A DNA stretch of 64,000 nucleotides from assembly GCA_002245135.1 (NCBI GenBank), contig NGBS01001179.1:1-64000 (forward strand), written 5' to 3'. Of the stretch, positions 1 to 64,000 are shown piece by piece (within the stretch, counting starts at the first letter, position 1; every line of letters begins with the position of its first letter). The notes beneath the pieces are model-generated. The model did not search any database, had not been told where the DNA came from, and worked only from the letters and a program-made list of their open reading frames with translations. A program made the translations under genes and the position numbers. Source of the DNA: Proteromonas lacertae (Eukaryota; Sar; Bigyra; Opalinata; Proteromonadidae).

Positions 1-306
1 AAGATATATATTTAAAACAATCTGAGTTGTTTCAATATGATAAATATGTAAAAGAAAATTTTGTTACAATTAATGATAAGATTGCACTTCCATGTCCTAT
101 TGGTTATTCTATTAGAACACCTCTTGCTGTTGATATTTTCTCCATATACTGTTTTTGCTGTTGCACCATTATTGAAAGTGTATTTTATGTTTTCATCTGA
201 CTTTTGCTCAAGATTGTATGTAACTGAACAAGGTAAATTAATAGGTGAAGTAGATAAAGCAAATTTATTTAAGTTTATAAAGGAAGAATTAAAAGATGTC
301 GCTTAA
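1..306 (+). CDS. C-terminal end of a CLC-type chloride channel/transporter (partial)
   Basis: This is the 3' end of a gene that starts left of the window. The last ~55 residues (from SPYTV to the stop) read like the second CBS domain at the cytosolic C-terminus of eukaryotic CLC proteins: 'SPYTVFAVAPLLKVYFMF', then 'LYVTEQGKLIGEV', then a final helix. The preceding part of the CBS pair (INDKIALPCPIG) is in another frame, so there is a one-base slip near 140-150, or a junction I cannot resolve. CLC family members move chloride across plasma or endomembranes, and the CBS pair tunes gating. Only the tail is visible, so the family call rests on a short match. Confidence 0.5.
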
Positions 307-474
307 TAATTATAATTTATTTTTCATTTTGTAATGTACTTTTTTATATTTAATAAAATAGAAAATTGTTTTTTTTTGTATTGTTGTTTAGACTACACAT
401 AACTATGCTACATATATAACATACACTACTTTTTTAAATTATCAAATATCTATTTTTAAATAACCCGCTAATTT

Positions 475-1340
475 ATCTAAAATAGTAAGTTATTAACACC
501 TTCTTAAATCACTAAAATTATTTTGTAGATTATGTCAACCACTCAGAAGATTACTAACTATCATTCAAGATCAAATTGTTCAAAAGGTACAAATATAAAA
601 AGAAGAGCCGAGGAATGATAGTATCAGCACATCAGAGTAAGAAAGAAAGTAAGTGTGTTTCAATTAAAAAATCTGATGAACAGAAGGAGAGTATGATCAT
701 ATAAATAAAATATTATTAGATGTTATGCCATATAATACTACATTCATGAATGATCCAAGTATTAAAATAAATCTGTATTTTGAATGAGTATTATAACATA
801 GTCAGTTGTATATTCAGAAGGAGTAGATTTAAGCATGACTTTAGAAGAGTTTATCAGTTGATTTATTCTCCTTCGTTGATATTGAAAGTGATTGATAATC
901 CAGAATTAAGAGAAGAGGCTAATATAAGTTTAAAGAGTTTAAAAATATAGTTTAAAAATGGTCCTCCATCGTTTAGATTATATATATTCAGAAGGCATTT
1001 CTGATATATCTGTAGCTTATTGCTGCTTGATCAATTTGGTAGAAAAGCACGAATATCAATAAGATTACATGAAAGACCACAGAAGATATATGGATATTAT
1101 TATGGCAAAAGAGTTGTTAATAAAATCATAAGTGAAGATTATGCTGATGAATGGCTAAAATTAGCTAAAATAACAAAATGTGGATATTGTGATATTATTA
1201 TTGATACTTAAAACATAAATGGCTATTTTTATTGTTTATACTTATTCTTTTATACTTTCAATTAAAACAAATTCATAAAATTATAAAGATAATACATATT
1301 TTGAATAAAAATAAATTAATTGATGAATTGATGTATGAAT
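475..1340 (+). repeat. Tandem duplication, copy 1 (decayed)
   Basis: Bases ~475-1340 match ~1745-2650 almost base for base, with about 1.26 kb between equivalent points. The copies share the lead-in 'CTAAAATAG', the whole small gene, and about 130 bp of 3' flank up to 'GATGTATGAATTTT'. Copy 1 carries indels that break the gene; copy 2 does not. Confidence 0.85.
532..1211 (+). pseudogene. Broken copy of the small unknown gene at 1803-2509
   Basis: It starts with the same ATG-Ser-Thr exon as the intact copy. One A is missing in the run near 590, which shifts the first exon out of frame. The third exon is broken again just after MTLEE by extra bases and a TGA near 858. The last 60 codons (from 1020) are open and nearly identical to the intact copy, except for a different C-terminus. 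High identity in the open part suggests the duplication is recent. Confidence 0.75.
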
Positions 1341-1744
1341 TTTGATAGTTTAGCATATTAATATCTGCAACATAATTCAAAGGCTCGAAGAGTATTGTTG
1401 ATGTATAAATTTCATTTATTTTTCTTTCAAAAGGATTTTTTTGTATGTAAAAACACCTTTACGACCATCCTTTTTAAGGAATATAGAACAATTGATGATA
1501 TTGTATATAGGAAAAATCCCTATCCAACTCAACTTCATTATATTTTACATTTCTATTAAATATTACATACTTCCTGCAAAATGTAATACCAAGATTAGTT
1601 TGACATGTTGCAATACCTAAATCAACTTTCATAGAACAATGTAAAATATAAAATTTAAGAAAATTAATTCGTTACTAACTAGCCGTTTCAATTATTTATC
1701 AAATCTTATCAGATCGTGAACTTAGTATTTTTAATAATTTCTTT
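1341..1744. other. Spacer between the tandem copies, with possible decayed coding on the minus strand
   Basis: This stretch is absent from the other copy's flank. Minus-strand translation of ~1480-1640 gives a protein-like run (CSMKVDLGIATCQTNLGITF and about 30 more residues) before stops appear. I do not recognise it. It may be the tail of a gene captured by the duplication. Confidence 0.3.
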
Positions 1745-2650
1745 TATCTAAAATAGCAAGTTATTAACACCTTCTTAAATCACTAAAATTATTTTGTAGA
1801 TTATGTCAACCGCTCAGAAGATTACTAACTGTCATTCAAGATCAAATTGTTCAAAAGGTACAAAATATAAAAAGAAGAGCCGAGGAATGATAGTATCAGC
1901 ACATCAGAGTAATAAAGAAAGTAAGTGTGTTTCAATTAAAAAATCTGATGAACAGAAGGAGAGTATGATCATATAAATAAAATATTATTAGATGTTATGC
2001 CATATAATGCTACATTCATGAATGATTCAAGTATTAAAAATAAATCTGTATTTTGAATGAGTATTATAACATAGTCAACTGTATTTTCAGGCGAAGATAA
2101 GTCAAATGAAATAGATTTAGGAATATATCAGAACATGACTTTAGAAGAATTATATAATGAATTATGTTCTTCAGCTATTGTGAAAGTGATTGATAATCCA
2201 GAATTAAGAGAAAAGGCTGATATAAGCTTAGAAGAGTTTAAAAATATAGTTAAAAATGGTCCTCCATCATTAGATTATATATATACAGAAGGAGTTTCGG
2301 GTAAAGTGGTAGGATATTCATTGTTTGATCAATTTGGTAGAAAAGCACGAATATCAATAAGATTACATGAAAGACCACAGAAGATATATGGATATTATTA
2401 TGGCAAAAGAGTTGTTAATAAAATCATAAGTGAAGATTATGCTGATGAATGGCTAAAATTAGCTAAAATGACAGAAAGAAAATTTCCTAATATCTTGATT
2501 AATACTTAAAACACAAATGTTTTTTTTATTGTTTATACTTTCTCTTTAATACATTTTTTTTCAATTAAAACAAATTCATGAAATTATAAACTTTATAAAT
2601 ATTTTGAATAAAAATAAATTAATTGATGGATTGATGTATGAATTTTTGAG
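1745..2650 (+). repeat. Tandem duplication, copy 2 (carries the intact gene)
   Basis: Second copy of the 475-1340 unit. Its 3' flank (from ~2505) is also shared with ~11293 onward, so this flank is common to two different duplications. Confidence 0.85.
1803..2509 (+). CDS. Unknown ~200-aa protein, three exons
   Basis: I do not recognise this family. Splicing the GT...AG pairs at 1963-1991 (29 nt, phase 1) and 2048-2074 (27 nt, phase 0) joins three open segments into one frame: a basic N-terminus (MSTAQKITNCHSRSNCSKG), a short linker, and an exon starting ~25 codons before MTLEELYNELC. The C-terminal half holds 'DQFGRKARISIRLHERPQKI' followed by a Tyr-rich 'YGYYYGKR' and an acidic-aromatic helix ending ADEWLKLAK. 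No signal peptide or membrane span is seen. A decayed tandem copy lies immediately upstream. The shared 3' flank with the HMG locus at 11.3 kb suggests that this gene once sat next to an HMG-box gene, as one duplicated block. Confidence 0.6.
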
Positions 2651-4098
2651 TTCTCTCCAATGAAGTTAATAGTACAATCATCAAACACTTGTATGGATAA
2701 ATTATTTCTGTTTTTATTCATTTCTCCATTACAAATCTTTCATCTCTTAGAAGGACTTATTTGTATATTTCGTTTTATGCTGTTTATGATTGTTACTAAC
2801 TTTAATATTACTCTCTGATAACTGATTAATTTGTTTGGGTAATATTTTTATGTTTTTTGGCTTTTCTTTTACGATTATCTTTTTTGTTTCTTTTCATTTG
2901 TTTTACTTTGATCTAGTTTATCCTACTGAGATTTAAATTCTGACATTATTAATGGAATTAATTCAGGATAATTATTTACATAAAATTGATATTCTATATG
3001 ATTTCTTTTTTTATCCAAATCAGCTAAATCTAAATACATCTGTTTATCAATTGCCTTTAATTTGTTCCAGGATTTTTTAACACTTTTATTGATTGCATTC
3101 TGGTCAATTAAATCAACATTACATTCTCTATTTAGCTCATACTCTTTATAATATTTTTCATAATGTTCAAATGCAGTTAATGATTGGTGTTATGGTATTT
3201 TCTAGCTTATGTTTATACTTACAACAGTTTTAAATGTTTGAAATAAGAATAAAATCTTGAATAATGTTAATCTCAGTATAATGCAAAGTAAAATAGTAAT
3301 GAAATATGAAATGATCATTACTATTTGTAATTACATTATATGAACTATTCTGTTCATCAAATAACCTATTATTTCTAACAATAATTTGGACTTTCTATCA
3401 AAACCATTTGTTTTATTGATAATTAATGACCATATTTTCATTAAATCATCTGAAGGCTTTTTTCAATATTTCTGTAGGTAAAGTAATATAAATTAGATTG
3501 TAATTCACAAACAGTATACTCATTATTTTGATTATGGACTATTTTACACACTCTACTTCCATCAGATAATAATATAGTGAAATTAATATCATCATAATAG
3601 GATTTTACTAATTAGTATAAGAATTTAACAAATACATATTTGAATATATTCATCATAACTCAATTTTCCATCTGAAAATTTGTAACGAATTGAATTGCTT
3701 GATATAAGTAAACTGTTAACTTGGACTTCCTTAATTAGAATAACAAACACTCCATTTTTACCCAATCCAACCGATTTTGATTTGTTAATGATTATCTATA
3801 AAATAATATAACAATTAGAATGTTCATTATACTTGTTCTATATTAAAAATCAGACAATGATCTTCATTTGACTGTTTGGAGCTTAAATCGGTATACAATA
3901 TTTGATACTCAACTGAATTATTAAGATTAAAGTTTAAAAACACTGAGTCCATAAGTGTAGAGCTTAGTTTAAGAAAAAAGAATTTTGATGGTAATTTAGT
4001 CAATTTGACATTTAATTACATTTTCATATTTTTGTCTTATCTCGGTTGTTTTCAATGATTATTAAAAGCGAAATATGTAAAAATGAAGGGCATATATT
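2505..4098 (+). repeat. Degenerate copy of the HMG-box/BTB promoter block at 11293-12898
   Basis: Nearly identical over ~1.6 kb to 11293-12898. This copy has an internal deletion near 2790-2815, where 'ATCATATG...GGATAG' present at 11581-11640 is missing. It also has an extra T near 3187 and other small indels, so the minus-strand HMG gene it carries (start ATG at 3952) is disrupted. It stops abruptly inside the first codons of the BTB gene (4083-4098) and switches to pseudokinase sequence. Confidence 0.85.
2640..3952 (-). pseudogene. Decayed HMG-box gene copy
   Basis: Counterpart of the gene at 11385-12758, reading from 3952 down. The N-terminal exons and the HMG segment are recognisable, but the coding part after the box has lost a block of residues and shifts frame. 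An extra base near 3187 also breaks the start of the HMG box. Decay is modest, so the duplication is not old. Confidence 0.7.
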
Positions 4099-4372
4099 AA
4101 GTTCCAATGTAATTATCTTCATTAAATGGTAATTTCTTACAAATCATTTCATATAATATACATCCAACTGACCAAATCACACTTCTCTCATTACATTCAT
4201 ATCCATTCAGCTCTTCTGGGCTTTTGAAATTCACATCATACAATCTCATATCTTCATCTTTTCTCAATACATTCAAGAATAAATCACATAACTTTATACT
4301 ACTATCATCTATTATTACATTGGAGCTCTTTAAACTATCAACTACTAAATCATACTTATTCAACATCACTTA
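4097..4372 (-). pseudogene. Pseudokinase fragment, near-identical to ~8400-8690
   Basis: Ninety codons of the pseudokinase fold (from MMLNKYDLVV through LKSSNV, LCDLF, SPEELNGYE and SVIWSVGCILYEM to LPFNED) with neither the start nor the rest of the gene. It differs from the full gene at 5805-9086 at only a few bases, so it is a recent partial copy. It abuts the truncated BTB start exon on its left side. No promoter or terminal exon is present. Confidence 0.85.
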
Positions 4373-4571
4373 TTATAAAAATATGTGCAATTCAATCAAA
4401 GTATCTGGTCCACTTGACACTCCATAAAATATTTTCAATGGTAATCCTTTTGGTCTGTTTAAGAATAATCAATACAATCTTTACCAAAGTAAGTATCTAA
4501 CATTCTGATTGCTGTTTTACTTACCCTTCCCTACTATTTACTATTACGCATTTTTTTCTTTTGTATTGTCT
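4373..4571 (-). other. Unexplained segment with protein-like minus-strand reading
   Basis: Minus-strand translation gives two short plausible peptides: one with TAIRMLDTYFGKDCIDYS, then one with RPKGLPLKIFYGVSSGPD ending at a stop near 4380. There is no start and I recognise no family. It could be the end of a gene interrupted by the hAT insertion to its right. Confidence 0.25.
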
Positions 4572-4579
4572 AGTCCTAC

Positions 4580-5570
4580 CAGGGTTGTATTTATCGGTTA
4601 CCGACGGAGATAGGTCAAAACCTATAGGTTTTGCCTTGACTGTCGGTCGGTCAAGCCATACAAGCCGTATATTATAAAATCTATTTTAATTCATTATATA
4701 CTAATTTTCCCTTCATAAAAACTATCTTATAATATATTTTAATACTTGATTCATATATTTTCAATTCAATTAAATAATTTTTAACTTTTTATAAAGAATT
4801 ACAATTTAATACTCAACAATAATTAGGTATTTTATATAATTATGTTCTTATTTATTTCTACTAATCATCAGTTTCATTTGTAATCTATCACATGATAAAT
4901 TTGATTTGGATAAGTTACTTATTTGTCCAGCCTCTGAAAATATTCTTTCTGGCTCTGAAGATGTTGTAATGAATATCATAATGCAAATATTCTTGTACTT
5001 CATTTGGCATAATTAATCTCTTTCTTTTTACTGCAAATGCATTTGTCAAGGCTTTTTATCTTTAACATATTATACCAAAAGGTTTTGTATAAGTTAAAAT
5101 TAAGATGTTTAAGCATATTTGCCTCTTTTAAGGCAATAACTTCACGAGCCGCTCCAATTGGTAAAACTATACTCCTAGAATATATAATGATAGATTATAT
5201 TAGATACATTTATGATAATTTTAAGAAATGATTAATGTCAAGCTAAAAGTTTGCCATTTTTTCTTTCAAATTTTTATAATCATTCTATACTATATATTAC
5301 ATATATAACACAATAGAATAACTCATTGGTAAGGTTAGATTCAATTATGAAGAAAGAAAAAAGCGCATCGACCGACGGTTAATTCGGTAATTTATAGAAT
5401 GATATATAGAGCTTGAATTCAATATGTACAGTTAGATAATATTATTAATATCACATGTTTAGGAGGAGGTCAGCTAATAGTTACTACAGCCTGGTGTCGG
5501 TCAACATTTATTTATTGACCTACGACCGATCGGTTTTCTCCGTCGGTCATGACCGATTTATACAACCCTG
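4580..5570 (-). mobile_element. Decayed hAT-family DNA transposon with intact ends
   Basis: The element is 991 bp. It begins CAGGGTTGTATTTATCGG and ends CCGATTTATACAACCCTG, so the terminal inverted repeats carry the CAGGGTTG/CAACCCTG ends typical of hAT. It is flanked on both sides by the same 8 bp, AGTCCTAC (4572-4579 and 5571-5578), the hAT target-site length. Subterminal ACCGACGG/CCGTCGGT motifs recur in both orientations. On the minus strand around 4870-4960 a remnant of the hAT C-terminal dimerisation domain is readable (TSSEPERIFSEAGQISNLSK); the rest of the transposase is gone. It is a non-autonomous relic or an internally deleted copy. Confidence 0.88.
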
Positions 5571-5804
5571 AGTCCTACTATTTATATTTTATTTTGGCTT
5601 TTTGTATCAAATCCTACACCAATTCAAAACATTGAAATATCCATTAAGAAATCAAATAGCTGGTGAGTTTTTATCTATTTTTTCACTTTGTTTTTACTCA
5701 TGTCATACTGGTGTTTCTGATGGAAGTATTTCATATTATAAACTAGATCATACATTTTTATCAAAAGATCAATTCAAAAATTGCAATATATTAACAATAA
5801 TAAT
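5571..5804 (+). other. Segment right of the hAT element, possible gene remnant
   Basis: Plus-strand translation from ~5602 gives an open run (YQILHQFKTLKYPLRNQIAG and about 40 more residues) that is not the shadow of the neighbouring LRR exon until ~5805. No family is recognised. It may be the other side of the locus that the hAT element interrupted. Confidence 0.2.
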
Positions 5805-8800
5805 CTATTTAATTAATTTTACTTTCGGCAATTCTTTCTTTTCTTCTTCTGATATTCCTTCTAAGTTTATTCTCCCAATTGTTGAAAATGTTTCTAAAAA
5901 TGATTTTAATTCTATTTTATCTATATTTTCTTTGACTGTTATTGCTAATTCATCTAAATATTCAAACACATGTTTGTTTTCCTTCATTAATTTCAATTCT
6001 GTTATATCTAATTTGTTTCTTGATATATTTATCTTCTTTATTTTTTTATACTCTTTTAAACACTTAATTAATATTGTTATTCCTTTTTCACTTATTCCAG
6101 TATCTATTCAATAATAATATTTACAAAATACTTGATATATTTAAAGATGTTGGATTAGGACTTACAAATTTATCTATATATTTACAGATTATCTCTATTC
6201 CTTCATCTCCAATATCATTATTGTATATTGATATACATTCTACATCTTCTGGTAAGGAATCTGTTAATTCTTTTAATCCTCTACAGCTGATATGATTATT
6301 GGATAAATCAATTTCTCTATAACCAATCTGTTTAATCAATGAGATGTGAGAATCATTCAGATTCATATCTGTTTTATTAAAAATATAGATAATATACCTG
6401 AAAAATTATATCTTCTATTATCAGAATATTTTATTCCCTTTTTAATACAATAATCCAAATAATATTCCAATTCTTCATTTGTCCATGATGTACATTTCAT
6501 TTCTATAAATGGATATTCTTTATTTTCTAACGATTTTGAACAAATTGCTTTTAATACATTTATTTTGATATTACTTCCATTTAGATTCATTGTATCATAT
6601 CTTTTAAATAAATCTATTTTATTTGTTAATAATACTACACTTTCATCGTCTATTGACATACTACTCAAATTCATTTTATAAGGATGACAATCTATTAATA
6701 TCTGTAAACTGTTTAACAATAATTTAAAACCATTATTACAAATTGCGTTGTCTAATCAACAAAAATGAAACATAATATAAATATACTATGAATGTTTAAA
6801 TGCACAATGTCATCAATCACTTTAACATAATTCATCAAATATTCTATTCCATATGCATCTATGTTATTATCACTTATATCAAGCTTGATCTTTTCATGAA
6901 TATTCTTTAAACCATCTAATAAATATATTAATCCTATTGAAGATAATCCCATCTCTATTTAACATTATATAACATCACTATACTTGAACAATTAACGCTA
7001 TTATAATTCTTTAATAAATGTATATGTGGAGATAATATTTTCATTCCTTCATCTCCTATTTCATTTCCATTTAATCTAAGATAATAAAGATGTGGAAATG
7101 AAGATAAATTGTTAATCAGTATTTCAACACTTTTATATGTTAGTTTATTATCTAAAAAATATAAAAATATCAAATTATACTACTTAAATTTATCTCTTTT
7201 ACTTCTCCAAATTCATTTGATCTTAAAGAAATGAAGGATTTGAAAATATCATCATCAATTTCTAAATTACTCAAATTCACTTTTGTTGATATGATTAATT
7301 CTGGTATATTTTTATCAATCAAAATTCTCCAATTAAAATCAAATTCTATCTTTGAAATTGGAAATTTAGAGAATAAAGCTTGTAATCCTTTTGAATGGAT
7401 ATCATCGTTACGCTGCATATATATATTATTAATATTTGGATATTTATATAATTCTTCTGATAATAACAGCGTTGATTCATCATTTAATCTCATTTCTCTA
7501 AGATTCAATTCGTTATCTTTGTTGATTAATAAATGTAAATATGGAAGTAACAATTTGAAGCCTTTTAAGCCAATTGGATTACCTATTTTATAATAATAAA
7601 TACTTAAAGTACTTTCAATAAATATGTATTCCAGTTTCATCATTAATGGAATTGATTTAACAAATGTCTCAATAAAATGATTACTAAGGTTATTGTATAA
7701 AAAATAGATTATCTGTAGATTTGAAAATCGAGAAAAATAAGAACCAAATAATGACTGAAAATTAATTGGAATATAAAATCCATCAGAACCATCTAATGAT
7801 AAAAACTATTAGATATATACCAAAGACAAGATTTGTTGGATCTATTAACTTCACCACACTGAAGAAATAATTCATCCCTTCTTCACATACACACATGCAT
7901 TTTGAATTAATTGTCATCATTTTAACGAAAGTTGGAATTTTAATATTTAATATCTCTTTATCCAAATAACATTCCCTTCCTTCTTTACATTGATGATGAA
8001 TTTGATACTTCAGTTTATCTTTTATTGATTTATCTTTTTTGTATATTTTTATCATCAATAATATTGATAATACTCTTTTATTAGGTTTATTATTGTATGA
8101 TTCTATTAAATCATTTCTTATTCTTTCCCATTTATTACTTTGAACATAATATTCTGTCGGATACATTATTGGAAACATTATACTATCTTTGTCGTTGTTA
8201 AATAATAACTCTTTTCTTTCATCACATATCATCAATGAATCATTTTCATCTTTTAATATCTCATTCATTTTCGTCATTTCTTTTCTCAGCTCTTTTACAC
8301 TCATTCTATCTTCAGTTTTCACTTTTAACATTCTTTCTATCATTTCTTTCATCACTTCATCATATTTCACATCAAAAAGGTATTTGGATATGAGAATATT
8401 GTTTATGGTTTTAAACATATCATTATCTTCATTAAATGGTAATTTCTTACAAATCATTTCATATAATATACATCCAACTGACCAAATCACACTTCTCTCA
8501 TTACATTCATATCCATTCAGCTCTTCTGGGCTTTTGAAATTCACATCATACAATCTCATATCTTCATCTTTTCTCAATACATTCAAGAATAAATCACATA
8601 ACTTTATACTACTATCATCTATTATTACATTGGAACTCTTTAAACTTTCAACTACTAAATCATACTTATTCAACATCATTAAAATATCGCATATACTATA
8701 CATCATATAACAAATATCACCACTTGTTAAGGATCCACTATGGATTATCTCTTCTAAATCTCTATCATAATAGTATCTCTCTAATATCATCATTTTACTA

Positions 8801-9086
8801 CTTATTCGATGTACTTGTGATGGATAAGCGAAGCATGAACAACAATCTGACAAGAAACTGATTCTAGCACAAAATTTTAATATTTTCTTTTCTTTAATAT
8901 CACCAGTGTTGAAGATTTTTACAACATTTGTATTACTTTTTTGTTTTATTAACAATTCTTCCTCACTTTTACTCTTTTCTACTCTTTCTTTAACCTATTA
9001 CATAACAATGCAGTCACATATACTTCTACATTCAATTTATATTTCAAGATCTTTTCTATTTCACAATTTTGATAGAAATATGACAT
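5805..9086 (-). CDS. Pseudokinase-LRR protein A
   Basis: Multi-exon gene. Exon 1 starts MSYFYQNCEIEKILKYKLNV (ATG 9086-9084) and joins the kinase exon across a 29-nt phase-0 intron at ~8999-9027. The kinase-like domain (to ~8250) keeps a beta-3 Lys (VVKIF), the LK..N of the catalytic loop (ESLKSSNV) and SPEEL. It lacks the catalytic Asp, has CDL in place of DFG, and lacks the F-helix Asp (SVIWSVGC). A linker follows, then ribonuclease-inhibitor-type LRRs in exons near 7170-7643, 6955-7160, 6752-6950, 6363-6719, 6121-6366 and 5805-6110. Introns in the LRR part fall at the same Ser-Asn point, phase 1. No signal peptide or membrane span is seen, so it is probably cytosolic. Likely role: a sensor or scaffold rather than an active kinase (inference). 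Confidence 0.8.
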
Positions 9087-9350
9087 TTTTTAATAGATTC
9101 GTTTTGATTATTCTTGGGGAAACTTTGGTGCGAAAAATGATGATGTTTATTAAAACTAAATTCCAATTTAATCAACAACACAACAACCACTATAAAGACA
9201 CCCATAGTTTCACCTATTTATGATAAAAACAACAACAATAATAATAAACAGATAACAAATGAATTAATCAATAGTGCAACGCAGAAGGATCCTAAGACAG
9301 GTATAAAGAATATACCATTCAAAGCACCACAAGCAATATCGATTAACAAT

Positions 9351-9770
9351 ATGAGTTATAATCCAATCACTCAGATGTGGGAAGGAAATGAAGATGATGA
9401 AGAAATATTAGAATTTGATGAAATTATCAATGAAACTACTGGTAGTAACAAAAAGAAAAAGAAAAAAACAAAGAAAGAAAAGATTAATGATTTATCACCT
9501 TTTCACTTAACTCTAACAGAAGAAATAATCATCAAGAGAAGAGCTCGACAACATCTAGTAGACTTAAAATACCCTAAACATGGAGTAGAAGCTAGATTGA
9601 TAGCTAATACAGTGAAATCTAAAAGAATTTCTGAATCAACACCGACATGTCCTATTACTGTATCTAGACAGTATGATGCTCGTCCTGACTTGTTTATTAT
9701 TAGAGATATGGCTGTACAGAGAGTAGCTTTAGATAATTATAAAATGGAAGAGATGATGAGTAAAAAATGA
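9351..9770 (+). CDS. Small conserved-looking protein with an N-terminal WEGN motif
   Basis: The ATG at 9351 gives 139 aa: MSYNPITQMWEGNEDDEEIL, an acidic stretch, a Lys-rich stretch (KKKKKKTKKEK), then a helical basic C-terminus ending in TGA. The same frame is open upstream to ~9168 without an ATG and reads like coding (an Asn run, then TGIKNIPFKAPQAIS), so a further 5' exon is likely. N-P-x-T-x-x-W-E-G-N resembles the short N-terminal motif of the fungal Byr4/Bfa1 mitotic-exit regulators, but nothing else supports that. It is divergent from the pseudokinase-LRR gene that starts 264 bp to the left. Confidence 0.5.
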   Translation: MSYNPITQMWEGNEDDEEILEFDEIINETTGSNKKKKKKTKKEKINDLSPFHLTLTEEIIIKRRARQHLVDLKYPKHGVEARLIANTVKSKRISESTPTCPITVSRQYDARPDLFIIRDMAVQRVALDNYKMEEMMSKK

Positions 9771-9954
9771 TTATTATTAGTAAAATCTATTTTATATAAA
9801 CATATATATGTGTGATAATTTAACAAAATGTTCTTTATTTCATTCATTTATGTATTAGGGATCAAATATAAAAATCATAAATTCAGAAAATAACACTAAA
9901 AAATGAGGGGAAAAACATATAAATATTTCTAATATCCCTTTTTAATACTTATTC

Positions 9955-10690
9955 TTAATACTTAGATGGCATTTGTTGTGTAATACAATGAATATTACCA
10001 CCACCCAATAATATTTCTCTACTTTTCACACTCACTATCTTACGATCAGGAAAGATTTCTTGAAATTGTTTTCGTACTACTTCATCAGTTGCTACATCAA
10101 AGGCAGGTAAAACAATACCTTCATTAGCCATATAGAAGTTAATATAACTACCTGGTAATCTTCCATATTCTCTTGCTATCGTTCCATCTTCAGATATTAC
10201 ACCATTTGCTTCTTTATCTGTTCTTGTTAAAGTTGGATCTGGAATGGGGATTTTGTGGATTTTAATGGTTCTACCTTTAGCATCTGGGGTCATTGTTAAT
10301 ACTGCTTCCGCTTCACGTGAGATTCCATATTATGGATCTGATGGGTTATTCGTCCAAGCTAATGCAACTTCGGCTGGTCTAACAAAACAGCATATGTTGT
10401 CTACATGACCATTTGTATCAACATCTCCATATAGACCGTGTGGTAACCAGATTACTTTCGTTGCACCTGTGTATTCTTTGAGATATTGCTCGATTTGTTG
10501 TTTGTTCAGATCTGGATTACGATTTGGATTTAATAAACATTCTGCTGTTGTAATTAGTGTTCCTTCACCATCTACATGGATAGATCCTCCTTCTAGAATA
10601 AATGGAGCATCATAACGCTTGTAGCCAACTATATCACATATATGTGGTGCTACTGTTTCATCCTTTGAATAAGTAACTACAATTGTTACT
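9955..10690 (-). pseudogene. Agmatine deiminase, 5'-truncated with an in-frame TAA
   Basis: Agmatine deiminase hydrolyses agmatine to N-carbamoylputrescine on the way to putrescine. From ~10690 the minus strand reads about 240 residues of close family match: APFILEGGSIHVDGEGTL, AECLLNPNRNPDL, VIWLPHGLYGDVDTNGHVDN, YINFYMANEGIVLPAFD, and the active-site GGGNIHCITQQ with its Cys; the catalytic His of NGHVDN is present. The frame is interrupted once, by TAA at 10330-10332, at a position normally Gln (NPSDP-stop-YGIS). The N-terminal ~130-150 residues are missing and the sequence upstream is AT-rich noncoding. An intact reading frame apart from one stop suggests recent loss or a sequencing error, but the missing N-terminus argues for a pseudogene. 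Confidence 0.85.
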
Positions 10691-10870
10691 GTGATTTTAA
10701 TAATAGTTAATTTCTCAACATTTATCTCTTAAAAATAGAAATTTTAGAATTTGTATATTTATAACAATAAATATATGTTAAATGTAGTGATAGTTTTTTT
10801 AAGAATAAATGTATATAAACAATATATAATCAAAGTAGTAATAATAGTTTATATTTAAAAAAATATTTAT

Positions 10871-11206
10871 TTATTTATCCTTGTATTTTTGTACAATAAT
10901 GGATAAAATTGTTGGTATAATTACCTCTAACTTGTCAATATCCAGGGATCCTTGAAAATGTAGTATATAAGAAAATGATGGATATATCTCTATGGGTAAA
11001 ATGGATTTATATATTTTTTTAATCAAATCGTATGTGGTGTCATCCTCAACAAGCGTTTTGTCGATATAAATTCTTTTAATTCCATTATATTTCATACTTG
11101 CAATTCCATAACAGCTGGTAGTTGAAAATGGATGGAAATTTTGATGATCAAGAGTCTGTTCAATCCCATTGATGAATAACTTGCAGTGTATGTGATTATT
11201 TTTCAC
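10871..11206 (-). CDS. Hypothetical 111-aa protein
   Basis: Single-exon ORF from MKNNHIHCKLFINGIEQTLD to VQKYKDK. The predicted pattern is a beta hairpin, a further strand (GIKRIYIDKTL), two helices and a closing helix (IIPTILSIIVQ). The size and beta-rich start with C-terminal helix loosely recall proteasome-assembly chaperones, but I cannot support that. It lies between the agmatine deiminase remnant and the start of the 11.3-12.9 kb repeat. Confidence 0.4.
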   Translation of the reverse strand: MKNNHIHCKLFINGIEQTLDHQNFHPFSTTSCYGIASMKYNGIKRIYIDKTLVEDDTTYDLIKKIYKSILPIEIYPSFSYILHFQGSLDIDKLEVIIPTILSIIVQKYKDK

Positions 11207-11384
11207 ATAATCTCTTATAATTATTACAATAAAAAACTGTTCCTCAAATAAATCTAACGGTTGATCTAAATCAAATGGTTAAAACTTTATTAATACTTAA
11301 AACACAAATGGTTATTTTTATTGTTTATACTTTCTCTTTAATACTTTTTTTTTCAATTAAAACAAATTCATAAAATTATAAACT

Positions 11385-12758
11385 TTATAAATATTTTGAA
11401 TAAAAATAAATTAATAGATGAATTGATGTATGAATTTTTGAGTTCTCTCCAATGAAGTTAATAGTACAATCATCAAACACTTGTATGGATAAATTATATC
11501 TGTTTTTATTCATTTCTCCATTACAAATCTTTAATCTCTTAGAAGGACTTATTTGTATATTTCGTTTTATGCTGTCTGTTATCATATGATTGTTACTAAC
11601 TTTTATATTACTTGATATTATCGGTTGGATAGAATTACTTTCTGATAATTGATTAATTTGTTTGGGTAATATTTTTATGTTTTTTGATTTTTGTTTCTTT
11701 TCACTTGTTTTACTTTGATCGAGTTTATCCTGCTGGGGTTTAAATTCTGACATTATTAATGGAATTAATTCAGGATAATTATTTACATAAAATTGATATT
11801 CTATATGATTTCTTTTTTTATCCAAATCAGCTAAATCTAAATACATCTGTTTATCAATTGCCTTTAATTTGTTCCAGGATTTTTTAACACTTTTATTGAT
11901 TGCATTCTGGTCAATTAAATCAACATTACATTCTCTATTTAGCTCATACTCTTTATAATATTTTTCATAATGTTCAAATGCAGTTAATGATGGTGTTATG
12001 GTATTTTCTAGCTTATGTTTATACTTACAACAGTTTTAAATGTTTGAAATAAGAATAAAATCTTGAATAATGTTAATCTCAGTATAATGCAAAGTAAAAT
12101 AGTAATGAAATATGAAATGATCATTACTATTTGTAATTACATTATATGAACTATTCTGTTCATCAAATAACCTATTATTTCTAACAATAATTTGGACTTT
12201 CTATCAAAACCATTTGTTTTATTGATAATTAATGACCATATTTTCATTAAATCATCTGAAGGCTTTTTTCAATATTTCTGTAGGTAAAATAATATAAATT
12301 AGATTGTAATTCACAAACAGTATACTCATTATTTTGATTATGGACTATTTTACACACTTTACTTCCATCAGATAATAATATAGTGAAATTAATATCATCA
12401 TAATAGGATTTTACTAATTAGTATAAGAATTTAACAAATACATATTTGAATATATTCATCATAACTCAATTTTCCATCTGAAAATTTGTAACGAATTGAA
12501 TTGCTTGATATAAGTAAACTGTTAACTTGGACTTCCTTAATTAGAATAACAAACACTCCATTTTTACCCAATCCAACCGATTTTGATTTGTTAATGATTA
12601 TCTATAAAATAATATAACAATTAGAATGTTCATTATACTTGTTCTATATTAAAAATCAGACAATGATCTTCATTTGACTGTTTGGAGCTTAAATCGGTAT
12701 ACAATATTTGATACTCAACTGAATTATTAAGATTAAAGTTTAAAAACACTGAGTCCAT
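11385..12758 (-). CDS. HMG-box protein, multi-exon
   Basis: The start is MDSVFLNFNLNNSVEYQILY at 12758. Introns that restore frame include ~12602-12638 (37 nt, phase 0) and ~12411-12438 (28 nt). The third exon reads LKSYYDDINFTILLSDGSKV onward. The HMG box lies near 11800-12000: PSLTAFEHYEKYYKEYELNR leads in, then INKSVKKSWNKLKAIDKQMY and LADLDKKRNHIEYQFY, matching the P..L.AF...., W..L and Y..LA..DK.R spacing of HMG boxes, which bind and bend DNA. A basic Ser-rich tail follows. Frame is lost at an A6 run near 12266 in both copies of this locus, so there is an unresolved intron, a shared indel or a frameshift there. It is divergent from the BTB gene, with ~94 bp between starts. Confidence 0.6.
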
Positions 12759-12851
12759 AAGTGTAGAGCTTAGTTTAAGAAAAAAGAATTTTGATGGTAA
12801 TTTAGTCAATTTGACATTTAATTACATTTTCATATTTTTGTCTTATCTCGG
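12759..12851. promoter_or_regulatory. Short bidirectional promoter between the HMG-box and BTB genes
   Basis: Less than 100 bp separates the two divergent start codons (12758 minus, 12852/12860 plus). It must hold both promoters. It is AT-rich and I see no clear TATA or initiator consensus. The same spacer is duplicated at 3953-4066. Confidence 0.5.
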
Positions 12852-12859
12852 TTGTTTTC

Positions 12860-14667
12860 AATGATTATTAAAAGTGAAACATGCAAAAATGAAGGGTATA
12901 TATACATTATCGGCTGTAATTATGTTATTCATAGAATAATTCGAGAAGCTGTAAAATGCGGCTTTGGTGATTTGAGAGTGATAGTAGAAAATGAAGAAAT
13001 AAAAACATTTAAATTTATTCTCTATGTATGTAATGAAACATTCAGAAAATTATTTGATGATCCTTTCTTCGAAGAACCATTGAAGTTGTATGATGAGTGT
13101 AGTAAGGAAAGTTATTTGATGTTGGAAAAATATTATCAAGGTATAGAAATTGAGATAACTGAAAAGAATTGTGTAGATCTATTAGCTATCTGTGTGTGCT
13201 ATAATGAAAACAAGATTATTAGTGCATTAAATGATTATGTAATAAATCATTTAAATGAAAACATTGTTGTTGATTTATTAAGTAAAAAAGAGATATTAAG
13301 AAGTGAAAATTTGAAGGAATTGAAAGAAGAATTTGAATATTTCTTAAAGAATGAGAATTACAAAATAGTGAAAAATGAGTTATTAAATTACATATCCATT
13401 GACAATCTTGCGCAGTTATTTTCATTGGGAGTAATGTTTAATGGAAGTGAAGTTGAATTATTGAGATTATTGATTGGCTATTATAACCACAATTTAAACA
13501 ATTCAAAAGTAGAAGAAGAAATGAAGAGAATAATCGAGAGATGTAGTTTTGATCCAAAATTACAAAATGAGTTAAATGATGAAGAAAAGAAGGTATTAAA
13601 CAATTTAAACATCTCTCTTAATGTAAATGCAAGTGAAAAATATTCTATTCGATATTATTCTCTTCCAGAAGTAAAGAATGTGTATTTTTATGATTTCTTA
13701 ATGCATTATAATCCTGAAGAAGATATTCCAGAAATAATATTTAATAGTATATAATATTGTTGTAATTTCATATAGAATCTCACTTAGTGTTATTAAAGAG
13801 TGAAGATATTTCAAGTGATATTGATATTCTATTGAAAGAAGGTAATATAAGAATTATTATGTTAATTTTACAATTATATGATGGCTTATATATGAAATTT
13901 GATGCAGATAAATATTCTGTGATTTTAGATGTTATTCTTAATACTTATACAAACATTAATAATGAAGATAAACGAATGTTGTTGATGATGCAAATAAAAA
14001 AATTCATTACTGATGATGATGATGAAAAGAATGATGTAGTATTTGAAAAGGTGAAAGAAAAATGTGGAATAGAGTTGTTGTATAAGTTATTAAAAGATAT
14101 AAAGATCTTAGGTTATAAAAGATATTCATCATTATTGAAGTATATGCATAAATTTAGGTTAGATGATGCTGAGTGTAGATTATTAGATTCAACAGTGGAA
14201 GATGAAGAAACAAAGAAAAAGATAAAATGTATTGATATTTGTTAACACATTATTATATCATAGATCATAAATTAAAATCAATATCTTATTCTGATGATCG
14301 AAAAAATTATAATGGAGATTGTTGGTATTCTTCTTGTTACCATGAATTAAACTGTAAGTTTATAATTGGAGATAAAATTGATTTAAAACCAATAATTGAT
14401 AATATTATTGATGTTGAGAGTATAACAATTGAACCTGGTATAATAACTAATTCTATATATTTATACTTCATTTTAGAACTTCCCTCTGGATTATCGTTTG
14501 ATCAAAACACTGGAATTGTAAGCGGAAAAGCTAGTGAATGCATTACTAAGAAGTATACAATAGCAATTAAGAATGTGCATGGTTCAAAAAAAGTAAAAAT
14601 TGACCTTACTATCAAAAGAAAAAATGAAGATAATAAATCTAGTGCAAAAAGGTATAGATTTTTTTAA
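12860..14667 (+). CDS. BTB-domain protein with a C-terminal putative-Ig (He_PIG-like) domain
   Basis: Four exons joined by introns at ~12897-12935 (39 nt), ~13746-13774 (29 nt, phase 1) and ~14229-14263 (35 nt, phase 1). The BTB fold is near residues 15-120: FGDLRVIVENEEIKTFKFIL, CNETFRKLF, a mobile helix ending YYQGIEIEITEKN, then the BACK-like helices. The long helical middle resembles BTB proteins expanded in many protists. The last ~80 residues (LPSGLSFDQNTGIVSGKAS) match the He_PIG putative-Ig motif. BTB proteins usually act as dimers or CUL3 adaptors, so a ubiquitin-ligase adaptor role is possible. If translation starts at 12852 instead, two residues are added. Confidence 0.75.
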
Positions 14668-15244
14668 ATAATACAACAATTACCCTGTTTTAACTGAAAT
14701 ATTTTCATAAATTTAACCATATTTTATTAGTATCATCATAACTCATAACCATCACTTTATATACTTCAACATATTTTTATGCAGCATAAATGCACTGTAA
14801 TTTAGACATGCCTTTGATTTTTAAAGAGTTTAATAGAAATATATTCGTTTCACATTTTTTAATTTTCAAATTATGTGTTACACAAAGTACTTAAAATTTA
14901 TTCAGTTATTGAACAATGATCAATTTATAAGAAGAAAACAATTTGTTATGATTGAGAACATAAATAAACTGTATATATGAAATACCTAAACAAATACTTG
15001 TTATGTGGTTATTGAATATAATTCTGATATAAAAAATATCATGATATGATAAATAATAGCGCATTCATATGTATATATACTAATTGCAGATTTCAACCTT
15101 TGCTAGTTGATATGAGCTGAATATCAATCAATATAATAATTACAATGTGTATATCAAAAATATAATATTAATCAATCTATAACTTGATGTTAATCACTGT
15201 AATTAATGAAAGAAAGAAGGAAAATAAAATCAATATTCTTATAA
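14668..15244. other. Intergenic, AT-rich
   Basis: I find no open frame, RNA gene or repeat shared with the rest of the window here. Confidence 0.4.
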
Positions 15245-15760
15245 ATGGCAAGATGGCATTCGAGAATTAGAAGGCTTATTAACAAAAAGAGGATAAGTTA
15301 TTTATGTCATAGCTGTCGCGGTATAACATATGACCTTCCAAGAAGTAAATGGATAAAAATGTTTAAAGAGATAGAAAAAACAGGAAATATTTCGCAAGTT
15401 GCAAGAGTAAATTGCATAGTAAGACAAACATTGTCTAAAAAATACAATGATTATGTTAAAAAGCAAATAGATCCAACTGAAGATACTCGGGGTTATTGTA
15501 AAAAGATATTCAGCAAAAGGGAGGAATTGGTTATATTTGATGCATTATGGAATTTTGGATTGGAATATGGATTTGAAACAGCATTTTCATATGATGCTTT
15601 ATTAGCAGCCGCAAAATATGAGTACGAAATACTATCGACAAAAAGAGAGATGTTACCGTTTGATGGTTCTATTGGATGGTGTAATAACTTTAAAACTAGG
15701 CATGGGATACATACTATAAATGGCAATAAAAACTATTACCAGTGGGAAGTGATGTTTTAA
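15245..15760 (+). pseudogene. N-terminal fragment of a pogo/Tc5-type (CENP-B-like) transposase
   Basis: 171 codons with two stacked helix-turn-helix parts. The first (WIKMFKEIEKTGNISQVARV) resembles a Psq/Tc1-type HTH. The second (SYDALLAAAKYEYEIL, then GSIGWCNNFKTRHGI) matches the HTH_Tnp_Tc5/CENP-B DNA-binding half, including the G-W-x-x-x-F-x-x-R-H-G signature. No DDE catalytic domain follows: the frame ends at 15760 and downstream DNA is AT-rich. It is either a dead transposase or a captured DNA-binding domain. No terminal repeats were found around it. Confidence 0.65.
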
Positions 15761-16052
15761 AATAATGATATAATTTCTTATTCTAGTAATTTGTTGTGTT
15801 GTTCATACTGAAATCTTGTTTGTATAAACATATAAAAAAGAAAATCTCTTAATACACAAATAAAAATGCTTAAGCTATATGATTACATTATAATTATTGA
15901 TTTAATGCTTTAATTTGTAATATAATAAAACAGAAATCAATTAAAAGTATAATAGTGAGTTATATGTTGTAATATAGAAATTCATAACAAATTACAATAT
16001 AAATAAATATAATTAATAAAATACATTAATTTATAAACCTACTATTCCTTTC
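15761..16052. other. Intergenic, AT-rich
   Basis: Nothing recognisable. Confidence 0.35.
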
Positions 16053-16300
16053 TTATTTTGATTCAAGTAGTTTTTCAGTATCAAGTATTAATTCACTTAT
16101 AGAATCTTTTTTACCTTCCACTAATTTAGTCTTCTTCATTTCTTCACAGTTATTCTTAGTATCTAATCCTAAACTTTCTAAATCTTTATCAAGAGTTGTT
16201 CTTTTTCTATCTTGGTCTTTCTTTTCTTCTTCATTCTTTTCATCTTTTTTCTCTTCTTTAGATTCTTCATTCTTCTCATTTTTATCTACAGCTACATTAA
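16053..16300 (-). CDS. Highly charged exon, 3' end of an unrecognised gene
   Basis: The minus strand is open for ~80 codons without an ATG and ends in TAA at ~16053. It reads VDKNEKNEESKEEKKDEKNE, then KDQDRKRTTLDKDLESLGLD, then SISELILDTEKLLESK. An acceptor-like TTAATGTAG just upstream marks a likely exon start. Any 5' exons would have to overlap the start of the pseudokinase-LRR gene at 16424, so this may be a left-over exon. It is low-complexity, and no function can be assigned. Confidence 0.4.
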
Positions 16301-16423
16301 TAATTTTTAGTTTTGTTTTGGGTCATGAATATATACAAATGATTATATGGGAAAAGCTTATTAGTCAAAGAAACAAGCATTTTTCTCTTTTGAGAGAAAT
16401 ATAAAACGACTCTAATTTCAGAA

Positions 16424-19400
16424 ATGTCATTTTTTTCTCTAAATCGTGATATAGACCAATTATTTGAATATAAAAAACCAAAATTGGAAGTATTTGGTGT
16501 ATTTATATGAAATAGATAAAAGAAAAGGTCGTAAAGAGTATTAATGAAATAGATTTGGTAGTACAACATCATGATAAAATTAGATGTATGAAAATTCTCA
16601 ATGTACAGGATATAAAAGAAAAGAAGGTATTGAAGTTCTTAGAAAATAACTCCTTAATCTCTGATTGCTGTTTATACTTTGTTTACCCTTCCAAAATGAA
16701 TAGGTACAGTGAATATATTATACTATCAAGAAAATATTATTTTAGAGATTTAGAAGAGATGATTCACAATAAATGCATATCAAGTGATGATATTTGTAGT
16801 ATAATATGCTATATATGCGATATTTTGATAAAATTGAATGAATTTAATTTGCTAGTGAATAATCTGAAGAGTAGTAACATAATATATGAAGATAATAATC
16901 ACCTAAAGTTATGTGATTTATGTTTAAATGTTTTGAGAAAAGTAGAAGGGATAAGATTATATGATATATGCTTTACAAGTCCAGAAGAGTTAAATGGCTT
17001 AGAATGTGATAAAAGAAGTGTGATTTGGTCAATTGGTTGTATATTATTTGAAATGATAAACAAGAAATTACCATTTAATGAAGATGATAATATCTATAAG
17101 ACTAAAGAAAAAATATTAAGATTCAAATGCTGCTATCATAAAAACCATGATAATATAATGAAAATAATGATAGAAAAAATGTTAAAAGTGAAAAATGAAG
17201 ATAGATTGAGTTTAAAAGAGTTGAAAAAAGAAATGATAAAAATAAGTGAAATATTAAAAGATGAGAATAGGATTATAATGATATGCAAAGAAAGAAAAGA
17301 AATGTTATACAATAATGACGATGCAATTATCACGTTTCCAATAATATATCCATCAGAATATTATCTAAATAGTGATAAATGTGTGGAAATTTGTAATAGA
17401 TTGATAAAATCATACAATTATAAAGCTAATGAAAAAATACTCTCAATATTGTTGATGATGAAAATATACGAAGATAATAAATCAATAGAAGATAAACTGA
17501 AATTTCATATTCATCATAGATGTAAAGATAATAATGAGTGTTATTTAGATAAAATGATATTTGATATTAAAAGCAATTTTAATGATTCTACAATTATTGA
17601 AATTTCTTCAACACATATTTGTTTTTGTGTAGAAAGTATAAATTATTTGTTCAGATTATTGAAATTAATCAATCCCATAAAACTCAAATTTAGTATAAGT
17701 CTAACAAATTATATATTTATAGAAGTTTTATATGAATGTGGTATTGCAATCAAACATCAATCATATTTTGGATCATGTTTTTCTCAATTATTAAATCTAC
17801 AACGATTAGATTTACATTCATGCAACCTTTCTTCTGATTTCATTGAGCTATTTATAGGGTCAATATCATTGATGAAATTAGAATATGTTAATCTATCATG
17901 TATTTAATACTATTTTTATATATTGATATGAAATAGACAATCCAATTGGTCCAAAAGGCTTCAAATTATTACTATCATATTTACACCTGTTAATAAACAA
18001 TAAGAATGAATTGAATCTTAGAGAAATGAACTTAAATGATGAATCAATGATATTATTATCAGAAGAATTATCCAAATATCCAAATATCAAGATACTAGAT
18101 ATATGTTGGAATAACAACGTTCATTCAAAAGGATTAAAATCTTTATTCTCCAAAATTCATATATCAAAAATAAGATATAATTTTAATAGAAAGAATAAAG
18201 AAATACTGATTGATAAAGATATTGGAGAAATAATGAAAATCATTAAATATGGTGAATTAAATGTGAGTGGTTGTGAAATAGATGATAAATTTTTCAAATC
18301 ATTCATTTCATTAAGATCAAATGAATTTGGAGAAATAAAAAAGTTAGATTTGAGTAGTATAATTTTACTATATTTTATTATTTAGATAATAGACTAACAT
18401 ACAAGAGCATAGAAATACTGATAAACAATTTATCTTCATTTACAAATCTTAAAAAACTTCATTTGAATGGGAATGAAATAGGAGATTTAGGAATGAAATT
18501 ATTATCTCCATATTTATATTTATTACAAACAGATTATTATGTATTGAATTGTTCAAGTATAATAATTATATTATACAATGTGCAATAGAAATGGGATTAT
18601 ATTCGAGTGGATTGAAATATTTATTGGATGGATCAAGGACTGGTTATCAAAATCTCACATATGATATAAGTGATAATAATATTGGTTCAGATGGAATAGA
18701 ATACTTGATGAATTATGTGAAAGAGAACAGTAATATAAAACAATTAGTCATTCATAGTATTAATATTTATGTGATATATATTTAATAGATAATCCAATCA
18801 ATAATAATGGATTTAAGCTATTGCTAAACAATCTACATATATTAATAGATTGTCTTAAAATAAATTTGAGTAACATAACAATAGATAATGAAAGTGTTAT
18901 ACTATTAACAGATAAATTATATTCACTTGAAGAATGTTATACAATAAATTTAAATGGAAATAACATCAAAATGAATGAATTGAAAACAATTTGTACAAAT
19001 TCATTTGCAATTGGTTTATATCAATACAATCCATTTATAGAAATGAAATGTTTATCATGGACAAATGAAGAATTAGAGTATTATTTGAATTATTGTATTA
19101 AAAAGAGTAAAAATGGACGTGAAAGAAAATATGATTTTTCAAGTATAATTATAAATTGTAAATGAAATAGACTTAAATCTTAATGATTATCATATTTCAC
19201 TAATTAAACAGATTGATTACACGAGACTTGATTTATCGAATAATCACATTACTTCTAAAGGATTAAAAGAATTAGTAGATTCTTTACCAAAATATGTAGA
19301 ATATATTTCAATAAATAGAAATCCTATCAGAGATGAAGGAGTAGAGATAATCTGTAAACATTTAGCTAAGTTTTATACTAAATATACACTATCATTAAAT

Positions 19401-19765
19401 CTTTCAAGTACTTTTTATGAATATAATATATTTGAATAGACATTGGAATGAGTGGAAAAGGACTGAAAATGTTAATAGAACAATTAAAAGATTATAAACC
19501 ATTAAGAAAGATTAACCTATCTGGAAATGAATTGGATAAAAGAGAAATGAGATTAATGAAAGAAAATAAAGTAGTATTTGATTGTTTAGATGAATTATCA
19601 ATAACATTTAAAGAAAATATAGATAAAACAGAATTAAAATCATTTTTAGAAACATTTTTGATGATTGAAATAATAGAATTAGATGGAATTTCAAAAGAAG
19701 AAAAGATAGAACTATCAAAAGAATTTCATAACGTATGTAAATGTAAAATGCTTATGGAATATTAA
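16424..19765 (+). CDS. Pseudokinase-LRR protein C
   Basis: Paralogue of the gene at 5805-9086. Exon 1 (MSFFSLNRDIDQLFEYKKPK) joins across a 26-nt intron at 16490-16515. The kinase-like domain keeps the beta-3 Lys (CMKIL) but has VNNLKSSN where HRDLKxxN belongs, LCDLCLN for DFG, and SVIWSIGC without the F-helix Asp. A 30-nt intron at ~17695-17724 precedes the LRR part. LRR introns near 17899, 18357, 18557, 18752, 19147 and 19409 all cut after Ser in phase 1 (TCAA|GTAT pattern). LRR exons read LDLSNNRLTYKSIEILINNL, NPIGPKGFKLLL, RLDLSNNHITSKGLKEL and so on. All exons seem intact. The protein is about 900 aa, without a signal peptide or TM span. Confidence 0.82.
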
Positions 19766-19875
19766 TATTGATTGTTTATGATGCATTTGAGTTAGGCAAA
19801 ATATCAATAAATAAAAAAAACATTTATAATCAAATTAAATATTTACATTACATTATTAAAGCATAAATAAATAAA

Positions 19876-20876
19876 TTAAACATAATCTTTCTTTTTTATT
19901 TCTCCATTATCACTAACTTCGTAATATTTACCTATTCTCTTTCGTAATATTGATGGTTGAAGGCTTACTGATCTTCTAATCTCTTTCTTTTCTTTCTTTT
20001 TCATCTTTTTCTTCTCAATTCTTTTCAAATGAGGTGATTCAATACTTTCTTCTTCTTTTTCTATTTCTTCTATTGGATCATGTTTATTTATTGATGGCAA
20101 TGATGTTTTTGCTTTTGTATCAGACTTTTTCATCTCCAAATTTAAATAATTTGTTTTCATTGGCGTATTATGAGTAGTCTTACATCTTCTTTTCCCTATT
20201 CCAGCAGTCTGCATATATTTTATCCTTTCATTTGTCTTGTGTAAATCCATTATAGCAATTCTCAACTTTAACCATACATCTGTAGTGGCTGGTTCAATTT
20301 CACTATTATTTGTGTATATTTCTTGGTAATATTTAGGTAAGACGAATAATTGTTTGTATAAATCAACACTCTCCCTTACATCTTCTGTACAGATTAAATT
20401 CTCCTTTAACTATGATTATATAATGATTTAATTATACATTATATCTTCTTAAACTATTCACAAACTCAATAAGTTCATTATAACTACTTATAGACTCTTT
20501 TTCATCATATAATCTATGTCGATCTATTATTAAGTAATATTACTTATTAATATACATCTGTTTGAAGTTACAATATCTCTAAATTCATCGAAAGGAATTG
20601 ACTCTTTTCCATAACCTCCTACAAAACCAAAAAATTCAGGAAGATTTGATCTACCTTGATTTATATGTAGTTTTTTCATCATTCTTATTAACTCTCTATA
20701 CTCAAGAGTTCCTAAATAATATTTTTCATTGGTATACCTGAGTGATTTTCATCTAATTGATCAAATAATTCTTTTATAGCTATATCATCAGCAGAATTAT
20801 ATCTCTTAGGTTTGTTTAGTGACTTTTCGTGTTTTATTGCCCATTCCTGACTCCAATAAAAGTCATATAAAGACAT
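19876..20876 (-). CDS. EF-hand protein with a basic C-terminal tail
   Basis: Four exons, start MSLYDFYWSQEWAIKHEKSL at 20876. Introns of 26, 32 and 28 nt (near 20716-20741, 20532-20563 and 20414-20441) restore one frame. One canonical EF-hand loop is formed across the first intron: D-E-N-H-S-G-T-L-E-Y-R-E, after FDQL. A second, weaker hand may lie around GYGKESIPFDEFRDI. After a helical middle (TTDVWLKLRIAIMDLHKTNE) the tail is very basic and Ser/Lys-rich. It likely binds calcium and is soluble; the partner is unknown. The LRR gene on the other strand ends 110 bp away, convergently. Confidence 0.75.
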
Positions 20877-21013
20877 ATCAGTTGAACTTTATTTGAGGAT
20901 AAGTTCGCAATTTTGTTTTGAATTATTTCATTTATATTAACCAAAAACAAAAACAATATTTATTTTCCAACAAAAATTATTAAGAGAATCTGATATACTA
21001 AATTTATTGAATA

Positions 21014-22700
21014 TCACTTATTACCATTTGCATAAGGATGATAAGTAATATTAGCATTTGGAAACAAACTTCTTAAAAGGTCTTTATTAGCTGTATTATT
21101 GTGATTATGCTATAAAAATAATAAATATATAGGTAAATAAACACACAATAATCATACCTGTTCTAGATATGCTTCATCAAAGCCAGGAGGTGGTGGTACA
21201 TACTTTGTTTTAGGTTGATTAGACATTAACATCTGCAATAATGACATATTCTGCTGTTGTTGTGGTAATTGTTGTGGTGATTGAATAAAACCAGGTGGAG
21301 GAATTGGTATTGACGTTGCTGCTGGTATTTGTTGATATTGAATAGGAATCTGCTGTTGTTGGATTGGTTGTGGTTGATACATTGGTATGAATGAAGGATC
21401 ATTGTAAAACTGTTGTTGTTGTTGTTGTTGAATAATTTCATCATCTTGTATAATATCATCAGTATTAGCAGAATTCTGAGTATCAATAGAAGAACTTTGC
21501 CTATTCTCTGTAGTGTTATTATTGCTAATAATTTCACTTCCTGTACTGTTGTAATTACTATGATCTATGGAGGAGATGTCCATTGCCATTATTATTCCTG
21601 TAGTAGTAGCAGTAGTAGTTGCTGTAGTAACATCATCATCATCATCATCTTCTTCTTCTTCTTCACTATTATCATATTTTATCTCTTTATCTTTACTATT
21701 TCCAACATCATCATTATTATTAGAAGTTGTAGTTGTTGTTGTTGTAGGAGTAGTATATCCAGAATCAATATCAGATTTAGGAGTTGATGTAGAAGGTGGT
21801 GTAGATGAATAACTCCTCTGATAATAATAATTTTTATTATTATTACTACGATTATTATTAGAAGAAGAATTCTTATGCAAATACCACTTTGGCTGTGGAA
21901 ACCTTGTACTATCGAAATAAATATTACGACGATTAGGTATTTTAGGAGGATGAGAGGCTTCGTAGAACTCAGGATTATATCCAGAAGTCTCTTCTTTAAT
22001 AAAACACATGTTATCTGGTGCTTTTTGATGGTAATATAAACAATTACTACTATGACACTCACGATTGGATAAAAAGTATTTACAATACTTAGTAGTGCCA
22101 TAACTGGCTTTCAGATATAAATCATCTACATATACACCATCGATTGCTTGAATACAGTCGGTTGCACTCTCTTTCGTTGTATACATTATATATACATTGT
22201 ATAATCCAATACCGTAGAAGTTTTCTCCTTTATGACGCTGTAGTGTACAATGTTCTATTGTACCGTATTGACCAAAGTAGGGTTCTGTCATTAATAAGTC
22301 ACGATCGGCGAGATAATCAGGCATACCTGTCACATATACCAAATGGTCATTAACAATTTTTAGCTCTGAATCAGGCTATATGTTATATATAATAAAATAG
22401 ATGAAAATACGGTATTGATCCTCTTCTTTTTGAACTTTTCTAATTCTAACCTACGTGTTTGCTTCTTTTCTAGTAGCATTGGATCTAATTTAGCTATCAT
22501 TTCGTTTTCTTTCTTATATTTAGCTCTACAGCTAGGACATCGAGGATCTTCCGATAGAAGTCTATCATAACACCAAAGACATATCTATGAGGATATAATT
22601 ATTCTTACTGTACTTGGAATTTACAAGGGCACGGGAAAAATTGAAGGTCAGTCTCATCGAGAGGTTCTGAACATATTGGGCAAATATCACGAGTGTTCAT
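21014..22700 (-). CDS. NOT4: CCR4-NOT subunit Not4, RING E3 ubiquitin ligase
   Basis: Four exons. The C4C4-type RING opens at residue 6 (ICPICSEPLDETDLQFFPCP), continues after a 29-nt intron (ICLWCYDRLL, then CPSCRAKYK), and is followed by a Lys/Arg coiled helix. A 35-nt intron leads to the RRM (LVYVTGMPDYLADRDLL, YFGQYGTIEH) and the conserved YGTTKYCKYFLSNRECHSSN zinc-finger stretch, in the order seen in yeast Not4 and human CNOT4. Known role: ubiquitinates substrates during translational quality control and ties them to deadenylation. The C-terminal half is Q/N/T/D-rich and disordered. A last exon after a 48-nt intron ends LLRSLFPNANITYHPYANGN with TGA at 21014. Confidence 0.92.
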
Positions 22701-23219
22701 CTATAGAGATTAAAAATTATACTTTAACGCATACTATTTACGAAAAAATGATAGTATGTCTATCAACAGAAAAATTATAAATAATCAAGCTTAAAAGCGC
22801 GGTTTGATATAATTGAATGAATTAGTAGATGCTTATACATATGAATATGATAGAAAGTATTTTTTTTAGAATAGTGAAGTATAAATATCATTAAAATAAC
22901 ATAAAAAAGAGTAATTGAAGTTGATTATCTTGATTATTCGATATAATGTGTTTATTATTAGTTAACACAGTGATATGCATAATATTGTACTCAAATATAA
23001 CGTTTTTATTACTTGTAAGACAGTAATTCATTCACAATTAGATTAATTGTATGCATTTGATTGATAAATGTATGATAGCAGATATTTGGGGTTTGTATAA
23101 GTCTATTTTTCTTTTTATGAGAAGAAAAATAGAAATACATTTTCAAAAAGCAAACATAAATCAAGCTTTTTTTTAAAATAACGTTTTTTGAGTTTGAACT
23201 ATTATTCGTAATTTAAAAG
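22701..23219. other. Divergent intergenic region between Not4 and CFAP99
   Basis: About 520 bp of AT-rich DNA holding both promoters. No ORF or RNA gene is recognised. Confidence 0.4.
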
Positions 23220-25575
23220 ATGGATTATGCAAAACTCATACAACAGACACTTGATCTAATACATTCATACAATCCAGTAGTCTCAACTGTTGATGGTCAT
23301 GTTTATGATCAGCTTGGAATAAAGGATGGAGATGTATTTTAAATATTATAATTTCTTAGGATGTTGATGAAGAAAAATTATTTGTTCAACAAATTTTCTA
23401 CGGATTGAATCGTTATGAAAAGATGTTAAGAGTGTTTTCAGCAACATTCTTTCATGTAAATCGAGCAAAAGTTCTAAGGATAGATAGAACACTCTATAAT
23501 ATAATGGCATATCTAACATTTTTCAGATTAGACGAACTAACATTCCATGAACTGAAATTACTAATAAAATCTCAAGATCCACAGAAAATGCTTTATTTTC
23601 TACAGTATGTGTTTAATCCAGACACAGTTAAAGAGTGGTTATACGATGAATGGTGTAATATAATGGATCGAAGTTATATAGATAATGAAATATTAGATAG
23701 ATTAAAAAGGTTCAAACCAAAAGCAGATAAATTAATAGATACACTTCGTAGGCAAACATTAACAGCTGAAGATGGACCAACAGGAACTACTATACCAGAT
23801 ATAATAAAATTAAATAAAAAACCACCAACTATACCAAAACCATTTAATATAACAAAGCCAAAGCCAAGGTTATTGCCAGAACCATTCAAAATATCACAAG
23901 AAAAATTTGCCAATAAAGCCCCAGATTTTTCAAACACCAGTTTAAGAGAAATCGAAGATACAAAAAGAGCAAGAAGAGAGGCGATTAAGAAAGAATTAGA
24001 TGAAGATTATAAGAAAGCAGAACAATTCAAATTCCATGAATCAAAACCAAGTAAAACGTACATTCAAATGTTGATAGATAAACAAGAAGATGAAGAAAAA
24101 CTAGAAGCTGGTTTCAATATGAAACATGTCCATCCTGTTCCCAAAATGGATGAAAATGTATCCGTTAGAGTCAATGCAGCTGCAATCCTCCGTGAAGATG
24201 CATTAATTCGTAAAAGACAAGAAGCTGAGATGAAATTATTAAAAGATTACCAAGAGAACTTAAGGGATTCATCTGAATTTGATAGATGGCAACAAGAAAT
24301 GAGAGATAAAGATGAAGCAGCACGATTAAAGGCAGTAGAAGATAGAAGAACAGAAATGGCAGCAGCACAAATGGAAGCCTTAATGGCAATGGAAGAGAAA
24401 CTTGAAGAAAATCACCGAAATGCATTGAAAATGAAAGAAAAATCAGTAGAAGATAATATTATTATAAAGAAACGAAAAGAAAAAGAGTTAATAATAAAAC
24501 AAGAGAATGCTGAAGATATAAAAGAAATTAGAGAAACAGCTCCACGAGAAGCAGAAAAGAAAGTGTTAAAAGAAAAAGTAAAAATAAGAAATGAGTTGGT
24601 TGAAGAAAGTAAAAAATTATTAGAAAAAAAGAAAAAAGAGGAAGAAATAGAGAAAGAAAAACGTGATGATTTAATTAGACAGATTCGAGCCTTAGAACAA
24701 GCCCCAGTAGAGAAAGTGAAGATGTATGATCCAACAGAGACAAGTGGTTATGGATTCTTAGATGAAATGTCCTTACAAGAGTTAAGGGAAAGATTAGATA
24801 TATTAAAAGTGAGAAGAAAACAAGAAGAAGAAAGAAGAAGGCAAGAAATATTAAAGAATCAAGAAGAGAAGCAGAAGGAATTAGAAGATAGATTGGTAAT
24901 GATACAAAAAGAGAGAGATGCTAAACTTACATCTAAGAACAAGACCAGACAAAGAATTAAAGAAGAAAAAGAAAGAAAAGAAAGAGAAATTAGAGAAATT
25001 AGAGAAAGAAATAACTTAATGTTGGCAGAAAAATTGAAAAAAGCAACGTCAAGCCAAGCTTGCCAAACTAGAAAAATTGAAAGAAGAAGAAGCATTAATA
25101 GCCAAGAAGAGAATGTTTTTAGGTGCAGCAAAGTCAATGATGGAAGAAAAGAGATTCAATGATCAACGAAAAGGAGCTGAAAGAGAAGCGTTTAACCGTC
25201 AAGATATGGCTCAATTAGAAGCAGATACAGAAGGACAAACGAAACTATTAGAACAATATGAAAGAAAGAAGAATGGAATCCAACAGATTCAAGTGAAAAA
25301 ACAAATAAATAAAAAGAGAGAAATAGAAAATCAAAATGATCTAAAAGCAATGAGAGGAAGAGAAAGAGAGAATAAATTAACTCGTTATAATATGACCACA
25401 ACAGAAAGAATACTAGAAACTGACACAATTACAATCAAGGAAAGACAGTGCTCCCTATACTACAATGATTTCGACAAAAGATGTAACGATGGGTAAAGAA
25501 TATACCAAAAGTTTGAAGAGGACGTCTTCAATAAAATCTGCTGGTGAAAGTATATTGAAACCAGAAATGGCATAA
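23220..25575 (+). CDS. CFAP99: Cilia- and flagella-associated protein 99 homologue
   Basis: Exon 1 (MDYAKLIQQTLDLIHSYNPV) joins by a 26-nt intron at 23330-23355. The globular N-terminus carries the CFAP99 signature region (FFRLDELTFHELKLLIKSQD, then KMLYFLQYVFNPDTVKEWLY), then a Pro-rich linker and a long charged coiled coil with the conserved DPTETSGYGFLDEMSLQELR segment. CFAP99 is an axonemal protein, so this implies a flagellated stage. The frame slips at an A6 run near 25039 (ERNNLMLAEKLKK continues as RQAKLAKLEKLKEEE in another frame) and once more near 25445, where the plausible tail is MISTKDVTMGKEYTKSLKRT to TAA at 25575. These could be assembly indels or real decay. Confidence 0.85.
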
Positions 25576-26040
25576 AGATTTGATGTAATTTATAGAGTTT
25601 AATATATTCTTTTATTAATATTTATTTCTTTCGAATTTTCTTTCTGTTTATGTAGATAATTTTGTATATTAATATTATCAAATGAAAAGTCACTATATTT
25701 TATTAAAGTATCATGTAGATCAATTATTAACTCACAAGAATCCCTACAACAGTATGGAAATTCAGGACTGTACATTGCACCTATAGTTATCTAGTTTGTG
25801 AATATTATATACAACTATCTTGACATTCGAATGTTTCACAAATTTTGTTAAAGATGTAAATTATCGGTTTAATAATCAACAATAATGTATAATAAATAGT
25901 ATAACAACCATTTTTAAAATCAATCGGAATTGGTAATAATATATCATAATATTTTCAGCATAAATTTATATTCTTCTTATTTTCGTTATTTTTACTTCCT
26001 ATGCAAATAATTACAACAACAAAAAAACAATTAATACAAC
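25576..26040. other. Intergenic between convergent CFAP99 and PUS1-like genes
   Basis: AT-rich, with no ORF, RNA gene or repeat recognised. Confidence 0.4.
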
Positions 26041-27457
26041 TTATTTTTCACTGTTATCAACTTCTATCTTTTTGCCAACGTGTTTCAGTTCTTTTTCATC
26101 TTCATTTTCTTCATCCTTTTCCTCTTCATCATTATCTTCACATTCATTTTTCTTATTCTGTTGATCAGTTCTCATATCAAACCTTCTTTTCCTTCCTCTT
26201 TCTCTAGTATCTCGATTCTTTTGTTGAGTTCTTTGTTTCCATTTCCTCAATGTTTCATCATCAATTTCTTTTAGTTCAAATTTAGGAGGTGCGCTTTTTA
26301 ACTCTTCAATCCACGATGAAAATGAATGAAGTTCTTCTTCCTATTAAAAATTAATATAAAAATAATAAATTCTATTCTTTATATTATATACTTGTTTTGC
26401 AATATGATCATATATATAAACCTTTTTAAATTCTTCTACTCTTTCTCTTATTGGTGAATAATCAAATGCTACAGATGGATATTGTTTATTAATCTTATTA
26501 TAATGATCATATAAACACTAAAAAATATAATAATTATTATTATACTTGATCTAAAAATAATCCAGTTGATGGGGCTGTTGGTATTTCCATTTTATCTACA
26601 ATAAGATGATTATATATTTATATACAATTAGGTAGTATTGATTTCTTCAAAACATCAATAGTTGTCAAGTTACAAGCAACACACACAGCCATTCCTATCA
26701 TCTTTCTAATTTGATATAATATAAAACTTTGGCCTTTCACTCTTAAAGCAACAAATTCATTACCATTCACATTAAAAGGATCTGTACATTCAAATTCCAT
26801 GATATATCTACAAGCTGTTGCATCACCTGGTAGTTTGCTTTCAGTATAATTATGATAGCTGTGAGTTGCCTATAAATACATCGATTGATTCTCTGAGTAG
26901 CTTTATCATATCTGCTTGTGTAGAAGATGATGTGATAAATGGTTGGAAAACTGAAGTAGGTAATAGATATTCATATTTTCTACAATCACATTGATTTTTG
27001 GCATTGAAACTTTTGGGTACTCTGACTATCCCAACTACTTGGATTGTTTTTGGTAAATGTGAATTGATTATTGGTACTGCTGATTCTTCTCCGTTGTCTG
27101 GCAATTCTAATTTTACTGATACTACTTGACCTGCTGCATGCACTCCTTTATCAGTCCTAGCAGCTCTCATCCACTGTGTCTATCATTATATTAAAAAACT
27201 AAATATATACTTTCTGCAACGATTCACCATTTTGATAGTTTTCATCTGAAATAAAATGACAATCATGTAAACCTGAAAATAATTCACTCTCTATTGATTT
27301 ACAATCAGGATTTCTATTTGCTTTACTATATAACAGAAAATATTACTACATTTGCATTCCCTGATATCCAGTTCCACAATATGCTATTAATAAAGCATAT
27401 TTCCTTTTTGGATTATGATTTATTTCATCGGTATGCTTCTGTCTTTGAATCTGACAT
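26041..27457 (-). CDS. PUS1: tRNA pseudouridine synthase, TruA/PUS1 family
   Basis: Isomerises uridine to pseudouridine in tRNA and other RNAs. Exons joined by 30-40 nt introns give, in order: YALLIAYCGTGYQGMQ, NPDCKSIESELFSGLHDCHF, then WMRAARTDKGVHAAGQVVSV with the catalytic Asp of ARTDKG. KYEYLLPTSVFQP follows, and later FVALRVKGQSFILYQIRKMI with the conserved QIRKM helix. The final exons give a charged tail (RDTRERGRKRRFDMRTDQQN, then an acidic run) like the basic/acidic extension of eukaryotic PUS1. The likely start is MSDSKTEAYR at 27457, but it is one base out of frame with the next part (HNPKRKYALL), so an indel or unseen intron lies near 27430. Confidence 0.85.
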
Positions 27458-27860
27458 TTTGAGTTTCAATAATATATTCGTTTCAATTTATAATAATGTT
27501 TTGTTTCTCAATAAATGGATAGTTAATTGAATGTAGAATTTGGTAAATACAATTCGTCTATGAAAATAATCACATTGGGATGTAAATATCGGTTGTATGC
27601 ATCGAAATATGTGCTATTGTTGTTAAATATATTCCATTGAGAATATTATATGTAGTGAAACGTATCAAGCTATTAAATTGTGATATAAATGTTTATTTAT
27701 GGAGAAAAAATGAAATGAAAGTGTTTGGTGTATGAAAATTAAATTTTGCAACCCACATTTTATTCATTATTAAAATTTTAAAGAACAAAGCAAAATTCTG
27801 TCAAAAAAATGTATAATATAGGCCGTTTGTTGTATTATTATATTGTTAGTGAATTATTAA
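27458..27860. other. Intergenic, AT-rich
   Basis: Divergent spacer between the pseudouridine synthase and the LRR gene. No feature is recognised. Confidence 0.35.
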
Positions 27861-29267
27861 ATGAGAAGACAAAAATCACATAATAAATCCAAAAAAAATT
27901 CTAAACCATATGAAGATAATGTTAATGTATTGAATCTAGCTAGTTCAAACTTAACAGATGATTCAATGGTTTTATTATTGGATAATTTGAGTAAATGTGA
28001 ACAAAGCCCTACAAGAATAGATATTTATGAAAGTAAAGACTTATTAATTGATAAGAGAATCACAAAATTAATAAAATACATAAAAAATGATTGGAATGGG
28101 TTGAATTTGAATGGTTTAGGAATGGGTGATTCATTTTTCAATCAATTCATACAGTTGAGATTAGCAGAGTTTTCTGAAATAAAGAATTTGTTTCTAAGTG
28201 GTATAATTTATTATACAATAATATGTAGATAATAAATTAACGCATATCAGCATTCAGATGCTGCTTAACAATATATCAACATTTTTAGATATAGAAAATA
28301 TTTGGTTAGATGGGAATGAAATAGGAGATGAAGGAATTAAACTATTATCTGAAGATATAAAGTATTTAAAATTTTATGTTTTAATGATGAAATTAATTGT
28401 TCAAGTATTGTTCTTATCCTATAATAATCAATAGAAATGGGATTATCTATAAATGGATTAAAATACTTGTTGGAAGGTATAAAGAATATGAATACAAAGA
28501 TCAAATTACTCGATATTAGTCATAATGAAATTAAATCAGATGGAATAAAGTATCTTATGAATTATGTGAAAGAGAATAATAACATTAAAAAGTTATTGAT
28601 TCATGGTATATTTATTTATTTGTTATTGAAATAGATAATCCAATTGGTAATGAAGGATTAAAATTGTTGAAGAATAATTTGAATATGCAAAACATTGAAG
28701 GATCTTTATTTTTAGATAATATTTCAATAAATGATGAAAGTATACCACTATTAATAAATGAGGTTCAGTCTATGAGGTATTGTAGAAATATATTTATAAG
28801 AAATAACAATATTACTATAAATGGGTTAAAGTTTATTTGTTCTAAGTCATATGAAGATAATAACTATCCATTCATACATTTGAAGAATAATTTATGGGAA
28901 AATAATGAGTTGGTAGAGTATTTTACTTACTGTATTAAGAAGAGAAGATTGAATGATATATACAATATCAATTATTATGACTTTTCAAGTATAGAACACT
29001 AATTACATTTGAATAGGTATGAATATCAATGATTCTCATATCTCCTTAATTAAGCAAATTGACTATCATATACTGGATTTATCAAATAACAGAATTACAG
29101 AAAAAGGATTTAAAGAATTAATTTCTTCTTTACCAAAACAAGTTAGACAAATAAATATTTATAATAATCTAATTCCTGAAGAGATTACAAAATGTATTTT
29201 TTATGTGGAATATACAAAAAAAGGAGATATGGATTTTCAAGATGATGTTTTTAATTACAATAGATGA
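27861..29267 (+). CDS. LRR protein E, kinase-less member of the pseudokinase-LRR family
   Basis: It starts MRRQKSHNKSKKNSKPYEDN, directly followed by LRRs with no kinase-like domain. The same exon units occur in the same order as in the larger genes: SxLTDDSMVLLL, NKLTHISIQMLLNNIS, MGLSINGLKYLLEGI, NPIGNEGLKLLKNNL and DSHISLIKQIDYHILDLSNN. Introns near 28200, 28405, 28605 and 28990 sit at the same Ser-Asn point in phase 1. One base seems out of register near 28370-28400 before the third LRR intron. The last LRR exon diverges and ends early (NYNR). It is either a family member that lost its kinase exons or one built from LRR exons alone. Confidence 0.65.
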
Positions 29268-29353
29268 TTATTGTTATAAAAGCTTATTATGTAATTGTTT
29301 TTTGTGATAAACAATAAAATATGAAAAGAAATAATAAATGAAAGTATATAAAT

Positions 29354-30698
29354 TTAGCAAAATAGATATAATATAATTGAAGAATCGAACGAATTGAAAT
29401 ATGTAAGAGTATTTGGACAGAATTTATCACCTGTAATTGATATCCAATCACCTATATCTATTTCACATAATTCTAAATCTTTCGCAACGGTATCTATACT
29501 ATCACAAGTAGGACCAAACAAAGTAGTTACTCTTTTTTTATTACAATTTTCATGAAGTGTTTCTACATTAATGTTCTCCATTTTATATAGCATTTCATGT
29601 AAAGTGCCATACAAACCATCATTTAGATATATATAGTTTTGATTCTCTCTAATTCTTTTACCAGTTATTTGGCAATACAAATAACAACAATTATTTAATA
29701 TATAATCACTACAATCACAATATACTTTCATATCATATTTTTCACAAATTTCCTTCAATCTCTTTTCCAATTCTTTATTTTCTTCATCTTTTTCTTCTCC
29801 TTCTTCACCATTATTATTTTCGATATTATTGCTAATGAAATTATTCCCAATATAAATCGATTCTAATACCATTCCATATTCATCTTTTGCTTTTTTAATA
29901 ATCTTTTCAATTTCATCAAAATCTTCAATGCTCTTTGGATAAACATATAATCCATTAAACTTCTGATCAATCTCTTGACAGAATGTGAAATATAAATCAA
30001 TATCTTCTGGCAAAACACCAATTGATTCAACATCATTTCCATCTAAATTAATATTCAATAATAAATTAAAATTTTCTGACACATCTTCTATAATTTTGAA
30101 GTTATTCATATCTGAGATAGTTATAGTTTTAATAATTGGATTTAATCTTTGAATATATGGTTTTACTCTTCCAATTGTATTTTCTATAATTTGATTAAAC
30201 TCAATATCTGTTTTTGTAATTAAATCGAATTGTTCAATTGAAGTAATACATATTTCAATTCCAACATAATCTAATAATTTCAACAAATATACTTCATTTG
30301 CTCTATCTAAATTGAAGAAAGCTTTACCTTGAAAAGATGATATTTCATTAAGAAATTTCTCAATTCTTCTCAGTATATGACCAAAGTTCATAACTGTGAA
30401 TGACTAACACTAATGTGAGCTAGATTCGATATACAGATTCAGGATGGTATTTCTTGATGTAATCTTTAGCGAAATGATGTGATTTTTGACAATCAAACAC
30501 AAAAACATTTTCTTTGTTACATTCCATAAACTTTTTAGCTACATCATCAACTTTAAGTGCTTCACCTTTAGATGTATCAAATTCACTAGGTAGGTTGTTG
30601 ATATTAGGCAAATGATGATAATAAGAAGGTGTTCTTTTGAGAGATGCTGATTTTGGCTATATAATCATACAAACAAATGAAAATACTTCTTCAGACAT
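29354..30698 (-). CDS. Ornithine decarboxylase-like pseudoenzyme (antizyme-inhibitor-like)
   Basis: Three exons; start MSEEPKSASLKRTPSYYHHL at 30698. Introns of 30 nt (near 30655-30684) and ~31 nt (near 30400-30430) join to FTVMNFGHILRRIEKFLNEI, which aligns with the FYVADLGDILKK start of the ODC barrel. The PLP-binding Lys position (FYAVKCN in ODC) reads FFNLDRA, so Lys is Asp. The His-Gly-Ser-Gly loop, the GGGFPG phosphate loop (here IGNNFI) and EPGRY (here DCSDY) are all lost. The C-terminal LFGPTCDSIDTVAKDLELCE, with the ODC Cys-Asp pair, and GDWISI are kept. Ordinary ODC makes putrescine; this protein cannot bind PLP, so a regulatory role in polyamine control is inferred. An acidic insert lies near 29780-29830. 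Confidence 0.82.
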
Positions 30699-30811
30699 GA
30701 GTTAATTAATGAAGAATTTTTGATTTATTCTTTTTGGTTAGTCCAATTTTTTGATAAACCCATTTTGAGAAAAACATAAAAAACAATAAAACAGATATAA
30801 TATCATTAATT

Positions 30812-31452
30812 TTATGGGAAAAACTTCTTAAGTTCTTCGGGTACAACAATATCATTTATTCTAAGTGCTGTTACATCTCTTCTAAATCCTACTTTTCTAT
30901 GATAACTCTTTCTTCTCTTCATTTTAAAAGATACACCTTTTTCTTCTCTTACATGTTGTTCACAAGTTGTATTTACTTGTGCTAGTGGTATTTTTGGCCT
31001 TCCAATTGCTGTGTATTCTTGTGAACCGATCATTAACACATCTGGGATAATTAATGGCTTATTTATATCACAATCTTGTCTATCACATATTATCATATCA
31101 TCCTATAAGAAATATAAATTATAAAATGTTTTATTTATTTATACTTTTTGAACTTTATATTGAGTTCCAGAAAAATCTATTATTGCAAATATATCTTTTG
31201 ATGGTTCAATATTAGGTATTTTGTGTTGAAAAATTGCATATGGTTTATCATCAGTTTCAACATACACATACTTTTCATCTTCTGCAACTATTTTTTCTGG
31301 ATGCTACTTTTACATTCTAATTGAATAAAGCAATTATATTATACTGGTGGAAGGACGGAGGGATATTTGCTTAAATTAGAAAAACAACATCTATTCTGAT
31401 TTATAAATGCTTTATATAGTGTTGGAGACCTTGATAAAAATGTTTTTAACAT
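30812..31452 (-). CDS. MRPL21: Mitochondrial ribosomal protein bL21m
   Basis: Three exons. Exon 1 is a classic presequence, MLKTFLSRSPTLYKAFINQN, Arg/Lys-bearing, without acids. A 41-nt intron leads to FAIIDFSGTQYKVQ, the L21 start, and a ~43-nt intron to DVLMIGSQEYTAIGRP, the conserved central strand. The basic KMKRRKSYHRKVGFRRDVTA follows, then LRINDI. bL21 sits in the large ribosomal subunit. Its presence means mitochondria here translate their own mRNAs. The stop is TAA at 30812. Confidence 0.9.
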
Positions 31453-31577
31453 TATAAATTATCTATAAAACGAGAAAAACAAAATTAAAATTTGATGATT
31501 ATGAAACGACTATTATTATTTTTATTGTTCCAAAAAATAAATATGATATAACAACAGATCTTATTAAATTACAATTA

Positions 31578-32368
31578 TTAAATTCTACCGTTTCTCTCTT
31601 TATAGCCATCCTTCAACATATAAGCAGGACTATATGTACCATCATCTTTCAATAATTCAGAATTGGGTAGCGTATTAGATATACCACCAAGTGAAGTATA
31701 TCCTTTGTCATATAAACTACAATAAGGTATTTGAAAGAGTAAAATAAATTCCCAAATTTCATTATAACTATAATCTAATAAAGGTAAAACTCTAAAAAAT
31801 ATAGGCCATCCTGGACTACTAGGAGTTATAACAGACAAATCGCTAGAATAAGGATCAGTTCGTCTATTACCCATTATAACTGCTTTTGTGTGATAATCTT
31901 TTATAACTACTTCCATACCCTCTTTAATCGCACAATTGTATCTATGTAACTTCACACAGAAACTAGTGGATATAATTGATAAATATACAGTTTTTCTATT
32001 CCACTGACATAGTGAAGCACTTCTGGGAAGTTATCACCTCTATCGAAGAAAATGAAGACTATTTTCTCTGTAATAATTTCTTGAAGATTGGTATTAGATA
32101 ATTCTGGGTGTCTACTAAGGTATTTTGATATGGCAGTGAAGAATAAATAAAGGGATACGATTGACTCTTTACCGCCGTTTAATGTGACAGCAAAACTATC
32201 TATACCTATAATCTCTATAGCACTAATCAGATTGTGTAGTGAATCGTTTATTCGCTTAGATAGATTCGATTCTGTAGTTTGATAGTTAGAAATATTTTCT
32301 ATGGTGGATATAAACGTTTCATAATCACATGTAGGAGTCCTTGGAGACGAAATGGGCGAATTCATTAT
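31578..32368 (-). CDS. FAD synthase (FMN adenylyltransferase), PAPS-reductase-like fold
   Basis: Transfers AMP from ATP to FMN to make FAD. A 26-nt intron near 31974-31999 joins GIEKLFCVKLHRYNCAIKEG, fusing two open segments. The PP-loop reads TLNGGKES (family: S-x-N-G-G-K-D-S, so Asp is Glu). The flavin/ATP-site block GNRRTDPYSSDLSVITPSSP is close to the GIRxTDP block of eukaryotic FAD synthases. LPLLDYSYNEIWEFILLFQI, YCSLYDKGYTSLG and a C-terminal PAYMLKDGYKERNGR complete the domain. The best start is MNSPISSPRTPTC (~32365), though the frame is open to 32464. No N-terminal MoCF domain is seen, as in fungal Fad1. Confidence 0.88.
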
Positions 32369-32738
32369 GGCTGTGAAATGAAAACCAGCATAAAAATGAT
32401 ATGGTTCTTTTGAAACGAATCTATTTAAATAAATTGTCGTAACTGACAATAAAAGTATTATCATTCCATATTTGCATTTTGTGTTGCTCTATTTATTTTA
32501 AAGTAATATATATATTGTTAAAGCTGATACAATAAAGATACCAAGGAAATCTGTTAAGTATGATAGCTTTTCTTTAATCATTTTATTAAATATGTCAATA
32601 TTCTAATACTCTATCTGTATTATTATGTTCTTTCATAAACAAATTCAAAATTAGGCTTGAATTCTGACTCAAGCCTGATTAGTTTTTTTGAAAATAACAG
32701 TAAATTAGGTTTTATTTATATTATTTATTCTATAATTT

Positions 32739-34319
32739 ATGTCCTATTCTCGTATTTTTGTCGTTGATATTTTTTTATTTAGAAAATCGACCATCTAGTC
32801 CTATTGACACTTGTCCAGATGCTTTCTACAGTATAACATCCCCAACTGTTTCTAATTTATCATTTTCAGACGATATAAGTGAAAATTATCCAGAATATTC
32901 ACGAAAATATCCAAATTCCTCGCCAAACACTAGATTATTTGCTAATATGACAATAAAATCATTTCCAAAGAATATATCAAACAATGTGGACTATCGTGAT
33001 GCCAGTAGAATAAGATGGCCAGGACCTCCAGCATATCTTGACGTTGATGAAGATGCCATATGCTCAGAATGCTTTTAAAAGTATCCATCCAATCCAATAT
33101 TCTCTTCACTCAAATTCAAACACTTACAATGTCTTATATTATCATTAAAAAGTAATAAATATAACATCAATTCATTTGATGATAATTATGATACTCCACT
33201 TCATGTTGCTTGTAAGTTAAACAACATTCATTATGTAGAATTATTACTAAATTATGGTGCAAATGCTAATGTATTAAATAAACGAAATGAAACCCCTTTA
33301 TTTATATCAGTTTCACTGAATTCAATAGATATTATGAGATTACTATTTTCTTACACCGATAATGACTTATTAAATACTCAAGAAAATATTACAGGTTATA
33401 CTATATTGCATATTGCAAGTAAATTAGGTAACTTAGACTGTATAAAGATGTTATTATCCAGAAATGAAGAGAATAGTAATAATAATAATAATAATGAAAT
33501 AATTAATATAAATAGTCCAAATTTCAATGGTGCAACTGCTGTTCATTTGTGTAAAAATTTAGATATTTTATTATATCTAATCTCTATGAATGCTGATATA
33601 AATATAAAAGATAATTATAATCGTTCAGTTGCATTTTATCATTGTATTTATAATCATGATGATATAATTGAATATTTATTAATGAATTATCCTGATTTTG
33701 TATTTGATGTTGATTATAGAAAAGACACACTGCTTCATGCAGCTGTAAACAATAAAAGTTATGAAGTATTAGTCATATTATTACATTATCCATTTATTAA
33801 TAATAATGTTAATATAAAGAATGAATATGGTTATACTCCACTTGATATTCTACCAAATGATGTAACTACAAATTCGAGATTATATAAACTATTGAAATCT
33901 TATGATGCAAAGACAAGTTATGAAATAGAAAATGAAAATGAGAATAATAATATACCTAGTAATTGGGTTAGATATATTGATCCTGATACTAAATATCCAT
34001 ATTATTATAATGTTATAACTAAAGAAAGCCAATGGGAAATCCCAAGTTCATCTTTAACTTCAGAATATATGAATGATGAGATATTTAATAATGATGAAGA
34101 ATTTATAAGAGAATTAAAATTAAGGTGTATACCAAGGAAATTAAGTCGTGATTATGAACTGTTAGCAAAACAATATAAATATGAAAAACCATATCGATTA
34201 AACAATGTTCTAAGTAAAAGAAACTTTAATAAAAGTGGTTTATGTTTATTATGTAATGTCAATCAACCAGATGTATGTTATTTACCCATGTGAACATTGC
34301 TGTGTTTGTCTTGTATATA

Positions 34320-34354
<35 letters not shown>

Positions 34355-34643
34355 TGTTATGAATAGAAATGTATAAAAATGAATGGAATTGGTCCAAATA
34401 AAGATTATGATAGATGTTCTTGTATTTATATACTTATTATTTTTGAATTTATTTTTAATAGTATGTAATGATAAAATATTAAAAATTTGTTCGTTTGATG
34501 TTGCTGCTAATATTGTATTATGTTATCATGAAGATAATGCAATTTCTGAACAATTCAAAGCAGAGTTCAAGTATTCTGGGAATAAATTGAAACAAAATAA
34601 AAGACCATCTCAATATCAACATTTTTCATTTCGTTATACTTAA
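32739..34643 (+). CDS. Ankyrin-WW-RING protein, probable E3 ligase (one in-frame TAA, one frameshift)
   Basis: Exon 1 MSYSQ joins NRPSSPIDTCP across a ~30-nt intron. Ankyrin repeats run from ~33180 (YDTPLHVACKLNNIHYVELL, then ETPLFISV, YTILHIASKLGNL and YTPLDILP). A WW domain follows near 33960 (SNWVRYIDPDTKYPYYYNVI, then ESQWEIP). The C-terminus is a C3HC4 RING: CLLC, then CYLPC-EHCCVC, and after an intron with a TTA run LKCIKMNG and CSLC. The frame breaks twice. TAA at 33076-33078 lies between the N-terminus and the ankyrins. One C too many in TTACCCATG near 34290 shifts the RING; with two C the RING is perfect. It is either a young pseudogene or a gene with sequence errors. Confidence 0.72.
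34322..34355 (+). repeat. (TTA)n microsatellite inside the RING intron
   Basis: About eleven TTA units in the ~55-nt intron that splits the RING domain. Confidence 0.85.
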
Positions 34644-34951
34644 TTAATATAAATATTGACATAATTTATGATTCTTGTTGTTGATTGGCTGATAAATATA
34701 TTAAGCAGATATTATATATTAACTACCATAGAGCAAACAATATATACCATTTTCTTATCTGTATGAAGAGTTTTCACCATATTCAATCAAAATTATATAT
34801 ATATTGATTATTGAAATAGTTATGGTTGTTTTTTGCAGGTAATACTACAAGTTTTAAAATAATACAAGTGCAAAAAACAAAATAATGAATTTAATAATTA
34901 GAACAATATGCTGTTAATTATTGATTATTCACAATTGCCTATCTTATATTC
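34644..34951. other. Convergent intergenic spacer
   Basis: AT-rich, nothing recognised. Confidence 0.35.
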
Positions 34952-37900
34952 TTATATTTTATTTAATAGATAATTGATCTGTTCTAAATATGATGCTCTA
35001 AATAACTTTAATTCTCTTTTACCCAATTCATTCCTTGATAGATCTACCTCTCTTACTATGTTACAATCTTTTATTCTTTCACATAAGTAATTTAATCCAC
35101 TTTCAGTCATTCCAATATCTATTCACATAACATATTTATTTTTATACTTGATAAATTTATATAACCATATTCAACAAAGTTTTCTAAATGTTTACAAATT
35201 ATTTCTATTCCTTCATCTCCTATTTCATTATTGAATATGTAAATATATCTGTATGAACTATTTGCTACACTATCTACTAACTCTTTTAACCCTTTTGAAG
35301 TGATTCTATTGTTTGATATATCAAGATTATAAAAACTAATCATCTTTACTAATGATATATGAGAATCATCCAAATTCAAATCTATTTCATTAAATATTCT
35401 ATTATATATACTTGAAAAATCATAATAAGAATAATTAAACCTCTTCTTTTCTTTTTAATACAATAACCCAAATAATATTCCAATTCTTCATTTGTCCATG
35501 ATGAATTCTTCATTTCTATAAATGGATATTCTGCTTTTTCTAATGATTTTTCACAAATTGATTTTAATCCATTCATTCTAATAACATTTTCTTTCAGATT
35601 TATTCTGGAGCATTCTCCAATTGAATCAATTTTCTTTGTTAATTGCATTACACTTTCATCATCAATTGAAATATTATTCAAATCCATTTGACCATACATT
35701 ATTATATTCAAATTGTTTAATAGCAATAATCTAAATCCATTTTTACCAATTGGATTATCTATTAAACAAATATGTAATAAAATACTTATACTGTGAATGA
35801 AGAACTTTTCAATATTATTATTCTTTTTCATATAATTCATCAAATATTCTATTCCATCTGAATTTATATTATTCCCACTTATATCAAGGTTTATCTTTCC
35901 ATCAATGCATTCTAATCTATCTAATATATATTTCAATCCCACTGTAGATAATCCAATATCTATTCACTATAAAATGATTTTTATACTTGAGCAACGTAGT
36001 ATATTGTTTTCATCTATTAATAAATGAAGGTGTGGAGATAAAATTTTCATTCCTAAATCTCCAATATCATTTCCTTCTATGTAAAGACATTTTACATTTG
36101 AAAATGAAGATAAGTTGTTAATGAATATTTCTATACCTTTATTTGTCAATATATTGTCTAAATGATATAGCAATGCCATATTATACATCTCAAATCCAAT
36201 ACTTTCATAATACCCAATTTATTTGGTCTAAATGATATTAATAATTCGAAAATGTCATCATCAACATTGCAATTATTCAAATGTTCAATAAAACCACAAT
36301 TCTCAATCAACTTCTTTTTTAATATTGGAATATTTTTATCATTTAACAATTCTTTTCTTCCATTACAATCTATGAAAGTTTTTGAAACTGGAAATTTGGA
36401 GAATAGAGATTTAAATCCTTTTGATTGAATATCATTATTTTTTCTAATGTCTATTATGTTAATATTTGGATATTTATTCAATTCTTTTGATAACAAGATC
36501 ATTGATTCATCATCTAAATTCATTTTTCTTAGTATCATTTCACCATCTTTGTTAATTAACAAATGTAAATATGGAATTAACAGCTTGAATCCTTTTCCAC
36601 CAATTGGATTATCTATAACAAAATAATATATTAAAAATATAAATCATACTTTTAAGATTTATATATTTCAATTTCATCATTGGGATACACTTGACAAATG
36701 ATTCAATAAAAGCATAATCAATATTGCATGAATGTATATCTAAATAGTTAAGATTTGATAATTGTGAAAAATGTAATGCAAATATCGACTGATAATCAGT
36801 TGTAAATTTAATTTTATCTATAAAAGCAATAACTATAAAGAATTATACCAAACTGAAGCTTTGTTGGATTGATATATCTCAATATTTTGAAGAAATAATT
36901 CATTCCTTCTTCATAAAAATAAATACATTTTGAATTGACAATGATTAAATCTCTTTCATTATATTCATCAATATCAATATTAAATATCATTCTATCAAAA
37001 TAACACTTTTTACTGTGAAATTTTAATATATTCTTTATTGATACATCTTTCTTATAAAGTTTCATAATCAATAACATCGATAGTATTCTTTCATCAGGTT
37101 TAACATTATAACATTTTATCATTTTGTTTCGCATATCTATTTAAAATCATTATTATTACAATTGATATTATATAATACTTTTATAATAATAATTATTTTG
37201 GAGATAACACTCTGATGGATAGATTATTGGAAGAGTCAATATATTACAATAATCATTATTGAACAATAATTTTTTTCTTTCTTTACATATCATTAAATAA
37301 TTATTCTCATCTCTTAATAATTCACTCATTTTTACCAACACTTTTCTCAACTCTTTTAAACTAATTCTATCTTCACTTTGCACTTTTAACATTCTTTCTA
37401 TCATCTCTTTCATCATTTTATCACATTTCATATTGAATCTGTATTTACATCTCAGAATATTATTCATTGTTTTATTCAGATTATCATCTTCATTGAATGG
37501 TAATTTCTTAAACATCATTTCATATAATATACACCCAATTGACCAAATCACACTTTTTTCATTACATTCTAATCCATCCAATTCTTCTGGGCTTTTAAAG
37601 CAAATGCCATACACTCTCGTCTCTTCTTCTTTTCTCAAACTGTTTAAGAATAAATCACATAGTATTATTTCTCTATTATTTTCATATATTATGTTACTAA
37701 TCTTTAAATTGCTTATCACTAAATCATATTCATTCAAAAGCATTAATTCATCACAGATGCCACATATCATAAAACAAACATCTCTAATTGAAATCGATTT
37801 TCTTGTTATTATCTCTTCAAAATCTGTATTATAACAGTATCTTTCTAATAATATTATATTACTCCCGTATATGTCCATATGTAAAGGATAAAAAAAGGAT

Positions 37901-38132
37901 AGACAGAATTCTGATAATAATGAGTTATTCTCTTGGAATTTCAATATTTTTTTCTCTTTTATCCCATCAATATTTAGGATTTTCACTATTTTTACACTAT
38001 TCTGATATTGTACTACTAAATCTATTTCTGAATTACTTTTTTCTACCCTTTCTCTTATCTATTCATAATTATAATTGTATATACTTTCGTAAAATAAGTT
38101 TTGCATTTTAATATACCTTCGATATTTCTCAT
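34952..38132 (-). CDS. Pseudokinase-LRR protein D
   Basis: Third full family member. Exon 1 MRNIEGILKCKTYFTK (38132) joins IRERVEKSNSEIDLVVQ by a 26-nt intron near 38059-38084. Pseudokinase marks: IVKIL (beta-3 Lys kept), ISNLKISN (no catalytic Asp), LCDLFLN for DFG, SVIWSIGC. An extra 42-nt intron near 37139-37180, absent from paralogues A and C, splits YYYKN from MRNKMIKCYN. LRR exons follow at ~36158-36600, 35967-36180, 35760-35945, 35405-35760, 35150-35380 and a last exon starting IGMTESGLNYLCERIKDCNI, ending TAA at 34952. LRR introns keep the Ser-Asn phase-1 position. The frame appears intact throughout. Confidence 0.8.
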
Positions 38133-38738
38133 TTGAGATAAAATAGACATTCTAAAAAAAAATTCGTTTCAAAATTCTATTTTGTAATTTAACGCAGTTT
38201 TCTTTATATTTTTCTATGTGCAAAATATTTCCCCTTATTTATCTATTTTCATTCTTTGAATATAAGCAAATATATTCTATCAACCATTATGCAACTCATC
38301 TAAACATACTTTTCTTTTCAATTATCTTGCTCAAATACTTTAAATATATTCACTATCTTTTTGTACTATTTAACTTACTTTATCATTCAATATTCATTTA
38401 ATACATCAATTACATCAAATACATTGTATTATCAAAATACTTTTTAAAAATCCCAATTTTCTCATCATATTAAGTTTTATTTAAACAAATGTATTATAAA
38501 TAAATTTAAAACATTAAAATAAGTTTAATGAAATATTAATATAGTGAATAATTCAAATGTAGAAATATATCCAGATATATCAAGTTAATTAGATTAAATG
38601 ATGAATTAAAGAGTGTTTAAATGACAAATATTTCTAGAAAAGACCATAAAATCAGCATAAAATAGGTGAATTTATAAATATAATAAAAAGGTAAGTAGGC
38701 TGTAGTTAAAATTCTACCATGGAGTTATTATACTCTTA
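38133..38738. other. Divergent intergenic region
   Basis: About 600 bp, AT-rich, separating gene D from the GPCR gene. Apparent ORFs here are short and Phe/Tyr-rich with no family match. Confidence 0.35.
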
Positions 38739-38762
38739 GATACAATTATTACACGATATCTT

Positions 38763-41700
38763 GTGAATTTTATAAGCATACGTTATTCTATAATTGTCTT
38801 CCAACACAAACCATTAATTGCTTGGTTTGACACTACGACAGCATCGTTTTTTATAATTTATAATAGAAATGGAAATATTATCGATTATGTTAATGTTGAG
38901 CTTTGTATACATTTTAACTCTATTGTCACAAAGGCATTTGCTACCAACTCAGACTATCATTACACAAATCACTCAGATGGAATATGTTTGGCAGGAGAGA
39001 TAAGAATTGAAGTTGCTAGCAGTAGTACAAATATGTTTAAAGTGTTTGGTATAGTTATTTTATCTAATCTAATAGAAATACCAAATTTTATTGGTTATTA
39101 CTTGTGGAGAGATGAAATCAACAGATTAGGTGGAATTTGTGTAGGAGGTGATAACAATGCTGAAGTTTACAATGAATGTGTAGGAGGAATGAGGTATATT
39201 TCATAATACAAGTATATAGACATCGAGTTTGCTTGCATGTAATTGAATTAGGAGATGTAACCACAACAGTTGATGATTATACCAAAATGTTAGAAGATTG
39301 GATTGATGAAGTTAGCAAAAGGCCAAATAAAGAAAAACCACATTTTATGCTATTACCAATGGGCGATGAATATAACACTATTTTAAACAAATATATATCA
39401 GATAAATATGGGATGTATGGATTTAATATTCCCACAATTGGTTCATGTGGAGCACTTGAAGCATATTCTTCTAATTATCATTTTGCATTCTCACCAATAA
39501 TGAAATCAATAGAATTAGGTTTACCTTCAATAGAATTATTTCATAAAAGATTAGGATATAGAAGATGGATGATTATAGGTGATACAATAACAATGCAATT
39601 CTCTATTAACTCAGTTCAGGCTATTGTTGATCAATATCGAGATGAAACTGGAGAAATGATAAATCTATTAGAGAAAAGATGTGAAGGTGATAGAAGTAAT
39701 TTCACAGGTATAAATTGTAAAAGTCTGAATGATTGTGGAAGTCAAGAGAATTGTGTATATCCATTAGTAAAGACTGATAATATATTAGTGAGTGATACAA
39801 TAGAAGAAATAACAAAATGGTTGAAATTAGCTCAACAATACAATCCAGATGTATTAATATTGAATGTAGATAGTAATTTACCATCCTATTTAGAGATATT
39901 AAAGAATATTGGATATACCCCAAATGTAATAATGAGTTTATTGAAATCATATGTAGCTATATCCCCAAGATTATATGATATTGATAATACGTATTTATAT
40001 TATGCAACAGCATTTAATGAGAAACAAGGATATGGAAATGATAGAATAAAAAGCTATTTAGGATCATCTGATAGTTATGTAAGATTAGTAAGTGAAAGTT
40101 TACATAAATACATAAATACTACAATTGACGCTGAATTAGTGGATGTAGAAGATGATTATGAGTATATAGCAAGAGGATCTTTAATAGGTGTTACAATCCA
40201 GAGATTAGTAGAATTGACTTCAACATTAAAGAATGTGCAATATGATGATGATGATTTATACTTCATATCAAATCCAGTAAATAGTTATTATACAGTTCTT
40301 CATAACAAATTTGATGTTTGTGAAAATGAAGATGGCAGTTATACACAACCATGTCATATTTCTAAATGTAAAAGTGGATGTAAACCATGGAAAACCTTTT
40401 TTGGACCAGTTGGTTTTGATCTAAATGGAATGAATGAGGAATTGAAATCTACATTAGTTCAAATACAATCCTATGAACAATATAAAATACCTTATATTGT
40501 ATCACCATCAACATCTCCAGTATGTAATTTAGACAATCATGTATGTAGTGAAAGTAATGGATTTAGTGATTGCACATGTAATTTTATTACACCATCACCA
40601 TGGAGTTGGTCTCCAAAAGAGAAATCAACTTATTTCACAGAAAGTGGAATTCTTATACTTTTATACATTATAGCTAGTATAAATTTGATAATAGTATTAA
40701 GTTTATTATTATTTTCCTATAAAAATAAGAGGTATATATATATATTCATATATTTATTAATATAGAAAATTAAGATTATGTAAAATTCCATTCACAATGT
40801 TACTATGGTGTATTACTCCAATAGTTTTAGCAATATATGACTTTGTAATAGTTGGAAGACCAAATACCTTTACATGTTCGTTAGAAGCCTTTGTATATTA
40901 TACAGGACTTGGTGTTTGTGCCTTTGTTCCATATTTTGTAAATAAAGAATTACATCAAAAAACAACAGATGATGATCTGATTATAAATTTAGAAATTTAT
41001 GTTTTAATAATATATTATTTCTTACTCTGTGTAAATTTGATAGTATCTCCTATACAATCTGTGTATCATAGTGAAATAATAAAGGAGAGAATAATATATT
41101 ATTATTCATGTGGTGAATATAAATCAAATGTTACATTTTCATATTTTATATGGTTTTTGATAATTAGTCAAATATATTATCTAATAAAAGGTAATTTAAA
41201 AAGAAATAAGTTAGTATTTTATATTCAGAGTTATTATTTGTATATATATTTCAATATATTTTTGTTGATAGATTTCTTACTCTTATATTTGGAACAGTAG
41301 CAATAGTCAATAATTATATACATCCATATGAAAGACCAATCATTATAATGTTGTTTATAATGCTTATTGGATATGGCTTTTGTTTTATTTTCCCATTTAT
41401 TTTTGTGATATTCATGAAAATAGCTCCTTCATTATTGCATGATTATAATCTAACCAGATTATCAAGTAAAAGAAAAGAATTAGATCATTTCTTAAAGAAT
41501 CGGATCTATAGAACTCATATGATAAGTTTTGGTGAGAATATAAAGATGAATAATTATATAGAGTTTTACTATGAAATAATGAAATATGAAAGAACAAAAG
41601 TAAAAGAAGAATTAGAAGCTAAAGCATATTCAATTCTAACAATATATATAGAGAATAATTATGTAGAATTACCTTTAGAAATCAAAGCCAATATAATGAA

Positions 41701-42109
41701 TCACTTTTCAGCAGTTGTATATGATAATATAAATAATATATTCAAATAGACAATTGATATTTTTAATGAAACGAAAGAGTATGTTTTTAACTTACTATTG
41801 AATGATTTTTGGGATAAATTTGTTTATTCTGAATATTATGAAACAGCTTTAGATGATCAAGTGTATTTTAAATTCTTTGAAAGAAGACATGATGTGATAT
41901 TAAAATCAATATATACTAGTTTAGGAGTAAGTATAATGAATGAAAAACTTAGTAGCGATGAAAAAGATGAAATAATAAACATTCAAAGACCTAACTCGAG
42001 TGTTTACAAATTATCTCGAACTTCAAAATCATCAAAGTGCAATTCCAGAAAATCTAAGCAAGCTTTAAACTTATTAACTCCAAAAATTAGTGAAATATCT
42101 TTAAAATGA
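38763..42109 (+). CDS. Class C (GABA-B-like) GPCR with a C-terminal RGS domain
   Basis: Multi-exon. The extracellular part is a Venus-flytrap/periplasmic-binding fold (YYLWRDEINRLGGICVGG, MLEDWIDEV, SCGALEAYSSNYHFAFSPIM, RWMIIGD) with a Cys-rich end. Seven membrane spans follow: GILILLYIIASINLIIVLSL, LLWCITPIVLAIYDFVIVG, FVYYTGLGVCAFVPYFV, VLIIYYFLLCVNLIVSPI, FIWFLIISQIYYLI, FLTLIFGTVAIVNNYI and MLFIMLIGYGFCFIFPFIFV. Introns of 26-62 nt (near 39194, 40731, 41210) join them. After span 7, an exon junction near 41718-41750 completes an RGS-like helical domain: LDHFLKNR, YIEFYYEIMKYE, AYSILTIYIENNY, then IDIFNETKEYVFNLLLNDFW. RGS domains speed GTP hydrolysis by G-alpha, so receptor and off-switch are in one chain. 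The N-terminal exon boundaries and start are uncertain. Confidence 0.78.
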
Positions 42110-42641
42110 GAAGTATTTTTGATGCTTTTTTGTTTATAATATTTGTTGCGGAAGCATAAATCATATGAATGTTAAAAAATCCATTATACCAACTTATAAA
42201 ATGATATAATGAACTTTCAAAAATGCAATAGTTGTGATTGTATTTATAGGTTTAAATCTCATATATCTCTCTCACAGTTAATAAGATTCTCTATCGATTA
42301 AATAAAGCTGTAAATTTGATCTTTTTTTAACATCTGAAGTATTTTTCTTTTCATTCACAAATTATGAAATATATAAATCTATTTTATACTTTTTTGATTT
42401 TTTGGTTCACTTATTCATTCAATATTCAACAAATACAATAAATACATCAGTTACATTAAATACATTGTATTTTCAAAATACATTTCAAAAATCATTCTTT
42501 TCTCTCTATTTTCATAATGAAAGAAATTAGATGAAATTAAAATATCATAACAAATACAAATGCATTATATTAATCAAGTTAATAAAGAATAATTCACAAA
42601 TTCTTTTAAAAAATCAAAGAAATATACTACAAAGATTAAAA
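42110..42641. other. Convergent intergenic spacer
   Basis: AT-rich, ~530 bp. A stretch around 42410-42480 resembles 38395-38440 (TACATCAATTACATC-like), a weak dispersed similarity between two gene flanks. Confidence 0.35.
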
Positions 42642-45200
42642 TTAGAATTTTTGTCTCTTCTGATGTTCCAACATGAATAAATTTCGTATAAATGAAGAGA
42701 TCTTTTCTTCAAAAAGCATATAAGGATCAGGATTCTTGTATAATGCAACTGCACATAAACCTTGCCAAAATTCCATAAATGATAATTGTTTACCTCCAAT
42801 CAATGTTGATTCATTTATTCCCCAGATCTTTTCGCTTATCTTTGTCACATCTTCTTTACAGAAATAATTATCATAAAACCCCCAAAATCCCATCAAATCA
42901 CTAAATCGTTTTATACTGTCAAAATTAGCATCTCGATCTTGATTATTCTTTATTCTTTCTCGATAGATTATTCTCAATCTCTTTTCATTACTATTTATTA
43001 TTGTTCTAACTGATGGTTTGGATAAATTCTTTCGAAATTCATAACTTCCATTTATTCCTGTATTCTTTACTACATAATTCTCTAATAAGTCTTTCAACGA
43101 TTCAGTTAAACTCTTTTTACTTCGACTTTGTAAATAAGATAAATGACATAAACGACGAACAAATTTGGGTGGATCTATATCATTCTCTTCAATTTCACCT
43201 CCAGGAATTAATGGCTTTTCAAATAATTGACGAATTCTTTGAATTGTGATTGATTCACTGATTATTCCTGTATCTCGAACAAATAATAAAAAATCACTTG
43301 AACTCATCTTATTATCATTACTTTCTAAAGAGTTATAGAAGAAATAACAATATTTGATTTTCTCATAATATTCTTCTAAGATATTGGAAATATTTATTGC
43401 TACTGTTCCTGGATCACTTTCATTACTATTTATGGCTTTTACACTTTCACTATCAAATGATACAAATAAGATTTTTAACATAGATAAATCCCAATCTACC
43501 AATTCAAAATTCTTATTTCTACCTCGACTTAATAACAAATCCCAACTTAAAGAACAAATTCGATATTTTATATGATTCCATAAATTCGTATAATTTTCAT
43601 GTTTTTGAATTACATCTAATGTATAATCACAAAAATCACTATATTTATCAATAAAATCATATAATGGTTTTGTATCAGCACTATCAGGAATTTCACTCCA
43701 TGTATTTTGAATATCATTATATTCTTCATTCAATTCTTCTAATCTCAATAAACAACCTTTATACTCATCATGAAGATTGAAATTGGTAAAATGCAATAGC
43801 ATATAACTTAGAAAACATAAATTTAAATCTCCATCACCATTGATTATTGATTCTATTGTTATTATTGGAGGAATTTTTAAGAAATTTATTAAATCAATCA
43901 CTTCTCGAGCTCTTAAATCCCAATCAACATTCTGCAGATTTTCATTTATATGAGGATATTTTTCTTTACATAATTCATATATTATTCGATATAAGATTTC
44001 ACTGTCTTTTAAATTATTGGTGAAATTTTTCATTACTCGACCTATTGGTAATGGTTGTAGTATATGATTTACCCATCTTAATATTAATTGATCTACTGGT
44101 AATTCTAAGATTATTTTATCATTATCATCATTATTTTTAAATATTGAACAATCAGGAACACATACTAATGATAATAAACTCACTTTTAATATATGAAGAG
44201 TAGATTTTATCATTTTATAACTCAATTCTTTCCAATCTTTACTCATACATTTCAATTCACTATGTCTTCGTAACATCACTTCATTCTTCACATTTGTTAC
44301 TTTCTCTTGTAATTTTCGTAATGAATTTGTCGCTGTTTCAACATGTTTTTTTTCTTTGTCTATTTTATCTTCTAATTCATGTTGTTGTCTATGTAATTCT
44401 GTTAATTCTTCAGCTAATGGTTGATATTCTTCTCGAACTATCGCTAATTCTTTTTCTAGTCTTAAACTCTTTCTTTCTTCTGTATATTTCTTCCAAGCTT
44501 CAAATATTCGAGAACCTGTTTTCCATTTCCATCTTCCAAACACTGCCATTACTTTTTGACGATATACTCTTTTCTCACTTACTCTTTCTTTCCAAATTGA
44601 AAAACATTTATAAACTATTGAATTAAACCATTTCATTGCAGCTTTACGAAGTTTAGCTTGACGTTTCTGTAATACAGTTCGAAGCTTTTCTAATTTCTTT
44701 CTCCACATTGTTGTTTCAGTTTTTAATCGCTGTTTTTCTATATGTAATCTTTGGACTTCACTATAATAGGTTTTTAATTCGAATAAGTTTTCACTACTTA
44801 TATTACCTTCATTTATCATACACTGGAATTTACCATCATTTACATAAGTTCCAGCTAATAATTCATATTTCAATAGATTTAAAATCTCATTATATCGACT
44901 AAATTGGTTCGTTAATCGATCAAATAACTCCCAACATATTGAAGTACGAAAATTGTTGGGAATTACTAACTTTTCTGAACTACTAAACGCTTCTTCTAAT
45001 CGATTGTTAGTTTCGTCTAACAAGTCGTTGAAGCAGTTCTTTTCTCGACTATAACTATCTAACCATTCTTCTAAACAAGCTTTTTCTTCTCTATTATCAA
45101 CTATAAAGTGTTTTGAAAGATCAAGTGCTAACAGATTATCATCATCATCGATATCTTCTATTGTTTCACTTTCTAATTCGCTTTTTGATTCAAAATTCAT
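42642..45200 (-). CDS. CH-domain protein with Sfi1-like Trp repeats
   Basis: Single long exon, 852 aa, no internal intron. An acidic N-terminus and coiled coil lead to repeats of the Sfi1 centrin-binding kind: AMKWFNSIVYKCFSIWKERV, VMAVFGRWKWKTGSRIFEAW, spaced about 20-30 residues with W at the key position. After a second coiled coil comes a calponin-homology-like domain (LPVDQLILRWVNHILQPLPI, LKDSEILYRIIYELC, AREVIDLINFLKIP) similar to plastin-type CH2. The C-terminal third is helical with EF-like pairs (SSDFLLFVRDTGI, LSFMEFWQGLCAVALYKNP). The combination suggests a basal-body or cytoskeletal linker that binds centrin and filaments. The family name is unknown to me. Confidence 0.7.
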   Translation of the reverse strand: MNFESKSELESETIEDIDDDDNLLALDLSKHFIVDNREEKACLEEWLDSYSREKNCFNDLLDETNNRLEEAFSSSEKLVIPNNFRTSICWELFDRLTNQFSRYNEILNLLKYELLAGTYVNDGKFQCMINEGNISSENLFELKTYYSEVQRLHIEKQRLKTETTMWRKKLEKLRTVLQKRQAKLRKAAMKWFNSIVYKCFSIWKERVSEKRVYRQKVMAVFGRWKWKTGSRIFEAWKKYTEERKSLRLEKELAIVREEYQPLAEELTELHRQQHELEDKIDKEKKHVETATNSLRKLQEKVTNVKNEVMLRRHSELKCMSKDWKELSYKMIKSTLHILKVSLLSLVCVPDCSIFKNNDDNDKIILELPVDQLILRWVNHILQPLPIGRVMKNFTNNLKDSEILYRIIYELCKEKYPHINENLQNVDWDLRAREVIDLINFLKIPPIITIESIINGDGDLNLCFLSYMLLHFTNFNLHDEYKGCLLRLEELNEEYNDIQNTWSEIPDSADTKPLYDFIDKYSDFCDYTLDVIQKHENYTNLWNHIKYRICSLSWDLLLSRGRNKNFELVDWDLSMLKILFVSFDSESVKAINSNESDPGTVAINISNILEEYYEKIKYCYFFYNSLESNDNKMSSSDFLLFVRDTGIISESITIQRIRQLFEKPLIPGGEIEENDIDPPKFVRRLCHLSYLQSRSKKSLTESLKDLLENYVVKNTGINGSYEFRKNLSKPSVRTIINSNEKRLRIIYRERIKNNQDRDANFDSIKRFSDLMGFWGFYDNYFCKEDVTKISEKIWGINESTLIGGKQLSFMEFWQGLCAVALYKNPDPYMLFEEKISSFIRNLFMLEHQKRQKF

Positions 45201-45555
45201 TAAAAACTATTAATACAACCGTTTTTTATTAAATACACTGTATTATCAAAATAGTTTATAGAAATGGTTATTTTCTTCTTATGTAGTTGTTTAATTGAAC
45301 TATATAAATAATTATTGAGATAAAGACTCTATTATAAATTTAATAGAATGCTTAGTTTATGTCAGTGTAATGAGTTACTGTCTTTGAGTTAAATCGATGT
45401 TTCAATACAATATTTTTTAATTATTGGAGTTTAGTGATGGTTTTATATTTATATATCAATTTTGGTTTATCATATGTCACTTAATTTTTAACTATATTGA
45501 AAAATCAATTTTTATATGATTGTTATTGAATAGAACATTATTAAATATTTATTAT
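45201..45555. other. Intergenic, AT-rich
   Basis: Nothing recognised. Confidence 0.35.
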
Positions 45556-47221
45556 TACAATAAATCACTGTTAATTGAATCATTATTATTTTCATTATTC
45601 TTTGATATAAAATTTCTTTGATTTTTAAGCTGTTTACAACAATCTTTTAGTACTTTTGCATCTTCTTTCAGTTTTTTATATTTCTTAATTAACACAGTCA
45701 TTCTTTCATAACTCTCTTTGTTGCCTTTATTTATATTCTCCTATTTTTCAATAATAATATATAATTATACAATAAAATGATTTTCATCTTGTTTAGTTGA
45801 ATTTATATTGTTATGATATTCATTAATTTCTGATTCTACCTTCATTTTTTCTTTCTATATATATAATTACAATATATTCTTTATTATATATACTATTAAG
45901 TCTAAATATTGTTTTTCTAACGCATCTTTCTCTTGACTCATTGATCTTAATACATTTTGTTTCTCATCAAGTTCTGATTTGATTACTTGAAATCTTCTCA
46001 TCCCTTCTTCCAACTATATATAATATTATATAATAAAATACATTAATTTGAATCTGTTTCATTTTCTCATTTATTGAGTTATTCTCTTTCAATAATTCTT
46101 CATTGCTAGTTGAAAGTTGTTGTTTTATTGTCTATTTATATGTTTATTTATTAATATTTATACTTCCGTTTGTTCTTGTAACATTTCAATCTTATTATTT
46201 GATTCAGAAACATAATCTTCAAATTTCATTTTCATCTCATTTAAATCATTCTTTATATTTGTATGTAATGTATTATATTGATCTAACTCTTGGTGAATAT
46301 TATATACTTCACTCTCTTTATCTATTATTGAGGTATTTAATTGATTATTTTCTGATTTTATATCCATTATTTCTTGTTCTAATTCTGTTATTTGTTTGCC
46401 TAAATCTGTCAGTTTTGAGTATAATTCTAAGTCTTTGTTATTTCCTATTTCTCTTAATTCATTTACTTCTTTCTATATATAAATAGAATATTCATATATA
46501 TTACTTTAATTTGTTCTAATTTTATTTCAACTTTTTGTGAAGATAATTGAGTAGTTTCAAGTTCCTAAATGAAATATATATTAAAACTAATATACACTTT
46601 GAAGAGTTGATATTTCTTGCAATTTTTTATCATCTGCTGAAGTATATTGATCGGTTTTTAGCTGTTGATAGTCTGCTAATTCCTGGGCAAAATGTTTCTT
46701 AACATCTTCGGTGTCTCTTGTATATCCTATCTGTAATCTTATCTAATGAAAATATGAAGATAAAAAAAAGTAATACATATCTATTCTGATAATCTTGCTG
46801 CAACTCCCTTTCTAGTTCAGCTAAATGAATTTGTTCTTCTTCTCGTGAATTATGGATTGATACAGATATTGGAGCATTCCTTAATTCTTCTTGTCTTTCA
46901 TTTATTGCATTCTCTAATTTCTTTAGAATTTCTGCAGATTTCTTTCTATCTTCATCCTATCAGTTATTAATGATAATATAAAATGTTTGAATATACATAT
47001 TGTCTTGTTTGTTCAGATAAATGTTTCTTTAAATTGTTATTAGCATTCTTCATTGATTCTAATTCAACATCTTTCTAGTTAAAATTACATTTTGAATGTA
47101 ATACTTGTGCTATTTCTTTCTCTAATTCTTCATTCTTTTCTACCCACTCTTGATATGCTCTTTTTACTTCACAAATAACACTGGAGTAATCTCGACTTAA
47201 ACCAGATGAATTATCCTGCAT
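45556..47221 (-). CDS. Coiled-coil protein split by many tiny introns
   Basis: Start MQDNSSGLSRDYSSVICEVK at 47221. Short exons (roughly 60-330 nt) separated by ~25-40 nt introns all translate to heptad-rich sequence: MKNANNNLKKHLSEQTRQ, DEDRKKSAEILKKLENAINE, ELERELQQDYQNR, KEVNELREIGNNKDLELYSK, KIEMLQEQTE, LEEGMRRFQVIKSELDEKQN. It ends near KKLKEDAKVLKDCCKQLKNQ and an Asn-rich tail. At least eight introns fall in ~1.7 kb, the densest splitting in the window, while the neighbouring 2.6-kb gene has none. It is a parallel coiled coil with no other domain. A flagellar or centrosomal role is a guess from neighbours only. Confidence 0.65.
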
Positions 47222-47365
47222 TATAAGTGTATTTTGTTTTTTTAAATTCAAAAAATAAAACGGTGTTCGAAAATTTAGTAACACCAAAAAAATAAATGGA
47301 GTATTTTAACCTCATTAAACTATATATCCAACAAAAGCATAGTATAAATAAGTAAGTTATTAATG

Positions 47366-50300
47366 TCATTTCTTCGAAATACTTTTCGTAGAAGCATTTC
47401 TTAAAATTGGTCTTTTAGGCTGTGTTCTAGATAACCTGTCATTAGATGGAGCAGTCAAATCCTTTGGAATTGGTAAGCTTGTACTAAATGATTTACTAAC
47501 TTTTCTGAATTGCGGTCTTTTATATAAAATGTTTGATCTGACATTATTTGGCGTAGTTGGTCTTAATGTATCTGTTTTTAGTAGTGATTTATCGATTGGT
47601 TTTAATGGACTTGGCTTCTTTGGTTGGTATTTAAATACAAGATTATCTTTTACTACATCCTTTTCTTCTTCCATATCTCTTGGTGTATTAGCTGTTGTTT
47701 TAGGTAATTGTTTTTTATTAACTGGTGAATTTGATGTACTTGCTGCACCACGTGGTGAATTTAACTTTGTCATATCTAAAGGAGGTAATTTTGGTGGAAT
47801 TCTTTGTATATTATTTGGAGAAGATTCTTCACCATTTTTTATTGATTTTGTTGATTGAGCTCTTGAGTTTATTTTCTGTGAATTACTAAATGCATATTTA
47901 GGAGAAGTAACTGAAGCATCATTACCACTTTCTCCCACTCCTCCTTCTGATTCATTGCCATTTGAATCTGGTTCAATTTTTGCTTCAGATTTATTCCATC
48001 CAACTGTCTTGGCTATTGTCTTTAAACTCATTTTATATTTTTTTTCATATCCATCAATAGGTATTGGAGCTATTTAAACATATAACAACATATAATAATA
48101 ATAATACATAAATAATAACCTAAAACAGCTCCTATAACTAATACGGGAATAAGTAATGGAAAGAATATTACATTTGGAAAATATTCACCAATATTACACT
48201 TTACATCATCAGGTTTACATTCAGCTCTATAGAATATATTAATTAATTAATAAAATGATATACTTTACACATGCAATTAACGAACATATATTTGCCCAAA
48301 CTAATGCTAAATTAGTTGATGAAAGGAAATAATTAACTCCCATTCTAGCAAAAGGTGGCCAAAATAAACCTAAAATGAATTGTACAATTCCAGCTAATGA
48401 ATAAAACGCAGAAGCAGCAATATCACCAGTATTAGATATTGAATCAGTAAATGACAATAATATTTTAATAATACCAGTAATAAAACCATATTTTGTAGAT
48501 ACTATTAATGATAATGATAAATTATACTTTTCACCATAACATCACTAAATAATTGAAATCTATCATTCTTCCAATTCCTAAACCAATCTTTCCAACACTT
48601 TATTTCGCCCATATAACTAATAATAAAGAATAATGTTTTGTATATACATAACATCACCATCTATTCTTGTCAATCTTAAACCAAGTGGTAAAAATAATAT
48701 AATCATACATAGAGAAAGAAGTAAATAAATTATATGAAAAGCTCCCCAACACTAAATTCATAATATAATGTAATATATATACTTCAAGTTTTGGTGCAGA
48801 TTTAACTCCTTCATATTTATTAAATGTAATTGTTAAATTATTTGGATCACCACTCGTAATTTCTTCATAGAATGTTGAACATTTAAAAGTACCAAATAAA
48901 ACAGTAAAGAATGGAATAAATAATGAAGTTGTGCAAATCCAAATATAAACTACAACATTATAATACAGTTATCTATACACCATAAAATTTTCTTTAACCA
49001 TTTTCTATGTTTTAATTGTTTAGGAGTTAGAACACCATCATCATTTCTGTTATTATCATTATCTTTCTTTTCATCATCATTATCATAATTCAAATTACCT
49101 ACATTTGATTTTGATCTTGACTCATTTAAAGCTTTTGATGATTTAGACATTACAAATTGTTTGGATGTAATTGATTTTGATGGTTTAGGACGAGGAGACT
49201 GTATAGGAGTTTGTACAGGAGTAGTAGCAGTAGAAATAGCTGAAGGTGCATTATTTTCACTATCTTTATCCTTATCATTCTTCATAACCTCTGTAATATT
49301 CTTCATTGATTTACCTAACTGTGCTAAGAATGATCTATCTGGTGATTTTTCTCCTTCTCCTTCTTCTACTCCTTCCCTTGGAGATTGTGATTGACTTTTA
49401 TTATTATTATTATTATTATTATTTGGAGATTTTAATCCTTCTTGTGTTAGGTTTAAATCCTTGATTGACTTTCGTTTATTCATTGATGCTTTATTATTAT
49501 TTGATGAAGTACCACTTGTGTCAAGATCTCTAACAGATTTACCTTGTGATAAAGCTAATAGTTTTTTATTTACTTTTCCTTGTTTATTTTCAAGTTCTTT
49601 TTTTGATTTCATCATTCTTAATGTAGCATTCTTTACATTCTCTGGTCCATGAAGATTACCATACAATTCAAACATTTCTATATCATGTCTAAGTTTTGGA
49701 ACAAACTGTAAGAAGAGAATAATGAATAAAACAATTAAAGCAACAGTTGCTCCAATTAATTTTATGTGGTAAAACACAGTTAAGTCTGACTATATTAATA
49801 TAAATATAGATTAAATACTCCTGAAGTAAAAAGATGACCAACATTTCCACTAAGAATATTTACCACATCTGAAAAGGGATTCTTATAACTTAAAAATGGA
49901 TATGATAATAGCTGAAAGAAACTAACAACCAACAGAATAATTTGAATTAATGTATCTATTGGTCTTGATGCAAATTCTCTTTCTGGAGTATTAGTTTGCA
50001 TGTGAGTCTCAAAAACACTTCCATCATCACTAGCAGTCCATAAAAACTGACCTGTTATTTGAATTGAGTTAATTTTATCTCCATGTGGATTAAATGATCT
50101 TAATTTCTATAATTTTTAAAAATATAATCATTCTTTATACTCTATCATTCTTCATATCTAACACATGAACTAAATTATCTTCATTAGTAGTGTAATACAT
50201 TAAATGAGCACATGTTTGATATGCATTTAAAGAACCAGATACAATGGTATTAACTGTATTGGTTACATTTCCAGATTCTGGATCAATTGTCAATATTGAT

Positions 50301-51632
50301 CCATCTCTGCATGTAAAAACTAACTGACGTTGTCTATTGAAATCTAATTTTGCTACTTTCTTTTTTATACGTATTCTAATGTAATAATAACTGCAATAAC
50401 AATATACAATCTTTCTGTTTTACCATCCATCGTCATTACTCTTCCTGTAGTGTCTTCACATGCTGTATATAATCTTTCCTTTGTGAGATCTTTACGATGA
50501 TACAAAGCAGATATTGGATTCTATATAAGATTATTAAATATATATATTTACAGTATGACCATTAAATATTTGTTTAAGTTCTGTTGATTTCATATCAAAT
50601 TTATATATAACTCCACTCTTTGATCCTGTGAAAATGGTTTTACTTTTACTTGACAGAAAGAAACATGTTAAATCTCTAAAGAATATATATATAACAACAT
50701 TTAAAAAATACTTTGTTTTATCAAATGTTTTTGTTACATATCCTGTTTTTAAATTATGACAACATATCCTATTATCATTTCCCATTGTAAATAAATATGG
50801 ATTAATTCCTATAAACACAATTTCCATCTATATTAACAGATATACTACCATAATTTACATACTTTCTTAACTCCTCCATGATGAGGTGTAAATTTCTTCA
50901 TACATTGACAAGTCAATATTTGATATTGTCTTATATCACCATCTACACCACAAGTAAATAACCAATAAGGTTGTTTATTAATATCTCTTACAGAGGTGTA
51001 ATTACAATATCTGAATGATTTATCTGTTACAATTAATCCAGTTATAGCACCAGTATGACCTTGACGAATCATTGCATTGAAATCTCTCCATTTTACATTA
51101 AACCATTGCTTAAATCGATCCATTCTTGAATTATCATTTATATCTTCATCTGATTCCATTCTGCTAGAGGATCTACCTACAGTAGAGCTTGAAGCGTTTC
51201 TTTCTATATCATTTCAAATAAAATAGAATTACTTAAATGTCTCTTTGATTCTGATGGAGATGAAGGCTTTTGAGAAACTGAATGATGTAACGATTTTCTT
51301 GCTAATATAATATTTCAAACATTACATTATACATAATGGTTTTGATAAGGGAGAACTAGGTCTTGAATTACTAGGGGTAGTAGAAACAGACAAATTCCCA
51401 TTTTTCTTCTTTTTTGTTTGAGATACATCTATAGTATATTATTGCAATTATTCTATACCTTTGCTATTTATATTTGAAGTAACAATTCTTGACTTTGGTT
51501 GTTTTGGAGTTAATGCTAATACGAAAATAGTAATACGATACGAGTAGATTTTACATTAGATGATATTTGTTCATTTGGAGATTTCGGAGATTTTACATTT
51601 TCTATATCATTTTTGCTATTAAAAAATGACAT
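47366..51632 (-). CDS. WD40-repeat protein fused to a polytopic membrane domain
   Basis: Start MSFFNSKNDIENVKSPKSPN at 51632. At least ten exons with 25-50 nt introns. After a Ser/Pro-rich leader come WD-type blades: GHTGAITGLIVTDKSFRYC with YWLFTCGVDGDIRQYQIL, PYLFTMGNDNRICCHNLKTG, TIFTGSKSGVIYKFDMKS, RLYTACEDTTGRVMTM, LVFTCRDGSILTIDPESG and FLWTASDDGSVFETHM. The chain then enters membrane spans: TLIQIILLVVSFFQLLSYPF, IKLIGATVALIVLFIILFLQ, VVVYIWICTTSLFIPFFTVL, IIYLLLSLCMIILFLPLGL, a span near 48450, YSLAGIVQFILGLFWPPFAR, and VIFFPLLIPVLVIGAVL. A 200-aa Ser/Asn-rich cytosolic loop sits between spans 2 and 3, and a 220-aa Pro/Ser tail ends the protein (TGA at 47366). I know no named family with this build. 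Confidence 0.72.
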
Positions 51633-51924
51633 TCTTATCTAAAACAGTTTGACATTGTATTTTACATTTATTTTACTAAAATGAAACGATTTTATTTTTG
51701 AAATTTTATATTGTCTTATTTAAGATATTTTATATTACAAACGAATGTTTAAACATCACTATTCTGTTATGGTGAAAGAAAGTGGAACTGTTTTAAAAAT
51801 AGTGAATGTTTGTTCAAACACCATATAACACTCAAAAAGAAGAGTAAGAAAAATAACAATTTCATTTAAATACATAAAAAATATATAATAACAACATAAT
51901 AATATTAAAAATGTAATCTATTAA
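51633..51924. other. Intergenic, AT-rich
   Basis: Spacer between two genes on the same strand; no feature recognised. Confidence 0.35.
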
Positions 51925-54764
51925 TCACTCTGATACTCTTTTTAATTTTCCATCCTTATATTCCATCCACGGTCCATCAGGAGGTGTTTGTGTATATAAC
52001 TTTCTTTTAGCATCAAAATAATATTGAGTTTTTGGATTATACCACAAATTATACTTCTCATTCCAAATATAATCTCCTTTCTTCTCAGGCATCTGTTCCT
52101 TCTCAGCCATATAAGTAGTAGGTAAATCCATATCGTCAATTCTACTCGCTAATCTACTTCGAGCAGCTTCATCAAACACAGCAAAATCAGTAAATGACAT
52201 TGGTATAAATTTATAATAACATCTTGGCAATGATACTGGTACTCTTCTGTTATATTTCTTAATTACCATTATCATTTGCATCATTACACAGAATTCAGCT
52301 TCAGTAAGTCTATTGAGAGATACATCTACAACTAATTTAGCACTATTTCAAGATTATAAATATAATATATATATATATACATTTCACTTAATATTTCATG
52401 AGATAAACCACTCAATTTGAATGTAGGATATGCTTCACCTAATGTAATAGTTAAACTACCTTTACTTAATTGATAGAAATAACCTCTCCACTTATTATAA
52501 TCTTCATCATTCATTCCCCAAGGTGGTATTTGTTTGAATAAATCAGGATCAGTTGGATTAAATGATGTTAAAGGAGCTGTAGGTTCATCTTCACCAAAAT
52601 CAATATTGGAGAAATCAAAATCATCTGATGTTGTATTTGTATTAGCTGTATTATTGCCAAACGTGTTTGAATCACCTGTAGTGGATGGGAAAGGACTATT
52701 ACCAAATGGTGTGTCACTAAATCCACCAGTATTATCATTACTACTATCACCAAAACCTGGAAATGGTTCAACTTCAGGAAAAGCATTAAATTCAGATGAA
52801 TTATTATTATTATTAGAACCAAATAAATCATTAATTACTTGTGAATCAGATTTTTGCATTTTTACTGTTGCTGAATTTGATTTTTTACTCTTTACACTTC
52901 CAAAACCAACACTATTGTTATTGCTATTCATAGATTTCAAGAAATCTTCTGCTGGATTAAATGATAATTGTTGTTGTTGTTGTGACTCTCTGTCAGTATT
53001 AATAATCTCACCTTCTCCAATAACAGTGTATAATGCCTTAACAACACATAATTGTTTCTCATTTAAATGAATATGAGGATTTGAAATAACACTTTCAATT
53101 TTTTCTCTTGTCTTTTGTATTCTTCGTAATTGAGTAATTGGTTGATGTGGCGGATTATAAGGTTTCCATTCCTGTGGTAAAACAGCTCTTCTTGCTCGAA
53201 CTAATGAAGCCATTGGTCCTAATGGAGCAGTATCTGTTGTCTTATGTTCTAACAAAATACCAAAAGTTCTTTTTGCTGAAAATACTCGACATAATGTAAT
53301 AATGGATTGACAACTAAATGGATCATTTGCTGAAAACTCAAAATTCCTTCCATTGATTAATACAGCAAAAGTGCAATCAGATTGTTGAGTTTTAAATACA
53401 TGACTCTGTTGACCATGAAATTCCTTAATCATTGTTTGGCCTCCTTTTCTTATTTTTATCTTCTCTTTATTAATTAATATTTGTAAATAAGCTTGTTTAC
53501 CTCCTTTACTCATATCTATAGCGGTTAAACCACTAATATGTGTTATGGGATAAGTGATATGTTTTCCTTTTCTTAATAATGGTGTTAATACCTCTTCAAA
53601 ATCCTTACCATTCAAAGGAGTAGTTTCTGCTACTAAATATTCACTTCCATATCGTATTCTTAATTGTATTCTACATCCTATATCATCTATTGACGTGTAA
53701 TATTCTTTACCATTTCCTACTAATTCTACGCATTCACTTACTCTAAGCCATTCTAAATTGCATGTGTCTAAAATAGACATTTTCTTCTTTCCTATTATTA
53801 CAACACCATCTGCATATAACTATTAATAAATACAATAATAATAATAATATATACAGTACTTCCTACTTCAAATTTTCCATCAATTGTACAATCTCTTAGT
53901 TGTACTTTTCCAGCATAAACCGTAGGTAAATTAGTATTAACAAATATTTGATCTCTTATATCTTCAATACAGTTTGCACAATCAGATAAAAAATTAATTA
54001 ATTCTGTTACATTAGCTGGATCTGGTTTCTTACCCTTAACTTTTGAAAGAGATTTTGTCAATTCTTCATCATTCTCATCTTTCTCACCCATATCTTCATC
54101 TTCATCATTATTCTTCTTATTAATAGTATTATTAACACGTAATCCTTTTTTACTATCCTTTTTTGAAGATTGTGATAATTGTGGAGCTTGGTTGTTACTA
54201 TTGAATAAAGGTTCTGGTTTTTTATTTGGTTTAGGTGATAATACCTTTTTAGAGGGTGTAGCAAAAATTCCTTCAAAATCTTCTTCATCACTGTCATTAT
54301 CTTGACTTGGCATAGGTAATGGAGGTGCTTTCTTTGGTTTAGTAGTTTGAGGAGGTGGTGGAGGTGGTACAGCCACTTTTTCATTCATCATTGATGGTGG
54401 AATAGCGTCATCTTCTTCATCTGGTTCTGACTCATCTTCGTTTCCTCCTAATATTTCTAGAGTTACATATTTTCCTAATGGCTCAAATTTTTCTCTTAAC
54501 TTATCCGCCATAACCTTTTTCCTTACATCACACCTACACAAAAATAAATGGCAGTTAAAAATACTCTATTATAAGACATCCTTTTTTGTTTTTCTTGGGC
54601 ACACCCCATTTCACTCCTAATTGAATTATATGCAAATTATATACCATCGATTTCAATACTTGTAATCTTCTGACTTATGGCTTTAATATCAGCTTCGTCA
54701 GGAAGTTTTATTTTAAATTTGCATTGCACTAATGATTAGAATAAACACAATATATACAAGGCAT
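51925..54764 (-). CDS. EH-domain protein with N-terminal ferredoxin-like fold and C-terminal OCRE-like stretch
   Basis: Start MPL at 54764, interrupted by a 29-nt intron, then QCKFKIKLPDEADIKAISQK, a beta-alpha-beta module resembling the eEF1B-beta GEF fold, closing with LGKYVTLEILGG. An acidic Pro-rich linker (PPPPPPQTTKPKKAPPLP) follows. A central domain starts GKVQLRDCTIDGKFEVGS and continues after an intron at ~53820-53860 with CNLEWLRVSECVELVGNGKE. After an N/S/F-rich region with DFDFSNIDF and FPGFG motifs comes an EH domain (WRGYFYQLSKGSLTITLGEA, SGLSHEILSEIAKLVVD, LNRLTEAEFCVMMQM), joined by a 38-nt intron. EH domains bind NPF peptides in endocytosis. The tail DYIWNEKYNLWYNPKTQYYF resembles OCRE repeats. 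A trafficking scaffold is likely. Confidence 0.75.
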
Positions 54765-54870
54765 ATTGAGAAAATTTAAATTTTTAGAAGTTTAAGTTTG
54801 ATAATGTCAAGCTTTTGACGAACCAAGCTTGTTGTCGTTTCAAACAAATAATATATGATGATATATTGAG

Positions 54871-55272
54871 ATGGGTTGCAAACATTGTATGATTTATTTC
54901 CTTATAAAATTAGCTAAATCTGCTGTTAAACCTGTCCTAAAAGAGGATGATACTAATAAACTGAAAGTAGCTAAAACTAAGTATCAAGCTTCTCCAGAAG
55001 AATATAAAAATAACAACAGACAACTGAATGACACAAAACTACCTTCTTCTCCTCAATCTAAAACAGGAGTATTATTCTAGTTTGTGTAGTTATTTCTATA
55101 GGGTAAAATAACAGCTGAAGAAATGGCAAATAAAATGCATGATAGTTTACCAGATGGTATAAAATGTAATATTATTTTCCTTTTAGAACTGGCTAATATA
55201 TCTAATAAATTAAGAAAAGACTCTACTCAAGCGAAATCTACTATTGTGTTAGTAAAGCCTGTAGTATATTGA
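54871..55272 (+). CDS. Small MGC-lipidated protein
   Basis: Four exons with 26-35 nt introns give MGCKHSKSAVKPVLKEDDTN, then KTKYQASPEEYKNNN, KITAEEMANKMHDSLPDELA and NISNKLRKDSTQAKSTIVLV, ending TGA at 55272; about 115 aa. M-G-C-x-x-S-K-S is a textbook N-myristoylation plus palmitoylation signal, so it should sit on a membrane, possibly the plasma or flagellar membrane. The rest is short amphipathic helix. No family is recognised. It is transcribed away from the EH-domain gene with only ~107 bp between starts. Confidence 0.6.
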
Positions 55273-55481
55273 AGTTCAATTATTTAATTATTGAGCTTTT
55301 ATCGGATAATAAAATATACATTGTGATATATTTAAATATAGTCATTAAATTAAATTTACACTAATATCTTTTCTAAGTATATGTTTTTTTGCGTTTTTGT
55401 GATTGAAATTTAAGAATAAACACATTAAAAATAAAAAGTCAATAAATAATAATTATTATTATCTAAAATTCTAAATTCTAT

Positions 55482-56941
55482 TTATTTATAGAACATTTGA
55501 AATCCACCTGTTCTAACTCCAATTTCAACACCTATTGGTGAATTTCCTCTAGGTGAAGATATACCCATAGGTACAAACAAAGTAGGTTTTAATGCCTTAC
55601 CAATTGTAATAGTAGGAGCTGCTTTACTTGATTTCCTACTTAATGGCTTATTGAGTGTTGGTTTGTTTATTTTAATTTCTTTTATTTGTTCAGGTGATTT
55701 TGCTCTACTTGGATCATCAATTAATTGTGACTTTTTATAAGTACAAACTGACTGTCTCATTGAAGTTCTTCTAGTTGCATAACTTGTGCTTATCATCACT
55801 GGAGGTGGTGGTGGTTGAATTGTACGATGTGATCTTGCATACTATTCAAAAAATAACTTATAAATAATACTATCTCAAAAGGATTATCTTTCATAGTTTC
55901 ATCATCAACATGAAATATTTTGTCTTTCGTAAAACTACTATACAAAGGCAATATATCAATAGGATTCATTATTTTCTCATAACCGTTTTCATCTAACGAA
56001 TCTGGATCTATCTCAGGTGTTGAATATTTTATTATTAAATCAGTATATCTATGTGTATGAAATTCTTTATATGGTCCAGGATGTTGTTGCATACCATTTT
56101 GAGTGACTTTTCCTGACACTTTATATTTTCGATGTTTCTTTTGTATTCTCTCTTCAGATGGTAGTTTATATTCTCTAGTTGGATCACTATCAATAAGTGG
56201 ATTGACTTTTTTCCTAAATGATATTTGTTGCTCAAATTCTGGTTCTTGATTATTATTATTATTATTATTTTCATCGTATTTAAATCTTTTCTTACACCAT
56301 AATTCATTAGATTGCTCATAATGTGATAATGGTGGTCTACATTCAATTCTATTCATTTTTTCATTACAAAATTCATGTTCATCTTTTCTTCTCTTTTCGA
56401 ATAGTTTAGTCTGAGTTATACTTTGTTTCTCTTTTTCTACATCAAGTGCTGTTGTTTGAAGATGCTCTATTGGATTTGGTGTGTATGTAAAACCACCCCA
56501 TGAGTGTTTTGGAGGAGGTGGATAAGATTCTAATTCAACTATATTTCTTTGATGTCTTTCTTCTTTTAATTGTGATCTTATATTTGTCTGAGGTTTTTCG
56601 TGAGTATTAATAAATACATTTTGTGGTTCTGCTGTTAATCCACCCTATATAAATAACAAATGTGATTAATTCGATTATACTAATTCTCTAACAGCTATTT
56701 TCTTTTCGTGCTCAATTTCTGTATATGTTCTATGTCTAGGATTTTCCACAAAACCATTTGTGTCTATAATTACTCTTGCAGATTGAATTGGCTTACACCA
56801 TTTCTTGCATTCTTCTAAATGTTGTCTTTTTCGTTCTTTTAGAAACTCTGTTCTTGTCCTACATGTCCTTGGTGGTGTTTGAACGGTAATAGTATCCAGA
56901 GGTATACTTGGTACAGCAGATTTTGATCGAATAGGAGACAT
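55482..56941 (-). CDS. Unrecognised basic, Pro-rich protein, three exons
   Basis: Start MSPIRSKSAVPSIPLDTITV at 56941. Exon 1 holds PRTCRTRTEFLKERKRQHLE then ECKKWCKPIQSARVIIDTNG. Exon 2 holds YPPPPKHSWGGFTYTPNPIE, a charged helix, an Asn run, and SISFRKKVNPLIDSDPTREY-like basic stretches. Exon 3 (from ~55845) is SYATRRTSMRQSVCTYKKSQ to GFQMFYK. Short basic-Pro peptides separated by charged helices are common in microtubule inner proteins and other axonemal proteins, but I cannot match a family. No signal peptide or membrane span is seen. Introns are near 56647-56689 and 55845-55880. Confidence 0.6.
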
Positions 56942-57063
56942 AACTATCACTATATAAATCATTATCATATACTCATATCCATCCTTAATCACATCAAAAA
57001 TGGATGAATAAAAAAATAACAGTCAAACTTTAGTTTGTATTTTTTGGTCAATTCATATCACAT

Positions 57064-57611
57064 ATGAAGATTTTGTTTTTCTTAATCCTCTACTTGTGTG
57101 CTTTCTCTTATGCTCAAGAGTATTAATTATTATGATGTAATACGTCTTAGAAAATGTCCTATCACTCAATTAACAGATGATTCAGCAAGACTACTTACTA
57201 CTGAAGATGCACCATGGTTAATTTTGTTGTATATTTATGATATAGCATAATTAAAATAGTTATTTACCAACTTGTCCATATTATCAAGAATTTGCTCCTC
57301 AATACCAAAATGTGACAGATTATCTTTGTGGTGAAGTAAATGTTGGTCAAATTGATGTTTCACAATATAAAGGATTTGCTGAAGAAATAAATGTCAAAAC
57401 TGTTCCTACTTTAGTTTTGTTAAGAGATAATGAAAAATATGTTTATAATGGAGAGTATTTATATACTTTGTGATTATAATTTTATAGAAGAACTGTAAAT
57501 GAAGTTACTTACTTTGCAAGAGAAGGATATAAGCAAGATCAACCAAATAGTTCTTCAGTTTATATAATTTCAACATTATTATTGTTGTTGATTCTTTCAA
57601 TAGTAATATAA
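57064..57611 (+). CDS. ER membrane thioredoxin-like protein with CPYY active site
   Basis: Four short exons, each too small to show as a long frame. A 31-nt intron near 57120-57150, another ~57219-57260, and one near 57453-57487 join one reading frame. It opens with a signal peptide (MKILFFLILYLCAFSYAQ). The thioredoxin fold reads APWLILFYLPTCPYYQEFAP, then VNVGQIDVSQYKGFAEEINV and KTVPTLVLLRDNEKYVYNGE with the cis-Pro (TVP). The CxxC site is CPYY, so the second Cys is missing. One membrane span (VYIISTLLLLLILSIVI) closes the protein at the C-terminus with almost no tail. It is thus a TMX-like type I ER protein of ~165 aa, able at most to form mixed disulfides. Confidence 0.78.
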
Positions 57612-57709
57612 TTAGTTAAAATAAGTAATTAATAATTAATATTGTTGTATTTTTCCTATTTCCTATTTCACAAAACAACATAATGAATATAAATAAGAAT
57701 TTTTATTTT

Positions 57710-60096
57710 TTAACTTACTGTATAGAGTTTATTACACAGTAAATATGAATAATCAGGTAAATTCTTCAAAAATTCTATTCCAGCAGGAGATATTTTATGT
57801 TGAACATTACTTCGTTTTGGTTTTGCTTCGCTTGGTGGCGGAGGTGGTGGTGGTGTTGAAGAAGAGGAAGATGAAACAGGAGGAGGTGGAGCAAAACCTG
57901 GAACAGGTTTATCTTTATGTGTTTCTTTCTTTGGTTGATCAAAAACTGATTCAGGTAATTCATCTTCATCACTATCACTTTCATTCTAATGAAATATATT
58001 ATCAAATATATTAATATATATACAAAAACAAAACTTCTTTTTCTCTCTTCTTTCTGTTTATTTGTTACATTTTGTTGTGATTGTTGCTGTTCCTGATGTT
58101 GTAATGTTGGTTTTGCAGAAACAGGTGGTGGTGGAGGTGGAAGTGGTTTAACTTCGAATTCTTCAGGTAAACATTCTAAAAATTCTTTCTTCTTTGATCT
58201 ATCAATGTTGTTAGGTTTGGATATAAATTCTATTGCATTTTTCAATGATTTGGCTTTTAATTTATCAACTGATATTTGATAGTTCTGTGTAATATTATAA
58301 GTTTCTGTTAAACCTATTTAATATATGATAATATACATATATATATTTATATACTTGATTTATTTTCTTTATCACTTTCTATTAGTGCTTTACTATTTTT
58401 AAATAATGCTGGAGGTAAAAGTGAAGATATTTTTATATCATTATTATTTTCTGGAATTTCTATTTCTTTATGATTAATAAATATATTAATAAATGCTTCA
58501 TTTTGAGGTTTATTCTTGTCAGTAGATCTATTATCATTTATGCAATTTATATATTATATTATATACTTTGATATTAATTGATCTAATGGTTGAATATCAT
58601 TCTGCTGTGTTGATATATCTGTTAAATATGGAAATATCTGTAATATGGTTGGTATTATGTGTGGTTTGATCGAAGTTTGTGGTGTTTTTTCTTCTTCTAC
58701 TTCTTCTTGAACTGTTACTTCTTCAAAATCACCAAAATCTTCATCATCTACATCATCATCTCCTTCAGATGGTTTTGTATATGTTTCACTAGGTTTTGAT
58801 TCTTCGAGTTTTACTTCCTTTTCAATTGGTTTACATTCTTCTTCTTCTTTTTCAGTTGGTTTGATTTCTTCAGTTGTTTTTGGTTCTTCTGATTTTATTT
58901 CCTCCTCAACTGGTTTAGATTCTTCTGCTTCTTCTGTTACTAATACTTCTTTAAATTCACCAAAATCTTCATCTTCATCTTTATCACCTTCAATAGGTTT
59001 TGATTCTTCATTTGGTTTAGTTGTTTCTTCATGTTTTATTTCATTTTCAATTGGCTTAGATTCATCTGATGATTGATCTTCTTTTTCAGTTGGTTTTACA
59101 ATTTCTGCTGGTAATATCGATGTTTTATCTTCTGGTTCTTCTTCTACTGATTTTACTTCTTCTTCAACTACTTTAGATTCATCTTCTTTAGGTTTTTCTT
59201 CTTCTTCTAATGGTTTAACTTCCTCCTGAACTGTTTTAGATTCTTCTTCTTCTTTTTCCTCTGTTACTTCTTTATATTCACCAACATCTTCATCATTTTG
59301 TTTTACTTCTTCATCTGGCTTAAATTCATCATCATTTTGTCTTTCTTCTTCTTCTACATGCTTTGGTTCTTTAGTTGGTTTTTCTTCTTCTTCATCAATA
59401 GCCTTTACTTTAGTTTGTTTTACTTCTTCTTCTACAGGTTTTGCTTCTTCCGTTAGTTTTATATTTTCTTGCTTCATTTCTTTACTATCATCTAAATTCA
59501 ATAATGATTCTATTGTTTCATTAGAATCTTCTGTACTTATAACTTTCTTAACTATTTCATCTTCAGATTTATGATTTTTATCTTCTATCACTTCAGCATT
59601 TATCAATTTCTCAATATCATCTTCTGTTGTGTCATCAAGTGAAGATTCTTCTTGTTTATTAACCGAATCATCGTTATTTGGTTTTATATCTGTTGTTTTT
59701 TCCTTTTCTTCACCAATATCTGACTTGGCTGCTTCAAAATCAAAGAAATCATCTTCATCTGAGTCACTTTCTTTATTTGTTTTTACTACTACATTAGCTT
59801 TTGCAGTTTCTATTTCAGGAGTTGGAGTTTCAATTTTTGCTGGAGGTACAGATTGAAATTCAAAGAAATCAGAATCAGAATCAGAATCTGATTCTTTTGA
59901 TGCAATATTAGATGCAACTACTTGAACTTCTGCTTTTTGATTTTCACTACCAGTTTTTTCAGTTTGTTTATTGTCTTCTTCTTTTGATGAACCTAAACGG
60001 TTATAATATCAACAATTTCATACTTGGTTGACTTTCTTCTCTCTTCTCGAAAAAATCATCTAAATCAGAATCACTAGATTGCTCAGCATTACTCAT
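57710..60096 (-). CDS. Aftiphilin-like acidic clathrin/adaptor accessory protein
   Basis: Start MSNAEQSSDSDLDDFFEKRE at 60096, then a ~50-nt intron. The protein is very acidic and disordered, with repeated aromatic adaptor motifs: DSDFFEFQ, EDDFFDFE, EDEDFGEFKEV and DEDFGDFEEV. [DE]FGxF is the gamma-ear (GAE) binding motif of AP-1/GGA partners such as aftiphilin. Glu/Pro/Lys repeats (KPxEExxK) fill the middle. After introns near 58520, 58340 and 57990 the tail has polyproline (LPPPPPPPVS, TPPPPPPPSE) and ends ISPAGIEFLKNLPDYSYLLC, close to the LPDxSxML clathrin-binding end of aftiphilin. Role inferred: clathrin-dependent sorting at trans-Golgi or endosomes. It would pair functionally with the EH protein at 51925-54764. 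Confidence 0.65.
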
Positions 60097-60282
60097 ATTC
60101 TAAAAAAAGATTATCAAACCTATCAAATCTCTATCCTGTAATTTACATGTATTTATGTAATTATTCTTAAAAATCACACTTTCATTATTTTCAATCAAAT
60201 ATATATTGTATAAATAACATAAACACAATATATAAACGAATTAACTAATTATAATAAAAATAAAAAGGATTTTCTATCTTAT

Positions 60283-63200
60283 TCACTCATTCTCACCTTC
60301 CTTTCTTTTTTTCTTACTTTTCTCACCTGTTAAATAATTCATATATTTATTCAATCTCTTATTCAATGAAGATAAACTCATCAATTCTTCATCATTTTCT
60401 TTATTCTTCTTTTCTTTATCATTCTCTTTTTCTCTTTCACCTTCTCCCATTTCTTCATCTCTATTTCTCAATTGACACTTTATATTGAATAATTCTTCAC
60501 CACATAAAGCCATGTATTCAGCATAACATCTAATAAACTCCTTATCTGTGTCATCACATAATGTTTTTACTCCTGCTTTAATATGAGCCAAACAATGTAA
60601 TAATATCACTATATATTCACCTATATTCTGTAATCTTTCTTTTCTTATATATAACACTCTTGTAGTTGGATTATATGAAAATGAATTCCTAAATGCATTT
60701 CTTACAAATTTGTTATTACTTAATCTCTTTGCTGGTTTTATTGTCACTGAATTGACTATATCACATAATTCTAATAGCTTATTACCATATGTAAATCTTA
60801 TATATTCTCTATAATCTAAATCTTCAATCTTTACTTCTTCATTCTTACCTTCATTCTTATATTTCATATCACTTGGATCAATAAAAGTGATTTGTTTCCC
60901 CTTTTTATCACTACTATTCATATTTGATATTGATGGTGGATGTGTAATTAATTCCTGCAATTCATCTTCAATATTCTTTACTCTTTCATATAAACTCTTT
61001 GGTTTATTCTTTTGCTTATTATCATTTTCTTCATTATCTTCATCCATCACTGAATTATCTGCATTTATTAAACTTTCTTCTTCATTCAAATCATCATTTA
61101 CTGCTTTAGAACCATTTAATTGTCCTTTTCTTAATGCTCTTCTTTCTTCAGGAGTTAAATCATCATTTGGATTGTCATTATTCTCATTATTTTCAATCTT
61201 AACACTTGAATTAATCTTTACCATTTCTTCTTCTAATCTCTTCTTCTCCAATTCTGCTTCTAATTTCTCTCTTTCTTCCATTTCTTTCAATTCATTCAAT
61301 GCCTTTAATTTCTTCTCTTCTTCTTCAGCTAATTGTTTCTGTAATTCTTCTTCTTTCTTCTTTCTTCTCTTTTCCATTCTTTCTTGTTTCTTTTTATTCA
61401 ATAATTCAAATTGTTGTGTCTTTATATTTTCTTCAATTTCTCTTCTAGCTTTAGTATCTTCTTCGTATTGTTTTATAATTTTGGCTTTTTCTGCTTCTGT
61501 TAAGTCTTTTCTTTGTCTTATTTTCTCTTTTTCTATTCTATCTCTTTCTTCTTCTTCTTTCATTCGAAGCAAACGAGCTTCTTCTTGTTGTTTTCTCTTA
61601 TTGATTAATTCTTCTTCTTCTTTTGCTAATTTTTCCATTTCTTCCTCATTCTTTCTTCTTAATTCTTCTATTCTTCTCTGGTTCTCTTCTTCTATTGCTT
61701 TTCTCTTTTCTTCTTTTTCTGCTGCTATTCTGGCTTGATATTCCTCAAACTGTTTGGCATTTTCTTCCATTTCTCTCTTAATTACATTCTCAGATGCTAA
61801 TTCTTTATAAGTTTCTTCCCTTTCTTTTAATTGTTTCATTCTCAATTCTCTCTTTTCTTCTTCATGTCTCTTCTTCACATCAATCAAACATGTTTGCTGA
61901 ATCATTTCTTCTTCTTCCAAATATCTCTTATCTAATTCTGCCAATTGTCTTTCTTGATCACTAATTGCTATATTCATTCTCTTCATATCACTTAATAACT
62001 TCAACCTTTCTTCATTCTTATTCTGATACAATTCCTCTAAAGCCAATTTCAATACTAAACCACTTTCATTATATTGTCTTGCTAATAAATCTTCAAATTC
62101 TCCCAAGTGTCTTTCCTGTAAAACAGCATCAATTGCAGCACCAACTTCTTCATCACCATTTACTTTCTTATCTTGAATTCTCTTTCTGATAGCTTCTCTT
62201 TCTCTTTCTAATCTCTTAGGTAATGAGACTAATTCATCTTCTTTTTCCATTTCTTTTTTCTTCTTTTCTAATTCTAATTCTTGTTTTAATTTCAATCTCT
62301 TTTCTCTTTGAGCTTTCTTTAATGCAATTTGTGCTTCTAATTTGGATTTTTGTCTTGATTTTTCTTCTTCCATCTTCTGGTTATAATTCTTCATGTTTTC
62401 TTCATATTCTTTCTTTATTCTATCGATTTCTTCTTGTGAAGCGTTTTCATTGGTTAAATCATTGATTTTATCTTCATATAATTTCCTCTTCTTCATCATC
62501 TCATTCTTTGCTTCTTCTGCTCTTCTCTCCAATTCTTCTTGTGCTTTCTTCTTTTCTTCTTCTTCCAATCTTTCTAATTCTTTTCTATTTGCTTCTTCAA
62601 TTTCTAATTTCATTTTCTCTTCTTCAGCTTTATGTTTCATTTGTAATTCTTTTTCTTCTAATGATAATTGGCCAACTTCATCTTTGATTGATCTTGTTAT
62701 ATCTTCTTCCCACCACCAATCAGTATTCTCAGATTCTAACCTCTTCTGTAAGTCAATTGCTTCTTTCTTATGTTGTTCTTTCTGTTGAGTTATTTCTTCA
62801 TTTTGATTCTCTTTCAATAACTGTTCTTTCTTTTCTCTTCTCTTTCTTAATCTTTCTTCTAATAAGTCTTTCTGTCTCTTCTTTTCTGTATCTAATGCTG
62901 ATTTTATATTATCATAATTCTTTAAATGTTCTTCTTTTATCTTTTTCAATTCTTTACTATAATCTGTCTCACTGTCTAATTCATATTTCATTTTCTTAAT
63001 CTTCAATTTATGTTCTATTTCATTTCTTCTTTCATTTTCTTCTCTTTCTAACCTTAATTTTAACTCTAATTTCTCATTTTCTTGTCTTTCTATTATCTCC
63101 TGTTTTTCATCTTCATCTTTTACATTGTCTAATTCATGCTCTTGCTTTTCTTCAAGTTCTTTTGTTTGTCTTTCTTTTTCTTCTCTCAATTCATTCTCCA

Positions 63201-64000
63201 ATTCTTCCATTTCTTTCTCAGCTTCTTTATCATATTCATTCTTCAATTCTTCTAAATGTTTCTTATGCTTTTCTTCTAATTCTTTCATCTCTTTATTCAC
63301 TTCATTTTCATATTCTTCTATCTCTTTAGATATATTCTCATCATTCTTCAATTTGCTAATAACTTCACTATCAATTTCTTTTTCTTCTTCTACTTTATTA
63401 TTAACTTCCATCATTTCTAATTGATGTTGATGTTCTAACTCTAATAATTCCTTTTCTTTCTTCTGTTTTTCAATTAACAACAACTCTTTAGCTTCATCTT
63501 CATGTTTCTTAGCTAATCTTTCTTGTATCTTTCTTCTCTTTTCTTCTAATTTTTTCTTCATTTCTTGTTCTTGTTTCTTCTTTTCTTCTTCTAATGCTTT
63601 ATTCATTCTTTCTTTATCAGCTTTCATTTCATCATATAATCTTTGTTTTTCTTCTTCACTTATCTCTACATCATCTTCTTCACCCAACATTGCTTTAAAC
63701 ATTTTCTTCTTCATTTCTTCATCTTCTTCTTTATTATCCTTCAATAATTCACTCTCTTTTTCTTTCATCTTATCCTGTAGTTGATTAATAGCTTTGTTTT
63801 CTTGATCAGCTATTTGTAATTTGGTTTGTTCTTTCTCTTGTTGCTGTTGATCAATTATTGTCTCTAAATCTTCTGGTTCATCTTCTTCTATCACTGTTAA
63901 TTTAGATTTTGACTTTAATAATTTCTTCATTCTCTTTTCTTCTTCATTTTTTTCTTCTTCTTCTTCCTCTTCAATTGCTTCTTCAATTGTTTCTTCATCT
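60283..64000 (-). CDS. Large trichohyalin-like coiled-coil protein, 5' end outside the window
   Basis: The frame is open from the right window edge to a stop at 60283 (over 1,230 codons seen). Nearly all of it is E/K/R-rich single alpha-helix or coiled coil. Near the C-terminus a globular domain appears: LDYREYIRFTYGNKLLELCD, NAFRNSFSYNPTTRVLYIRK, then RLQNIGEYIVILLHCLAHIK and DKEFIRCYAEYMALCGEELF. H-C-L-A-H recalls a zincin-type HxxxH helix without the usual Glu, and I have a vague memory of this domain at the end of animal and protist ciliary coiled-coil proteins, but I cannot name it. A charged tail follows. No introns are seen in 3.7 kb. Confidence 0.7.
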   Translation of the reverse strand, partial: DEETIEEAIEEEEEEEKNEEEKRMKKLLKSKSKLTVIEEDEPEDLETIIDQQQQEKEQTKLQIADQENKAINQLQDKMKEKESELLKDNKEEDEEMKKKMFKAMLGEEDDVEISEEEKQRLYDEMKADKERMNKALEEEKKKQEQEMKKKLEEKRRKIQERLAKKHEDEAKELLLIEKQKKEKELLELEHQHQLEMMEVNNKVEEEKEIDSEVISKLKNDENISKEIEEYENEVNKEMKELEEKHKKHLEELKNEYDKEAEKEMEELENELREEKERQTKELEEKQEHELDNVKDEDEKQEIIERQENEKLELKLRLEREENERRNEIEHKLKIKKMKYELDSETDYSKELKKIKEEHLKNYDNIKSALDTEKKRQKDLLEERLRKRREKKEQLLKENQNEEITQQKEQHKKEAIDLQKRLESENTDWWWEEDITRSIKDEVGQLSLEEKELQMKHKAEEEKMKLEIEEANRKELERLEEEEKKKAQEELERRAEEAKNEMMKKRKLYEDKINDLTNENASQEEIDRIKKEYEENMKNYNQKMEEEKSRQKSKLEAQIALKKAQREKRLKLKQELELEKKKKEMEKEDELVSLPKRLEREREAIRKRIQDKKVNGDEEVGAAIDAVLQERHLGEFEDLLARQYNESGLVLKLALEELYQNKNEERLKLLSDMKRMNIAISDQERQLAELDKRYLEEEEMIQQTCLIDVKKRHEEEKRELRMKQLKEREETYKELASENVIKREMEENAKQFEEYQARIAAEKEEKRKAIEEENQRRIEELRRKNEEEMEKLAKEEEELINKRKQQEEARLLRMKEEEERDRIEKEKIRQRKDLTEAEKAKIIKQYEEDTKARREIEENIKTQQFELLNKKKQERMEKRRKKKEEELQKQLAEEEEKKLKALNELKEMEEREKLEAELEKKRLEEEMVKINSSVKIENNENNDNPNDDLTPEERRALRKGQLNGSKAVNDDLNEEESLINADNSVMDEDNEENDNKQKNKPKSLYERVKNIEDELQELITHPPSISNMNSSDKKGKQITFIDPSDMKYKNEGKNEEVKIEDLDYREYIRFTYGNKLLELCDIVNSVTIKPAKRLSNNKFVRNAFRNSFSYNPTTRVLYIRKERLQNIGEYIVILLHCLAHIKAGVKTLCDDTDKEFIRCYAEYMALCGEELFNIKCQLRNRDEEMGEGEREKENDKEKKNKENDEELMSLSSLNKRLNKYMNYLTGEKSKKKRKEGENE

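Follow-up and report, generated by a model that had tools for sequence, protein, structure and literature searches.

A predicted pseudokinase-LRR gene family of Proteromonas lacertae with LRR introns of a single phase, an apparently frozen exon layout and recent breakpoints mostly inside exons

The 64,000-nucleotide stretch of Proteromonas lacertae DNA analysed here (the window) carries members of a large gene family, each full copy of which is predicted to encode a pseudokinase followed by leucine-rich repeats (LRRs) of the ribonuclease-inhibitor (RI) type. These genes were probably built by ancient duplication of a block of exons, their layout having since been frozen and recent change mostly cutting inside exons. 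Sequence comparison indicates an ancestral gene with phase-1 introns in its LRR part and two duplicate blocks, namely exons 4-5-6 and 7-8-9 (hereafter e4-e5-e6 and e7-e8-e9), an arrangement retained in every examined copy, losses apart. Recent change consists of tandem duplication, in-frame losses of repeats, and ectopic exchange that ends within coding sequence and gives rise to chimeric genes. The uniform phase would then be a relic of the ancestral exon-block duplication rather than what chiefly drives diversity now. The preliminary description of this DNA had proposed a different model, in which LRR exons symmetric in phase (1-1) are interchangeable and intron-mediated shuffling is the main source of diversity; on the evidence below we consider it quite improbable.

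Family members in the window and in the genome

The assembly containing the window comprises 50.2 Mb in 1181 contigs, and the features assigned to the family within the window are collected in Table 1. A protein search with Prp17 reached 46% identity at best, so that the collection searched yielded no close relative. Introns of genes A and C measure 26-37 nt in the hand models. Genes D and E look frame-disrupted, or sequence errors are present; in the hand models the exon of D near 35412-35758 measures 347 nt, its counterparts in A and C 354 nt, and one exon of E has 176 nt against 168-171 in A, C and D. The break of frame in D is avoidable by use of another donor, and the gene finder puts a 59-nt intron there. 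The start of D had previously been set at 38132, which is a later Met, and hand reading shifts it upstream to the position given in the table. A fragment similar to the A-type stray one is found behind the A copy in locus L039.

Table 1. Family features in the window (hand models unless stated otherwise)
Feature	Position	Strand	Characteristics and basis
Gene A, predicted pseudokinase + LRR	5805..9086	-	9 exons, 8 introns, phases 0,1,1,1,1,1,1,1; intact 1014-aa frame
Gene C, predicted pseudokinase + LRR, type example	16424..19765	+	9 exons, 8 introns, phases 0,1,1,1,1,1,1,1; intact 1031-aa frame
Gene D	34952..38150	-	Layout as A and C plus one extra linker intron (37137-37178)
Gene E, probably truncated copy	27861..29267	+	Begins inside exon 4; exons 1-3 (kinase) absent, exon 9 not detectable; hand model and exon profiles
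Stray exon-2 (kinase) fragment, A type	4100..4369	-	Open reading frame
C exon 2, pseudokinase + linker	16516..17692	+	Phase 0 to 1; hand model, Pfam, alignment
C exon 3	17723..17899	+	177 nt, 1-1
C LRR module 1	17937..18756	+	Exons 4 (420 nt), 5 (171 nt), 6 (168 nt), two introns; hand model, module pairing
C LRR module 2	18789..19765	+	Exons 7 (354 nt), 8 (237 nt), 9 (last), two introns; hand model, module pairing
C intron 1	16490..16515	+	26 nt, phase 0
C intron 2	17693..17722	+	30 nt, phase 1, kinase/LRR junction
C intron 3	17900..17936	+	37 nt, phase 1
C intron 4	18357..18385	+	29 nt, phase 1
C intron 5	18557..18588	+	32 nt, phase 1
C intron 6	18757..18788	+	32 nt, phase 1
C intron 7	19143..19170	+	28 nt, phase 1
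C intron 8	19408..19439	+	32 nt, phase 1

Four penalty settings were compared for the gene finder, which was trained on the introns of the hand models and on the coding sequence of A and C; one of them, chosen for that match, returned exactly the eight hand-model introns for both genes. Retraining with family models added two introns to C, a sign of over-calling, and C was therefore left as modelled by hand.

The family was expected to be large and to have further members, and a genome-wide motif search bears this out: the 50 Mb contain 385 places with a degenerate 33-base family motif (two mismatches or fewer) and none with its reversed control. A number of these places probably represent one gene present on two contigs, others may be damaged copies, and a few might belong to other kinases. 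Searches with gene C as a query yielded at least 89 matches in the genome (best 45 of 2489 candidates scored), with exon 7 at least 152 (best 150 of 739 candidates scored) and with the kinase of A at least 122 (best 122 of 1320 candidates scored), the weakest scored reaching 335 bits. Tandem growth is visible on contig C652, where A-type exon-7 matches lie about 6,475 bp apart. Of 5.8 billion proteins, 7994 candidates were scored and none proved to be a homologue with E up to 0.001, and a literature search over titles and abstract openings, covering few subscription journals, found no description of a pseudokinase-LRR family of this kind. The family appears to be known so far only from this genome.

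Predicted protein product

The Pfam scan of C returned Pkinase and LRR_6 above cut-off, and in A and C only kinase and LRR families were found by it, with no NACHT or NB-ARC and no ROC or COR domain. The best PDB matches are ribonuclease inhibitor chains aligned within the LRR part (E 2.2e-12), and the repeats have the 28-29 residues and the pattern LxxLxLxxNxLxxxGxxxLxxxL of RI-type LRRs, two of them being accommodated by the 56-57 residues of e5 in A and C. Among 31 aligned members the Asp of HRD is replaced by Asn in 27, by Ser in two and by Thr in one, and kept in one; the Asp of DFG and the Glu of APE are retained in 31/31, the Gly of DFG in 0/31, and at the poorly aligned VAIK position the commonest residues, which cover 27 of the 31 members, do not include Lys. 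This pattern predicts a pseudokinase and not an active kinase. Structure prediction for exon 2, with three sequences of the window as input, was unsuccessful (mean pLDDT 32), and no obvious signal peptide was noticed by eye.

Entropy of the LRR exons (1.18-1.45) compared with that of the kinase exon (1.30) shows that the former are no more variable, which argues against a simple receptor combining a variable sensor with constant signalling. Within the repeat register, entropy is highest before the beta strand (positions 28 and 1-3), as estimated from only nine regular-expression matches, one of them out of register. dN/dS equals 0.36, 0.46 and 0.73 in three close pairs, two further pairs having 8 and 2 changes. 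Tentatively, the LRRs might bind ligands or partners and the pseudokinase might serve as scaffold or switch.

Uniform phase and variable splice context of LRR introns

A junction scan allowing any phase was applied to 49 of 54 loci (five repeats were dropped and other near-identical loci kept), and all 230 introns placed from 238 LRR exon pairs turned out to be in phase 1. LRR exons are consequently symmetric 1-1, as the preliminary description had stated for the window, and this property does favour their interchangeability. At the kinase/LRR junction 37 introns were placed in 42 pairs, 36 of them in phase 1 and one in phase 2; in the hand models of A and C the very first intron is in phase 0 and all later ones in phase 1. 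The position of LRR introns at a Ser-Asn point holds as well, since in A and C the codon split is that following the Ser-equivalent of LxLS. The nucleotide context asserted to accompany it did not generalize: TCAA/GTAT (exon/intron) is present at 74 of the 230 LRR introns, and in the hand models at two of six in A and two of six in C; the next exon starts with A[CT]AAT, taken previously as a rule, in only 88/230. Splice contexts are instead characteristic of each site, for example AGTA at e4/e5 and CATA at e6/e7.

For comparison, 139 background introns were collected with the same finder from non-family genes of the window and seven kinase loci. Their median length is 32 nt, 115 of them start with GTAT, and phases 0, 1 and 2 are represented by 64, 43 and 32 introns, respectively. 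Short GTAT...TAG introns are ordinary in this genome, and the uniform phase 1 is not. Its occurrence in 7/7 introns against 43/139 in the background exceeds chance, the seven introns being not independent because they are partly copies of one another. It may be supposed that introns were independently inserted or kept at LxLS points because the motif resembles a splice site, the phase being set by the codon. The general use of GTAT donors (115/139) is compatible with such an origin, while the difference of splice contexts between sites is against it; a further argument on each side arises from the exon blocks considered below, and altogether we find independent insertion very doubtful.

Intron sites were further compared over 31 non-identical full-length models with a median amino-acid identity of 56%. 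The phase-0 site is common to 28/31 models and six phase-1 sites to 27-30/31; the site of the kinase/LRR intron falls in a gapped stretch of the alignment and is scattered across several columns. The 255 introns of these models include 24 singletons, and a phase-2 intron is found at one column in three models; both may be finder errors. The clean 0,1,1,... pattern with seven to nine introns is observed in 22 of the 31.

Duplicated exon block

Comparison of exon profiles revealed the reciprocal best pairs e4-e7 (95/93), e5-e8 (62/60) and e6-e9 (39/38), implying that a three-exon block e4-e5-e6 was duplicated to e7-e8-e9 in the ancestor. The e6-e9 pairing is barely above e6-e8 (39 vs 36). Such an ancient three-exon duplication agrees also with the shuffling model, and the earlier idea of exon gain and swap survives to the extent that exon-block duplication helped build the gene, not as unit-wise exchange of exons being the main present process. 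Within the blocks the part of e8 matched by e5 is residues 24-79; the e7/e8 intron lies one repeat earlier than e4/e5 in homologous sequence, and introns must therefore have disappeared, arisen or shifted from one equivalent LxLS point to another. This displacement would suit independent insertion; against it, module duplication explains the remaining shared sites with no need for further insertions. Ancestral block duplication remains our preferred origin of the uniform phase.

Layout of present copies and losses of exons

Exon profiles show the order e2 to e9 to be kept in 46/46 loci, none of which has a duplicated exon. For this survey eight repeats were dropped and the near-identical pairs C/L012, A/L039, L013/L019 and L042/L047 retained, and matches upstream of the kinase exon, belonging to neighbouring genes, were set aside together with the fragment behind L039. 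In an exon-shuffled family exon number and order would vary between paralogues, whereas here all 46 loci are collinear, which counts against shuffling; the 46 were chosen, among roughly 385 places in the genome, for their resemblance to A and C, and odd layouts could have escaped. Inner LRR exons range from 141 to 609 nt, mostly 165-426, in eleven models.

All eight exons (e2-e9) are present in 35 of the 46 loci. End exons are missing in seven, namely the truncated E, five loci without 3' exons (L021, L028, L029, L041 and L058), and L038, which is devoid of 3' exons only because its stretch ends. Inner exons are missing in four, and these (L025, L036, L052 and L055) were read in detail by eye. 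L025 has a hybrid exon, e5-like and then e8-like, fused within a shared GNEIGDEG stretch; L055 has one repeat gone inside e6; L052 is decayed; and in L036 a deletion starting within e5 and ending in intron 5 has removed most of e5. The frame of L036 is intact because both sides are in phase 1, and this tolerance is one of the points in favour of exchangeable exons. Clean loss of an exon from intron to intron was seen in 0/4 of these loci.

Chimeric copies and exon-sized patches

Recent change can be read in the pair L022/L026, which is approximately 95-100% identical over most of 3.5 kb, including upstream sequence and apart from a dip of about 300 nt to 0.69-0.84. The likeness stops about 500-740 nt into exon 2 and falls thereafter to paralogue level, amino-acid identity by sixths of this exon being 0.96, 0.96, 0.79, 0.71, 0.62 and 0.59. 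A near-identical donor was found for neither of the divergent bodies among the best 40 of 563 (L022) and best 40 of 581 (L026) candidates scored; the best near-whole-length match among those scored is 76% for L022 and 74% for L026, with pieces up to 81% and 76%, respectively. An 84-base stretch at 100% is an exception in this search. The assumption that the two are alleles with swapped bodies was rejected, as their downstream flanks mismatch except for 84 nt.

The second pair, L021/L038, is 97.9% identical over 1018-2310, the identity ending about 810 nt into exon 2. Beyond this break it is patchy, with nucleotide identities of 0.85 in e4, 0.93 in e5 and 0.79 in e6 against medians of 0.73-0.75. 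The e5 patch, extending roughly between intron 4 and the beginning of e6, is about as long as e5 plus its introns, as would be expected from the shuffling model. Both pairs look like products of ectopic exchange or duplication, most ends of which lie in coding sequence.

Similarity limited to single exons was also encountered in groups of copies sharing e5 (0.84-0.90) or e9 (0.84-0.86), other exons there having a nucleotide identity of 0.62-0.83. These groups, and especially e5 reaching 0.90 where other exons have 0.70-0.78, again agree with exchange of exons. The averaged excess in the e5 groups, which were chosen after the data had been seen, extends from inside e4 over both introns into e6. 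The claim that exons are swapped as units is not borne out by the readable events, each with at least one breakpoint inside an exon, and this location of breakpoints speaks against shuffling as the main source of diversity. Some exon-sized patches of similarity exist, and old exon swaps in the history of the family retain some plausibility.

Correlation and linkage between exons

Identities of different exons are nearly uncorrelated across paralogues. We rejected this near-zero correlation as evidence of shuffling, because split halves show hardly any tree signal even within exons. With per-gene effects removed, halves of the same exon gave r 0.016 (null sd 0.018), hardly above halves of different exons; the halves of exon 2 are an exception (r 0.16), and the first kinase half against e3+e4 gave r 0.09 (p 0.04). 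Without per-gene correction the mean r for same-exon halves is 0.14 vs 0.04 or less. The comparison of exon trees, recommended earlier as a check, is almost powerless since the paralogues are near-equidistant: kinase pairwise identity is 0.565 with sd 0.031 against a binomial 0.025, e4, e6 and e9 being somewhat wider.

Nucleotide linkage does not exceed background at distances greater than about 24 nt and is equal within and between exons, so that this analysis lacks the within-exon excess anticipated by the shuffling model. After removal of bias, a slight within-exon excess of amino-acid linkage appears at distances of 60-150 and 400-1200 nt, whereas synonymous linkage treated likewise appears higher within exons in some bins and reversed in others; small and inconsistent as it is, this excess is to be counted on the side of shuffling.

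Synonymous sites are unsaturated, codon identity being 0.72-0.77 vs 0.53-0.62 expected, and the flat identity pattern hence points to a burst of copies or to continual conversion. Short-tract gene conversion among all copies, which would keep the family equidistant and erase any tree, is in our estimation somewhat unlikely. Flat pairwise identities, unsaturated synonymous sites and a residual tree signal near zero except for the kinase halves (r 0.16) are all in line with it, as are 80-170-nt patches in which genes that are distant elsewhere reach 92% identity or more, but a burst of duplication yields the same flat pattern, synonymous-site linkage shows no clear decay by distance, and where such patches lie in conserved stretches they may be due to chance.

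Comparison with known LRR systems

Tetrahymena LRR genes (PMC6564038) have 90-bp exons in phase 2, numbering from 1 to 51 in a gene, with exon trees that are scrambled. The present family resembles this one in belonging to a protist and in having many LRR genes, a single intron phase in the LRR part and ectopic recombination, and differs in phase (1), mixed exon sizes, and fixed number and order of exons in the examined copies. Brown algal ROCO genes (PMC11378527) have 72-bp LRR exons of one repeat each in phase 2 and a ROC-COR domain; they were proposed to be immune receptors, with LRR exons described as shuffled. LRR exons of one phase are common to both families, with no 72-bp one-repeat phase-2 exons and no ROC-COR here. 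Outside animals, no precedents for LRR exons of a single phase were found that come nearer than the Tetrahymena and brown algal ones; both are described as shuffled, unlike the copies examined here. In these families single-phase exons have been read as evidence of exon shuffling; in the copies examined here a complete phase pattern coexists with fixed layout and breakpoints mostly in exons, which suggests that a symmetric-phase signature records the construction of a gene and need not tell how the gene varies now.

Occurring at about 385 places and having no match in the protein search performed here, the pseudokinase-LRR genes offer a possible case for protist recognition or self/non-self systems. 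A farther-reaching reading, which we think unlikely, is that several hundred of them, not known outside this lineage, form a germline-diversified recognition repertoire of the protist, in which intra-coding recombination reassorts the 5' (pseudokinase) part with the 3' (LRR) part, with the frozen exon frame as a safety net keeping exon-sized losses in frame. Plant LRR receptor kinases and NLRs are likewise large LRR families with tandem copies and ectopic exchange between copies. The present family differs from them in domain order and LRR class, and in that no active kinase is predicted.

The exon-per-repeat logic of vertebrate NLR and ribonuclease inhibitor genes, to which the family was initially likened, applies in part. 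It fails in that exons contain about 2-5 repeats and several LxLSxN points are intronless, and the likeness of exons to those of NLRP and RNH1 stands: both have RI-type repeats of 28-29 residues, frame-preserving exons and exon boundaries placed identically within the beta strand. LRR exons of NLRP3 (PMC6642158) are exactly 171 bp long, each with two repeats of RI type and a boundary whose place in the strand is constant; they are the nearest match in exon form, e5 and e6 of A, C and D having 168-171 nt and two repeats. Unlike NLRP genes, those of Proteromonas lacertae have no NACHT in the Pfam scan, a pseudokinase in its place, and introns of about 30 nt. Compared with the 171 bp of NLRP3, e5 varies within 156-180 nt and e6 within 141-198 nt in eleven models with eight introns, other LRR exons being mostly longer.

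Surroundings and Copies of the Family Loci

At both loci of the chimera pair (L022 and L026), which are alike upstream and over the first part of exon 2, the gene lying 5′ of the chimera matches the family kinase profile weakly, and it perhaps belongs to a second, divergent kinase family. The two 3′ halves, otherwise dissimilar, are followed on their 3′ side by a common stretch of 84 bases with 100% identity, perhaps a repeat or the distal end of an exchange.

The exon-7 search of the genome placed A-type matches in tandem, at a spacing of ~6,475 bp, on contig C652, which harbors the family loci L039, L040, and L012. The same contig carries a copy of gene C with block-wise identity of 97–100%, its exons being broken into pieces that lie in different frames. 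Since many matches of the exon-7 search, taken genome-wide, are paired with identical scores on different contigs (e.g., C402/C919 and C352/C777), both haplotypes may be partly present in the assembly.

Gene E and Other Genes of the Window

For gene E, whose truncated exon 4 is preceded by its own ATG, a kinase-less form is predicted. Two further genes and an open frame are listed below; the domain labels for the two ends of the first gene are tentative, and the second appears receptor-like by eye.

Coordinates of the features described
Sequence	Position	Feature
L022	665–896	kinase profile match, 28 bits
L026	443–896	kinase profile match, 33 bits
L022	4945–5028	84-base stretch
L026	4666–4749	84-base stretch
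C652	10879, 17355, 23828	A-type exon-7 matches
Window	27861–29267 (+)	gene E
Window	12861–14667	gene with BTB-like start; end similar to putative Ig (He_PIG) motif
Window	38869–42109	large predicted gene; N-terminal part ligand-binding-like; several hydrophobic stretches
Window	60283–63999	open frame of 1,239 residues, coiled-coil-like, no intron predicted; continues past window end
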